Origin: Eubacterium sp. 14-2
GTDB lineage: Bacteria; Bacillota; Clostridia; Lachnospirales; Lachnospiraceae
Length of the DNA stretch: 50,000 bases
Assembly: GCF_000403845.2 (NCBI RefSeq)
Contig: NZ_KE159568.1
Span: forward strand, 1,490,728-1,540,727
Direction: 5' to 3'
This document shows positions 1-50,000 of the stretch, piece by piece. The first letter of the stretch is position 1, and each line of letters starts with the position of its first letter. The notes under the pieces were generated by a model that was given only the letters and a program-made list of their open reading frames with translations, made no database searches and had not been told where the DNA came from. A program made the position numbers and the translations under genes.

Positions 1-1623
<1,623 letters not shown>

Positions 1624-1706
1624 CAGGAAGACGGGAAGGAAGAAGATGGATGGCTGTATACTGTATGGGTTTTTCAGGGTATAAGGAAGAAAAACTGAAA
1701 AGATAA

Positions 1707-1778
1707 TCCTCGATAGCTCAATGGTAGAGCACGCGGCTGTTAACCGCGGGGTTGTTGGTTCGAGCCCAACTCGGGGAG
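1707..1778 (+). tRNA. tRNA-Asn (anticodon GTT)
   Basis: A full cloverleaf can be drawn: acceptor TCCTCGA pairs with TCGGGGA plus discriminator G, the anticodon loop is CTGTTAA (GTT) and the T arm contains GGTTCGAGCCC. No CCA is encoded. It directly follows the 23S gene, so it is probably cotranscribed with the rRNA operon and released by processing. Confidence 0.97.
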
Positions 1779-1783
1779 GTAGG

Positions 1784-1816
1784 AATCCTGTAAGCAGCAA
1801 TGTTTACAGGATTTTG
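1784..1816 (+). terminator. Rho-independent terminator of the rRNA/tRNA-Asn operon
   Basis: AATCCTGTAA (1784-1793) pairs perfectly with TTACAGGATT (1804-1813) around a 10-base loop and runs into TTTT. It lies a few bases after the tRNA, where the rRNA operon should end. Confidence 0.85.
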
Positions 1817-1967
1817 TGTATCAAAATCTGATTTGGAAAAGATGAAGTACATTTGCCGGAGGTTTCATCTTTTTTGCTGAAATATTTAAGAAAATTTAAG
1901 AAATAATTCAGGTCCTATTTAAGAAGTATGGTTTATATTTATACAGGAACATAAAAAGGAGAAATGT

Positions 1968-2657
1968 ATGCGTAAAAAAATACAGATTATACCAGGCATT
2001 ATGTGGCTGCCGCTGATTATTACCCTTGTCTGTAATACCATAGCCTATAACGGAACAAGACTGTTCATGTCAGACAAGGTTCATTATAATCTTTCCAATG
2101 GGCTGGATGACAGAATCCCTTTTGTGCCCTGGACGGTTGCCATATATCTGGGCTGCTATGTGTTCTGGGTTGTAAATTATATAATCGGCTGCAGGCAGGA
2201 CAGAGAAGAGGCATTCCGTTTTTTGAGTGCGGATTTACTGACCAAACTGGTGTGTTTTCTCTGCTTTCTTTTTCTTCCGACTACAAACACAAGGCCTGTA
2301 ATTGAAGGCAGTACCATATGGGATGAATTAATGAGATTTCTGTATCAGGTGGATGCAGCTGATAATCTGTTTCCCTCCATTCACTGTCTGACAAGCTGGT
2401 TCTGTTTTATTGCGGTGAGAAGAAATGAAAAAATACCGAAATGGTACCGGCTGGCCTCTCTTCTGATGGCCTTAAGTGTCTGTATATCCACTCTTACCAC
2501 AAAGCAGCATGTATTGATTGATGTGGCGGCAGGAATTGGTATAGCAGAGGGAAGTTACTGGTTTGTGGAAAAATGCGGTTTTTCCGGATGGTATATGAAT
2601 TTTATTTTGAAAGCGGAAAGCAGGATGGGGCGAAAGAAACTGCAGACCGAAAAGTAA
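1968..2657 (+). CDS. PAP2-superfamily membrane phosphatase
   Basis: A 229-residue integral membrane protein of the phosphatidic acid phosphatase type 2 superfamily, expected to remove phosphate from a lipid or polyprenyl phosphate at the membrane. Several hydrophobic segments are visible. The active-site signatures are reduced but recognisable: FPSIHC near residue 135 (the PSxH motif) and KQHVLIDVAAG near residue 185 (the SxxxxHxxxD motif, with catalytic His and Asp). The start follows AAGGAG with good spacing. It is 28 bases upstream of the VTT gene and heads a three-gene lipid operon ending in phosphatidylserine synthase, so a phospholipid substrate is likely. The exact substrate cannot be read from the sequence. 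Confidence 0.85.
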   Translation: MRKKIQIIPGIMWLPLIITLVCNTIAYNGTRLFMSDKVHYNLSNGLDDRIPFVPWTVAIYLGCYVFWVVNYIIGCRQDREEAFRFLSADLLTKLVCFLCFLFLPTTNTRPVIEGSTIWDELMRFLYQVDAADNLFPSIHCLTSWFCFIAVRRNEKIPKWYRLASLLMALSVCISTLTTKQHVLIDVAAGIGIAEGSYWFVEKCGFSGWYMNFILKAESRMGRKKLQTEK

Positions 2658-2685
2658 AACAGCGGGAAAGGGACTGTATGGCTGT

Positions 2686-3240
2686 ATGGTAAAGAAAATA
2701 AAAATACTGGTGATTGCAGGTGTTGTGATTCTGGCATTGATTTTCATAAAAGATATATTTAATCAGAAATTTGATTCGGTGGAATCCCTGCAGGAATATA
2801 TGAAAGGCTACGGTCTGGCAGCGCCTCTGGTACTTACCGTATTTCAGGCATTTCAGGTGGTGGTACCTGTACTGCCGGGGTATCTGGGCTGCGCGGCAGG
2901 TGCTGTGGCATTTGGCACCATGCCGGGGTTCTGGTGTAATTATATCGGAATCAGCGGCGGTTCTGTTATTGCATATTTTCTGGCCCGGAAATATGGAATA
3001 GACCTTGTGCTCACCATGTTTCCAAAGGAACAATATATAAAATGGAGCGGACGTATTGAAAAAAGCAGATCCTTTGACTGGCTTCTCTTTATAGCCATAC
3101 TGCTTCCGCTGTTTCCGGATGATTTTCTCTGTTATTTTTCCGGTCTGATTCAGATGAACAGAAGAAAATTTATATGGATTATTATTCTGGGAAAACCATG
3201 GTGCATTCTGGCGTACAGTATTGCATTTGGGCTGATATAA
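2686..3240 (+). CDS. TVP38/TMEM64 (VTT/DedA-like) membrane protein
   Basis: A 184-residue polytopic membrane protein. The middle holds the VTT-domain pattern: PVLPGYLGCAAGAVAFG followed by a GISGGSVIAYFLARKYG segment, then a late LLPLFPDD loop and a C-terminal hydrophobic helix. VTT/DedA proteins are linked in bacteria to lipid-carrier recycling and lipid scrambling; that role is inferred here from family and neighbours. Start chosen at the ATG after GGGAAAGGG; an earlier ATG nine bases upstream meets a stop at once. It lies between the PAP2 and phosphatidylserine synthase genes, all on the plus strand with short gaps. Confidence 0.85.
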   Translation: MVKKIKILVIAGVVILALIFIKDIFNQKFDSVESLQEYMKGYGLAAPLVLTVFQAFQVVVPVLPGYLGCAAGAVAFGTMPGFWCNYIGISGGSVIAYFLARKYGIDLVLTMFPKEQYIKWSGRIEKSRSFDWLLFIAILLPLFPDDFLCYFSGLIQMNRRKFIWIIILGKPWCILAYSIAFGLI

Positions 3241-3268
3241 AGATAAACTGATACAGAGGAGAATAATA

Positions 3269-3910
3269 ATGAAGAAAAAGTTACTTGGATATTATGATTA
3301 TACAGTAATACTTACATATTGCGGTATGCTGTCAGCTTTTGTGGGCATACTCCGGCTGTTGAGCCAGGACTACTGGAATGCGGTGGTCTGTCTGATGGTA
3401 GCAGGGGTCTGTGATATGTTTGACGGGGCTGTGGCAGCTACCAAAGCGAGAACATCCAGTGAAAAAAGATTTGGGATACAGATTGATTCTTTAAGTGATT
3501 TAATCAGTTTCGGAGTTTTGCCCGGAATCTTTGTCTATATGATTTCCGGAAAAGAGAGCTTTGGAGGAGTCATTGCAGCACTGTTTGTACTGTGTGCTCT
3601 GATAAGGCTTGCATATTTTAATGTGCTGGAAGAAGAACGCCAGAGACAGACTTCCGAAAAGCGTGAAAGTTATCTGGGGGTTCCTGTGACCACCATAGCA
3701 ATTCTGCTTCCGGCAGTTTATCTTCTGTATGATTACAGATTGCTGAAAAATCTCATTTGCTTTCCCATACTTCTGATATTTACGGGAACAGGTTATCTTC
3801 TTCCCATAGAGATAAAAAAACCGGGAGTTGTAGGAAAAGCCGGAATTCTTATTGTGGGGATTGCTGAGGCAATTGTAATGTTGTTTTTTATGGGAGTGGA
3901 TATGGTATAA
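3269..3910 (+). CDS. pssA: CDP-diacylglycerol--serine O-phosphatidyltransferase
   Basis: Joins CDP-diacylglycerol and serine into phosphatidylserine, the precursor of phosphatidylethanolamine. The CDP-alcohol phosphatidyltransferase signature is visible at residues 49-74: CDMFDGAVA, then KRFGIQIDSLSD, giving the metal-binding Asp set. Multiple membrane helices follow and the 213-residue length is normal. The start is preceded by GAGGAGAATAATA. Third gene of the lipid operon. The insertion between DG and the later Asp pair is typical of the phosphatidylserine synthase branch rather than phosphatidylglycerophosphate synthase. No phosphatidylserine decarboxylase gene is next to it. Confidence 0.9.
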   Translation: MKKKLLGYYDYTVILTYCGMLSAFVGILRLLSQDYWNAVVCLMVAGVCDMFDGAVAATKARTSSEKRFGIQIDSLSDLISFGVLPGIFVYMISGKESFGGVIAALFVLCALIRLAYFNVLEEERQRQTSEKRESYLGVPVTTIAILLPAVYLLYDYRLLKNLICFPILLIFTGTGYLLPIEIKKPGVVGKAGILIVGIAEAIVMLFFMGVDMV

Positions 3911-4886
3911 AGCCGCAGGAATCCGGAGAAATCAGGCGTTTCTGCTTCCGGAGCCTTTCTTTCAGACTGCGGAGAAATTTTTCATTTCCCAGAACTTTAA
4001 GCATGGGGCCGAAAGACAAAACCTCTATCAGTAATTCCGTTTCCATGGACTGGTTGTAATAAATCAGGCATTCATAAGTATTCTCATCTGTTTTTCTGGT
4101 ATTTTTTTCATAGTTGGCGAAATGAAGCATGGCCCGTTCAAGGGCATTGCGCCTGTTGACAATCTGCAGCCTGAGAGGCTCTCTGTAATAGGACTTCTGT
4201 ATCATGGCATTCAAATCCACCTGAGAAGAAAGGGTTTTTTCCGTAAGGTGAAGACTCTGAATACGGGCGATATTGAGAATTTCCAGACGCATACCATTGC
4301 TTCCGGAATTTTTCAATGCCAGAAGCCTGAATTTGTCATTTTTCACTGAGTATTCCAGCCGGGCAGGCACATAATAGTGATGAACCCGATTTCCGGAGGG
4401 AGCATTGTAGTCAATATCCACATACCGGCTTTCTTTTTGGGCCAGCAGCAGAGTACGGAAATGTCTGCGGTAAAGCTCATGGGTATAGGGATCTCCGTCC
4501 GTAAACCGGTCATAGCAGAAAAAATGCTCCTGTTTCCAGAGAGGAGATACAGAGGCCAGCATCTGATTCAGGGTTTCTTCCTGCTCCGGACTGAGAAAAA
4601 GGCATATGCGGGGATCAGACAGCAGAGCTTTCAGGTATGATTTTTCCAGATTGGAAAGAGGTGTGAGAAAGTCAGATTTAAGTCTGGAAAGGTACAGACC
4701 GCCCTTTCTCTCAAATAAATTCCAGTCACCATGTTCCAGTTTGGGAATAATGGAGAGAAGGCTTTCCTCAAATCCTTCCCGGCAAATATGGCTGCGGATT
4801 TCCTCTATGGTAAGAGGATTGCGGTTACATAGTAAATGTCTTAATACCTGATAGTAACAGCTGTATATTTCAGAAAACAGTTCCAT
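3888..4886 (-). CDS. WYL-domain transcriptional regulator (downstream member of a pair)
   Basis: A 332-residue protein with an N-terminal winged-helix-like part and a central WYL-type ligand-sensing region (about residues 150-240, with YVDIDYNAPSG and RLEYSVKNDKFRLLAL), followed by a C-terminal WCX-like segment ending in LKERLRKQKRL. WYL proteins are regulators that sense ligands, often nucleic acids, and many control defence or repair genes. The frame is open further upstream, but the ATG six bases after AAAGGAGG fits best and gives MELFSEIY. It overlaps the preceding WYL gene by 17 bases, so the two are translationally coupled. Its 3' end overlaps the pssA 3' end by 23 bases on the other strand. 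Confidence 0.85.
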   Translation of the reverse strand: MELFSEIYSCYYQVLRHLLCNRNPLTIEEIRSHICREGFEESLLSIIPKLEHGDWNLFERKGGLYLSRLKSDFLTPLSNLEKSYLKALLSDPRICLFLSPEQEETLNQMLASVSPLWKQEHFFCYDRFTDGDPYTHELYRRHFRTLLLAQKESRYVDIDYNAPSGNRVHHYYVPARLEYSVKNDKFRLLALKNSGSNGMRLEILNIARIQSLHLTEKTLSSQVDLNAMIQKSYYREPLRLQIVNRRNALERAMLHFANYEKNTRKTDENTYECLIYYNQSMETELLIEVLSFGPMLKVLGNEKFLRSLKERLRKQKRLISPDSCGFIPYPLP

Positions 4887-6147
4887 TTTCATCCTCCTTT
4901 CCGGAAGTTTCTTCAGCAGTTCCGTACATACGGTACATGGCCTGCAGATCCTGATAAAATCGCTGTTCCACAGATTTGGCAGTACATTCCAGTGTGAGAA
5001 TTCTGCCGGTAAAAGTACGGATCCAGGGCAGCATCTCATTACAGTCAAAGGCTTCCCGCTCATAACGATAAATATTTTTCTCTATTCTGGTAACAGTGCC
5101 GCCTCTGCCTTCCCGGTTCAGGCGTTCCACAATATAGTGTTCTTCCGGTTCCAGAACCTGAAGGATCATGGTCAGAGTGTCCATATGACGGCGCTCTGTA
5201 CCCTGAAAAGACACGCCCCAGAGATAACAGCGGTTCCGGTTGAGCTGTTCTTTTCGTTCTTCATATATTTCATCCGGTTCCCCAGGAGTGACAGTTTTAA
5301 TGGTATCCAGCCGAAAACAGGTGAATCGCCTGTTTTTTTCTGTGTATCCGCAGAGATAACGTCTGCCGCTCCGGGAACTGACAAAAATCTGCAGCGGAGT
5401 GCAGAAAATCACATGCTTCCCGTTGCGTCTGGAGCTTTTCAGTGCAAGTTTTGTCTTTAACTTCCGGTTCATGGCTTCCAGAAGAAGCAGAAGTATTTCA
5501 TCCTCCAGGGTATGTACAAAAAAACTGTGTTTTACCCGAAAGGTCCGGTTCCGGGAGTCAAGCTGTTCGGACAGCTCATTTCCGATAATGCCAAGAGCCT
5601 CTGCCATCTGGTAAAATGCCAGTGCATCCAGAACCTGTTCATTGGATTTCAGCCAGAGCGCCAGTGTATTTTCCAGAAAGAAAACCACCTTTTTTCCGAT
5701 TTTCTCTCTGGTCAGCAGGCCTTCCCTTTCATATGCGCGGCATTTTCTGCGGACAGTCTGTACTTCAAAAAGCGCCTCATATTCTGTGAGAAGGCAGTCT
5801 GTGATTTCTTCTGCAGTCAGACGTTTTCCATCCTGCAGCAAATCCAGAATCAGAAAATGAAGAACAATATCATTGTCTGTAAAACTTTTTGTTTTCCACA
5901 CCCGAAACAGAGGATTGGTGTCCAGAAGATTGCTGTCGATGGCAAGGGAAATATTAGAACCGCCGGACACATAATCTTTCCGTACATAAGGACTCAGCCA
6001 GCTTTCCAGCCGCCGGCGCTCATTGTCGTAGGTCCGGGGGCTTTTCTCCTTAAATTCATTTCTGGTTTTAAATCCGCAGACAAAAAAATCCCGTACATAT
6101 TCTCTTGTTTTGGAAAAATTCCGTATCAGTTCCTGAAAATCAGACAT
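4870..6147 (-). CDS. WYL-domain transcriptional regulator (upstream member of a pair)
   Basis: A 425-residue WYL protein. The N-terminal third is a predicted DNA-binding part (TAEEITDCLLTEYE with QTVRRKCRAYEREG recognition-like helix), the middle holds the WYL-type sheet (CTPLQIFVSSRSGRRYLCGY, then FRLDTIKTVTPG), and the C-terminus is a WCX-like domain ending in a short acidic tail. The gene is divergent from rtcB with 158 bases between starts. It shares only distant similarity with the downstream WYL protein, so they may form a heteromeric sensor. A plausible extended -10 promoter (TGATATAAT) lies at 6187-6195 on the minus strand. Regulation of rtcB is an inference from position. Confidence 0.85.
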   Translation of the reverse strand: MSDFQELIRNFSKTREYVRDFFVCGFKTRNEFKEKSPRTYDNERRRLESWLSPYVRKDYVSGGSNISLAIDSNLLDTNPLFRVWKTKSFTDNDIVLHFLILDLLQDGKRLTAEEITDCLLTEYEALFEVQTVRRKCRAYEREGLLTREKIGKKVVFFLENTLALWLKSNEQVLDALAFYQMAEALGIIGNELSEQLDSRNRTFRVKHSFFVHTLEDEILLLLLEAMNRKLKTKLALKSSRRNGKHVIFCTPLQIFVSSRSGRRYLCGYTEKNRRFTCFRLDTIKTVTPGEPDEIYEERKEQLNRNRCYLWGVSFQGTERRHMDTLTMILQVLEPEEHYIVERLNREGRGGTVTRIEKNIYRYEREAFDCNEMLPWIRTFTGRILTLECTAKSVEQRFYQDLQAMYRMYGTAEETSGKEDENGTVF

Positions 6148-6305
6148 GACCCTGTCCTCCTGTGGGCTGTTTACCTGTCAGTGGATATTATATCATACCT
6201 CCTGAGAGGCAGAACATTAAGTTCGCAACTTTTTTGAAATGATAAATTTCCAGATTCTGTATATAATAATTTCATCAACAGGAAAACAGAAAGGATGAGG
6301 AGGAT

Positions 6306-7538
6306 ATGTTTGTACTTTATAACGAAAATACAGAATTTCCCGTAAAAATCTGGCTTGAAAATATGGAGCAGCTGGAGGAAAACTGCCTGGAACAGGCATA
6401 TCATCTGTCACAGCTTCCATTTATTCACAAATGGGTATGCCTGATGCCGGATACCCATGCAGGGAAGGGAATGCCAATCGGAGGAGTAATTGCCGCAAAG
6501 GATGTGATCATTCCGAATGCGGTAGGCGTAGACATTGGATGCGGTATGGATTACATTCCAACCAATGTCCGGATGGAGGACATTCAGGAAATACAGACTG
6601 GAAACGGAAGTATCATTCAGGCAGTGATCGGCAATATTATGCGTACCATTCCCCTGAATACCGAGCGGTATAAAAAGCCTCAGGAGTCAAAAGTTCTGGA
6701 CCGGGCAAAGCAGGAATTCGGTTACTATGAGAATAATCCAGAGCTGGTGCCTCTGATAGAAGACGGGTATTTTCAGGTGGGAAGCCTGGGAGGCGGAAAT
6801 CACTTTATCGAACTTCAGGAGGACCAGGACGGAATGCTCTGTATTATGATTCATTCCGGCAGCCGTCACCTTGGAAAGGCCATCTGTGATTATTTTCATG
6901 AAACAGCAGGAGAACTGAACCGGAAATGGTACAGCCAGGTGAAGGAAGAGTACCGGCTGGCTTTTCTGCCGGTGCATTCTGAGGAAGGACAGCAGTATAT
7001 CCGCTGGATGAATCTGGCGATGGATTATGCCTTTGAAAACCGTGCCCGTATGCTGGAAAAAACCTGTGCCATTGTAAAAGAAGTAATCGAAAAGCATACG
7101 GAGCTTAAGGTGGAATTTGGAGAGGAAATCAACTGCCATCACAATTATGCCGCTCTGGAACATCACTACGAGGCCGATGTGTGGGTGCACCGCAAAGGGG
7201 CTACCAGAGTCCGGGAGGGAGAGCTGGCAGTTATACCAGGGGCCATGGGCTCATACAGCTATGTGGTGGAGGGGAAGGGAAATCCCCAGTCATTCTGTTC
7301 TTCCTCCCATGGCGCAGGGAGAAGTTATTCCCGGTCAGGAGCCATGAAAACCTTTTCTGTGGAGAAGGTCATGGTGGACTTAAAGGAGCAGGGAATTATC
7401 CTTGGCAAGCGCAAAAAGACTGATGTGCCGGAAGAATGCCGATTTGCCTATAAGGACATCGATGAGGTAATGATGCAGCAGGCCGACCTGGTAACGCCGG
7501 TGAGAAAGCTGAAAACAGTGGGTGTTGTAAAGGGATAG
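6306..7538 (+). CDS. rtcB: RtcB-family RNA-splicing ligase
   Basis: RtcB seals RNA ends carrying 2',3'-cyclic phosphate or 3'-phosphate to 5'-OH using GTP and Mn2+. Conserved elements are visible: MPDTHAGKGMPIGGV near residue 48, GVDIGCGM with metal-ligand Cys79, GSLGGGNHFIEL near 160, HHNYA near 281 and SSSHGAGRSYSR near 340, which carries the guanylylated His of the family. The 410-residue length fits the bacterial short RtcB form. The ribosome site AGGAGG lies six bases before the ATG. No RNA cyclase (rtcA), rtcR or archease is visible nearby; a WYL pair occupies the regulator position instead. A TATAAT box at 6262-6267 lacks a good -35, which suits activator control. Confidence 0.95.
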   Translation: MFVLYNENTEFPVKIWLENMEQLEENCLEQAYHLSQLPFIHKWVCLMPDTHAGKGMPIGGVIAAKDVIIPNAVGVDIGCGMDYIPTNVRMEDIQEIQTGNGSIIQAVIGNIMRTIPLNTERYKKPQESKVLDRAKQEFGYYENNPELVPLIEDGYFQVGSLGGGNHFIELQEDQDGMLCIMIHSGSRHLGKAICDYFHETAGELNRKWYSQVKEEYRLAFLPVHSEEGQQYIRWMNLAMDYAFENRARMLEKTCAIVKEVIEKHTELKVEFGEEINCHHNYAALEHHYEADVWVHRKGATRVREGELAVIPGAMGSYSYVVEGKGNPQSFCSSSHGAGRSYSRSGAMKTFSVEKVMVDLKEQGIILGKRKKTDVPEECRFAYKDIDEVMMQQADLVTPVRKLKTVGVVKG

Positions 7539-7636
7539 ACATGGGGCAGGAAGTAATCACATTCGGGTGCAGGCACCGGGAATTACTCCCTGCCCGTCAG
7601 CGGCTGCAGGAAAATAAAAAAAATTGAAAAAAATAC

Positions 7637-7665
7637 TTGAAAAAAGAATAAACTTGTGGTAGTAT
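7637..7665 (+). promoter_or_regulatory. Promoter of tRNA-Glu
   Basis: TTGAAA (7637-7642) and TAGTAT (7660-7665) are separated by exactly 17 bases and lie 25 bases before the tRNA 5' end. Confidence 0.7.
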
Positions 7666-7689
7666 TTTATTTGTTGTTGACACAGCTAA

Positions 7690-7761
7690 GGCTCCTTGGT
7701 CAAGCGGTTAAGACATCGCCCTTTCACGGCGGTAACACGGGTTCGATTCCCGTAGGAGTCA
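7690..7761 (+). tRNA. tRNA-Glu (anticodon TTC)
   Basis: Acceptor GGCTCCT pairs with AGGAGTC (one G-T wobble), discriminator A; anticodon loop CTTTCAC reads TTC; T arm ACGGGTTCGATTCCCGT. No CCA is encoded. It has its own promoter and is separated from tRNA-Cys by 117 bases that hold a second promoter. Confidence 0.97.
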
Positions 7762-7790
7762 TTTAAGAAAAAAATTGACGAATTTAATTC

Positions 7791-7819
7791 TTGACGAATA
7801 TTTTAATCTTTGCTATAAT
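7791..7819 (+). promoter_or_regulatory. Promoter of tRNA-Cys
   Basis: TTGACG (7791-7796), a 17-base spacer and a perfect TATAAT (7814-7819). The tRNA begins 60 bases further on. This strong promoter is separate from the one that serves tRNA-Glu. Confidence 0.8.
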
Positions 7820-7878
7820 ATAATAGATTCAGGTGTGAATTTATTATTTCCAAAAGCCATTGTCTGGCATTATATTTC

Positions 7879-7950
7879 GGCGCAGTAGCCAAGTGGTAAG
7901 GCGTGGGTCTGCAACACCCTGATTCACCGGTTCAAATCCGGTCTGCGCCT
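7879..7950 (+). tRNA. tRNA-Cys (anticodon GCA)
   Basis: Acceptor GGCGCAG/CTGCGCC with discriminator T; anticodon loop CTGCAAC reads GCA; T arm CCGGTTCAAATCCGG. No CCA is encoded. It is followed six bases later by a strong terminator. Confidence 0.97.
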
Positions 7951-7956
7951 CTTAAC

Positions 7957-7988
7957 AACCCCGGAAATTTAAGATTTCCGGGGTTTTG
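7957..7988 (+). terminator. Rho-independent terminator after tRNA-Cys
   Basis: AACCCCGGAAAT (7957-7968) pairs perfectly with ATTTCCGGGGTT (7974-7985), a 12-base-pair stem with a 5-base loop, then a short T-run. Confidence 0.9.
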
Positions 7989-7998
7989 TCATCTTATT

Positions 7999-8085
7999 AG
8001 GAAAGACCTTGTCACGCTAAAGGGTGAAAGTATCTTTCCTGTAAGATAAAAATAATATGCGCAGGGCCTGCCCACTTTGTTCTTC
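7999..8085. repeat. Dispersed hairpin repeat, copy 1 (module A plus module B)
   Basis: Module A is 7999-8073. It opens with a 42-base hairpin whose outer arms are AGGAAAGA and TCTTTCCT, with inner CTTGTCAC/GTGAAAG pairing, and continues AT-rich into ATATGCGCAGGGCCTGCCC. Module B (8065-8085) is close to GGACCTGTCCACTTTGTTCTT. Module A recurs at 37479-37553 with about 68 of 75 bases identical and in shorter form at 13769-13810. Module B recurs at 12710-12731 and 37710-37732. None of the copies encodes protein. Confidence 0.8.
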
Positions 8086-8210
8086 TATAGGAAATTCCTC
8101 TGGATTTCCTATAGAAGAAAAGACAATTATCACACTGCAGCGGAAAAGAAATATGTCGCTAAAGCGACCCGCCGCAGGCGGAGAATCCTGCAAAGCAGGA
8201 TTCTTTGTTC
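8083..8210. repeat. Cluster of perfect small palindromes next to the repeat
   Basis: Four palindromes follow one another: TTCTATAGGAAAT/ATTTCCTATAGAA (8083-8116, 13-base-pair stem), TCGCT/AGCGA (about 8156-8167), CCGCC/GGCGG (8169-8181) and AGAATCCTGC/GCAGGATTCT (8182-8204). The last is followed by TTTGTTCTGT and could act as a terminator on the plus strand. The first begins with TTCTTCTATAGGAAA, the same bases that open module A of copy 2. This fills the non-coding stretch before the AraC gene. Confidence 0.7.
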
Positions 8211-8241
8211 TGTTGCAGGAATAAATTTATACATGAAAAAA

Positions 8242-9102
8242 TCAGCCGGATCTGTCCTGGCCGGTCTGTCCTTTCCGCACAGCCGAAGGGGTACATCCGT
8301 AAATTTCCTTAAAAGTCCGGTTAAATAATTTCTGACTGGTAAATCCGTTTTCTTCCATAATTTCAGAGATGGGTGCATCCGTATTATGCAGTTCCTGGTA
8401 AATATGGGTAATCCGTATTTCATTTACATACTGCAGAAAAGAAATCCCCATATGTTTTTTAAAAAAGCGGCAGAAATATTCTCTGTTCAGACCTAGCAGC
8501 CCGGCAGCATCCTGGAGAGAAATGGGTTCCTGAAAATGTTCCCCCACATAAGTAATAATGTCCCGCAGCTTCTGACGGGTCTGCATGTGGGCAGAAGATA
8601 ATTCAGGCGCTGTTTTGTATGCAAAATGCCGCATCAGGTGAGCCAGAATCTGCAGGATAATTCCCTCAGATTCCAGCAACGACGCCGGCAGCTCCTCAAT
8701 GTAAAGGCGGGTCAGTGTCTCGGCCATCTGACAGAGGCGGAGGTATTCTTCAAACTGTGAATCAGGAATTTCATCCGGAATACAGTGAATCCGAAAAAAT
8801 TCAATGTCCGGCATATAGCGTCTCATCAGAGCTTTGGATATGTGAATGCAGAGGCACATCAGACGGTCGCTGCTGGTATTCGTGCTGTGTACCTGTTCCG
8901 ATTCTACCGCCAGAAGCTGTCTGTGCCTTAACTGGTATGTTTTTCCGTCTATGGTCACATCAGCGTCTCCGTTCAGGGGAAAAAGAAGCTCCAGTTCTTC
9001 GTGCCAGTGGAGGGGATGGTAACCTCCGGGAATGGTATGATATGCCAGCTGTATGCCGGCTTCGTTGATTTCACGGAAAATTTCATAATAAGGTTCCGCC
9101 AT
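8242..9102 (-). CDS. AraC-family transcriptional regulator with N-terminal cupin
   Basis: A 286-residue regulator. Residues about 20-95 form a cupin-type sensing sheet (YHPLHWHEELELLFPLNG, with the HxH pair of small-molecule-binding cupins). The C-terminal 100 residues are two HTH motifs of the AraC/XylS type (DAAGLLGLNREYFCRFFKKHMGISF, then ISEIMEENGFTSQKLFNRTFKE). Start is the ATG nine bases after AGGAGG. It is divergent from a 42-residue protein gene, with a palindromic AAGTC site between, so it probably activates that gene and itself. The inducer is unknown; cupin AraC proteins of gut Clostridia often sense sugars. Confidence 0.9.
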   Translation of the reverse strand: MAEPYYEIFREINEAGIQLAYHTIPGGYHPLHWHEELELLFPLNGDADVTIDGKTYQLRHRQLLAVESEQVHSTNTSSDRLMCLCIHISKALMRRYMPDIEFFRIHCIPDEIPDSQFEEYLRLCQMAETLTRLYIEELPASLLESEGIILQILAHLMRHFAYKTAPELSSAHMQTRQKLRDIITYVGEHFQEPISLQDAAGLLGLNREYFCRFFKKHMGISFLQYVNEIRITHIYQELHNTDAPISEIMEENGFTSQKLFNRTFKEIYGCTPSAVRKGQTGQDRSG

Positions 9103-9162
9103 AAATCCATGCCTCCTGTCTGCAGGTTTTTCTGGCTGAAATTATATAAAATACCGTTGAAA

Positions 9163-9228
9163 AAGTCAATATCGACTTAAAACAAGTCAAAAAACCACCT
9201 GTTTTTTCTGGCTTTGGGATAGTATGAT
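9163..9228 (+). promoter_or_regulatory. Probable AraC operator and activated promoter of the 42-residue gene
   Basis: AAGTC (9163-9167) and GACTT (9174-9178) form an inverted repeat with a 6-base centre, and a third AAGTC lies at 9184-9188. A -10 box TATGAT (9223-9228) follows with no convincing -35, as expected when an activator replaces -35 contacts. The site sits between the AraC gene and the small gene. Confidence 0.5.
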
Positions 9229-9275
9229 AGACAGCGTAAAGAGAAAACGTCTTACAGAAAAGGAGAGAAATTATT

Positions 9276-9404
9276 ATGAAAAGAATTCAGAATGCAGTAA
9301 AAAATTATATGGAAAAATATGGAGCACAGTTTGCAGCAGCAACACTGATGATGGGCGGAAATCTGAACGTGGAAATGCTCAGAAATCTTTCAGACAGAGC
9401 GTAG
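9276..9404 (+). CDS. 42-residue hypothetical protein
   Basis: A short frame starting MKRIQNAVKNYMEKYGAQ and ending MLRNLSDRA, with AAGGAGA nine bases before the ATG and a terminator 34 bases after the stop. It is predicted helical, with a basic amphipathic N-terminus and a small-residue hydrophobic centre (FAAATLMMGG). I do not recognise the family. It has the layout of a complete single-gene transcription unit: operator, -10 box, ribosome site, stop and terminator. The divergent AraC gene is the likely regulator. No signal peptide, Cys residues or double-Gly processing site argue for an ordinary secreted peptide; a membrane-active or protein-binding small protein is possible. Confidence 0.6.
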   Translation: MKRIQNAVKNYMEKYGAQFAAATLMMGGNLNVEMLRNLSDRA

Positions 9405-9437
9405 GTATACGCGGATGAACGTACAGAAGAGAGAAAG

Positions 9438-9488
9438 AAAAACAGGGATGATTTTTGGAAGATAACCATAAATTGTCCCTGTTTTTTC
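9438..9488 (+). terminator. Terminator after the 42-residue gene
   Basis: AAAAACAGGGA (9438-9448) pairs with TCCCTGTTTTT (9476-9486). The A-tract before and T-tract after make it able to work in both directions. Confidence 0.8.
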
Positions 9489-9595
9489 TTATACAGGAAA
9501 ATACTTTAATTGAAAGACTGAAAGTGTTTTCCTGCAGAAGAAAAAAGCTCTTATGGCACTCGTGCAAAAAGTAAAATTCTTTTTTGAACAGACGA

Positions 9596-9623
9596 TTGTA
9601 ATTTTAAACTACAGTGATATAAT
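9596..9623 (+). promoter_or_regulatory. Promoter of the cytidylate-kinase-like gene
   Basis: TTGTAA (9596-9601), a 16-base spacer and a perfect TATAAT (9618-9623), 45 bases before the chosen start. Confidence 0.6.
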
Positions 9624-9667
9624 AATTCTATAACGTGTTTGAAAAAGTTCAGATGAGGAGTGATACT

Positions 9668-10246
9668 ATGATTATTACAATTGGCAGGGAGTTTGGAAGT
9701 TATGGTCATGTGATTGGACGCCAGCTTGCAAAGAAACTGAATATCAGATATTACGACAAGGACTCCATGGCAGAAGAGGCAAGAAGAATGAACAAATATG
9801 ATGAGCTGCGGGACTTTTACGAAGAACAGCCCATCAACAGCCTGCTGTATGTAATTGCAACAGACAGCAGATCTCAGGGACAGCGAAAGGTTCCTTTTGA
9901 ATTTATAAAGAACCTGGCAGAGAGAGAGGACTGTGTGATTGTGGGAAGGTGCGGGAACTATATTCTTAAGGATCATCCGGATATGACCAGCGTGTTTATT
10001 CATGCACCCAAAGAATACCGCATAGACAAAACAGCCGCAGACCGGAAAATCAGCACGGATAAAGCCAGAAGGCTGGTGGAAAAGGAAGATAAGGCCAGAG
10101 CCGGATTCCATTCTTATTATGCCGATGAGAAATGGAATGAATGCGACGGATATCATCTTACTATTGACAGCAGTGTGATCAGTTTGGACGATGCTGTGGA
10201 TCTTATCATTGATTTTGTCAGCAAAAGACAGAACAGTAAAAATTAA
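9668..10246 (+). CDS. Cytidylate-kinase-like family protein
   Basis: A 192-residue P-loop-fold protein of the cytidylate-kinase-like family common in Clostridia. It starts MIITIGREFGSYGHVIG, an altered P-loop in which the usual GSGGRxIG of the family has Tyr and His. The core includes IRYYDKD near residue 33, a CVIVGRCGNYIL strand near 97 and KARAGFHSYYADEKW near 138 (LID-like). Nucleotide kinase activity is inferred from fold; substrates of this branch are poorly defined. The frame is open 33 bases upstream, but the ATG seven bases after GAGGAG gives the family-typical N-terminus. The MATE exporter gene follows after 11 bases. Confidence 0.85.
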   Translation: MIITIGREFGSYGHVIGRQLAKKLNIRYYDKDSMAEEARRMNKYDELRDFYEEQPINSLLYVIATDSRSQGQRKVPFEFIKNLAEREDCVIVGRCGNYILKDHPDMTSVFIHAPKEYRIDKTAADRKISTDKARRLVEKEDKARAGFHSYYADEKWNECDGYHLTIDSSVISLDDAVDLIIDFVSKRQNSKN

Positions 10247-10257
10247 AGGAAGTCAAT

Positions 10258-11631
10258 ATGGCGTTGATAAGTAAAAATCAGACAGCGGACCTGGGGAAAG
10301 ATCCTGTGGGAAAACTGTTGTTAAAACTGGCGCTGCCGGCAATTCTGGCCCAGGTAGTGAATATGCTTTATAATATTGTGGACCGCATCTACATCGGCCA
10401 TATTCCGGGTACAGGAGCCATTGCACTGACGGGAATCGGTTTATGTCTGCCGGTGATTCTGATGATTATGGCTTTCAGTGCACTGGTGGGAATCGGGGGA
10501 GCGCCCAGAGCAGCTATTTATATGGGAAAGCAGGATATGGAAGGGGCCAGGAAGACGCTGGGAGCCTGCGTGGTAATGCTGACAGGCCTTGCGGTGCTGC
10601 TCACACTGTTTTTTCTGTTTGCCGGAAAAGAACTTCTGTTTCTGTTTGGGGCCAGTGAGAATACCATTTCCTATGCCTGGGGCTATCTGCGTATTTATGT
10701 GTGCGGAACCGTATTTGTTATGCTGGCCATTGGGCTGAACAGTTTCATTACAACACAGGGATTTGCCATGGAAGGTATGGCTACCATACTGATAGGGGCC
10801 CTGCTGAACATTGTACTGGATCCGATTTTTATTTTCGGTTTCCATATGGGAGTGGCAGGAGCAGCCCTGGCCACCATTCTTTCTCAGGCGGTATCGGCAG
10901 TGTGGGTACTGCGGTTTCTAAGGGGCAGGAAAACAAAACTGCGGATACAGAAACAGTACCTGAAGCTGAAAAAAGAATATGTGGCTCCGGTTCTGGCCCT
11001 TGGCATATCGCCTTTTGTGATGCAGAGCACCGAAAGCCTGATTAATATATCCTTTAATACCTCCCTTTATCGGTATGGCGGCGACCTGGCAGTTTCTTCC
11101 ATCACGATTCTGGGCAGTGTGATGCAGATGATTTTCCTGCCTCTCAGCGGCCTGACGCAGGGAGCCCAGCCCATTGTCAGCTACAATTACGGAGCCGGAA
11201 ACGATGAACGTGTAAAAAAGACCTATCGGCTGCTGCTGTGCTGCTGCGGGATTTTTGCCACTTCAGCCTGGATACTGGTGATGGCGGTTCCGGGCGTATT
11301 CGTAAAAATATTCAACAGCAGTTCACAGGAGCTGTATGAAATGGCCAGCTGGGGGATGCGGTTTTATATAGCGGGAGCCTTTGCCATGGGGCCTCAGATG
11401 GCGTGCCAGCAGACATTTCTGGCGCTGGGACAGGCAAAGGTGTCACTGTTTTTCGCCTGCTTTCGAAAGCTGATCCTGATGATACCGCTGATTTTTATCC
11501 TTCCGGTGTTTCTGGAAAATAAGCTGATGGCAGTGTTTCTGGCAGAGGCAGTTTCTGATTTTGCTGCCGGAGTGGCCACTACTGCCGCATTTTTGATACT
11601 GTTTCCGAAAATTCTGCAGAGAGAACGGTGA
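10258..11631 (+). CDS. MATE-family multidrug/cation antiporter
   Basis: A 457-residue exporter with about 12 hydrophobic helices in two similar halves (MatE domains about 20-180 and 240-400). N-half signatures are LPAILAQVVNMLYNIVDRIYIGHIPG and the C-half has TQGAQPIVSYNYGAGN, typical of the bacterial NorM/DinF-like branch. It expels organic cations or drugs in exchange for Na+ or H+; the cargo cannot be read here. The ribosome site AAGGAAG is well spaced. Cotranscribed with the kinase-like gene before it. Confidence 0.92.
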   Translation: MALISKNQTADLGKDPVGKLLLKLALPAILAQVVNMLYNIVDRIYIGHIPGTGAIALTGIGLCLPVILMIMAFSALVGIGGAPRAAIYMGKQDMEGARKTLGACVVMLTGLAVLLTLFFLFAGKELLFLFGASENTISYAWGYLRIYVCGTVFVMLAIGLNSFITTQGFAMEGMATILIGALLNIVLDPIFIFGFHMGVAGAALATILSQAVSAVWVLRFLRGRKTKLRIQKQYLKLKKEYVAPVLALGISPFVMQSTESLINISFNTSLYRYGGDLAVSSITILGSVMQMIFLPLSGLTQGAQPIVSYNYGAGNDERVKKTYRLLLCCCGIFATSAWILVMAVPGVFVKIFNSSSQELYEMASWGMRFYIAGAFAMGPQMACQQTFLALGQAKVSLFFACFRKLILMIPLIFILPVFLENKLMAVFLAEAVSDFAAGVATTAAFLILFPKILQRER

Positions 11632-11680
11632 TGAGAAAATGCGCTGATGGAAAAGTAAAGTAAATAAATAGAAGGGAAAT

Positions 11681-12688
11681 GTGAGTAAGATGAGAAAAGT
11701 TCTGAAAAAAATATGTTTGCTGGCGCTGGCGGTATCTCTTTGCATAAGTGTGGCGCCCGCTGACGTTCAGGCGGCAGGCAGTAAAGGCATTAATGTAAAG
11801 TACCATTCAAAAAGTGAAATCCGCCGCTATCTGAAATCAAAGAAAATTGATATTAACGAGAAGGTGAAATTCAGCAAAGCGCCGAAGTTAAAAGCCCCCT
11901 ATTCCGCAGGAAAGATAGATAAGAAAAGTCTGAAATCCGCCTTAAAGACCTTAAATGCCATCCGTTACATTGCCGGAATCAATGATAATGTAAAACTGGA
12001 TGACAATTATACAAAAAAGGCCCAGGCGGCAGCTCTGATTAATTGCGTGAACAACAGTATGAGCCATTATCCGGTCAAACCCTCCGGAATGAGCCAGTCT
12101 CTTTATCAGCTGTGTTATTCCGGAGCCGGCAGCAGTAACCTTGCAACATCATTCGGAGGTCCTGCGGGGCTGAATTATCCGCTGGTCAGAATGTGGATGT
12201 ATGACGGAGACCAGGGTAATATTCCACTGGTAGGCCATCGCCGCTGGATTTTAAACCCGCCTATGAAAAAAACAGGGTTCGGTTTTGTATCCGGAACGGA
12301 AAAATGGGCGTCTTCTTATTCCGCCATGTATGCCATAGATAATGCATTCGGAAAATCATCGTATTACGGTGTTGCCTGGCCGGCTCAGAACATGCCGCTG
12401 GAATTTTTCGGAGATTCTTATCCCTGGAGCATCAGTATGGGAAGAGAACTGAATGCAGACAAAGTAAAAGTGGTACTGACCAGAAAAAAAGACGGAAAAA
12501 AATGGACCTTTTCAAAAAACAACAGGAAATATGGGTATTTTAATGTGGAAAACAATAATTACGGAGCCAAAGGCTGTATTATCTTCCGTCCCAATAATAT
12601 TTCCTATCGTTCCGGGGACCAGTTTCAGGTAAAAATCACAGGCGCAGGAAAAGCAATTTCCTATCAGGTGAATTTTTTCTCCCTGTAA
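11681..12688 (+). CDS. Secreted CAP-domain (SCP-like) protein
   Basis: A 335-residue exported protein. The N-terminus has a basic start and hydrophobic core (LLALAVSLCISVAPADVQA), a signal peptide cut probably after the Ala-rich end. The middle, residues about 90-215, is a CAP domain: LNAIRYIAGINDNVKLDDNY, AALINCVNN and GHRRWILNPPMKKTGFG, where the GHRxxIL segment is diagnostic. A beta-rich C-terminal tail follows. CAP domains occur in many bacterial surface proteins with mostly unproven roles. The start may be GTG at 11681 (ribosome site four bases away) or ATG at 11690; the signal peptide is the same. A strong terminator lies downstream. Confidence 0.85.
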   Translation: MSKMRKVLKKICLLALAVSLCISVAPADVQAAGSKGINVKYHSKSEIRRYLKSKKIDINEKVKFSKAPKLKAPYSAGKIDKKSLKSALKTLNAIRYIAGINDNVKLDDNYTKKAQAAALINCVNNSMSHYPVKPSGMSQSLYQLCYSGAGSSNLATSFGGPAGLNYPLVRMWMYDGDQGNIPLVGHRRWILNPPMKKTGFGFVSGTEKWASSYSAMYAIDNAFGKSSYYGVAWPAQNMPLEFFGDSYPWSISMGRELNADKVKVVLTRKKDGKKWTFSKNNRKYGYFNVENNNYGAKGCIIFRPNNISYRSGDQFQVKITGAGKAISYQVNFFSL

Positions 12689-12709
12689 AAACCGGGGGAG
12701 GAATTAAAA

Positions 12710-12731
12710 CGGACCTGTCCACTTTGTTCTT
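12710..12731. repeat. Dispersed repeat module B, isolated copy
   Basis: CGGACCTGTCCACTTTGTTC plus TT. It matches the end of repeat copy 3 (37710-37732) with one mismatch and copy 1 (8065-8085) with a few. It stands alone here, without module A, immediately before the CAP-gene terminator. Confidence 0.65.
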
Positions 12732-12742
12732 GTTTTATGGAA

Positions 12743-12786
12743 AAAACCGTGCTATAATGTCTACAGATATTATAGTGCGGTTTTTA
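12743..12786 (+). terminator. Strong terminator after the CAP-protein gene
   Basis: AAAACCGTGCTATAAT (12743-12758) pairs along 16 bases with ATTATAGTGCGGTTTT (12769-12784), with only two G-T wobbles, then continues in T residues. A TTGTTT-17-TATAAT promoter-like pattern (12730-12758) overlaps its first arm and could serve the next gene, but the hairpin explains the bases better. Confidence 0.8.
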
Positions 12787-12873
12787 TATTGTGGGATGAT
12801 AAAGGTAACAGAAACGGGAAAACCTGCAATGGGATAAGATTTACGAGTTGCCGGGGAAAAGGAGAAGATAATT

Positions 12874-13701
12874 ATGGAAATACTTGATTTAATTGATCAG
12901 GAGAAACTGCAGAGACTTCAGGATTTGTTTGCTGATGCAACGGGCGTAGCTGTCAGTATGATTGACAAGGAAGGAAAACATGTTACGAAAGTCAGCAATT
13001 TTCTGGATTTCTGTATGAAATATACACGTGGCAGCGAGATCGGATTAAAGCGTTGTCAGAAATGTGATATGGAAGGCGTGGGAACTTATTTCTGCCATGC
13101 GGGTCTTATGGATTTTGCAGCGGACATTGTGGTGGAAGGAGAGAAGCTGGGCGCAATCCTGGGGGGACAGGTATTGCCGGCGCCGCCGGACTTTGACAAA
13201 TTCCGTAAAGTGGCTGAGGAAATCGGCGTGGATCCCGATGAATACATTGAAGCTCTGAAGGAAGTTCCGGTTAAGACAGAGAAGGCAATCCGTGCATCGG
13301 CGGATTTGATGGAAGAAATGATCAATATGCTGGTGAATTCAGAGTATACCCGCTACAGAGAGAAAAATAAGATTAATACCATAGACCAGGAGATTGATGT
13401 GACTACCCGGAACGTGGAACAGATTGAGAGTATGGTACAGGATCTGACCAAGGTATCCAGGAAGCAGAATATTCTGGCATTGAATGCTTCCATTGAAGCT
13501 GCCAGGGCCGGAGAAGCCGGAAGAGGATTTAATATTGTGGCAGGAGAAATGGGCAAGCTGTCCTCCATGGCCACAGAGAAATATTCTGCAATCATTGCCA
13601 AGGCAGGAGAGATTGACGAATCACTGCGGAAGATCAATGAGGAATTCAGCAAGAGTCTGGAAAATAAAGGGGAAGAGTCAGAAATACCGGAAAACTTATA
13701 A
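12874..13701 (+). CDS. Soluble PocR-domain chemoreceptor-like protein
   Basis: A 275-residue cytoplasmic protein without membrane segments. Residues about 5-160 are a PocR sensory domain, with conserved Cys residues in FCMKYTRGSEIGLKRCQKCD and YFCHAGLMDFAADIVV. Residues about 175-260 are a short methyl-accepting chemotaxis signalling hairpin with the highly conserved tip NILALNASIEAARAGEAGRG. Family members bind small molecules through PocR and signal through CheA/CheW arrays. The signalling arms are much shorter than in full receptors and no chemotaxis gene is nearby. Start is the ATG after AAGGAGAAG. It is followed by its own terminator. Confidence 0.85.
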   Translation: MEILDLIDQEKLQRLQDLFADATGVAVSMIDKEGKHVTKVSNFLDFCMKYTRGSEIGLKRCQKCDMEGVGTYFCHAGLMDFAADIVVEGEKLGAILGGQVLPAPPDFDKFRKVAEEIGVDPDEYIEALKEVPVKTEKAIRASADLMEEMINMLVNSEYTRYREKNKINTIDQEIDVTTRNVEQIESMVQDLTKVSRKQNILALNASIEAARAGEAGRGFNIVAGEMGKLSSMATEKYSAIIAKAGEIDESLRKINEEFSKSLENKGEESEIPENL

Positions 13702-13730
13702 GGTATTGTGTGAAAAATGACTGACAGGAA

Positions 13731-13760
13731 GCAGCAAGGTACAAAAGCCTTGCTGTTTTT
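13731..13760 (+). terminator. Terminator after the PocR/chemoreceptor gene
   Basis: CAGCAAGG (13732-13739) pairs perfectly with CCTTGCTG (13748-13755) over an 8-base loop, then TTTTT. Confidence 0.85.
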
Positions 13761-13762
13761 AT

Positions 13763-13810
13763 TCTTCTATAGGAAAGACCTTGTCACGCTAAAGTACGAA
13801 AGTATCTTTT
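13763..13810. repeat. Dispersed hairpin repeat, copy 2 (truncated module A)
   Basis: TTCTTCTATAGGAAAGACC, then TTGTCACGCTAAAG and GAAAGTATCTTT, matching the first 39 bases of module A in copies 1 and 3. The match stops before the final CCT and the AT-rich tail. It begins three bases after the T-run of the preceding terminator. Confidence 0.7.
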
Positions 13811-13883
13811 GTTGCGGTACAATCCGTCTACGGACGGTGAACAGGCTGTGATGAACAGGAAAGGCATCGGAAGGAGAACAGAA

Positions 13884-15014
13884 ATGGAAAAAAGAAAAAC
13901 AGAAAAACTGAACGTGGAAACCAGCCTGCTGGGCTTTGGATGTATGCGGTTTCCAACTACTGCAGAAGGTAAAATTGATGAAACAAGGGCAGAAAAAATG
14001 CTGGATATGGCTTATCAGGCAGGAGTAAATTACTTTGATACTGCCTATACCTATCATGAACAGGAAAGCGAAAGGTTTGTGGGAAAAGTGCTGGAGCAGT
14101 ATCCCAGAGATTCTTATTATCTTGCAACAAAACTTCCCATATGGCTTCTGGAGAGGAAAGAGGACGTCCGCCGGGTATTTGAGGAACAGCTGAAACGTCT
14201 GGGGAAAACATATGTGGATTTCTATCTGTTTCATGCGGTGGATAAAGGCCGCTGGGAGAAGATAAAAGAGCTGCAGGTTCTGGAAATCTGTGAGGAGCTT
14301 CAGCAGGAAGGAAAAATCCGTCACCTGGGATTTTCTTTTCATGACAGCTATGAAGTATTTGAGGAAATCTTAACCAGCCGGGATTGGGATTTCTGCCAGA
14401 TACAGTATAATTACATGGACACGGAAGAACAGGCAGGCCGCCGGGGCTATGAACTGGCAGAAAAACGAGGGGTACCCATGATTGTTATGGAACCGGTGCG
14501 GGGCGGAAGCCTGGCGGGATTTTCAGAAGATATCAATGAAAAATTTTATGGGCTGGACCGGGAACGTTCCATTGCGTCCTGGGCGCTGCGCTGGGTGGCT
14601 GACCATGAAAATGTAAAAGTGGTATTAAGCGGTATGTCCACGGAAGAACAGACCGAGGATAACTTGAAAACATTCGGAACTTACACTCCCTTAAGCCCGC
14701 AGGAGCAGCAGGCTATTTCAGATGTGGTACAGACCCTCCGTTCCAGAGTACAGAACGGATGCACCGGCTGCGGTTACTGTATGCCCTGTCCTGCAGGAGT
14801 GAACATTCCGAAAAATTTCAAAATCTGGAATCAGTACCATATTTACCGGAAATATGATATGATAAAAGGCAGCTGGGAACAGATGGAGAATAAAGAGAAG
14901 CCCCTGAGCTGCATCAAATGCGGTAAATGTGAGGAGGCCTGTCCCCAGCACATCCATATCAGGGAGGATCTGGCCAGAGTGCAGAGTGAGCTGGATAAAG
15001 AAGGGAATATATGA
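13884..15014 (+). CDS. Aldo/keto reductase with C-terminal 4Fe-4S ferredoxin domain
   Basis: A 376-residue cytoplasmic oxidoreductase. Residues about 10-265 form the aldo/keto reductase barrel: LGFGCMRFPT, then FDTAYTYHEQESERFVG with the catalytic Asp-Tyr pair, KLPIW for the catalytic Lys and FYLFHAVDKG for the His strand. The C-terminus has iron-sulfur ligands: CTGCGYCMPCPAGV and CIKCGKCEEACPQHI, two ferredoxin-like clusters. The family is widespread in anaerobes and its substrates are mostly unassigned. The ATG eight bases after AAGGAG is preferred; the frame is open further upstream but the extra residues do not resemble the family. Confidence 0.92.
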   Translation: MEKRKTEKLNVETSLLGFGCMRFPTTAEGKIDETRAEKMLDMAYQAGVNYFDTAYTYHEQESERFVGKVLEQYPRDSYYLATKLPIWLLERKEDVRRVFEEQLKRLGKTYVDFYLFHAVDKGRWEKIKELQVLEICEELQQEGKIRHLGFSFHDSYEVFEEILTSRDWDFCQIQYNYMDTEEQAGRRGYELAEKRGVPMIVMEPVRGGSLAGFSEDINEKFYGLDRERSIASWALRWVADHENVKVVLSGMSTEEQTEDNLKTFGTYTPLSPQEQQAISDVVQTLRSRVQNGCTGCGYCMPCPAGVNIPKNFKIWNQYHIYRKYDMIKGSWEQMENKEKPLSCIKCGKCEEACPQHIHIREDLARVQSELDKEGNI

Positions 15015-15112
15015 TTTTTATGAAAATGTTTATCATGTGAAACTGGCTGCAGGGTCTTTTTGCTGTGGAAGCCAGGGAATTTTGCAGTAATATAAACAAC
15101 AGGAAAGGATAA

Positions 15113-16336
15113 GTGAAAACCATGGATTACAGAACATATTTAAGAAATTATCCCAGTAAAGAAGGAAGATTCGGGGAATACGGCGGCGCCTATCTGTCTG
15201 AGGAGCTGAAACCGGCTTTTGAGGAAATTACGGAAGCATATCAGACTATCTGCCATTCGTCACAGTTTATCAACGAACTGCGGAGAATCCGCAAAGAATT
15301 TCAGGGAAGGCCGACGCCGGTATACCACTGTGAGCGGCTTTCCCGGAAGATTGGCAACTGTCAGATTTATCTGAAACGCGAGGATCTGAACCATACAGGC
15401 GCTCACAAGCTGAACCACTGTATGGGAGAAGGTCTGCTGGCCAAATTTATGGGAAAGAAACGCCTGATTGCAGAGACAGGTGCCGGACAGCATGGTGTGG
15501 CGCTGGCAACAGCGGCCGCCTACTTCGGACTGGAATGTGAAATTCATATGGGAGAGGTGGATATTGCAAAACAGGCGCCGAATGTTACACGCATGAAAAT
15601 CCTGGGGGCAAAGGTGGTGCCCGTAAGCCATGGGCTGAAAACTCTGAAAGAAGCCGTGGACTCCGCCTTTGATTCCTATGCCAGAAATTATAAAGATTCC
15701 ATTTACTGTATCGGTTCTGCTCTTGGGCCCCATCCCTTCCCCCTGATGGTTCGGGATTTTCAGTCTGTGGTAGGATATGAAGCAAGAGATCAGTTCCGTG
15801 AAATGACAGGCATTGATCCGGATGTGGTATGTGCCTGCGTGGGCGGCGGCAGCAACTCTATCGGCATGTTTATTCCGTTTCTGAACGACCCTGTTGACAT
15901 TGTGGGAGTGGAGCCTCTGGGAAGAGGCGAGAAACTGGGAGACCATGCAGCCTCCATGAAATACGGAGAGAAAGGCGTTATGCATGGATTTGAAAGTATT
16001 ATGCTGAAGGATGAGGCAGGGGAGCCGGCGCCGGTATATTCTATTGCCAGCGGGCTGGATTACCCTTCCGTAGGGCCGGAACATGCATTTTTGCATGATG
16101 AGGGAAGAATTCAGTATGAGACCGCAGGAGATGAGGAAGCCATGGAAGCCTTCTTTAAACTGTCCCGTTATGAAGGTATTATTCCCGCTGTGGAAAGCTC
16201 CCATGCAGTTGCCTGGGCCATGAAAAAAGCCAGGGAAATGGGACAGGGTTCGATTCTGGTGTGTCTCAGCGGCAGAGGCGATAAAGACATTGATTATGTA
16301 GTGGAACACTATGGTTATGGTGAACAGTTTTTATAA
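15113..16336 (+). CDS. trpB: Stand-alone tryptophan synthase beta-chain-like PLP enzyme
   Basis: TrpB condenses indole and serine to tryptophan with pyridoxal phosphate. Key elements are visible: the PLP Lys in HTGAHKLNH near residue 100, the catalytic Glu in [11 protein letters not shown] near 122, and the phosphate loop [11 protein letters not shown] near 245. Length is 407 residues, normal for TrpB. The usual HKTNxxLG is HKLNHCMG here, and no trpA or other trp gene is adjacent, so this may be a free-standing beta chain that salvages indole or uses a related substrate. Start GTG at 15113 lies just after AGGAAAGGAT; ATG at 15122 is the alternative. The next gene starts 15 bases after its stop. 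Confidence 0.8.
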
Positions 16337-16351
16337 AAACGGCGGTGAAAG

Positions 16352-18040
16352 ATGATTTCAGATAAACTGTATGAACTTGCGTTTGAATATAAGAAAAGAA
16401 AGTTGTGGAAAATCCTCTGGGATTTGCAGCTTTTTGGGGTAAAACTGTCCGATGGCAGAATCGGTTACATCAGTATTATGGGGGCGGCAGGAGAGCATTG
16501 CGCCCTGGGCCTTTATGTTGGCGATGAAGGCATGGAAAGTTTCCGTACCATAGCCAGAGCCAACAGATATCAGCTTTCCCCTCTGGAATTTCAGGAGCAT
16601 CTGCTGCAGCAGAATTGTCTGCAGTGTGCCTTTGAGGGGAAAAATGAACTGTCGGAACAGGAGCTTGAGGAAGCCAGGGCTTATGCCCGTGCACATGATA
16701 TCAGGATTTCCGGAAAAAATGCCTATCCCCAGTTTGTGAAATATCAGTCCAACCACTATCCCTGGCATCTGCAGACAGAACAGGAGCAGGAACTCCTCTG
16801 TCAGGCATTGCAGGCAGCCATTGAGCTGTCGGAAATTCTGAAAAGCACCACGCCCATTGCGTTGGGACTGGCGCCGGTAAATGACCTTACAGAAGAGATT
16901 CTGATGCTGGAACCCGGTGAAAAGGGTTTTGTGCTGACCAGTACAAAACTTCCCTGTATAAAGCCGAAAAAGTGGCCGGCGCCCAAAGCCGGCAATGATA
17001 TCGGCATAGCCAGCCTGAAACGGATGGAACGGATGGGGGTATGGGAATGTGAGCTGCTCCGGTTTCCGGAGCCTGTTCGGAACAAACCGGAAGAAATTCC
17101 CTATTTCCCCATTATTCTGCTGGCAGTGGAGTCCTCCACAAATTATATCCTTCCGGTGCCTCCGGTGGAACATTATGAAGATAATCCGGAAGAATTGCTG
17201 AATCTGTTTATGGAATCTCTTCAGCAGCAGAAAATATGTCCGGACCGGATAAAAGTACGGGACCAGCGTACCGCTGCATTTGTGAAAGCCTTTTGCAGCA
17301 GGCTGAAAATCACTGTCAGTATGGAAAAAGAACTGCCTGCACTGGAGACTGCGGAAGCTGATTTTCTGAAACATTTTTCCATGAGCGAAGAGGAAGAAAT
17401 GGATGAAATGATTCAGATGATGGAAACGATACTGGAACTGAATAAAGAACAGGTGGAAAGTCTGCCGGAAAACATGGTGGAACAGATTGACATGATTCTG
17501 GAACAGGGGATTTTGCCGGAGGAACTGGAGTGGAAAGTCAGGCGTCTTCTGCATCCGGAACTGGCTGATAACCGGCCGGACAAATCGGCGTTTCGAACTG
17601 TAAAGTCCGGGAGAGACCATTCCTATGTAATCAGTGTTTCCCTGGGAACAGGATGTTACCGCCATATCCGGATTTCCGGCAGAAGTACACTGTGGGATCT
17701 ACACAGCATTATACTGGAAGCCTTTGGGTTTGACGACGACCATGCCCATGCATTTTTCATGGATAATGTGCAGTGGAGCCGCCGGAACTGCTATTTTATG
17801 AGGGATATGGAAATGGAATACGATGGTCCGTCCACAGAGGAATGCAGCCTGGACCGGGCAGGTCTGTGCAAAGAGAAACAGTTCAAATTTCTGTTTGATT
17901 TCGGAGATGAGTGGCTGTTCCAGTGCAAAGTGCTCCGGGTATTGAAAGAAGGCACCGAAGAACCGGAAATTATCAAAAGCAAAGGGGAGGCGCCAAAGCA
18001 GTATCCCGACTGGGAGGAGGATGACTGGGAAGGCGAGTGA
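16352..18040 (+). CDS. Plasmid pRiA4b ORF-3-like protein with N-terminal DUF6930/DUF7309-like regions
   Basis: A 562-residue cytoplasmic protein. The last 150 residues match the pRiA4b ORF-3 fold: YVISVSLGTGCYRHIRISG, LWDLHSIILEAFGFDDDHAHAF and FKFLFDFGDEWLFQCKV, with the acidic DWEEDDW end. The first 330 residues contain two alpha/beta regions I place tentatively in the uncharacterised DUF7309 and DUF6930 groups, followed by an acidic coiled segment (EEEEMDEMIQMMETILE). Its biochemical function is unknown. It starts 15 bases after the TrpB stop and ends 17 bases before the double-HTH regulator, so it may share a transcript with both. Confidence 0.7.
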   Translation: MISDKLYELAFEYKKRKLWKILWDLQLFGVKLSDGRIGYISIMGAAGEHCALGLYVGDEGMESFRTIARANRYQLSPLEFQEHLLQQNCLQCAFEGKNELSEQELEEARAYARAHDIRISGKNAYPQFVKYQSNHYPWHLQTEQEQELLCQALQAAIELSEILKSTTPIALGLAPVNDLTEEILMLEPGEKGFVLTSTKLPCIKPKKWPAPKAGNDIGIASLKRMERMGVWECELLRFPEPVRNKPEEIPYFPIILLAVESSTNYILPVPPVEHYEDNPEELLNLFMESLQQQKICPDRIKVRDQRTAAFVKAFCSRLKITVSMEKELPALETAEADFLKHFSMSEEEEMDEMIQMMETILELNKEQVESLPENMVEQIDMILEQGILPEELEWKVRRLLHPELADNRPDKSAFRTVKSGRDHSYVISVSLGTGCYRHIRISGRSTLWDLHSIILEAFGFDDDHAHAFFMDNVQWSRRNCYFMRDMEMEYDGPSTEECSLDRAGLCKEKQFKFLFDFGDEWLFQCKVLRVLKEGTEEPEIIKSKGEAPKQYPDWEEDDWEGE

Positions 18041-18057
18041 GAGGGTGAGAAGCAAAA

Positions 18058-19872
18058 GTGACCGGACACATAGGAAATATGCTTTATTCCATGCGGGAGG
18101 AGATGGGAATTTCCCAGAAAGAGCTGGCAGGGGGCCTTCTGAGTATTCCGGAGCTGTCCCGTCTGGAAAAAGGAGAAAAAACAGCAGATAAAGTATTGCT
18201 GGAAGCGCTGTTTCAGCGTTTGGGGAAATCTCTGGATAAACTGGAGACTGCCATGTCCCAGGAGGAATATCAGATTGTTTTTCTGCGGACATGTATGTTG
18301 GAAAGCCTTATAAAAAAAGATCATCGGTGTGTGGAAGCCCTGTTGGGTGAATACAGATTATGCACCGGAGAGCAAAAAGTATTGCACAGGCAGTTTCTGC
18401 AGATGATGCAGGCGGTTGACAGATATGTGCAGAATCATATTGCAGAAGAGTGCATGGAAGCATTGACGCAGGCCCTGGAACTTACGGTTCCGAAATGGAA
18501 ACCGGAAAAAGGCAGAAGATATTACCTTTGCGTACAGGAAATACGGATTCTGCTGCTGATTTGTTATCTGATGATGGAAACCGAATATTTTAAGACAGCA
18601 GAAAATTACCTGGAAGTTCTGTTTCAGTACCTGGAAGATCACTATACGGACGGAGAAGAAAAAGCAAAAATATATCCTCAGTGCGCATGGCTTTTGACAG
18701 AGATTTATCTGAAGCAGAACGAGACAGGGAAAGCATATAAAATCTGCAGGCAGGGGAAAGCATGTCTGGTTCAGAATGGTGTACTGACACTGATGGAGGA
18801 ATTTTTAAAACTGGAAATAAAGTGTCTTAAGAAGCTGGAAAAGGCAGAAGAACAGCCTGAACTGGTACATGAACTGGAAGCAATTCAATTTCTTTCTCAG
18901 TTTGCAGGAGAAAAACCTCCGTTAGAAAAAGTATGTTATTTTCTGATGACAAGCCAGCAGAGCGAAGTGGTGATAAGCAATGAGATGATTCGGGAATTCC
19001 GTCTGGCACAGCATTTATCTCAGGAAGCATTAAGCGCAGATATCTGTACGCAGGAAACCCTTTCAAGGATTGAAAGCGGAAAACGCAGTCCTAACCGGAA
19101 TAATCTGTATGCCATGATGGAGCGGATGGGTTCTGAGCGAAAAACCTATTACGGATTTATTGTGGCAGATGATTACAGTCTGTATGAAAAGGTCAGGCTT
19201 TTTAAACGTGAAGTGTCAAGAGGAAGAAATGAGGAAGCTCATGTTCTTCTGCAGGAACTGGAAGAAAGTCTTGACAGGAATATTCTCCTGAACAGGCAGT
19301 TTCTGGAGACTGCCTGGATGCAGGAACAGTGGAGTGCAGGAGAAATCTCTGATGAAGGGATTATTCAAGATCTGGAGCAATTACTTCGGTATACGATGAA
19401 AGAATATGATGGAACAGTTCATCGGATTCCTTTCCGACAGGAGTTCGTAATATTAAATCAGATAGCGATTTGTATGAAAAGATCTGGGAATGTAAAGAAG
19501 GCGAATGCCCTGTATAAGCAGTTGCTGAATAAATACAATAATAGTAAAGTATTGAAACAGCACCATGCGATATCTATCCTTCCTTTGTATCTTAATTATG
19601 CAGGATTTTTGGAAGTGGATAATAAATTAGAGGAGGCTGAATATATTGGAAAGGAAGGGATAGGGCTGGCAATAGAGTGCCAACGGAGTGATATGGCAGG
19701 AAAGATTATGGGAAATCTTTCCTGTGTGTATGAGAAAAAAGACGGATATGAAAATGAGGTCCTGGCAGAGAATTGTCTTAGAAACAGTTATTACCTTTTG
19801 AAGTTATATGAGGACGATTGTGAATCTACAAAAAAATATTATGAACAGAGGTACAAAATGGATTTAGATTAA
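18058..19872 (+). CDS. Double-HTH (Xre) regulator with TPR-like helical repeats
   Basis: A 604-residue regulator with two Xre-type helix-turn-helix domains: one at about 8-60 (MREEMGISQKELAGG, then LSRLEKGEKT) and another at about 308-360 (IREFRLAQHLSQEALS, then TLSRIESGKRSPN). Each is followed by a long helical region resembling TPR repeats, giving an HTH-TPR-HTH-TPR layout. Single-HTH relatives (Rgg/PlcR/RRNPP class) bind short peptides through the TPR part; peptide sensing here is an inference. The start is GTG after GAGGGTGAGA; ATG at 18076 is possible. A 16-base inverted repeat and an ABC exporter gene follow, so the exporter may be the target. Confidence 0.75.
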   Translation: MTGHIGNMLYSMREEMGISQKELAGGLLSIPELSRLEKGEKTADKVLLEALFQRLGKSLDKLETAMSQEEYQIVFLRTCMLESLIKKDHRCVEALLGEYRLCTGEQKVLHRQFLQMMQAVDRYVQNHIAEECMEALTQALELTVPKWKPEKGRRYYLCVQEIRILLLICYLMMETEYFKTAENYLEVLFQYLEDHYTDGEEKAKIYPQCAWLLTEIYLKQNETGKAYKICRQGKACLVQNGVLTLMEEFLKLEIKCLKKLEKAEEQPELVHELEAIQFLSQFAGEKPPLEKVCYFLMTSQQSEVVISNEMIREFRLAQHLSQEALSADICTQETLSRIESGKRSPNRNNLYAMMERMGSERKTYYGFIVADDYSLYEKVRLFKREVSRGRNEEAHVLLQELEESLDRNILLNRQFLETAWMQEQWSAGEISDEGIIQDLEQLLRYTMKEYDGTVHRIPFRQEFVILNQIAICMKRSGNVKKANALYKQLLNKYNNSKVLKQHHAISILPLYLNYAGFLEVDNKLEEAEYIGKEGIGLAIECQRSDMAGKIMGNLSCVYEKKDGYENEVLAENCLRNSYYLLKLYEDDCESTKKYYEQRYKMDLD

Positions 19873-19926
19873 TTCCAGTTTTGAGTTTTATTATAACTTA
19901 CTCGTGGTTTAGATTTAAACTAACAG

Positions 19927-19995
19927 AAAGTCTATGACGTTTCCAGAAAACATGGGATAATGTTGATTTTCGAAAAACGTCATAGACTTTTCTTT
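19927..19995 (+). terminator. Long inverted repeat, probable terminator
   Basis: AAAGTCTATGACGTTT (19927-19942) is perfectly complementary to AAACGTCATAGACTTT (19975-19990), followed by TCTTT. The 32-base loop is unusually long for a terminator, so an operator or structured leader is also possible. It is the only strong structure between the regulator and the ABC gene. Confidence 0.6.
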
Positions 19996-20085
19996 CCGAA
20001 AAAATTATAGTTATTACAGGTAATATTGAAAATGTTGAAGATTATAAAGTATTATTTGAAGAAATGGTAAAGGAGAAGGTATTAA

Positions 20086-21717
20086 TTGAATTCTGAAAAC
20101 AAAGTAAAATACCGGGAACTGGTCCGCCTGTTCCGAAACCTCAGAGGAAAACAGCTGCATTTGCTGTTTTTCTGTATGTTTTCCACGGTACTGGAGCTGT
20201 ATTTTGTGTATCAGATACAGGGATTTGTGGATTTGGTGGTATCAAAAGCCCCCTGGCAGGAAGTCATGAAAGAATTCGGCAGGATTGGGCTCACAGGCCT
20301 TCTGGCCTTTGGAGCAGGTCTCTATCAGATGCGGGTATGGCATGTGTTCCGTTATACCCTGATGAACCAGATGCGCACCATGATGTACGGGAAGCTCCTG
20401 AAAAAGCGGGCGGTATTTTTTGATGAGAAAACCACGGGAGATATTGTTTCCGCAGTGATGAATGATGGTTCCCTGATTGCGGAATCGGCGGGAATCAGCG
20501 TGCTGATGCTGGTGCTGAACATGACAAAAATTTTCATCATTACCGGCGTGCTGCTGGCTCGAAACCTTCTGCTGGGCAGTGTGGAGGTTCTGGTGGGCGC
20601 CCTGTATTTCCTGGCAGTCAACCGTATAAATAAGAAAATGAGGGAGAATTATCAGGCATTTTCCCAGGAAACCGCCAATCTGAGCCAGCACCTGACAGAA
20701 GATACCAGAGCGGTGCTGGAAATCAAAACTCTGAACGAAAAAGAATTTTTTGAAAAAAGATTTTATTCCCACATATGGGAGAAATTTTTCCAGGCTGCCA
20801 GAAGGATTATCCGTCTGGATGTCTGCTCCTATGGTGTGAATTCTCTGATTTCCATTATATTCCCGGTGTTTATGGTTCTTCTGGGAAGCGTGTTTCTGTA
20901 CAGAGGGGAAATTACCGTAGGCTGTATTCTGCTGTTTTACACGTATACCCAGAAGCTGGTGGAACCTCTGAATAATATGGCAGATTTTTACCGCGGTACC
21001 CAGAGGTGTGTGGGAGCTGCGGACCGGATTTATGAATATCTCACGCCGGAAGAAACAACGAAGGGAGTAAGAATTGCTCCGGAGGAAGAAACCAGGGTGG
21101 AACTGGACATCCGGCGGTTTGCCTGGAAAGAGCAGGATATCCTTAACGATATCCATGCATCCTGGAAGAGCGGAGATAAAGTATTTATAGAGGGAGAAAG
21201 CGGTTCCGGAAAGACCACGCTGCTGAAGTTAATCTGCGGCTTTTATCCGGTGACGGAAGGTGTGGTAAAAATCTGCGGCCATGACGCCCACGCCATACCG
21301 GAAGAAGAACTGTTTGACCTTCTGAAAATACAGTTTCAGGAACCTGTGATTCTGGAAGGGACTCTGCGGGAAAATGTGGCCCTGGGCGGCCGGTATGAAG
21401 ACAGGGAAATTCTTCAGATACTGGAACTGGTACAGCTAAAGGAATTTGCCCTGGCACATGGTCTGGACTATTGGATACAGGAATCCGGCGGAAATCTTTC
21501 CGGCGGGCAGAAACAGCGTCTGGCTCTGGCCAGAGTATTAATACGCAGGCCCAGGATTCTGATTATGGACGAGGCTACCAATGGACTGGATGCGGAAAAT
21601 GAACGGATAATTCTGGAGAATATAGAGCGATTTGTGGAAGAAAACAGAACCATTCTGATTGTCACTTCCCATAAGGACGGACTGCGGAATATCTGTAATA
21701 AAAAGCTGTCCCTGTAA
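20086..21717 (+). CDS. ABC transporter, fused membrane and ATPase domains (exporter type)
   Basis: A 543-residue half-transporter. Residues 1-310 hold the six-helix exporter membrane domain with the coupling stretch RAVFFDEKTTGDIVSAVMND. The ATPase domain shows Walker A EGESGSGKTTLL near 366, Q-loop IQFQEPVILEGT, signature NLSGGQKQRLALARVL near 467, Walker B ILIMDEAT and switch His in VTSHKDG. It probably dimerises and exports a lipid, peptide or drug. No peptidase C39 domain is present. The start is TTG, 10 bases after AAAGGAGA, with no good ATG nearby. A short reading frame without its own start runs into it from upstream and ends at 20096. Confidence 0.9.
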   Translation: MNSENKVKYRELVRLFRNLRGKQLHLLFFCMFSTVLELYFVYQIQGFVDLVVSKAPWQEVMKEFGRIGLTGLLAFGAGLYQMRVWHVFRYTLMNQMRTMMYGKLLKKRAVFFDEKTTGDIVSAVMNDGSLIAESAGISVLMLVLNMTKIFIITGVLLARNLLLGSVEVLVGALYFLAVNRINKKMRENYQAFSQETANLSQHLTEDTRAVLEIKTLNEKEFFEKRFYSHIWEKFFQAARRIIRLDVCSYGVNSLISIIFPVFMVLLGSVFLYRGEITVGCILLFYTYTQKLVEPLNNMADFYRGTQRCVGAADRIYEYLTPEETTKGVRIAPEEETRVELDIRRFAWKEQDILNDIHASWKSGDKVFIEGESGSGKTTLLKLICGFYPVTEGVVKICGHDAHAIPEEELFDLLKIQFQEPVILEGTLRENVALGGRYEDREILQILELVQLKEFALAHGLDYWIQESGGNLSGGQKQRLALARVLIRRPRILIMDEATNGLDAENERIILENIERFVEENRTILIVTSHKDGLRNICNKKLSL

Positions 21718-21749
21718 CAGTACATAAAAAATTGCTCTGGCATGTGTGT

Positions 21750-21810
21750 GTCCGACAGTAAACGGTATATATCCTGTGGATATAATACCTGTTTACTGTC
21801 GGACTTTACA
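21750..21810 (+). terminator. Large hairpin terminator after the ABC gene
   Basis: GTCCGACAGTAAAC (21750-21763) pairs with GTTTACTGTCGGAC (21791-21804), and inner GGTAT/ATACC and ATATCC/GGATAT arms extend the stem almost to the centre. A weak T-rich tail follows. One of the longest hairpins in the window. Confidence 0.7.
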
Positions 21811-21856
21811 TTTTGCTTTTGATATTTTACATGAAATATGGCGGTGTGTATTTTTG

Positions 21857-22033
21857 ATGAAATATCGGAAAAAAGTATTGAATTTTCAGTGGGCAAATAG
21901 TATGATTCAGGAAATGGACAGTTATGAAAATACCATCTGTACCGCTGCTACGGTTTCTGTGGTTCAATATTATGATATGCTGATATTATCAGGGGAATGT
22001 TGTTATGAGGAAAATATTGCTGTTGGCGCCTAA
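21857..22033 (+). CDS. Possible 58-residue Cys-containing protein
   Basis: An open frame from ATG 21857 with sequence MKYRKKVLNFQWANS at the start, TICTAATVSVVQYYD in the middle and GECCYEENIAVGA at the end. Three Cys residues lie in the C-terminal half. No ribosome site precedes it, so translation is uncertain; the frame is open upstream into the ABC terminator. It lies between an ABC exporter and the macrodomain gene, ending 23 bases before the latter. I do not recognise it. A peptide precursor exported by the ABC protein is conceivable but unsupported by any modification enzyme nearby. Confidence 0.25.
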   Translation: MKYRKKVLNFQWANSMIQEMDSYENTICTAATVSVVQYYDMLILSGECCYEENIAVGA

Positions 22034-22056
22034 TATTGAAAAAACAGGAGGTCAGA

Positions 22057-22836
22057 ATGACACACAGAGAAAAATTAGTATTTTTGATTCAGAGACTGCA
22101 GGAGGATTCTCCTTATAAAGGCATGGAAATCCCGGAGGATCCGGAGAAGCAGAAACGATTGCTCCGGACGCTGATGAATATCCGTGAACCTCAGCCGGTG
22201 GATCCGGTACTTTTGAAAATACAGGATGAATACCTTCAGGAAGAGGTCAGGGTAAAAGGGGTTGTGGACGGGGATGAACTTCCCACTGTGCCGGGGAACA
22301 GGCGTCTGGCGCTCTGGAAAGGAGACATTACCACCCTGAAAACAGACGCCATTGTAAATGCGGCAAACAGTGCCCTGCGGGGATGTTTCGTACCCTGTCA
22401 TGGCTGTATTGACAATGTGATTCACAGCGCCGCAGGTATACAGCTTCGCCTGCTCTGCCATGAAATCATGGAAGAACAGGGCCATGAAGAACCCACAGGA
22501 AAAGCAAAGATTACACCGGCCTTCAATCTGCCCTGCAGTTATATTCTGCATACGGTTGGCCCCATTGTTTCCGGCAGCCTGAAAGAAATTCACCGTGAAC
22601 AGCTTGCGGGATGCTACCGCTCATGTCTGGAACTTGCGGCTGAAAAAGGACTGAAAAGTGTGGCTTTCTGCTGTATTTCCACAGGAGAATTTCATTTTCC
22701 CCAGAAGGAAGCTGCAGAGATTGCGGTAAAGACCGTGAGAGAATATCTGGAAAAGAATTCTGATCTGGAACGGATTATATTTGATGTGTACACGGAGGAA
22801 GATTACCGGATTTACAGACAGATTCTGAACGTATAA
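22057..22836 (+). CDS. Zn-dependent macrodomain protein-ADP-ribose hydrolase
   Basis: A 259-residue macrodomain enzyme of the zinc-containing class that removes ADP-ribose from proteins. The macro core begins near residue 83 (RLALWKGDITTLKTDAIVNAANSAL). The class signature RGCFVPCHGCIDNVIHSAAG at about 108-127 supplies Cys and His zinc ligands and the catalytic loop. ISTGEFHFP near 216 is the ADP-ribose phosphate loop. About 80 N-terminal residues form the usual helical extension. Studied relatives in Staphylococcus and Streptococcus sit beside a SirTM sirtuin and a lipoylated GcvH-like carrier; neither is present here. The start is ATG after AGGAGG. The GH112 gene follows after 32 bases. Confidence 0.88.
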   Translation: MTHREKLVFLIQRLQEDSPYKGMEIPEDPEKQKRLLRTLMNIREPQPVDPVLLKIQDEYLQEEVRVKGVVDGDELPTVPGNRRLALWKGDITTLKTDAIVNAANSALRGCFVPCHGCIDNVIHSAAGIQLRLLCHEIMEEQGHEEPTGKAKITPAFNLPCSYILHTVGPIVSGSLKEIHREQLAGCYRSCLELAAEKGLKSVAFCCISTGEFHFPQKEAAEIAVKTVREYLEKNSDLERIIFDVYTEEDYRIYRQILNV

Positions 22837-22868
22837 AAGAAAAGTTATTGCCACAGAAGGAGAGAAAA

Positions 22869-25025
22869 ATGGATAAAGTAAAAGGACGTGTTACCATACC
22901 AACAGATTTGGACGTGATTCCACAGACACTGGAGCTGATGGAGCAATGGGGAGCAGACGCAGTCCGTGACTGTGACGGGACAGATTTCCCACAGGAACTG
23001 CAGCAGGTGGACGCGAAAATTTATTCCACCTATTACACCACAAGAAAAGATAATGACTGGGCCAGAGCCAATCCCGAGGAAGTGCAGCAGATGTATGTGA
23101 TGACGCCTTTTTATATGGCGGAAGGGGACAGGCTGAACATTCCTCTGATGAAAGGCCTGTATCCGGATATGTTAAAGCCAAACAGCCGGGATGATATCAC
23201 ACGCTGGTGGGAAGTAATGGACCGGACAACGGGACAGCCAGTGCTTCCGGAACAGTGGAGTTATGAGGAGAGTACCGGGGAAGTGACGGTTCATTCCATT
23301 CCATTCCATGATTATACGGTGAGCTTTCTGGCTTATATTATCTGGGATCCGGTACATATGTACAATGCGGTGACCAATGGATGGCAGGATGTGGAACATC
23401 AGATTACCTTTGATGTGCGTCAGCCCAAAACCCATGCGTACACCATGAAACGCCTGCGAAAATTTATCGAGGATCACCCTTATGTAAATGTACTGCGGTT
23501 TACCACCTTTTTCCACCAGTTTACACTGATTTTTGATGAACTGGCAAGAGAGAAATATGTGGACTGGTACGGATATTCCGCATCTGTCAGCCCTTATATT
23601 CTGGAACAGTTTGAGCAGGAAGCAGGATACAAATTCCGTCCCGAATACATTATAGACCAGGGATATTACAATGGACAGTACCGGATTCCCACCAGGGAAT
23701 TTAAGGATTTCCAGGAGTTCCAGCGCAGGGAAGTGGCCAGAATTGCAAAGGAAATGGTGGATATCACCCACGAATGCGGCAAGGAAGCCATGATGTTTCT
23801 GGGAGATCACTGGATTGGTACGGAGCCGTTTCTGGAAGAATTCGCTTCTATTGGAGTGGACGCTGTGGTAGGAAGCGTTGGAAACGGTTCCACACTGCGG
23901 CTCATCAGCGACATAGAAGGGGTAAAATACACGGAAGGAAGGCTGTTGCCTTATTTCTTCCCGGATACCTTCTGTGAGGGCGGCGACCCGGTAAAGGAAG
24001 CGAAGGTCAACTGGGTAACAGCGCGAAGGGCCATTCTCAGAAAACCCATTGACCGGATAGGCTATGGCGGATATCTGAAGCTGGCTCTGGAGTTCCCGGA
24101 ATTTATTTCTTATGTGGAAAGCGTCTGCGAGGAATTCCGGGTGCTGTATGAAAATGTAAAAGGCTGTGTGCCCTATTGTGTGAAAAAAGTTGCTGTACTG
24201 AACTGCTGGGGTAAAATGCGCGCCTGGGGCTGCCATATGGTGCATCATGCCCTGTACCAGAAGCAGAATTATTCTTATGCAGGGGTCATTGAAGCGCTGT
24301 CCGGTGCGCCCTTTGACGTATCTTTTCTCAGTTTTGAGGATATTAAAAACAATCCTGACGTATTGAAAGAAATTGATGTACTGATTAATGTGGGAGGGGC
24401 AGATACCGCTCATACCGGAGGCGAATGGTGGTGTGATGAAGAAGTAGTGACTGCCATTAAGAAATTTGTATACGAAGGTGGCGGAATTATCGGCGTGGGA
24501 GAGCCGTCCGCCCATCAGGCCAACGGCAGATTTTTCCAGCTTGCAGGTGTATTTGGCGTGGAAGAGGAACGTGGATTCACCCTGGGCTATGACAAATACA
24601 ACTGGGAAAGCCACAGTCATTTTATTACGGAAGACTGTCAGGGAGATATTGACTTTGGAGAAGGCCAGAAAAATATTTATGCTCTGGAAGGAACAGAAAT
24701 TCTTGTGGAACGGGAAAAAGAGGTTCAGCTTGCAGTAAACGAATTTGGAAAAGGCCGGGCGGTTTACATCAGCGGCCTGCCTTACAGTTTTGAAAACAGC
24801 CGTCTTTTGTACCGCTCCGTACTGTGGAGTTCCCATGAGGAATCTCGCCTTCATCACTGGTTCAGCACGAACTTCAATGTGGAGGTTCACGCTTATCCGG
24901 CAAATGGCAAATTCTGTGTGGTAAATAATACCTATGAAACCCAGGAAACCCTGGTCTATAAAGGAAATGGAGAGAGCTTCTCCCTGAAATTAAAGGAAAA
25001 TGAGATTATCTGGTATCAGATTTAA
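22869..25025 (+). CDS. GH112 beta-galactoside phosphorylase
   Basis: Phosphorolyses a beta-galactoside to alpha-galactose 1-phosphate plus the acceptor sugar. GH112 members act on lacto-N-biose/galacto-N-biose or on galactosyl-1,4-rhamnose. The 718-residue length and domain order fit: a TIM-barrel part with GADAVRDCDGTDFP, LRFTTFFHQFTL and MFLGDHWIGTEPF (the Asp region of the catalytic acid, about residue 310), a Rossmann-like part (VLINVGGADTAHTGGEWW, about 510) and a beta-rich C-terminal domain. No LNB transporter, N-acetylhexosamine kinase or UDP-sugar genes are adjacent, so acceptor specificity cannot be set. Start is the ATG after AAGGAGAG. It is convergent with lacI. Confidence 0.9.
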   Translation: MDKVKGRVTIPTDLDVIPQTLELMEQWGADAVRDCDGTDFPQELQQVDAKIYSTYYTTRKDNDWARANPEEVQQMYVMTPFYMAEGDRLNIPLMKGLYPDMLKPNSRDDITRWWEVMDRTTGQPVLPEQWSYEESTGEVTVHSIPFHDYTVSFLAYIIWDPVHMYNAVTNGWQDVEHQITFDVRQPKTHAYTMKRLRKFIEDHPYVNVLRFTTFFHQFTLIFDELAREKYVDWYGYSASVSPYILEQFEQEAGYKFRPEYIIDQGYYNGQYRIPTREFKDFQEFQRREVARIAKEMVDITHECGKEAMMFLGDHWIGTEPFLEEFASIGVDAVVGSVGNGSTLRLISDIEGVKYTEGRLLPYFFPDTFCEGGDPVKEAKVNWVTARRAILRKPIDRIGYGGYLKLALEFPEFISYVESVCEEFRVLYENVKGCVPYCVKKVAVLNCWGKMRAWGCHMVHHALYQKQNYSYAGVIEALSGAPFDVSFLSFEDIKNNPDVLKEIDVLINVGGADTAHTGGEWWCDEEVVTAIKKFVYEGGGIIGVGEPSAHQANGRFFQLAGVFGVEEERGFTLGYDKYNWESHSHFITEDCQGDIDFGEGQKNIYALEGTEILVEREKEVQLAVNEFGKGRAVYISGLPYSFENSRLLYRSVLWSSHEESRLHHWFSTNFNVEVHAYPANGKFCVVNNTYETQETLVYKGNGESFSLKLKENEIIWYQI

Positions 25026-25033
25026 AGAGAATC

Positions 25034-25078
25034 AAAACAAAAACCCCCGGTTTTCCTCATAAGTGAGAACAGGGGGTT
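25034..25078 (-). terminator. Terminator after lacI-type gene (minus strand), shared with GH112
   Basis: AACCCCC (25042-25048) pairs with GGGGGTT (25072-25078), with further imperfect inner pairing. Read on the minus strand the hairpin is followed by TTTTTGTTTTG, a clear terminator for the regulator. On the plus strand it could stop GH112 transcription less well because no T-run follows. Confidence 0.75.
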
Positions 25079-25091
25079 AAAGGGGACTTGT

Positions 25092-26120
25092 TCATGTTGC
25101 CCTTTCCAATGTCTTATGGCCGGTCTGTACAAAACGGATGGTGGATTCTCTGGCAATGACACGGGATTCCAGTTCATACATACATGGTTCGGCACTGTTG
25201 TTTATCTGGTCCAGAAGGATTTCTACGGATTTTTTCCCGATCTCATCCAGCGGCTGGGCGAGAGCAGTAAGTTTGGGGCTGATTTCCTTGGCCAGAAAGG
25301 AATTATCAAAACCGGCAATGGCAATATCCTGGGGAACAGCATAACCTAATTCACGGAAAGCAGTGATGGCTTCACAGGCGGTAATGTCGTCATTGGCCAG
25401 ATATGCTTCACAGTGCAGGCCGGAATTAGCCGCGTATTGCTTTACCAGCTGACAGACCAGGCTGGCATTCATATTTTCCGGTGCAGGGCATTCAATTACA
25501 TCGGACAGGCTGATCTGGCTGGCAGCCAGATATTGCTGAAACCCGGCGTATTTCAGAGCGGAGGTGGATTCTCTGGTGGGACCGATATATCCTATTTTCT
25601 GAAACCCCATGTTCAGAAAATGCCGGGCTATCTGCTGGCCGCCATCGAAATGGGAGATATATACGCTGCTGAATCCCTCCATTCGCTTGGTAATCATCAC
25701 TGCCGGAACCTGCAGACGCTGGTAGGCAGGCAGACTGTGTTGCGCAGAAACCGGGACTGCAATTACACCATCCACTTTTCTCTGACGCAGCTGGGCGAGA
25801 ATGTTTTTCTCCTTGTCCAGACTGCGGTGTGTATTACAGATAATCACACTGTATCCTTCGTAAAATGCCTGGTTTTCTATGGCTTCTATAATTTCGCTGA
25901 AAAAAGGGTAAGCAATTTCCGGGACCAGCAGGCCGATGATGTTCGTCCGGTTTCCTGCCAGGCTCTGGGCAATGAGATTCGGTTCATAATCTAATTCCCT
26001 GACCCAATGGAGAACTTTTTGCCGTGTTTCTGCTTTGACAGAAGGGTGGTTGGAAAGAACTCTGGAGACGGTAACTCTGGAAACTCCTGCCTTATTGGCA
26101 ATATCCTGCATACTGACCAT
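25092..26120 (-). CDS. LacI-family transcriptional regulator
   Basis: A 342-residue repressor. Residues 4-25 are the LacI helix-turn-helix and hinge start (MQDIANKAGVSRVTVSRVL), followed by the periplasmic-binding-protein-like effector domain (NIIGLLVPEIAYPFFSEII near 62, AIAGFDNSF near 273). It probably senses a sugar or sugar phosphate of the adjoining PTS locus. The ORF is open 33 bases further upstream, but the ATG six bases after AAAGGAGGG is right. Before IS insertion it would have followed the PTS gene on the same strand with about 135 bases between, so it belongs to that operon. Its likely operators lie at 30122-30137 and 30301-30316. Confidence 0.9.
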   Translation of the reverse strand: MVSMQDIANKAGVSRVTVSRVLSNHPSVKAETRQKVLHWVRELDYEPNLIAQSLAGNRTNIIGLLVPEIAYPFFSEIIEAIENQAFYEGYSVIICNTHRSLDKEKNILAQLRQRKVDGVIAVPVSAQHSLPAYQRLQVPAVMITKRMEGFSSVYISHFDGGQQIARHFLNMGFQKIGYIGPTRESTSALKYAGFQQYLAASQISLSDVIECPAPENMNASLVCQLVKQYAANSGLHCEAYLANDDITACEAITAFRELGYAVPQDIAIAGFDNSFLAKEISPKLTALAQPLDEIGKKSVEILLDQINNSAEPCMYELESRVIARESTIRFVQTGHKTLERAT

Positions 26121-26222
26121 GGCAATCCCTCCTTTCTTTGTGCATGGGATCATGGGCGGTTCCTGTTGTTCAGGATAAATATCTGTCAGTAAATTTTATC
26201 AGTCCGCAACGTTATACAGGAT

Positions 26223-26251
26223 ATTTTATTCCAGATTATCGCTGCTGTCAA
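26223..26251 (-). promoter_or_regulatory. Promoter of the LacI-type gene, touching the IS end
   Basis: On the minus strand TTGACA (26251-26246) and TAAAAT (26228-26223) are separated by 17 bases. The first two bases of the -35 box coincide with the outermost bases of the IS inverted repeat, so the promoter may be a hybrid made by the insertion. Confidence 0.65.
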
Positions 26252-28164
26252 GAATGAAGGGGCTGTCGCACTAAGTAATTAGTGCGCAGCTCCTTTTCTA
26301 TACAAAAAATAACTGCCAGACCTCGAAAGAATCCGGCAGTTGGTGTAAAATATAAGTATGCAAACCCTTATATCATTACACAAGAATTATACTTTGAATG
26401 GGGAAGGATATCAACTAAAACTTCCCTTAAATTTAGAAACAATCATTCCGGTAGATGATTCTGTGCGATTACTGAGTCAGTTTGTGGAGGCCATGGATTT
26501 AACTGATTTATATTCTACTTACAAAAGAATAAATACGTTTTCTCCAAGAACTCTGCTGAAGATTGTTTTGTACTCATACATGAATGGTGACTATTCCTCC
26601 CGCTCTATGGAGCTTAACTGTAAGCGGGATATTAACTTTATGTATCTTTTAGAAGGAAAGCCAGTTCCTGACCATGCCACTTTTGCACGGTTTCGTAGCA
26701 TTCATTTTGCTCCATGCGCGAAACGCATTCTCGCTGAAATGTCCCACCTTCTTTATGATCTCAGGGAAATCTCAGGGGAAACGATTTTTATGGATGGAAC
26801 AAAAATCGAGGCTTGCGCCAATAAATATACATTTGTCTGGAAAAAGGCCGTCACAGGAAACCAGGGAAAACTGCTGGTAAAAATCGCCGACCTCATTGCC
26901 GAATGTGAGCAGCTTTATGGGATTCGGATTGTCCATGGAGATACCGTCAAAATGAAACATGTAAAACGATTGCGCAAAAAACTGTATGCATTAAAACAGG
27001 AGGAAAACATTGCGTTTGTACATGGAATAGGCAAGAGAAAATCTGCGCTGCAAAAGAGCATTGAAACACTGGAAGGTTACCTGGGGCGTTTGAAAGGATA
27101 TACGCAAAAGCTGCATATCTGCGGAAAAAGAAACAGTTTTTCAAAAACAGATCAGGATGCGACTTTTATGCGCATGAAGGAAGATGCTATGGGCAACGGA
27201 CAGTTAAAACCGGCATATAACCTGCAGCATGGGGCAGATGCAGAATACATCGTCTGGCTAACGGTTGGGCCACAACCTACAGACGCCACCACGCTGATTC
27301 CATTTTTAAAAGAAGCCGGAGAATATCTGTCCTTCAAGCATAAAAAGATCATCGCAGATGCAGGGTATGAAAGTGAAGAGAATTACGTTTTCTTAGATGA
27401 AAATCAGCAGTTGGCATATATCAGGCCATCGAATTATGAAATATCGAAAACGAGAAAATATAAAAACGATATTGGACGAATGGAACATATGGATTATGAT
27501 GAAACGAGTGATTCCTACACTTGCAGAAATGGGAAAAAACTATCGTTTGCATATGTACGCCGCTCAAAGTCAAAAACAGGGTATGTCAGCGAAAAAAGTA
27601 TTTATCAATGTAGCGAATGTAAAGGCTGCCCTTACAAAAAGGACTGCATCAAAGGAAATAACTGCAAAACGCCAATGGAAGAACGCAATAAGGTTCTTTC
27701 TGTGGCAAAGACATTTCTAAAGTATCGAAAAAAGGATTTGGAGAGGATTCTCTCAGAGGAAGGGATTCTGCTCCGTACAAACAGGAGCATCCAGGCGGAA
27801 GGTTCTTTTGGCGAGTTGAAACAGGACATGCAGTTTCGAAGATATTTGAGCCGGGGTACACCAAATGTTCTTGCTGAAAGTGTTTTGCTTGCAATGGCAA
27901 GAAATGTGAACAAGCTTCATAATAAGATACAAAAAGGAAGAACAGGAAGCTATTTATTCCCTATAAAAAGTGCATAAATTTTGAAAAGTCAAAAAGTTTT
28001 TTCAGGTTTTTCCGCCTTGTTTTATAGGCGTGTTAAAGTGCGTCCTTTTTTATTTCAGGACAACTTTTCTAATAGAATAGCGTGAATATAGATATAAAAA
28101 AGTCAAAAAGGATGCTGCCGCTTCACGAGTTTTCATTCATTAAAGCGACAGCCCCTTTGTTCTT
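26250..28164 (+). mobile_element. IS1182-family insertion sequence, complete
   Basis: A 1.9 kb element with inverted ends. The left end is AAGAATGAAGGGGCTGTCGC (26250-26269) and the right end, read inward, is AAGAACAAAGGGGCTGTCGC (28164-28145): 18 of 20 bases agree, the inner 13 perfectly. It encodes one intact transposase on the plus strand, opposite to the PTS and LacI genes it separates. No clear target duplication is visible at either possible boundary. The left side also holds a perfect CGCACTAA/TTAGTGCG hairpin (26267-26286) and an AACTGCC/GGCAGTT hairpin (26311-26341), which may shield the transposase from outside transcription. Confidence 0.85.
26358..27977 (+). CDS. IS1182-family transposase
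   Basis: A 539-residue DDE transposase. The N-terminus has the DUF772-like helical domain (IPVDDSVRLLSQFVEAMDL, FSPRTLLKIVLYSYMNG, CKRDINFMYLLEGKPVPDHATFARFR). Catalytic acids fit FMDGTKIEA near residue 150, IADAGYESEENY near 335 and AEGSFGELKQDMQFRRYLSRG near 480. A Cys cluster (YQCSECKGCPYKKDC near 422) lies between the second and third acids, as in the family. Full length with no frameshift, so probably active. The start ATG has no strong ribosome site and lies just after a hairpin, consistent with low expression. Confidence 0.92.
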   Translation: MQTLISLHKNYTLNGEGYQLKLPLNLETIIPVDDSVRLLSQFVEAMDLTDLYSTYKRINTFSPRTLLKIVLYSYMNGDYSSRSMELNCKRDINFMYLLEGKPVPDHATFARFRSIHFAPCAKRILAEMSHLLYDLREISGETIFMDGTKIEACANKYTFVWKKAVTGNQGKLLVKIADLIAECEQLYGIRIVHGDTVKMKHVKRLRKKLYALKQEENIAFVHGIGKRKSALQKSIETLEGYLGRLKGYTQKLHICGKRNSFSKTDQDATFMRMKEDAMGNGQLKPAYNLQHGADAEYIVWLTVGPQPTDATTLIPFLKEAGEYLSFKHKKIIADAGYESEENYVFLDENQQLAYIRPSNYEISKTRKYKNDIGRMEHMDYDETSDSYTCRNGKKLSFAYVRRSKSKTGYVSEKSIYQCSECKGCPYKKDCIKGNNCKTPMEERNKVLSVAKTFLKYRKKDLERILSEEGILLRTNRSIQAEGSFGELKQDMQFRRYLSRGTPNVLAESVLLAMARNVNKLHNKIQKGRTGSYLFPIKSA

Positions 28165-30073
28165 ATGCCTTCAGGCACATCAGCTGGTCACCAGGCTTTA
28201 CCTGACCGGATGCTACTGCTTCAACAGAGGCCAGATCATCAGAATTGGTAACTGCTACCATAATGGTGGCGGGATGGCCGGCTGCTTTAATCTTTTCCAG
28301 ATCCATAGTCAGCAGGAGATCGCCTTTTTTAACAGTCTGGCCTTCTCTGACATGGCTCCTAAAGCCGTCGCCTTTCATTTCTACCGTATCTACGCCCACA
28401 TGGATGAGGAGTTCTACGCCTTCTGCTTCAATACCTACAGCATGTAAGGTGTCGGCAAGCTGGCTGATGGTACCGTCCATCGGAGAAAAAACTTTGCCTG
28501 TTTCCGGCTCGACACCGCAGCATTCTCCAAGAACGCCCTGAGAAAATGTTGGGTCAGGAATTTCTGCCATGGGTACGAAAGTCCCTTGTGCCACAGCCCC
28601 AAGGATATCCGGAAAAGCGGCCGGAGCAGGCGGAACGTCCTTTTTCTCGCCTTTAGGCGCGTCGGCTTCCATGACCTCAGGAGGCACGGCAAAGAACCAG
28701 CACAGGCAGAAGGCAGTTGCAAAAGTGGCAAGGGCAAGTATCACATAGATCGCCAGCTGAGATGGTGAATATATGTACAGCAGGGTACCGGGAATTGTGG
28801 TTATTCCGTTACCGGTACCTTTCATTCCCATCAGCATGGCAATCATTCCGGCTACGCCATTAATAGAGCAGCTCAGGAGAAATGGTTTCATACCATAACG
28901 CAGGATAACACCGAACAGGGCAGGTTCACCGATACCCAGTAAGGCAGATACGGTGGCGCTGGGCCCGATGGCACGGATTTCTTTCTTTCTGGCCTTTATG
29001 GAGATGGCAAGACATACTCCGGCAGAAGAAAATCCGCACATACACAAAATTGCATTGAAGGGATTAAAGCCAGTACTGGCCAGCAGGCTGATTTCCAGCA
29101 TATTGAAAATGTGATGGACGCCTGTAAGGGTAATAATAGACCAGAAAAAGCCGACTACCAGGCCTCCGATACCAAAGGGAAGTTCCAGTGCATATTCCAC
29201 AATGACCAACAGGACATTTTCCAGTGCATGGAGAAGAGGCCCGATGACCAGCAGGGAAAGGATCAGCATAATAAACAGTACCAGAAAAGGTGTGAGCATA
29301 AAGTCAAAAACTGCAGGGATTGTCTTTCGCAGCTTCTTTTCCAGTTTACTTCCTATTACGCCGGCCACAAAGGCGGGAAGGATGCTGCCCTGATAACCGA
29401 CGATGGGAATAAAGCCAAAGAGCATCAGGGGAGTCACGCCGCTGGAGGGGTCTGCCACAGAGTAGGCGTTTGGCAGAGAACCGTTTACCAGCATCAGCCC
29501 AAGGATCAGCCCCAGAACCGGAGAGCCGCCAAATACACGGAACGTAGACCAGCACACAATGGCGGGCAGGAAAGCAAAGGTCGTACCGGAAAGCACATCT
29601 ACCAGAACCTGGAAGGTGTGGGGGATATCCGCATTGGTCATGCCGAATAAAGCCAGAAAGTTGTCATTAAGCAAAGCGCCCTTTAAACCAAGGAACAGAC
29701 CGGTGGCTACCAGGGCGGGGATAACAGGAACAAATACATCTCCGAAAGTACGGATGGCTTTTTGCACCTGATTTTTACCATCCATTTTTGCCTCTTTCGC
29801 TTCGCTTGCAGTGGTTTCGGCAATGCCAAGCCGGGTAATCTGTTCATAGACCCGGTTGACGTGTCCGGTACCAAAGATGATCTGATACTGTCCGGCTGTG
29901 AAGAAGGTACCTTTCACTGCATCAATTTCGCCGACTTTTTCATCGTCAGCCAAAGAACGGTCTGCGACAATGAGACGCAGGCGGGTGGCACAATGAGCGG
30001 CAGATTTGATATTTTCGGGTCCGCCGACGGCCTGAATAACTTCTTTTGCTATCTTTGCATAATCGTAATTCAT
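28163..30073 (-). CDS. PTS EIIBCA permease, sucrose/beta-glucoside family
   Basis: A 636-residue sugar importer and kinase in one chain. EIIB (1-90) has the phosphorylated Cys in SAAHCATRLRLIV near residue 27. EIIC (110-470) is a multi-helix permease with SIITLTGVHHIFNMLEI and GIGEPALFGV motifs. EIIA (about 485-636) is the glucose type, with FSPMDGTISQL and the active His in LLIHVGVDTVEMKG. With the GH36, GH13, HPr and EI genes across the divergent promoter it probably imports a sucrose- or raffinose-type alpha-galactoside as phosphate. The stop codon TAA overlaps the outer bases of the IS right end, so the last residue may have been altered. Start ATG follows TAAGGAGG. Confidence 0.9.
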   Translation of the reverse strand: MNYDYAKIAKEVIQAVGGPENIKSAAHCATRLRLIVADRSLADDEKVGEIDAVKGTFFTAGQYQIIFGTGHVNRVYEQITRLGIAETTASEAKEAKMDGKNQVQKAIRTFGDVFVPVIPALVATGLFLGLKGALLNDNFLALFGMTNADIPHTFQVLVDVLSGTTFAFLPAIVCWSTFRVFGGSPVLGLILGLMLVNGSLPNAYSVADPSSGVTPLMLFGFIPIVGYQGSILPAFVAGVIGSKLEKKLRKTIPAVFDFMLTPFLVLFIMLILSLLVIGPLLHALENVLLVIVEYALELPFGIGGLVVGFFWSIITLTGVHHIFNMLEISLLASTGFNPFNAILCMCGFSSAGVCLAISIKARKKEIRAIGPSATVSALLGIGEPALFGVILRYGMKPFLLSCSINGVAGMIAMLMGMKGTGNGITTIPGTLLYIYSPSQLAIYVILALATFATAFCLCWFFAVPPEVMEADAPKGEKKDVPPAPAAFPDILGAVAQGTFVPMAEIPDPTFSQGVLGECCGVEPETGKVFSPMDGTISQLADTLHAVGIEAEGVELLIHVGVDTVEMKGDGFRSHVREGQTVKKGDLLLTMDLEKIKAAGHPATIMVAVTNSDDLASVEAVASGQVKPGDQLMCLKA

Positions 30074-30121
30074 AGCTTCCTCCTTAAATATTTTGTTTAA
30101 TGTACTGATAAAATGCGCATG

Positions 30122-30137
30122 ATGTACACGCGTTCAT
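30122..30137 (-). promoter_or_regulatory. Probable LacI operator at the PTS promoter
   Basis: Read on the minus strand it is ATGAACGCGTGTACAT, with the CG centre typical of LacI-family sites. It matches the operator at 30301-30316 at 14 of 16 positions and lies just downstream of the minus-strand -10 box, where binding would block transcription. Confidence 0.65.
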
Positions 30138-30146
30138 TCTGGAGTG

Positions 30147-30176
30147 AGAATAGCATGTAATTGACGAAACTGTCAA
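30147..30176 (-). promoter_or_regulatory. Promoter of the PTS EIIBCA gene
   Basis: On the minus strand TTGACA (30176-30171) and TATTCT (30152-30147) are separated by 18 bases, about 75 bases upstream of the EIIBCA start. Confidence 0.6.
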
Positions 30177-30264
30177 TAACAAGAAAGGAAAAATTAATAT
30201 TTCAGCATTTTTTACAAATTTTAAAATCTGGTTTTGTTAAAAACAGAAAAAAAGAAAGGGTGGA

Positions 30265-30293
30265 TTGACACCGTTGTGTATGGAATATATAAT
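30265..30293 (+). promoter_or_regulatory. Promoter of the plus-strand sugar operon
   Basis: A consensus TTGACA (30265-30270), a 17-base spacer and a consensus TATAAT (30288-30293), 36 bases before the HAD gene. One of the strongest promoters in the window; the LacI-type operator follows eight bases later. Confidence 0.8.
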
Positions 30294-30300
30294 AATCAAA

Positions 30301-30316
30301 ATGAAAGCGCGTACAT
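30301..30316 (+). promoter_or_regulatory. Probable LacI operator at the HAD/GH13/GH36 operon
   Basis: ATGAAAGCGCGTACAT, a near-palindrome around central CG, directly downstream of a consensus promoter. It repeats inversely at 30122-30137, so one regulator can silence both divergent operons. Confidence 0.65.
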
Positions 30317-30328
30317 AAGGAGGTTATC

Positions 30329-31159
30329 ATGAATCAGAAGCTGATTTTTTTAGATATTGATGGAACTTTAACGGAACCTGGAAAAAATGTCCCGCCCAGG
30401 TCTGCGGTAGAGGCAGTCCGTAAGGCCCGCGGACAGGGTCATATAGTAGTATTATGTTCCGGCCGGAATTATGGAATGCTCTTTCCCGTACTGGAATACG
30501 GATTTGACGGGCTGATTGCCAGCGCCGGCGGCTATATTGAATTTAATGGTCAGGTGGTTTATGACTGCCCCATGACCCCGGAGCAGCAGGCCAGGGTACT
30601 GGATGTCTTTAAGGAGAGCGGCATTTACCGCACCATAGGAGGAAAAAACTGCAGTTATACGGATGAGGGGTTTAAGGAATTTCTTGCGGAGAATGCACAA
30701 TCCCAGGCAAACAGTGAGTTACTGCGGTGGCGGATTCAGATTGAGAGTGAACTGGACATCCATCCCATGTCAGAATACGATGGTGAGCCTATTTATGGTA
30801 TGGCGTTTATGAGCAGGGGAGCGGAGCGTCTGAAAAAGCCAATGCAGGTACTGAAAGATGAATTTGACTTCTGCATTCAGGATGAAGATGCCTGCGGAAT
30901 TGTGAATGGAGAACTGGCCAGCAAGGCGTTCAATAAAGGAAAGGCAGTGGAAAGGCTGTGTGAATTTCTGGGTATTCCCAGGACAGACACAATTGCTGTG
31001 GGAGACAGCATGAATGACCTGGAGATGCTTCAGGCTGCGGAAACTGGCGTTTGTATGGCAAATGGAAGTCCGTCTCTGCAGAAGGTTGCTGACATGATCT
31101 GCCCGTCAGTGACAGAAGATGGTCTTTACAGTGCCTTTGAAACATTACATTTGATTTAA
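30329..31159 (+). CDS. Cof-type HAD-superfamily phosphatase
   Basis: A 276-residue HAD hydrolase of the Cof type, expected to dephosphorylate sugar phosphates or related metabolites. Motif I FLDIDGTLTEPG with the nucleophile Asp9 and Asp11, motif II VVLCSGR near residue 45, motif III Lys in KAFNKGKAVERL near 196 and motif IV VGDSMNDLEML near 222 are all present. A C2B-type cap lies between motifs II and III. First gene after the LacI-controlled promoter, with TAAGGAGG before the ATG. Because sugars enter by PTS as phosphates, it may remove or clear a sugar phosphate intermediate. Cof phosphatases are promiscuous, so the substrate is open. Confidence 0.88.
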   Translation: MNQKLIFLDIDGTLTEPGKNVPPRSAVEAVRKARGQGHIVVLCSGRNYGMLFPVLEYGFDGLIASAGGYIEFNGQVVYDCPMTPEQQARVLDVFKESGIYRTIGGKNCSYTDEGFKEFLAENAQSQANSELLRWRIQIESELDIHPMSEYDGEPIYGMAFMSRGAERLKKPMQVLKDEFDFCIQDEDACGIVNGELASKAFNKGKAVERLCEFLGIPRTDTIAVGDSMNDLEMLQAAETGVCMANGSPSLQKVADMICPSVTEDGLYSAFETLHLI

Positions 31160-31177
31160 GGAAGGAAGGTGGCAGGA

Positions 31178-33052
31178 ATGGCGAAAAAAGAAGAAACACG
31201 GTTCCAGGAACGTATGAACCGCCATATAGAGGAGCTGCGGTGGCTGTACATGGAACTTTATGACAATGAATCCATGTTTGCAGAACTGTGCCAGAATCTG
31301 TATGAATTTGCTCTGAATCGTCCTGAGGCATTGAAAAAGCAGGATCTGGAGAGGGAAGCGGATCCGGAGTGGTATAAGTCCAACGCCCTTACGGGGATGA
31401 TGATGTATATTGATAATTTTGCCGGGAATCTGAATGGGCTGAGGGAAAAGCTGTCTTACATTCAGCAGACAGGCGTAAATCTTCTCCATCTGATGCCTTT
31501 TCTGGACACGGTGCCCGGCCGCAGCGACGGTGGTTATGCGGTGGCAGATTTCCGCAAAGTGCGTTCCGATCTGGGGACAATGGAGGATCTGGAGAAACTG
31601 TCCGCACTCTGCCATAAAAAAGGCATTAACCTGTGCATGGACTTTGTAATGAACCATACCAGCCAGGACCATGAATGGGCAAAAAGAGCCCGTCAGGGAG
31701 AAGGGGAGTACATGAGCCGGTATTTCTTTTTTGCTGATCCCTCCATACCGGCAGAATATGAGAAAACCGTACCCCAGGTTTTTCCCACTACTGCCCCGGG
31801 AAATTTCACATGGCTGGATGACTGCAGGCACTATGTAATGACTTCATTTTATCCATATCAGTGGGATTTAAACTATCAGAATCCCAGGGTATTCAATGAA
31901 ATGATGTATAATTATCTTTTCCTGGCAAATAAGGGCATTGATATGATTCGCATTGACGCTGTGCCGTACATATGGAAGGAACTGGGGACCGACTGCCGCA
32001 ACCGCCCGCAGGTTCATACTATTGTCCGTATGATGCGGATGATAGGCGAGATTGTCTGCCCAGGCGTGATACTGCTGGGAGAAGTGGTTATGGAACCGGT
32101 AAAGGTAGTGCCTTACTTTGGCAGTATAGAAAAACCGGAGTGCCATCTGCTGTACAATGTGACCACCATGTGCACCACATGGCATACGGTGGCCACCAGG
32201 GATACCCGTCTGCTCCGCAGGCAGCTGGATACGGTAAATGCCCTGCCCAAAGAGTATGTGTTTCTGAATTATCTCCGCTGCCATGATGACATTGGCTGGG
32301 GGCTGGATTATGATTGGCTTCACCGGAATTTCGGTACAGATGAAATACTCCATAAGCGGTATCTGAATGATTATTTTCAGGGATATGCAGGTAACAGTAC
32401 CAGCAGAGGAGAGCTTTACAATGATGACAGTACCAGCGGGGATGCAAGGCTCTGCGGTACCACAGCCAGTCTTTGCGGTATCGAAAAAGCGGGATTTGAG
32501 CAGGATCATGAGGCAATGGAACGGGCGGTACAGTTTGACCTGACACTGCATGCCATGATGTTCATGCAGACCGGCATTCCCATGCTGTACAGCGGGGATG
32601 AACTGGCGCAGGTAAATGATTACAGTTATAAGGAAGATCCCAAAAAGGCAGATGACAGCCGTTATCTTCACCGGGGCAGGCTGAGATGGGAACAGGCAGA
32701 ACATATGCACGATCTGGAAACCCCTGAGGGGAAAGTGTTCTGCGGAATGAATGCACTGGTTGCACTGCGGGGAACCTCCCCGGCTTTTGGAACTGAGGCA
32801 GATGTGTGGACTCTGGATACCGGTGACGAAGGGCTGCTGGCTGTGGGACGGTATGCACAGGGGCAGAAAATCATCGGTGTATTCAATTTCACAGAGTGGG
32901 AAAAGAAAGTTACATTTCCTCATGATCCGGGTGAATTTACAGACATGCTGACGGGTGAGACTCATGTGCTGCAGGATTTTTCCGTACCGGCTTATGGTTT
33001 TTGTTATCTGGAACAGATGAAAGGGGGAAGCAGAGTTGGCCATCATCATTGA
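31178..33052 (+). CDS. Amylosucrase-like GH13 glucosyltransferase/hydrolase
   Basis: A 624-residue GH13 protein. It has the N-terminal helical domain characteristic of amylosucrases (residues 1-75), then a barrel with SDGGYAVADF near 110 and DFVMNHTS near 155. The catalytic nucleophile is Asp260 in DMIRIDAVPYIWKE, the acid/base Glu302 in LLGEVV and the stabiliser Asp371 in RCHDDIGW. This resembles GH13 subfamily 4 rather than the shorter sucrose phosphorylases. Amylosucrase splits sucrose and transfers glucose; in a PTS locus the true substrate may be a phosphorylated sucrose. A GTG nine bases upstream lies on the ribosome site, so ATG is used. Its end overlaps the GH36 start by 17 bases. Confidence 0.85.
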   Translation: MAKKEETRFQERMNRHIEELRWLYMELYDNESMFAELCQNLYEFALNRPEALKKQDLEREADPEWYKSNALTGMMMYIDNFAGNLNGLREKLSYIQQTGVNLLHLMPFLDTVPGRSDGGYAVADFRKVRSDLGTMEDLEKLSALCHKKGINLCMDFVMNHTSQDHEWAKRARQGEGEYMSRYFFFADPSIPAEYEKTVPQVFPTTAPGNFTWLDDCRHYVMTSFYPYQWDLNYQNPRVFNEMMYNYLFLANKGIDMIRIDAVPYIWKELGTDCRNRPQVHTIVRMMRMIGEIVCPGVILLGEVVMEPVKVVPYFGSIEKPECHLLYNVTTMCTTWHTVATRDTRLLRRQLDTVNALPKEYVFLNYLRCHDDIGWGLDYDWLHRNFGTDEILHKRYLNDYFQGYAGNSTSRGELYNDDSTSGDARLCGTTASLCGIEKAGFEQDHEAMERAVQFDLTLHAMMFMQTGIPMLYSGDELAQVNDYSYKEDPKKADDSRYLHRGRLRWEQAEHMHDLETPEGKVFCGMNALVALRGTSPAFGTEADVWTLDTGDEGLLAVGRYAQGQKIIGVFNFTEWEKKVTFPHDPGEFTDMLTGETHVLQDFSVPAYGFCYLEQMKGGSRVGHHH

Positions 33053-35297
33053 TGAAAACTGCGGGGTTTTTACATTGCATACCAGAAATTCCACCTATCA
33101 GATGAAGGCGGATTTCCGGAATCTCCTGCTCCATACATATTATGGTGAAAAAACGGATAACAGTGACAAATCTCTTTTGCTCTTTCAGACAGACAGAGGT
33201 TTTTCAGGTAATCCATACGAAATGGGGAAGCGTGACAGGACATATTCCATGGATTCCCTTCCACAGGAATACAGCAGTTTCGGTACGGGAGATTACAGGA
33301 TAACTTCCCTGAGAGTGCAAAACGGAGACGGAAGCCAGGGGGCGGATTTGCGCTATACCGGATATCAGGTGCAGAAAGGAAAATATGGGATTCCAGGTTT
33401 GCCGGCCGTATATGCGGAAGATGAAGAGGCGGAAACGCTGATTATCCGGCTGGAAGATTCATATTCCCGTATGGAGGTGGAGCTTTATTATGGGATACTG
33501 GAAGAGTTGGATATTATCACCAGAGCGGTAAAAATAACAAATGGGGGAATCGAAGATATTATTTTAAAGAAAGCAGCCAGTATGAACCTTGACTGGGAAT
33601 ACGGTGATTTTGAGATGGTATCTTTTTATGGCAGGCACTGCATGGAGATGAACTTTCAAAGAGAGGAAATCCATCATGGCATACAGGCTGTCGGAAGCAT
33701 CAGAGGAGCAAGCAGCCATCAGTATAATCCTTTTGTCCTTTTGTGTGAAAAAGGCTCGGATGAAAGGATGGGGAGCTGTTATGGTTTTTCCTTTGTCTAC
33801 AGCGGAGAGTTTCTGATAGAAGCGGAAAAAGATCAGATTGACAGAACCAGACTGATCTGCGGGATTCATCCGGATAATTTTTCATGGAATTTAAGCAGCG
33901 GCGATACGCTCTGGCTTCCTGAGGTGATTATGTCCCACAGCGGGAGCGGCACAGGCAGGGTAAGCAGGAATTTTCATAAAGTAATCCGGGAGCATATCTG
34001 CCGGGGAGAATGGAAAAACAGGCGGCGGCCGATTTTGATTAATAACTGGGAAGCAACTTATTTTAAGTTTACCGGAGATAAACTGATTGCCATTGCGAAA
34101 GAGGCAAAAAAACTGGGAATTGAATTATTTGTAATGGATGACGGCTGGTTTGGAAAAAGGGAAGACGACAATTCCAGTCTGGGCGACTGGGTTCCCAATG
34201 AAAAGAAACTTGGCTGTACATTAAAAGAACTGGCAGAACGAATTGTAGCGGAAGGGATACAGTTTGGCATCTGGCTGGAGCCGGAAGGGATATCTGAGGA
34301 CAGCGACCTGTACAGAAACCACCCGGACTGGGCGGTGGGGGTACCCGGCAGAAAGCCATGCCTGAGCAGAGGCCAGCTGATTCTGGATTTCTCCAGAAAG
34401 GATGTGCAGGACTACATCATAGAGCAGATTTTCGATTTGCTGGATGGGATACCCGTTACTTATGTGAAATGGGATTGCAACCGGGCAATCTGTGATAAAT
34501 TCAGCAGGATGCTGGATAGCAGCAGGCAGGGAGAATTTTCACACAGATATGTGCTTGGGCTGTACAGGGTGCTGGAGGAACTGACAGAAAGATTCCCGAA
34601 GATTCTGTTTGAAAGCTGCAGCGGCGGAGGCGGGCGGTTTGATGCCGGAATGCTCTTTTATACGCCGCAGATCTGGGCCAGTGATACAACAGATGCGATT
34701 GAGAGGCTGAGTATTCAGTACGGCGCATCTTTTGGCTATCCGGTTTCTGTAATGGGAACACATGTTTCCATGGTTCCGAATCATCAGACCGGACGGGTGA
34801 CGCCCCTTTCCACCAAAGGGTGCATGGCAATGGCAGGCACATTCGGCTATGAACTGGACATTGATAAACTGACACAGGAAGAAAAAGCGGAGATAAAGGA
34901 ACAGACAGATGTATTTAAAAAGCATTATGATTTGATACAGCACGGAGATTATTACAGGATATCCAGTCCCCTTGAAGGCACATGTACCGTATGGGAGATT
35001 GCGGACCCGTCCGGTGGAGAGGCGCTGGTCAGCGCAGTATATCATCATGTGCAGGCAAATCCTGTGCCGGTCAGGGTAAAGGTACAGGGGTTAAAGGATG
35101 AGGCAGACTATCAGCTTTACCTGAATGAAAATTTTGAAGAAAAATATCCCGGAAAACGGCTGCCCCACGGGTTTGCTTCCGGCGAAGTGATAAGCGGCGC
35201 TTCATTAAGGCAGTTTGGATTTGTGGTTCCGGAGGCCATGAACGGATTTCAGGCATGGCAGATTTATATAAAAGAGTGTTCATGCTCCTGTGAATAA
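33036..35297 (+). CDS. GH36 alpha-galactosidase
   Basis: A 753-residue cytoplasmic alpha-galactosidase that releases galactose from melibiose, raffinose or related sugars. An N-terminal beta-supersandwich (1-330) precedes a TIM barrel. FVMDDGWFG near 367 and LEPEGISEDSDLY near 414 belong to the substrate pocket. The nucleophile is Asp480 in YVKWDCNRAI and the acid/base Asp550 in IWASDTTDAIERL, the positions usual for GH36. Start is TTG at 33036 with AAGGGGGAAG before it; it gives the common MAII N-terminus. It overlaps the GH13 gene, so the two are coupled. Most likely acts after PTS entry on a (possibly phosphorylated) alpha-galactoside. Confidence 0.93.
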   Translation: MAIIIDENCGVFTLHTRNSTYQMKADFRNLLLHTYYGEKTDNSDKSLLLFQTDRGFSGNPYEMGKRDRTYSMDSLPQEYSSFGTGDYRITSLRVQNGDGSQGADLRYTGYQVQKGKYGIPGLPAVYAEDEEAETLIIRLEDSYSRMEVELYYGILEELDIITRAVKITNGGIEDIILKKAASMNLDWEYGDFEMVSFYGRHCMEMNFQREEIHHGIQAVGSIRGASSHQYNPFVLLCEKGSDERMGSCYGFSFVYSGEFLIEAEKDQIDRTRLICGIHPDNFSWNLSSGDTLWLPEVIMSHSGSGTGRVSRNFHKVIREHICRGEWKNRRRPILINNWEATYFKFTGDKLIAIAKEAKKLGIELFVMDDGWFGKREDDNSSLGDWVPNEKKLGCTLKELAERIVAEGIQFGIWLEPEGISEDSDLYRNHPDWAVGVPGRKPCLSRGQLILDFSRKDVQDYIIEQIFDLLDGIPVTYVKWDCNRAICDKFSRMLDSSRQGEFSHRYVLGLYRVLEELTERFPKILFESCSGGGGRFDAGMLFYTPQIWASDTTDAIERLSIQYGASFGYPVSVMGTHVSMVPNHQTGRVTPLSTKGCMAMAGTFGYELDIDKLTQEEKAEIKEQTDVFKKHYDLIQHGDYYRISSPLEGTCTVWEIADPSGGEALVSAVYHHVQANPVPVRVKVQGLKDEADYQLYLNENFEEKYPGKRLPHGFASGEVISGASLRQFGFVVPEAMNGFQAWQIYIKECSCSCE

Positions 35298-35347
35298 AAA
35301 AGAATGTAATTTATACATTAATATATTTTAAGAAAGGAAGTATTATT

Positions 35348-35608
35348 ATGAAAAAATTTGAGTACACCATTAACGATCCTGTAGGTATCCATGCACGTCC
35401 TGCCGGCATGCTGGCTAAGGCAGCAAAAGCGCTGGACAGCACTGTCACCATTGTCACAGCAACAGGCAGTTCTGCCACAGCTTCCAAACTTATGGCTCTC
35501 ATGGGGCTGGGAATTAAGCAGGGCGATACGGTATCTGTTATCCTGGAAGGAGGCGACGAGGAGGCTAACGCAGCTGTTATGGAACAGTTCTTTAAGGATA
35601 ATCTGTAA
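35348..35608 (+). CDS. ptsH: HPr phosphocarrier protein, operon-specific copy
   Basis: An 86-residue HPr that carries phosphate from Enzyme I to the EIIA domain. The active-site His15 is in VGIHARPAG. The regulatory Ser region reads ATASKLMALMGLGIKQGD. Anchored on the LMxLG part, the place of the usual Ser46 is taken by Lys and the Ser is one position earlier, so HPr-kinase control may be lost; the count from the N-terminus still puts a Ser at 46, so this is not certain. It lies between the GH36 gene and Enzyme I with AAGGAAG before the ATG. Probably dedicated to the EIIBCA of this locus. Confidence 0.93.
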   Translation: MKKFEYTINDPVGIHARPAGMLAKAAKALDSTVTIVTATGSSATASKLMALMGLGIKQGDTVSVILEGGDEEANAAVMEQFFKDNL

Positions 35609-35627
35609 GTGACATAAGGAGGAAAAT

Positions 35628-37283
35628 ATGATCTTAATACAGGGAAAAGGTGTTTCAAAAGGAGTTGCAAGCGGCCCGATCTGTTTCTTTCAGCGTCCGG
35701 GAATTACAATTACAGATGCTCCTGCTTCCGATCCTGAGACGGAAAAGGCACGTATTACCGCTGCTCAGGAAAAATCCATTGCTCAGCTGAATGCCCTGGC
35801 TGAAAAGGCCCGCGAGGAAACAGGAGATGAGACGGCACTTCTCTTTGAAACCCATGCCATGTTTGTGGAAGATGAGGATTATGTGGAATGCATGATGGAC
35901 ACTCTGGCAGAGGAAAAGTGTACTGCGGAACGGGCAGTGGAAATTGCCGGTGAAAAATTTGCAGGCATGCTGGCTGCCATGGATGATGCCTATATGCAGG
36001 CAAGGGCTGCAGATATCAGAGATATAACCCGTCGTATACTCAATAACCTTATGGGCGTTGTTGAGGGAGGCATTGATTCTGAAGTGCCGGTGATACTGGC
36101 TGCTGATGACCTGGCGCCGTCTGAGACAATCCAGCTTGACAAAAGTAAAATCCTTGGATTTATTACACAGGGCGGATCAGGCAACAGCCATACGGCTATT
36201 CTGGCACGTACCATGGGTATCCCCGCCATTTCAGGGTTGGGTGACGCGCTGAAAACGGAACTGGGCGGACGGATGGCCTACATAGACGGGGAAACCGGAC
36301 AGGTGGCAGTTGAACCGGATGATATTACCCTGGCGGCCTTTTAGGCAAAATACGAAAAACAGCAGGAAATAAAAGAGCTGATGCAGACTATGAAAGGGCA
36401 GGAGGATGTGACGCTGGATGGCAGGAAGATTATGCTTTACTGCAACATTGGCTCTCCGGAAGACGTAACGGCTGTCCTGTCCAATGATGGCCAGGGAATC
36501 GGCCTGTTCCGTTCAGAGTTTTTATATCTTGCTTCTGATGATTATCCTTCTGAGGAAGATCAGTTCCAGGCTTATAAAGAAGTGGTTACTGCTATGGAAG
36601 GCAAAAGAGTGGTCATCCGCACCCTGGACATTGGCGCTGATAAGCAGGTGGATTATTTTGAACTCCAGAAAGAGGAAAATCCTGCATTGGGCGTGCGTGC
36701 AATCCGCATCTGCCTGAACCGGCCGGAAGTATTCCGTACCCAGCTGCGCGCTCTGTACAGAGCCTCCGCTTACGGGAAAGTTGCAATTATGTTCCCTATG
36801 ATTACCTCCGTGTGGGAAGTGAAAGAATGCAAACGTGCATGCCAGAAAGTAATGGCTGAACTGGACGCGGAAGGCGTTCCCTACCGGAAAGACACGGAAA
36901 TTGGTATCATGATTGAGACGCCGGCTTCCATTCTGGTTGCGGAGGAACTGGCAAAAGAGGTTGACTTTTTTTCAGTGGGGACAAATGATCTGACACAGTA
37001 TACCCTGGCATGTGACCGGCAGGCCAATGACCTTGGCAAGTTTTTTGACCCCCATCATCCGGCGGTTTTGAGGGCGTTAAAGATTGCCGCAGATGCTGCA
37101 CATAAAGCAGGTATCTGGATAGGTATCTGCGGAGAACTGGGGGCGGATCTGTCATTGCTGGAAACTTTTCTGGCCATTGGAATTGATGAGCTTTCCGTAT
37201 CGCCTGCTTCGGTACTGCCGCTTCGGGCTCAAATCCGTCAGGCCATTGCCAGAACATGTACGTTGGAACTGCTGGAATGCTGA
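35628..37283 (+). pseudogene. ptsI: PTS Enzyme I gene interrupted by an in-frame TAG at 36342-36344
   Basis: Enzyme I takes phosphate from phosphoenolpyruvate and passes it to HPr. Frame one codes the N-terminal half: HPr-binding helices and the phosphorylated His188 in GGSGNSHTAILAR. TAG is codon 239, after DDITLAAF. The same frame continues AKYEKQQEIKELMQ and the full PEP-binding barrel, with FRSEFLYL, IRTLDIGADK, FSVGTNDLTQYTLACDR and the catalytic Cys in GICGELGAD (codon 501). No base is lost or gained; one nonsense codon separates the halves. All catalytic residues are intact. It may be a fresh nonsense mutation, a sequencing error, read-through, or two working polypeptides. Length without the stop is 550 residues, near the normal 575. 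Confidence 0.85.
36381..37283 (+). CDS. Possible separate Enzyme I C-terminal (PEP-binding) polypeptide
   Basis: After the in-frame TAG the next ATG in frame, 36 bases on, would give a 300-residue protein starting MQTMKGQEDVTLDG. It includes the whole PEP-binding and dimerisation barrel of Enzyme I. The region before it has AGGA at about 14 bases and AGAG at 4 bases, neither ideal, so independent initiation would be weak unless coupled to termination at the TAG 36 bases upstream. Listed because the break falls exactly in the inter-domain helix linker and both halves are complete domains. Confidence 0.4.
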   Translation: MQTMKGQEDVTLDGRKIMLYCNIGSPEDVTAVLSNDGQGIGLFRSEFLYLASDDYPSEEDQFQAYKEVVTAMEGKRVVIRTLDIGADKQVDYFELQKEENPALGVRAIRICLNRPEVFRTQLRALYRASAYGKVAIMFPMITSVWEVKECKRACQKVMAELDAEGVPYRKDTEIGIMIETPASILVAEELAKEVDFFSVGTNDLTQYTLACDRQANDLGKFFDPHHPAVLRALKIAADAAHKAGIWIGICGELGADLSLLETFLAIGIDELSVSPASVLPLRAQIRQAIARTCTLELLEC

Positions 37284-37437
37284 ATGCCCGTCCATGCTTT
37301 TGGGACTGTTCCCGGAGGGCAGAATTCTGCTCTCCGGAAACAGCTAAAAAACAGCGAAACAGAAGATATGGAAATGGAAGAACAGATATGGATAAATTGA
37401 AAATTCGGGAAAACATGGCAGGTACATCCTGCCTGAA

Positions 37438-37474
37438 AAGTCAGCCTGCTTTAAGTGGACTGGCTTATTTTTTT
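37438..37474 (+). terminator. Terminator of the sugar operon
   Basis: AAGTCAG (37438-37444) pairs with CTGGCTT (37460-37466) with one wobble, then ATTTTTTT. It follows the Enzyme I stop by 155 bases; no gene is seen between. Confidence 0.6.
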
Positions 37475-37478
37475 CTAC

Positions 37479-37732
37479 AGGAAAGACATTGTCACGCTAA
37501 CGCGTAAAAGTATCTTTCCTATAAAATAAAAATAATATGCGCAGGGTCTGCCCCGGCGAAGCGAGGGTACTCGCACAGGAGGTAAAATATTGCTTCGCAA
37601 TTGTGCTAAAACGCGATACGTTCAGCATACTGCGTATGCTCTGACGCACCGCAAATGGCGCAGCAAAGTGTCCAGGTCCCTCATGAGTGAGGAATTCAGG
37701 GAGCCCCTGCGGACCTGTCCGCTTTGTTCTTC
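37479..37732. repeat. Dispersed hairpin repeat, copy 3 (modules A and B with an insert)
   Basis: Module A (37479-37553) has the 42-base hairpin AGGAAAGA...TCTTTCCT, then the AT-rich tail and ATGCGCAGGGTCTGCCC, about 91 percent identical to copy 1. Module B, GCGGACCTGTCCGCTTTGTT plus CTTC, ends the unit at 37732. About 155 bases lie between A and B here, while in copy 1 they join directly. The insert carries small palindromes such as AGCATAC/GTATGCT (37624-37640). The rest of the stretch up to 37943 is AT-rich and shows no gene. Confidence 0.8.
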
Positions 37733-37943
37733 AAAGCAGAAGTATGAAACCGGATAAGGGCGAAATCCATAATAGAGTATAAAGAAGAATATACCATAAA
37801 GATATAAATATTCTTCCCGGATGTGAAAACAGATATCTGCTATAGGAGAAGATTGCCATAAGGTCAGTTTTCACGTTGATAGCGAGAATCGGATTGTTAC
37901 CACCATAATCCAAATGATAAAGTTTTAAAACTGTTAAAAAAAC

Positions 37944-38207
37944 ATGAGAAAGGCAGGTCTGTCTATTGCAGATGTGGAGCGGTTACATGAGAATAAGTGC
38001 TTGTTTGGAATAGAAGTGTCTAACGATTTTGATATAGATTGGCTGGAGGGGGAATTGGATATTGAAAATTATCGAAAGCTGGAGAAGTATATTTTGTATT
38101 ACTGTTCAGGAAATGATGAGCTCTTATTCCGGTCAGGTTTTAAATACGCATGGTCTTTGTTTTATGAATGTGTACAAAAGGAAAGGGAACAGGATCTTAA
38201 AAAATAG
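37944..38207 (+). CDS. 87-residue hypothetical protein
   Basis: An open frame from MRKAGLSIADVERLHENK to QKEREQDLKK, charged and probably helical, with one aromatic-rich stretch (YILYYC). There is no ribosome site before the ATG, only A residues, so it may be a decayed remnant or start elsewhere. I do not recognise it. It begins the AT-rich accessory stretch that ends near 41.3 kb. The following 340 bases (38208-38547) are AT-rich and show no gene or clear structure. Confidence 0.35.
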   Translation: MRKAGLSIADVERLHENKCLFGIEVSNDFDIDWLEGELDIENYRKLEKYILYYCSGNDELLFRSGFKYAWSLFYECVQKEREQDLKK

Positions 38208-38547
38208 AAAGATGACATTTCTTTTTAAAGATAAGGAATGGCAAACAGTGGAAAGAAATTTTGCATAGTAGTTTAGAAAGTTTTGATTATAATAAAAGGT
38301 ACATAGTGTTGTACAGAAAGGGCTGATTATAGCGGAGAAAAATGGTAATAGATTGTTCTTACACTATAACAAGTATAAAATAAAAATGCAGGGAAAATAG
38401 ATATAAATTTATAATCCGCATTTAAGAGAAAAGAACTAATGTTTCTACAACCAGTATTCTGATCTTTATTTAAGGATAGTAAGTTTATGTCAAATATAGA
38501 ATGAGACTGTAAGCATGAAACAAGTATGAAAATGCAGAGGTAGGAAC

Positions 38548-38805
38548 GTGGAGGAAGAATACGGATATTTGGAAATTCGGCTGGACGAACTGCTAAAGAA
38601 AAAAGGACTGATCGATAACGTTGTCATTATGGAGAAATGCAAAGACGATTTGCAGAGAGAATTTTACATTCGGATGGCAAAGCGGTATGGGTGGACAAAA
38701 CGTATTTTAGCCAATTTCATTGAGGAATATTATAGAAAAATTTGCAGCATCTGGATGGGACCTGTTTTCTATTCCTGCACATGCATGGTTGAAGGGAGAA
38801 AGTAA
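38548..38805 (+). pseudogene. Remnant with DUF1016/YhcG-like N-terminal segment
   Basis: An 85-codon frame from GTG. Residues 25-58 (NVVIMEKCKDDLQREFYIRM then AKRYGWTKRILANFIE) resemble the N-terminal DUF1016 domain of YhcG-type PDDEXK nucleases, which are about 350 residues. The preceding EIRLDELLKKKGL looks like the opening of a small Xre regulator. After FIE the similarity stops. The piece therefore looks like joined fragments of two genes rather than a working protein. Confidence 0.5.
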
Positions 38806-38914
38806 TAAAGATACACTCATTGCTTCTATCAAACAGGCAGATAGAGAATGTGGCAGTTGTGGGTGTGAGTTAGACCTGCTTTATAAAAGAGCATTCGTAT
38901 TATTAAGTAAATGA
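38720..38914 (+). CDS. Small CGSCGC-containing hypothetical protein, possibly partial
   Basis: A 64-residue frame opening with TTG, with GWDLFSIPAHAWLKG followed by ADRECGSCGCELDLLYKRA. The pattern (an IPA-AWL stretch and a Cys cluster before LYKRA) looks like a compact conserved small protein I have no name for. It overlaps the DUF1016 remnant in another frame. No good ribosome site is visible, so it could be the preserved end of a broken gene. It lies 80 bases before the toxin-antitoxin pair. Confidence 0.4.
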   Translation: MRNIIEKFAASGWDLFSIPAHAWLKGESNKDTLIASIKQADRECGSCGCELDLLYKRAFVLLSK

Positions 38915-38952
38915 AATTTTTTATCAAAATATGGTGCGAATTTACATTATAT

Positions 38953-38970
38953 TTGATATAATTATATCAA
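38953..38970. promoter_or_regulatory. Palindromic operator over the toxin-antitoxin promoter
   Basis: TTGATATAATTATATCAA is a perfect 18-base palindrome. It contains the likely -10 box TATAAT (38957-38962) and ends 27 bases before the ImmA/IrrE start. The layout suits autoregulation by the HTH-bearing first protein. Confidence 0.65.
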
Positions 38971-38997
38971 GAAAATTTGATGGAAGGAGGTTGTACT

Positions 38998-40161
38998 ATG
39001 TCAACAGTGAATGTGAATATTTGCCCTGAAATAATCAACTGGGCTTTAAGCCAGACACAGGAAGATAAACTGGGTGATAAATTGATGAATAATATAACAA
39101 AGTGGCTTGATGGTACAAAAAAACCGACTTTCAATCAGATAGAGGATTTTAGTAAGAAAGCCAATATTCCGTTAGGATATTTTTTCCTGCAAACGCCACC
39201 CGTGGAACAGATTGATTTATTAGAGTATCGAACTGTTGATAGTATTCAATTAGCAAATCCTAGTCGCAATTTAGTTGATACCATTCATGAGATGGAGAAT
39301 ATCCAGGAGTGGATGAAAACATATAGACAAGATTTAGGTTTTGATAAGTTATCGCTCGTTGGCTGTATGGAAGGAATTCATGAAATTGATGTTATTGTTG
39401 ATAGAATACGCAGGGATTTAGAACTGGATGGTGTCTGGTATGAAAGAAATAAAGATACCAGAGAATCTTTCAATTGTATCAGAGCACAACTGGAGGTATG
39501 TGGTGTTATTGTAATGATGAGTGGTATTGTTGGCAAGAATACTCATCGTTCATTGAATGTAGATGAATTTAGAGCATTTTCGATGGTAGATGATTGGGCA
39601 CCACTTATATTCATCAATGCAGCGGATTCTGACGGTGCCAGATTATTTTCTCTGTTGCATGAAGTGGCTCATATCTGGTTAGGCAGAAATGATTTATTTA
39701 ATGACAGACAAAGCAGAATATCTGGTGTTAGTGATATAGAGGTGATATGTAATGCTGTAGCAGGAGAATTACTAGTGCCAAAGAATGAATTTTTAAACAA
39801 ATGGGATATGTATGATATGGATATATTCGGAAAAATTACAGAATTGGCAAGATATTTTCGGTGCGGGGTGACTGTTATAGCCAGAAAAGCTATTGATTCT
39901 AAAAAGATAGAGCAGAATATATACAATCAGGTAGCAAAAACTGCAGTTGATAATTATAAACAGATAAAAGAAAATAAACAAACCAATGGCGGCAATTATT
40001 ATAATACAATAGGCTCTCGCTTGGATGGATGTTTTATAAGGGCGCTGTGTGAAAGTATTAATATGGGAAGGACTACTTATACAGAAGCATATCGTTTGAC
40101 TAATACCAGTCGTAAGACATTTTCTGAGGTGGCACAACGTCTTGGAGGTGCGGAATGGTAG
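38998..40161 (+). CDS. HTH plus ImmA/IrrE-family metallopeptidase (antitoxin-type)
   Basis: A 387-residue protein. The N-terminal 60 residues form an Xre-like HTH (KLMNNITKWLDGTKKPTFNQIEDFSKKANIPLG is the recognition region). The centre has the ImmA/IrrE zinc peptidase site LLHEVAHIWLG with His221, Glu222 and His225, and AVAGELLVPK downstream carries the third ligand Glu. Xre-COG2856 proteins pair with PIN-like or other toxins and act as antitoxin and repressor. Start is ATG after AAGGAGG. Its end overlaps the DUF4411 gene by 7 bases, so the two are coupled. Confidence 0.88.
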   Translation: MSTVNVNICPEIINWALSQTQEDKLGDKLMNNITKWLDGTKKPTFNQIEDFSKKANIPLGYFFLQTPPVEQIDLLEYRTVDSIQLANPSRNLVDTIHEMENIQEWMKTYRQDLGFDKLSLVGCMEGIHEIDVIVDRIRRDLELDGVWYERNKDTRESFNCIRAQLEVCGVIVMMSGIVGKNTHRSLNVDEFRAFSMVDDWAPLIFINAADSDGARLFSLLHEVAHIWLGRNDLFNDRQSRISGVSDIEVICNAVAGELLVPKNEFLNKWDMYDMDIFGKITELARYFRCGVTVIARKAIDSKKIEQNIYNQVAKTAVDNYKQIKENKQTNGGNYYNTIGSRLDGCFIRALCESINMGRTTYTEAYRLTNTSRKTFSEVAQRLGGAEW

Positions 40162-40667
40162 AAAAGTTTTTAATCGACTCCAATTCATTTATGACACCGT
40201 ATAGACAGTACTATGCTTTTGATTTAGTTCCGACCTATTGGGAAGAAATATCAAAGTGTACGAGTTTGGGCAGATTAGTACTGCTTGATATAGTCAAAGC
40301 AGAAATTGATAAAGGCGAGGATGATTTGGCTGATTGGGTAAGCAGACAAGCAGGATTTGTTATCTGTAATCATATATCACCAGAAATTATTGGTAAGTAT
40401 CAAGAGGTTTTACAGTATATACAAATGTGTGGCTTATACAAAGAACAAGCACTACAAACATGGGCTAATGGAGATGTTGCAGACCCCTGGTTGATTGCAG
40501 CGGCAGCCATAAATGATTATACAATTATTACAGCAGAAGTGCCATCAGGGGGATTAAGTGTAAAGAACCCAAATAGAAATGCTAAAATACCAGATGTAGC
40601 GAAAGAATTTGGAGTTAGGACGAATAACCTGTATTATATGATGAGACAATTAGGAATCAAAATTTAG
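40155..40667 (+). CDS. DUF4411 PIN-like toxin
   Basis: A 170-residue PIN-fold protein of the DUF4411 group, expected to be an RNase toxin. Acidic PIN residues are visible: Asp8 in FLIDSNSFM, the mid-protein acidic DKGEDDLADW stretch and Asp in GDVADPWLIAAA near 113, with IITAE near 130. The gene overlaps the ImmA/IrrE gene by 7 bases and has no separate promoter, the usual toxin-antitoxin layout. The C-terminal KIPDVAKEFGVRTNNLYYMMR is a helix pair found in this family. RNase activity is inferred from the fold. Confidence 0.85.
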   Translation: MVEKFLIDSNSFMTPYRQYYAFDLVPTYWEEISKCTSLGRLVLLDIVKAEIDKGEDDLADWVSRQAGFVICNHISPEIIGKYQEVLQYIQMCGLYKEQALQTWANGDVADPWLIAAAAINDYTIITAEVPSGGLSVKNPNRNAKIPDVAKEFGVRTNNLYYMMRQLGIKI

Positions 40668-40787
40668 ATAATTATATAGTCATGGCCAGGAGTATTAATT
40701 TGCGCTTTCTCATGTTGCTCTGTCATGTATTCTCATAAGTTAAAAAATGGATGGCAATATAGATTCATAATATCAGGAGGTACGATT

Positions 40788-40880
40788 ATGACAATAATAA
40801 CAACTGTAAAAAGCATTATGGTGGGTACAGGCAGTTCTGGGAATTTGTACAAAAGTATGCAGGAGCATAGGAAAAAGTAA
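40788..40880 (+). CDS. Possible 30-residue protein
   Basis: MTIITTVKSIMVGTGSSGNL, then a basic end YKSMQEHRKK, with a full AGGAGG seven bases before the ATG. Only the ribosome site argues for it; I do not recognise the peptide. It sits between the toxin gene and the tRNA 3' fragment. It may be the cut-off start of a gene interrupted at the recombination point. Confidence 0.35.
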   Translation: MTIITTVKSIMVGTGSSGNLYKSMQEHRKK

Positions 40881-40897
40881 GAATTAATATGACATGA

Positions 40898-40929
40898 AGA
40901 CGCCGTAGGTTCGAATCCTACAATTCCCA
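40898..40929 (+). pseudogene. 3' half of a tRNA gene, likely attachment-site remnant
   Basis: The T arm GTAGGTTCGAATCCTAC (40906-40922) and acceptor 3' strand AATTCCC plus discriminator A (40922-40929, sharing a base) are intact, followed by a terminator. The 5' half with D arm and anticodon is missing. The fragment resembles the end of a clostridial tRNA-Gln, but the anticodon is lost so identity is not fixed. tRNA 3' ends are common integration sites, so this marks one edge of the accessory stretch. Confidence 0.65.
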
Positions 40930-40957
40930 TTGGGCTACTTTGGTAGCCCATTTTTTA
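40930..40957 (+). terminator. Terminator after the tRNA fragment
   Basis: TGGGCTAC (40931-40938) pairs perfectly with GTAGCCCA (40943-40950), then TTTTTT. Probably the original terminator of the broken tRNA gene. Confidence 0.85.
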
Positions 40958-41160
40958 GTTATATTTTGCAGATAATCTTAAATAGGTGAAGTCAACCATA
41001 AATTCATCACGCAGACGCTGTGTTTCGCCTGCAGTAAGCGGACGCATATCATCAGGTTTAACTTTTTTATATCAATTTCAGTTAGTATATCTGCAAATCT
41101 GCCACGTTTTCTTTTGTCAGGCAGTTTTCGTTTATCCAGGCGTGTCCAGTTGATGGACAT
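40955..41160 (-). pseudogene. Frameshifted N-terminal fragment of a Fic-family protein
   Basis: On the minus strand ATG 41160 reads LPDKRKRGRFADILTEIDIKK, then shifts frame within an A tract near 41064; in the next frame KPDDMRPLTAGETQRLRDEF and MVDFTY follow. This matches the start of Fic/DOC AMP-transferase-type proteins, which continue VDFTYNSNAIEG. Similarity stops at VDFTY, close to the terminator of the tRNA fragment. The catalytic HPFxxGNG part is absent. So it is doubly broken: a one-base shift and a truncation at the recombination junction. Confidence 0.6.
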
Positions 41161-41269
41161 TTACTGCAACGGCACAGGCATTTTGCGGGAACCTGGCTCC
41201 GAAGAAATGGAAAATGCGTTTCAGGAACATTTAGAAGAACGGGAACGCACCAAAGCAAAAACGGCGTAG
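41154..41269 (+). pseudogene. C-terminal gene fragment of unknown origin
   Basis: On the plus strand MDIYCNGTGILREPGSEEME, then NAFQEHLEERERTKAKTA and a stop. It looks like the charged end of a larger protein of a mobile element, with no ribosome site and only 38 codons. An inverted repeat CGGCGTAGCC/GGCTACACCG follows its stop and may be its terminator. I cannot name the family. Confidence 0.3.
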
Positions 41270-41363
41270 CCAACAGGCTACACCGCTTAAACACACTTAT
41301 TATTAAATTTAAGATACAAAAGCCTGTCTGCTTATTTTACTTTTTCGGAAAGGAAAGGCAGTT

Positions 41364-42584
41364 TTATCCTTTCAGTATCTTGCGGAAGTTCTTTTTCCCT
41401 TTTTTCAGTACGACTCCTTCTGCAAAGGCAGCGGACTCATAGGAAGTTCTGATATCCGTTACTTTTTCACCGTCCAGGGAGACGCCACCCTGCTCTACAG
41501 CTCTGCGGGCTTCAGAACGGGAAGAGGCCAGAGTGGATTTTACCAGCAGCCCCAGAATGTCAATGGTTCCGTCAGTAAAGTCATCGTCACTTAAGGTTAC
41601 AGCCGGCATGTTTGCTGCATTTCCGCTGGAAAACAGAGCTCTGGCAGATTCCTGTGCTTTCTGCGCTTCCTCTTCTCCGTGTATCATGCTGGTCAGCTCA
41701 AAAGCAAGAATTTCTTTTGCGGTGTTGAGCTGAGCGCCTTCCCAGCCATCCATTTTGTCAATTTCCTCCAGAGGAAGGAAGGTCAGCAGGCGGATGCATT
41801 TCAGTACATCGTCGTCGGCTACGTTCCGCCAGTATTGATAAAAGTCAAAAGGTGAAGTTTTGTCAGGGTCGAGCCATACGGCGCCGGACTGGGTTTTGCC
41901 CATTTTCTTTCCCTCAGAATTCAAAAGCAGAGTAATGGTCATGGCATAGGCGTCTTTGCCCAGCTTACGCCGGATTAACTCGGTGCCGCCCAGCATGTTG
42001 CTCCACTGATCGTCTCCGCCGAACTGCATGTTGCAGCCATATTTCTGATATAAAGCGTAAAAATCATAACTCTGCATAATCATATAGTTAAATTCCAGGA
42101 AGCTCAGGCCTTTTTCCATGCGTTGTTTGTAGCATTCAGCAGTCAGCATACGGTTTACGGAAAAATGAGAACCTACTTCCCGCAGTACCTCAATGTAGTT
42201 CAGTCCCATCAGCCAGTCCGCATTGTTGACCATCATGGCTTTTCCCTCGGAAAAATCAATAAAGCGGCTCATCTGTTTTTTGAAACAGTCGCAGTTGTGC
42301 TGAATGGTTTCCGGAGTCATCATCTGGCGCATGTCGCTTCTGCCCGAAGGGTCTCCGATCATTGCGGTGCCGCCTCCGATTAAGGCGATGGGTTTGTTGC
42401 CTGCCATCTGCAGACGTTTCATCAGACATAAAGCCATAAAATGTCCCACATGAAGGCTGTCAGCCGTGGGGTCGAAACCGATGTAGAACACAGCCTTCCC
42501 GTTGTTTATCAGTTCTTTGATTTCTTCTTCATCTGTTACCTGGGCAATCAGCCCTCTGGCAACCAGTTCGTCGTATACTGTCAT
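41364..42584 (-). CDS. tyrS: Tyrosine--tRNA ligase
   Basis: Charges tRNA-Tyr with tyrosine. A 406-residue class I synthetase: the HIGH-type motif is [11 protein letters not shown] near residue 44, tyrosine-binding residues lie in [30 protein letters not shown] near 175-205, and the KMSKS-type motif is [12 protein letters not shown] near 230. A C-terminal S4 RNA-binding domain ([19 protein letters not shown]) completes it. The frame is open upstream, but the ATG seven bases after AGGAGG is the start and gives [11 protein letters not shown]. Controlled by a complete T-box leader upstream. Confidence 0.96.
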
Positions 42585-42665
42585 AATTTTACCTCCTGAA
42601 GAACACAGCGGACAAGTCCGCATCATTGTTTTTATTTTACAGGAAATCCCAAAGAACTTCCCGTA

Positions 42666-42960
42666 GAATAAAAAATCCCCGTCCTTAAAAAGGACGAGGT
42701 CATTACTCGTGTTACCACCTTAATTTACAGACTGTTCACACAGTCTGCCTTATCAGGTGCCTGTCAGCACCTTTGCAGGATAACGGCTGCAGCTCCGTCA
42801 CAGCCTACTGACGGTATGTACCGTCACATATATCAGCGCCGGTCAATGTCCGTATTCGGTGTGAAGCTCAGGGAGGTATTCACATAAAGTTCTTCCTGCG
42901 CCTCTCAGCTTCCGGCAGCTCTCTGTAGGATTTCCTTTCTGTTACTTGTTCCCGTCACGG
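42666..42960 (-). promoter_or_regulatory. T-box leader (tyrosine specifier) of tyrS
   Basis: Read on the minus strand. The conserved T-box AAGGTGGTAACACG lies at 42721-42708 and pairs with uncharged tRNA-Tyr. Next comes the terminator hairpin, CCTCGTCCTT/AAGGACGGGG at about 42699-42675, followed by ATTTTTTATT. Stem I, with the GAGGCGCAGGAAGAAC region, precedes the likely specifier loop GTGAATACC, in which TAC (42878-42876) codes tyrosine. Uncharged tRNA-Tyr should favour the antiterminator and raise tyrS expression. Confidence 0.92.
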
Positions 42961-42987
42961 CTTTTAAAATTTTTTGAATTTACGCCA

Positions 42988-43016
42988 ATTATAGGCGGGA
43001 ACAGGAGATTTGTCAA
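42988..43016 (-). promoter_or_regulatory. Promoter of the tyrS T-box transcript
   Basis: On the minus strand a perfect TTGACA (43016-43011), a 17-base spacer and a perfect TATAAT (42993-42988), about 30 bases before the leader begins. Confidence 0.85.
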
Positions 43017-43136
43017 GACAGAAATAAAATGTGTTGAAAAACCTCTGTGAAAATGTTAGACTGTGCCTTAATACCATAACAGTCTGTTTGAGAGACAGTA
43101 TTTCAGACATATAACAGAACAGGAGGCGGGAACCTT

Positions 43137-44252
43137 ATGGACTTAAACAAAAATAACATAAAAAAGATTCTGGGTATTATAACATTTACCCTGGTATTGC
43201 TGGCGCTGCTGATGAATATGGGGGCTGTTGGCTCCTGGATGGTATTTATGTGGGGAATTCTGTTTCCCTTTGTACTGGGAGGAGCCATTGCTTTTATTCT
43301 GAATCTGCCTATGGCAGCCATTGAGAATAAATTATTCTCAAAAGCAAAAAACAGGAAAACGGCCCGGCCCGTGAGTCTGGTGCTGTCCATACTGTGTGTG
43401 TTTGCCGTAATTGCCATAGTGATTGTGGTGGTAATTCCTCAGCTTGGAAAGACCTTTGACAGTATCAGTGAGGGAATGGTTACATTTCTACCGGAGGCCC
43501 AGAAGTGGCTGGAAGAGCTGTTCAGGGACTGGGATGTAATCGAATCCTACATCAGGTCTCTGGAATTTGACTGGAAAAGCTGGCTGGATGCTGTGAAAGA
43601 TTTTGCCCTGAGCGGTGCAGGAAGTGTGGTTTCCTATACCATGTCCGCGACCATGAAAGTAATTAACGGTGTGATGACCTTTTTTATTGCATTTGTATTT
43701 GCCATCTATATTCTGATGCAGAAAGAAACTCTGGGCAGACAGTGCCTGAAAACAATCCGGGCCTTTTTGCCGGAACAGGCGGTGGAAAAAATATGCCATG
43801 TCTGTGTTCTGTCTCACAGGACCTTTTCCAGATTTATCACAGGCCAGTGCCTGGAAGCGCTGATTCTGGGCTCCATGTTCGTGGTCAGCATGACCATATT
43901 CCGGCTGCCTTATGCACTGCTGGTAGGGGTGCTGATTGCATTTACCGCATTGATTCCCATGGTGGGGGCTTTTATCGGATGTGCAGTGGGAGCTTTCCTG
44001 ATACTGATGGTGAATCCCATGCAGGCAGTATTTTTTATCATTCTGTTTCTGGTGCTGCAGCAGATAGAAGGCAACCTGATTTACCCTCATGTGGTGGGGA
44101 ATTCTGTGGGACTTCCCTCCATCTGGGTACTGTTTGCGGTAACTGTGGGCGGAAAACTTATGGGAATTGTGGGAATGCTGGTTTTCATTCCCCTGATGTC
44201 TGTGCTGTATGCTCTGTTCCGGGAGTGGGTGAATCAGAAAAGCAGAAAATAA
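43137..44252 (+). CDS. AI-2E family transporter
   Basis: A 371-residue membrane protein of the AI-2E transporter family. Helices lie at about 10-55, 75-105 and then five or more in the C-terminal half. The long soluble loop (residues about 110-175) and the C-terminal LVLQQIEGNLIYPHVVGNSVGLP region are family hallmarks. Members have been linked to Na+/H+ exchange or to export of signalling molecules; the name does not prove AI-2 transport. The start follows AGGAGGCGGGAACCTT. It begins a plus-strand series with the phosphate transport genes, 113 bases ahead of the Na/phosphate gene. Confidence 0.9.
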   Translation: MDLNKNNIKKILGIITFTLVLLALLMNMGAVGSWMVFMWGILFPFVLGGAIAFILNLPMAAIENKLFSKAKNRKTARPVSLVLSILCVFAVIAIVIVVVIPQLGKTFDSISEGMVTFLPEAQKWLEELFRDWDVIESYIRSLEFDWKSWLDAVKDFALSGAGSVVSYTMSATMKVINGVMTFFIAFVFAIYILMQKETLGRQCLKTIRAFLPEQAVEKICHVCVLSHRTFSRFITGQCLEALILGSMFVVSMTIFRLPYALLVGVLIAFTALIPMVGAFIGCAVGAFLILMVNPMQAVFFIILFLVLQQIEGNLIYPHVVGNSVGLPSIWVLFAVTVGGKLMGIVGMLVFIPLMSVLYALFREWVNQKSRK

Positions 44253-44365
44253 ATATGCAGGAATTGTTTTACACAGATTTTACATGAATTATGTATTCCA
44301 TTTACAGAAACCGTATAGAATAATCCAGACGTTAAGACAAAAGGACTTACGCAGGAGGAGTGGAA

Positions 44366-46138
44366 ATGGACATATTTGGATTTCTGTCATTGATTGGCGG
44401 ACTTGCACTGTTTTTGTATGGAATGAATGTAATGGGCGGCGGACTGGAGAAACTGTCCGGCGGGAAACTGGAACGAATTCTGGAAAATTTAACCTCAAAT
44501 CCCCTGAAAGCTGTTCTGCTGGGAGCCGGAGTTACAGCAGTGATCCAGTCGTCGTCGGCCACAACGGTAATGTTGGTGGGATTTGTCAATTCCGGGATTA
44601 TGAAACTGTCCCAGGCTGTGGGAATTATTATGGGAGCCAATATCGGTACCACTATAACATCCTGGCTGCTGAGTCTGACCGGAATCGAAAGCGGTAATTT
44701 CTTTATCCGTATGCTGAAACCCTCATCATTTTCACCGATTCTGGCGCTGATTGGAATTATTTTCATGATGAGCGCCAAAAGCGACCGGAAAAAAGACGCT
44801 TCGGAAATCCTGCTGGGATTTGCAGTGCTGATGTATGGAATGGAAGCCATGAGCAATGCGGTAAAACCGCTGGCGGACGTGCCGGAATTTACCGGGATTC
44901 TCACAAAATTCAACAATCCGCTGGCTGGCGTGGTGGCAGGCGCCCTGCTGACAGCCATTATTCAGAGTTCTTCCGCTTCGGTGGGTATTCTGCAGGCATT
45001 GTCTGTCACAGGGGCATTTACCTATGGTTCGGTAATCCCCATTATCATGGGACAGAATATCGGAACCTGTGTGACGGCCATGATTTCTTCCGTGGGAGCC
45101 AACAAAGGAGCCAGACGGACTGCATTTGTACATCTTTACTTTAATGTGATAGGTTCTGTGGTATTTCTGATATTATATTTTGTGCTCAATGGGATTTTTC
45201 AGTTCGAGTTTGCCAGAGAAACCACAGGTGCGGCGGGAATCGCAGCAATTCACAGTATCTTTAATATTTTTGCCACTCTGCTGCTGCTTCCATTCACCAG
45301 AGGGCTGGAAAAACTGGCGTACCTTACCATCCCGGTAACAGAGGAAGAAAAGCTGTCCTCCGATGGGGAAAATGAATTTAAAATTCTGGACGTACGGTTT
45401 TTGTCCACGCCGGGATTTGCCATTGAACAGTGTACCTCCCTGGTGAGAAAAATGGCGGAAATTGCTGAAAAAGCCATGACGGAAGCCATGGGACTGTTTG
45501 AAAATTATTCCAGGAAACAGGCAGAATCTGTAAAGTATCATGAAGATCTGCTGGATAAATATGAAGATAAGTTAGGCAGCTACCTTACCAGGCTCAACAG
45601 CCAGAATCTGACAGCCAGAGAGGGCCAGAGCGTTTCTGCCCTGATGCACAGCATCAATGATTTTGAGCGAATCGGCGACCATGCCCTGAATCTTATGGAA
45701 CTGGCCGGTGATATGAAAAAAAGAGAGCTGGAGTTTTCCAGAAAGGCCAGACTTGAAATGGAAGTATTCGGCGATGCAGTACAGGATATTTTAAACCGTT
45801 CCATTCAGGCTTTTGTTCAGCATGACACCAGCCTGGCCATGACGGTGGAACCCCTGGAGGAAGTCATTGACGATTTGAATAAGGAAATGAAGAAGCGCCA
45901 CATCAAACGTCTGCGGAAAGGGAAATGTACCATTGAACTGGGAATGATTTTGTCGGAAATTGCCGTAAACTATGAGCGGGTGGCCGATCACTGTTCCAAT
46001 CTGGCAGTCTATATGATTCAGATGGAAGACAATACGGTGGAAGCCCATGATTATGTGAATAACCTGTCGGAAGAAACCAGAGTCCGGTTTGCCCGGATGC
46101 AGGAGGATTATCAGGAGAAATACCAGTTCCCTTCGTAG
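44366..46138 (+). CDS. Na/Pi cotransporter family protein with PhoU-like C-terminus
   Basis: A 590-residue phosphate transporter. The membrane half has two inverted repeats with the diagnostic QSSSATT near residue 54 and QSSSASV near 205, which line the sodium and phosphate path. The C-terminal 220 residues are helical and PhoU-like (SALMHSINDFERIGDHALNLMEL, then VNYERVADHCSNLAVYM). GTG at 44360 sits on the ribosome site, so ATG at 44366 is used. A PhoB/PhoR-like pair follows 81 bases later and probably senses phosphate supply. Confidence 0.92.
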   Translation: MDIFGFLSLIGGLALFLYGMNVMGGGLEKLSGGKLERILENLTSNPLKAVLLGAGVTAVIQSSSATTVMLVGFVNSGIMKLSQAVGIIMGANIGTTITSWLLSLTGIESGNFFIRMLKPSSFSPILALIGIIFMMSAKSDRKKDASEILLGFAVLMYGMEAMSNAVKPLADVPEFTGILTKFNNPLAGVVAGALLTAIIQSSSASVGILQALSVTGAFTYGSVIPIIMGQNIGTCVTAMISSVGANKGARRTAFVHLYFNVIGSVVFLILYFVLNGIFQFEFARETTGAAGIAAIHSIFNIFATLLLLPFTRGLEKLAYLTIPVTEEEKLSSDGENEFKILDVRFLSTPGFAIEQCTSLVRKMAEIAEKAMTEAMGLFENYSRKQAESVKYHEDLLDKYEDKLGSYLTRLNSQNLTAREGQSVSALMHSINDFERIGDHALNLMELAGDMKKRELEFSRKARLEMEVFGDAVQDILNRSIQAFVQHDTSLAMTVEPLEEVIDDLNKEMKKRHIKRLRKGKCTIELGMILSEIAVNYERVADHCSNLAVYMIQMEDNTVEAHDYVNNLSEETRVRFARMQEDYQEKYQFPS

Positions 46139-46219
46139 GATGGGAAGGTCTGCAGAGGCCCGTACTGCAGAAAACATCCGGGGACAGATTTTTGGAAAAA
46201 CCAGGAAGGAGGGACAGCA

Positions 46220-46897
46220 GTGCCATTGATCTATGTGGTGGAAGATGATGAAAATATCCGGGAAATTCAGCGCTATGCCCTGAAAAACAGCGGGTTTGAT
46301 GTGAGGGAATTTGCCTCCGGAAAAGAGCTGTGGCAGGGGCTTGAGCAGCAGCTCCCGTCCCTGATTCTTCTGGATATCATGCTGCCTGACCAGGATGGGC
46401 TGGATATTCTGGCCAGAGTAAGGAGGCACAGGGAAACCGCCGGGATTCCCATAATAATGGTGACAGCCCGCTCCACGGAGCTGGATAAGGTAAAGGGTCT
46501 GGATCAGGGGGCAGACGATTATATGACCAAGCCCTTCGGCATTATGGAGCTGATCTCAAGGGTGAAAGCCCTGCTGCGCCGCACGGAAAAACTGCCGGAG
46601 CCGGCTCTGCTGACCAGCGGCTGCATTGTGGTAGACACGGATAAACGCAGTGTTCTGGCGGCGGGAAAACCATGTGAGCTCACGTTCAAGGAATTTGAAC
46701 TGTTGAAAATGCTTCTCATCAATCAGGGAATCGTACTGTCCAGGGACAGGATTATGGACCAGGTCTGGGGATTTGATTACGAGGGAGAAAGCCGGACCGT
46801 GGATATGCATATCAAAACACTGCGTCAGAAACTGGGAGAAGGCGGAAGTGCCATCAAAACGGTGCGCAACGTGGGATATGTACTGGGAAAAGAATGA
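46220..46897 (+). CDS. OmpR/PhoB-family response regulator
   Basis: A 225-residue two-component output protein. The receiver has the acidic pair in VVEDDENI, phospho-acceptor Asp52 in LILLDIMLPDQDG, the Thr in MVTARST and the Lys in MTKPFG. The C-terminal winged helix (FKEFELLKMLLINQGIVLSRDRI, then SRTVDMHIKTLRQKL) is of the OmpR/PhoB type. The start is GTG after AAGGAGGGACAGCA. It overlaps the kinase gene by 4 bases. Neighbouring phosphate transporter suggests a PhoB-like role, but the family is too broad to be certain. Confidence 0.92.
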   Translation: MPLIYVVEDDENIREIQRYALKNSGFDVREFASGKELWQGLEQQLPSLILLDIMLPDQDGLDILARVRRHRETAGIPIIMVTARSTELDKVKGLDQGADDYMTKPFGIMELISRVKALLRRTEKLPEPALLTSGCIVVDTDKRSVLAAGKPCELTFKEFELLKMLLINQGIVLSRDRIMDQVWGFDYEGESRTVDMHIKTLRQKLGEGGSAIKTVRNVGYVLGKE

Positions 46898-48210
46898 AAA
46901 AGAAAATCAATATGCACTTTATCATGGTTTCTTCTCTGGCAGTTCTGGTGCTGGCGGCAGTTTCCATGATATTGTTTTATAATATTTTAAAAAATCAGGT
47001 ATATGATGATATAGAGGCTTATACTCATGTAATACAGCCATTTCAACCGGAATTCTGGGAAACAGAGGAAAACAGAGAACGTCTGGCACAGGACGGGCTG
47101 CGGATTACCCTGATTCTGAAAGGCGGCAGCGTGTCTTATGACAGCAGAGTCAACCGTCAGGAAATGGAAAACCACAGAAACCGGCCGGAAATCAGGGATG
47201 CGCTGGAACGGGGAAAGGGCCGGGCGGTGCGTTGGTCTGTCACCAGTTCTCTCCATACCCTGTATTATGCAGAACGCCTGGAAAACGGGGATGTGCTGAG
47301 GGTGGGAAAGGATTCGGAAAATTTTTTCCGGATTCTGGAGCATACGTCTGTCCTTGTAACCATACTGGCAGCAGTGATTGTGGTGATTTGCGGAACCATT
47401 TCCCATTACCTTACCCGGAACCTTCTGCGCCCAATTGAAAAACTGGCCTCAGATCTGGAGGGGCCGGGGCAGGAGGATGTTTACGAAGAAATCCGCCCCT
47501 TTATCCTTACAATCCGGGAACAGCATCTTAATATGCTGAACCATGCCAGAATGCGGCAGGAGTTTACGGCGAATGTGTCTCATGAGCTGAAAACCCCTCT
47601 GACAGCCATTTCCGGTTATGCGGAGCTGATTGAAAACGGAATGGCAGATGATAAGGATGTCAGGAGATTTGCCGGAGAGATTCACAGCGGGGCTGACCGT
47701 CTGCTGTGGCTGATTAATGATATCCTGAAACTGTCAGAGTTAGACGACACAGAGCAGGAATCGGAGTTTGAACAGATGGACTTATACCGGGCGGCCAGAG
47801 ACTGTCTGGCCCTGATGGAAGTCCAGGCGGCAAAACAGGGGATTACCCTGAGGCTTCAGGGGAAATCCTGTATGATAACAGCAAACCGGAATCTCATCGA
47901 AGAACTTCTGTACAATCTCTGCAGCAATGCACTGCGGTATAATCAGCGGGGCGGGAAAGTGACAGTTACAGCAGATACGGAAAACAGCAGAGTATTTCTG
48001 TCTGTAAAGGATACGGGAATCGGGATTCCCAGGGAACATCAGGAACGGATATTTGAAAGGTTTTACCGGGTGGATAAAAGCCGTTCCCGTCAAAATGGCG
48101 GAACAGGGCTTGGCCTTGCCATTGTAAAACATATAGTGGCCCAGCACAGCGCAGAGATTACGCTGGAAAGCGAGCCGGGAAAGGGAACGGAAATCAGGGT
48201 ACTGTTTTAG
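46894..48210 (+). CDS. PhoR-like membrane sensor histidine kinase
   Basis: A 438-residue kinase. An N-terminal helix (about 8-30), an external region of about 120 residues and a second helix (about 153-172) form the sensor. The phospho-acceptor His230 is in FTANVSHELKTPL. The catalytic domain shows the N box (ELLYNLCSNALRYNQRGG), G1 VKDTGIGIP, the F box FERFYRVDKSRSR and G2 GGTGLGLAIVKHIV. No PAS domain is apparent between membrane and His box. Start ATG overlaps the regulator stop as ATGA, so the pair is coupled. Confidence 0.93.
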   Translation: MKKKINMHFIMVSSLAVLVLAAVSMILFYNILKNQVYDDIEAYTHVIQPFQPEFWETEENRERLAQDGLRITLILKGGSVSYDSRVNRQEMENHRNRPEIRDALERGKGRAVRWSVTSSLHTLYYAERLENGDVLRVGKDSENFFRILEHTSVLVTILAAVIVVICGTISHYLTRNLLRPIEKLASDLEGPGQEDVYEEIRPFILTIREQHLNMLNHARMRQEFTANVSHELKTPLTAISGYAELIENGMADDKDVRRFAGEIHSGADRLLWLINDILKLSELDDTEQESEFEQMDLYRAARDCLALMEVQAAKQGITLRLQGKSCMITANRNLIEELLYNLCSNALRYNQRGGKVTVTADTENSRVFLSVKDTGIGIPREHQERIFERFYRVDKSRSRQNGGTGLGLAIVKHIVAQHSAEITLESEPGKGTEIRVLF

Positions 48211-48256
48211 CTGAAAATTTATGTTATATTCTGGCTGTTCAGTAAGGAGGGAACAA

Positions 48257-49186
48257 ATGCTCAATTATGTATTTCTTGTAACAGGGTTTGCACTGCTGAT
48301 AAAAGGAGCCGATTTTTTTGTGGACGGAAGCGCTGGTGTGGCTCATAAGCTCCGAATTCCCACAATGATTATCGGCCTTACCATTGTGGCCATGGGGACC
48401 AGTGCGCCGGAATGTGCTGTCAGCATCGCTGCCGCCTTAAAAGGCAGTAATACCATGGCTATCAGTAACGTGGTTGGTTCCAATATTTTTAATCTGATGG
48501 TTGTCTGCGGGGCCTGCGCGGTATTTGCACCGCTGACGGTAAAAAGGTCCACCATGAAACAGGAATTTCCTCTTTCAATTCTGGCGGCGGCCATGCTCTG
48601 GGCTCTGGGCAGCATGAACATGTCCATTGGAAGAATGGACGGAGTGATTCTGCTGGCAGTCTTTACCCTGTTTCTGATCTGGATGGTCATGGAAGCAAAA
48701 CAGGCCAGAAGCAGCGCCGTGGAGGAAGAAGTGGAGACCATGAAGGGCTGGCAGTGCTTATTGTATATTCTGGTAGGGATCGGTGCAATTGTGGCAGGAG
48801 GAGAATTTGTAGTGGATTCCGCCACTGCCATTGCAGAGGATTTTGGTCTGAGTTCTACGCTCATTGGCCTTACCATTGTAGCATTCGGAACCTCTCTGCC
48901 GGAACTGGTTACCTCACTGGTAGCGGCCAGGAAGGGTCAGACGGACATGGCGCTTGGAAATGTTATCGGGTCCAATATTTTTAATATTCTGATGGTACTT
49001 GGTGCGGCCGCCGTTTTAAGTCCCATGGAAGTCTTGATGGAAAACCTGTTTGATGATATAATCCTTATTGTAATGAGTGCTGTTGTGTGGGTGTTTGCAT
49101 GGCGCAGAAAACAAATCGGCCGTCTGCATGGAATCATTATGCTTGCAATGTATGCCGGATACATGGTATATATCTGTACGCGCTGA
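48257..49186 (+). CDS. Calcium/sodium antiporter (CaCA family, YrbG-like)
   Basis: A 309-residue exchanger with about ten membrane helices in two inverted halves. Each half carries the alpha-repeat: ITIVAMGTSAPECAVSI-type with NVVGSNIFNLM in the first, and LTIVAFGTSLPELVTSL with NVIGSNIFNIL in the second. These Glu/Asn residues coordinate the cations. A cytoplasmic loop (EAKQARSSAVEEEVETMKG) joins the halves. The frame is open earlier, but the ATG seven bases after AAGGAGGG is the start. Follows the kinase gene by 46 bases on the same strand. Confidence 0.92.
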   Translation: MLNYVFLVTGFALLIKGADFFVDGSAGVAHKLRIPTMIIGLTIVAMGTSAPECAVSIAAALKGSNTMAISNVVGSNIFNLMVVCGACAVFAPLTVKRSTMKQEFPLSILAAAMLWALGSMNMSIGRMDGVILLAVFTLFLIWMVMEAKQARSSAVEEEVETMKGWQCLLYILVGIGAIVAGGEFVVDSATAIAEDFGLSSTLIGLTIVAFGTSLPELVTSLVAARKGQTDMALGNVIGSNIFNILMVLGAAAVLSPMEVLMENLFDDIILIVMSAVVWVFAWRRKQIGRLHGIIMLAMYAGYMVYICTR

Positions 49187-49222
49187 CAGAAATGCTGCGG
49201 CAGATCTTAAGGAGGAAATGAT

Positions 49223-49660
49223 ATGACGTTTTTGACAAAACTGGGTGAAACCATTTCAGCAACCGGAAAAGATGTATCACAGAAAGCAAAGGATCTGACA
49301 GGGATTGCGAAGTTGAATCTGGATATAAGAGCAAAAGAAGAATTTGTGGAGAGACAGTATATGGAAATCGGAAAGCAATACTTTGAACTCCACAAAGACG
49401 ATGAAGAACCTTTCTATGAAGAAATCACACTGATTAAAGATTCTCTGAAAGAAATTGAACAGCTGAGATCTGAAATCGCCGACTTAAAAGGAAAGAAGAA
49501 ATGTCCTGCATGCGGCGCAGTAGTAGAACAGGATGCTGTTTTCTGCAATAAATGCGGTGCGAAATGTGAGTCCATTTTCGAAGAAGAGGCAGTTATTACC
49601 CCGGAAAAACAGGAAGCGGAAGAGACAGAAACGCAGGAGCAGGAAGACACGGAAGCATAA
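49223..49660 (+). CDS. Zinc-ribbon hypothetical protein
   Basis: A 145-residue soluble protein. Residues 1-95 are helical, with a coiled-coil stretch (ITLIKDSLKEIEQLRSEIADLKG). A zinc ribbon follows: CPACGAVV, then CNKCGAKC, four Cys in two CxxC pairs. The tail is acidic (EAEETETQEQEDTEA). The function is unknown; similar clostridial proteins are annotated only as zinc-ribbon proteins. Start follows GGAGGAAATGAT. A terminator lies downstream, so it may end the transcript begun at the antiporter. Confidence 0.8.
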   Translation: MTFLTKLGETISATGKDVSQKAKDLTGIAKLNLDIRAKEEFVERQYMEIGKQYFELHKDDEEPFYEEITLIKDSLKEIEQLRSEIADLKGKKKCPACGAVVEQDAVFCNKCGAKCESIFEEEAVITPEKQEAEETETQEQEDTEA

Positions 49661-49689
49661 AAGAACCGGTAAAAAAACAGAGTTTTGCG

Positions 49690-49747
49690 AAAAATACCCG
49701 TTTTTATACAGAAAACAGAAGTTCCTCTGTATAAAATGGGTATTTTT
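49690..49747 (+). terminator. Terminator after the zinc-ribbon gene
   Basis: AAAAATACCC (49690-49699) with inner TTTTTATACAGA pairs with TCTGTATAAAA and GGGTATTTTT (49726-49747), a long stem with one bulge, ending in T residues. It can act in both directions. Confidence 0.75.
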
Positions 49748-49837
49748 GCATATTACTTATTTTACCACCATTCAGGCCAGGTAATTTCCGGTAAATAAGG
49801 CTGTAATTAAACTGGTGAAAAAAATTGTAAAAAAATG

Positions 49838-49866
49838 TTGACAGGAAGAAAAAACCATGATATTAT
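49838..49866 (+). promoter_or_regulatory. Strong promoter P1 at the window end
   Basis: TTGACA (49838-49843), a 17-base spacer and TATTAT (49861-49866). The surrounding bases are AT-rich and no gene follows within the window. Confidence 0.75.
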
Positions 49867-49939
49867 TAAATTCCACCGCGCGGTAAAAAGAAAAACCGCA
49901 AAGGTTGGAAGAAAAAAATAAAAAAAGATGAAAAAAGTC

Positions 49940-49968
49940 ATTGACAGACAGGCGAAGATGTGCTAAGA
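49940..49968 (+). promoter_or_regulatory. Strong promoter P2 at the window end
   Basis: TTGACA (49940-49945), a 17-base spacer and TAAGAT (49963-49968), 102 bases after P1. Two tandem promoters like these often precede rRNA operons; the gene they serve lies beyond the window. Confidence 0.75.
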
Positions 49969-50000
49969 TATAGAAGTTGTCGCCTGAGGGAGATGACAGA

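Follow-up and report, generated by a model that had tools for sequence, protein, structure and literature searches.

Hairpin elements in the window

The window analysed here, a 50,000-nucleotide stretch of the Eubacterium sp. 14-2 genome, carries hairpin-forming elements and remnants of them on the plus strand, the first lying behind the terminator of a tRNA-Cys gene. Read from the sequence, the features are as follows:

7959..7983, + strand: host intrinsic terminator stem 3' of tRNA-Cys (CCCCGGAAAT...ATTTCCGGGG), the target of E1
7992..8082, + strand: E1, a minimal element consisting of the left hairpin (module A), AAAAATAATATGCGCA and the terminator-like end GGGCctGCCCACTTTGTTC (module B)
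8083..8210, + strand: E2, chained onto the tail of E1, with hairpin subtype AGGAAATTCCTCTGGATTTCCT, body CACACTGCAGCGG... and end hairpin GAATCCTGCaaaGCAGGATTC-TTTGTTC
12710..12729, + strand: lone right-end remnant (module B), CGGACCTGTCCACTTTGTTC
13765..13812, + strand: truncated left end (module A) directly 3' of the terminator GCAAGG...CCTTGC-TGTTTTTATTC
37473..37729, + strand: E3, a long element with the module A hairpin, a multi-hairpin body and the end CGGACCTGTCCGCTTTGTTC (module B)

The left end of E1 was set by the left-end rule given below, with an extra T before AGG as an uncertainty of 1 nt. The remnant at 12710 has a near-identical counterpart in the relative G025 (L164); the truncation at 13765..13812 is also present in G025, and G026 has a different remnant.

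The original prediction had described a two-module hairpin family. Its A copies at 7999-8073 and 37479-37553 are indeed identical at 68/75 positions, the copy at 13769 is truncated, and module B was recovered at 8065, 12710 and 37710, with the copy at 8065 (GGGCCTGCCCAC) differing from the predicted B by two stem-preserving changes. The supposed fusion of A and B in the first copy, on the other hand, turned out to be a chain of two elements (7992-8210), and the hairpin put at 42 bases is longer, because its outer arm extends further left towards the T tract.

Further copies had been anticipated and are abundant. The 22-nt core of A matches the genome at 83 places with ≤3 mismatches, compared with none for a reversed control pattern, and a blastn search with positions 7985-8220 of the window gave 77 matches, pieces included; a chance origin is therefore excluded. 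The distribution is patchy within the genus (20/29 genomes) and rare in the family (6/200 genomes, two of them with only 1-3 inexact matches). One genome from another family of the same order also carries the element according to an order-wide covariance-model search, which is insensitive (17 candidates scored per listed genome, and 17 copies recovered in G000 itself). The label "lineage-specific" thus holds loosely, for the concentration in this genus, and fails as a restriction to one genome or family. Rfam gave no match above the gathering score at the elements, only weak ones far below threshold, and no description of the repeat was found in the open-licence PMC literature, subscription papers lying outside that scope.

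Two ends of one element, placed after terminators

Module A is the left end and module B the right end of a single small element; they are not two families. This follows from a clean insertion, in which a 90-nt A...B element in G025 lies at TTTTTTATTTA|TCATAC and an identical empty site is found in G026 and G000, an empty orthologous site of the kind that the original prediction had proposed to look for. At this one site the target is not duplicated, apart from a 2-nt ambiguity (TC). Over the 3 kb to its left, G025 equals G000 at 3011/3011 positions, with G026 set apart at 98.8%; the simplest account is therefore that G025 gained the element recently. Movement is slow, since 19/20 comparable A matches of G025 (≤5 mismatches) are common to G026. 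This is the only clean insertion: among 20 G000 copies compared with G025 and G026, both gains and losses are seen, at ~10–15% divergence and with most junctions inexact. In a case of loss (L010), the relative retains the tail CTTTGTTC. Judged by eye, an A-type hairpin is kept at 6/15 listed G000 sites and absent at 8/15 orthologous places, and the bodies differ between genomes at the same place.

Where they could be delimited, elements are 90-257 nt long. The left end reads T[CT][TC]TA[TC]AGGAAAG and opens the long hairpin, and the right end is a terminator-like hairpin followed by TTTNTTN; in some elements, body hairpins have been lost between short direct repeats. MITEs (PMC2229807) are likewise short, protein-less and present in many copies. 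A MITE of a DDE transposon was rejected, as the left end (TCTTATAGG) and the right end (CTTTGTTC) do not form an inverted-repeat pair, and the one clean site has no target duplication beyond the 2-nt ambiguity.

Near-identical copies at unrelated sites place the left end at TTTNTTN|T. Across 48 such pairs (37 copies), mismatch is 2–21% at positions -1 to -6, 69% at -7 and 65–81% from -14 to -24, and this jump sets the element start at -6; among 15 disjoint pairs, none differ at -6 and 9 do at -7. The element's own right end is likewise TTTNTTN|T: GAATCC-type right ends read TTTNTTN in 31/33 cases and are near-random beyond one further T, and B ends read TTTGTTC with random sequence afterwards (50 ends). 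The comparison of G000 with G025 and G026 offers only one other usable left junction (L008), which reads TTTTTA|T.

A terminator stem occupies the left flank of 111/162 copies, compared with 11/162 mononucleotide-shuffled flanks and 24/434 other T6 tracts, and the element has the orientation of the host terminator. The heptamer TTTNTTN stands at the left flank of 93/162 copies versus 0.36% of positions, the other 69/162 being without an exact match, some owing to a 1-nt shift. The upstream gene is on the same strand for 85/105 copies (338/499 for all nearby ORFs), which together with the stems bears out the predicted intergenic position, often after a terminator. Since target and right end share the form TTTNTTN|T, both the terminator targeting and the head-to-tail chains are explained; behind 31/81 B tails lies a further hairpin. 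As to replication, 73/86 copies lie on the G-rich strand. A replication-strand preference was discarded, as the bias (17/21 elements, two weak matches left out) equals that of genes (396/504) and adds no evidence.

Taken together, we consider it probable (roughly 60%) that this is a small mobile element, non-autonomous and with defined ends, that inserts in one orientation into "hairpin + TTTNTTN|T". Of the identities originally suggested, a non-autonomous mobile element is the one that agrees with the copy number, the lack of a recurrent linked protein (see below) and the clean presence/absence site in three genomes.

The fold of the hairpin and rival routes of spread

The arms of the A hairpin covary. 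Among 76 deduplicated hairpins, position -7, which was not used in their selection, is paired in 55 compared with 30 by permutation; pairing counts at -1 to -6 are inflated because the hairpins were selected on those positions. In 16 of the 27 pairs that differ at -7 the partner base is the same, and the pairing there could stem from post-insertion palindrome correction instead of target choice. Arm mispairs are nearly symmetric, with G·T : A·C at 28:23 and 44:43 (72 versus 66 in total), whereas tRNAs from the same sequence gave 12:1. Lacking the G·T excess of tRNAs, the hairpin looks maintained as DNA and not as an RNA fold. The original view that the fold matters is upheld by the covariation, with the qualification that it would matter as DNA; the mispair symmetry speaks against a small RNA family, as G·U is not tolerated above A·C on the transcribed strand in the way expected of a structured RNA.

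The same counts bear on a reading in which the repeat is not selfish: the host would maintain it as a regulatory or small-RNA element, for instance to stabilise 3' ends or as a backup terminator, and its spread would be due to duplication and selection. Its position at gene 3' ends, the strong hairpins, the terminator-like tails and the retention of orthologous A-type hairpins (6/15 sites by eye; 19/20 between G025 and G026) would suit such a role. The patchy presence in the genus, the absence at 8/15 orthologous places, the clean gain in one genome, the differing bodies at the same place and the symmetric G·T/A·C counts make it improbable.

We judge equally improbable a SINE-like RNA route, by which the reverse transcriptase of a group IIC intron would take a transcript ending at the element's own terminator and copy it into another terminator. 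Group IIC introns, too, insert after terminators; they recognise gene-terminator hairpins together with short IBS1/IBS3 sequences (PMC3898094). The element shares the terminator hairpin as target, ends in a terminator-like hairpin with a T tract and has a fixed orientation relative to the terminator. It is, however, far too short for such an intron and without ribozyme domains detectable by Rfam; its arms lack the G·U bias of the tRNA control, and Rfam scans for group II introns were negative in the 50-kb window (at 7960-8240 also with E up to 5) and in the 280 kb covered of a 400-kb block of this genome.

The search for a mover, and related systems

Clustering of the 717 ORFs of ≥80 aa that lie within ~3 kb of the 162 copies brought out no recurrent linked gene. 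The largest cluster (7 loci) is ABC transporter ATPase-like, and nothing transposase-like appeared among the 14 listed clusters, judged by sequence starts. This genome (G000) has 0 matches to Y1_Tnp. A Y1/RAYT transposase was rejected as the mover, given its absence from G000, the lack of tracking with copy number in the genus and the differing ends of the TnpA elements read.

A related possibility, which we consider unlikely, is that the repeat derives by degeneration from an IS200/IS605-type element and is moved in trans by a TnpA of the genus. Elements of this group and their internally deleted forms have subterminal hairpins, a short conserved flank and no duplication (PMC6006769), and the element resembles them in its end hairpins, conserved 5' flank, lack of duplication (from the one clean site), T-rich target flank and possible guide pairing. 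Moreover, G025, with the fresh insertion, has 7 TnpA copies, and G026 and G000 have none. Against this, none of the autonomous TnpA elements examined was seen to share its ends with the repeat. When 24 TnpA loci from the genus were scanned for the motifs, only L350 had an A-like site, and there the A hairpin is the flank that the IS entered; B-like sites turned up at L350 and L362. At 16 of the 24 loci the TnpA ends were also read by eye, and they differ from both A and B. Six copy-rich genomes (G000, G009, G013, G018, G024 and G026) are without Y1_Tnp, while G001, G007 and G008 have 5, 3 and 5 TnpA copies and no element. The geometry differs as well, the IS608 guide being placed 5' of the hairpin foot (PMC6006769) and the complementary tract lying 3' of the hairpin here; the target is a terminator, not a bare tetranucleotide.

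REP/REPIN sequences with their RAYT (PMC3733652) are extragenic hairpins proposed as miniature mobile DNA. The suggestion that the repeat is REP-like failed where tested: the A-hairpin consensus (TTTNTTNT..TATAGGAAAG) has no GTAG or CGTC tag, the hairpin exceeds 20–40 nt and the genome has no RAYT/Y1 gene.

For the mobile element favoured here, movement would probably proceed through hairpin DNA and be carried out by an enzyme. The host target "hairpin + TTTNTTN|T" is the form of an intrinsic terminator. A putative enzyme recognising "hairpin + TTTNTTN" at the right end may mistake host terminators for the element's own end, with single-stranded (hairpin) DNA as the transposing form, and the A-rich right arm (GATAAAAA) may pair with the T-rich target and help target choice. 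More tentatively, and with the odds against it, this could be an undescribed transposition system whose enzyme reads "DNA hairpin + TTTNTTN", so that every intrinsic terminator counts as an element end, and in which a terminator mimic docks on terminators, forms chains with its own copies and finds its target when its A-rich arm pairs with the T tract there. If the mover does recognise terminators by structure, this would be an unusual targeting for a protein-less element, giving a safe harbour after genes via mimicry; the element also suggests how head-to-tail repeat chains may arise.

The pneumococcal BOX, RUP and SPRITE repeats (PMC3049150) are similar. They are small, dispersed, hairpin-forming and intergenic, BOX is also modular and SPRITE terminator-like, their strand bias resembles the coding bias, and they are enriched between convergent genes. 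Many short bacterial repeats have no established ends, target or mover. For the element described here, in contrast, both ends and the TTTNTTN target are defined, as is its docking on terminators, and with ends and target given at base resolution the spread of such repeats becomes testable.

Element copies and their anatomy

Modules A and B, originally predicted as parts of a dispersed hairpin repeat family, are best explained as the left (hairpin) and right ends of one small non-autonomous mobile element (90-257 nt where delimited) that docks in one orientation onto a hairpin plus TTTNTTN|T (| marks the junction), probably via hairpin DNA, an overall reading to which we assign a probability of about 0.62. 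The three A and three B copies lie where they had been placed, with 68/75 identity between the first and third A copies, and one pair of elements in the window is chained, E2 being docked onto the tail of E1:

7992..8082, + strand: element copy E1
8083..8210, + strand: element copy E2

The E2 hairpin (window 8089-8110) differs in its inner part (AGGAAATTCCTCTGGATTTCCT), with outer arm and ends unchanged; further hairpin subtypes, e.g. AGGAAATACCGTGTTAC..., are present in relatives. Searching the whole 3.99-Mb genome (G000) yielded 83 matches to the 22-nt A core at ≤3 mismatches and none to its reversed control, while window 7985-8220 as blastn query gave 77 genome matches, pieces counted. Rfam returned nothing above threshold over the elements. 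Elsewhere, the window carries three tRNAs, a 23S rRNA gene whose end occupies 1-1623, and a T-box leader at 42687-42967 (RF00230, 105.5 bits).

Our copy set comprises 162 distinct copies (38 from G000, 8 from its relative G025 and 116 from elsewhere), including orthologues; 102 loci entered through the exact 22-mer. Across this set, conservation begins 13 nt left of AGG, and the conserved part runs TTTNTT N T[CT][TC]TA[TC] AGGAAAGACCTTGTCACGCTAANGCGTGAAAGTRTCTTTCCT, left-arm complement, AAAAATAATATGCGCA; the body that follows varies, and the element closes with an end resembling a terminator. With strict patterns and some short loci, 50/162 copies showed a B end within 450 nt downstream, 25/162 a GAATCC end and 87/162 neither; the core-to-end distance has a median of 176 nt in the 75 copies with a recognised end.

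Junctions and insertion sites

To map the left end, near-identical elements occupying unrelated sites were compared in 48 pairs, which come from 37 copies and are not independent. Counting leftwards from AGG, mismatch was 2-21% at -1 to -6, 69% at -7, 21% at -8, 0% at -9, 48% at -10, 8-27% at -11 to -13 and 65-81% at -14 to -24; in 15 disjoint pairs, differences numbered 0 at -6 and 9 at -7. Judged by this profile, the element begins at -6, with -7 to -13 belonging to the host under a TTTNTTN constraint. On the right, B-type ends stay conserved up to and including CTTTGTTC, then fade (50 ends without a following hairpin), and 31/33 GAATCC-type ends carry TTTNTTN, followed by T in 74% of the 19 without a following hairpin and by near-random sequence beyond. 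Together, left-flank profile and right-end conservation show that both junctions read TTTNTTN|T, which explains the head-to-tail chains: another hairpin directly follows 31/81 B ends and 14/33 GAATCC ends. The two N of the right-end motif are usually complementary (TTTCTTG 16, TTTGTTC 8, TTTTTTA 4; n = 33).

The copies had been described as intergenic and often following a terminator, and both points hold. A stem (score ≥14) ending at the T tract accompanies 111/162 copies, compared with 11/162 shuffled flanks and 24/434 other G000 T6 tracts, and 105 of the 107 copies with a usable flank are intergenic, two overlapping a called ORF (the 55 copies without flank are left out). Element and upstream gene share a strand in 85/105 copies, against 338/499 for nearby ORFs. 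Orientation along the G-rich strand in the G025 block (elements 17/21, genes 396/504) equals the gene bias and therefore adds no evidence.

Between G025 and a second relative, G026, 346 kb of aligned pieces (identity 90.6-99.98%) were compared. The G025 block holds 23 A matches (≤5 mismatches), 20 within compared stretches; 19 of these have a positional counterpart in G026 and one has none, and G026 carries one extra 5-mismatch match (C1:17393) without a G025 counterpart. The search for empty sites produced one clean case, a 90-nt G025 element (TCTTATAGG...ATGCGCAGGGTCTGCTCACTTTGTTC) that is absent from G026 and G000, whose empty sites are identical. It is flanked by TTTTTTATTTA (left) and TCATAC (right), and its site follows the hairpin GTTGGC-ATTT-GTCAGC. 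Over the 3 kb on its left, G025 equals G000 (3011/3011), with 36 differences in G026; over the 3 kb on its right, G025 is closer to G026 (99.0%) than to G000 (98.0%). Because loss would need two identical events whichever flank is used, recent gain in G025 is the simpler explanation. Overall, these are very probably copies of a mobile element inserted at terminators. G000 also contains patches 98-99.7% identical to G025/G026 (window 15094-17000; G000:C2 about 1449000-1457000) within sequence otherwise mostly 80-91% identical; these patches and the 100% identical 3-kb stretch beside the clean insertion reflect recent recombination or transfer between species.

Among 15 further G025 loci, 11 were colinear with G026 throughout the sequence available, two were unmatched, L314 was rearranged, and L323, a single copy in G025, is a tandem of two in G026. 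A separate set of eleven loci was colinear too, but the G026 sides of most of these had been pre-selected for the repeat. When 20 G000 copies were sought in G025/G026, both flanks were found in at least one genome for 18; the 15 sites printed, classified by eye, comprise eight without the element (L003, L008, L010, L012, L013, L014, L025, L026), six with an A-type hairpin and one unclear. At L010, CTTTGTTC remains at the relative's junction, which makes this absence look like loss.

The body, too, changes at orthologous sites: at the copy 1 site, G025 lacks 56 nt present in G026 between ATGCGCA repeats. A 31-nt loss in G026 falls between GCTGYGC repeats. The modules originally described as standing alone are explained by this turnover. 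A GNAT-like acetyltransferase gene (identified by eye) lies between inverted element copies in G025 (C1:3363930-3364690; L179) and G026 (C44; L118), and looks captured between repeats; G000 has one degenerate element copy at this position.

Pairing of the hairpin arms

The original prediction held that the fold matters. Pairing indeed covaries, but the arms are without the G·T excess of tRNAs, which speaks against an RNA fold. In 76 deduplicated hairpins, selected by pairing at -1 to -6, pairing exceeded permutation at -7 (55 vs 30.2) and -8 (68 vs 61.4), with no excess over chance left of -8; two-sided changes (T-A/C-G) at -4 and -5 fall inside the selection zone. In 40 hand-chosen hairpins, RNAalifold identified 16 pairs and two-sided changes in 7 of them. 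Mispairs (G·T/A·C) numbered 28/23 in the outer and 44/43 in the inner arm (110/162 copies), and 12/1 in the acceptor stems of 25 distinct control tRNAs. Since G·T and A·C are thus about equal in the arms, whereas selection on an RNA strand should favour G·U, pairing looks to be maintained in the DNA itself, either through hairpin DNA or through template-switch correction of the palindrome. The latter would be expected to leave palindromic cores such as those of L005 and L213 (viral/phage contig, 11104), which are perfect, and L055, one mispair short. Position -7 is host sequence and yet covaries with the arm, so pairing either takes part in target choice or arises by correction after insertion. 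Of the 27 pairs that differ at -7, 16 have the same partner base, and pairing is therefore no strict requirement. A hairpin-DNA mechanism with an unknown enzyme is a tentative proposal, to which we give slightly less than even odds.

Distribution and candidate movers

At least 102 stretches of genome contigs hold an exact copy of the 22-mer, and the 80 titles listed are mostly 'Lachnospiraceae bacterium', besides Eubacterium, Roseburia, Clostridium and Choladousia. Within the genus, 20/29 genomes match at ≤2 mismatches (20-83 copies in 13, 1-10 in 7) and 9/29 do not. At family level, 6/200 genomes (199 genera) match, G133 and G171 with 1-3 inexact matches only. An insensitive covariance-model search at order level found 2/295 genomes, G000 and G483; the latter, a member of another family, has two copies, identical over the displayed length, behind two different terminators.

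Y1_Tnp, considered as the mover, occurs in 18/29 genus genomes, unrelated to copy number, and had 0 matches in G000. No recurrent protein was found next to element copies. Group II introns use the same type of target, terminators, according to one study (PMC3898094); none were seen in the window or in 280 kb of G000. The element belongs among short non-autonomous repeats, an already known kind; no description of its TTTNTTN|T target rule was found in the open-licence PMC literature searched.

The scan of 24 TnpA loci gave an A and B match beside the IS at L350 and a B-like match at L362; in the 16 loci inspected by eye, the TnpA element ends were unlike A/B. At L350 (G002:C22, 9500-11800), an A hairpin has its left arm interrupted by the IS200-type TnpA element, which sits in a terminator's T tract (junctions TTTTTTATT|IS|CTATAGG) and is a second kind of element at the same spot.
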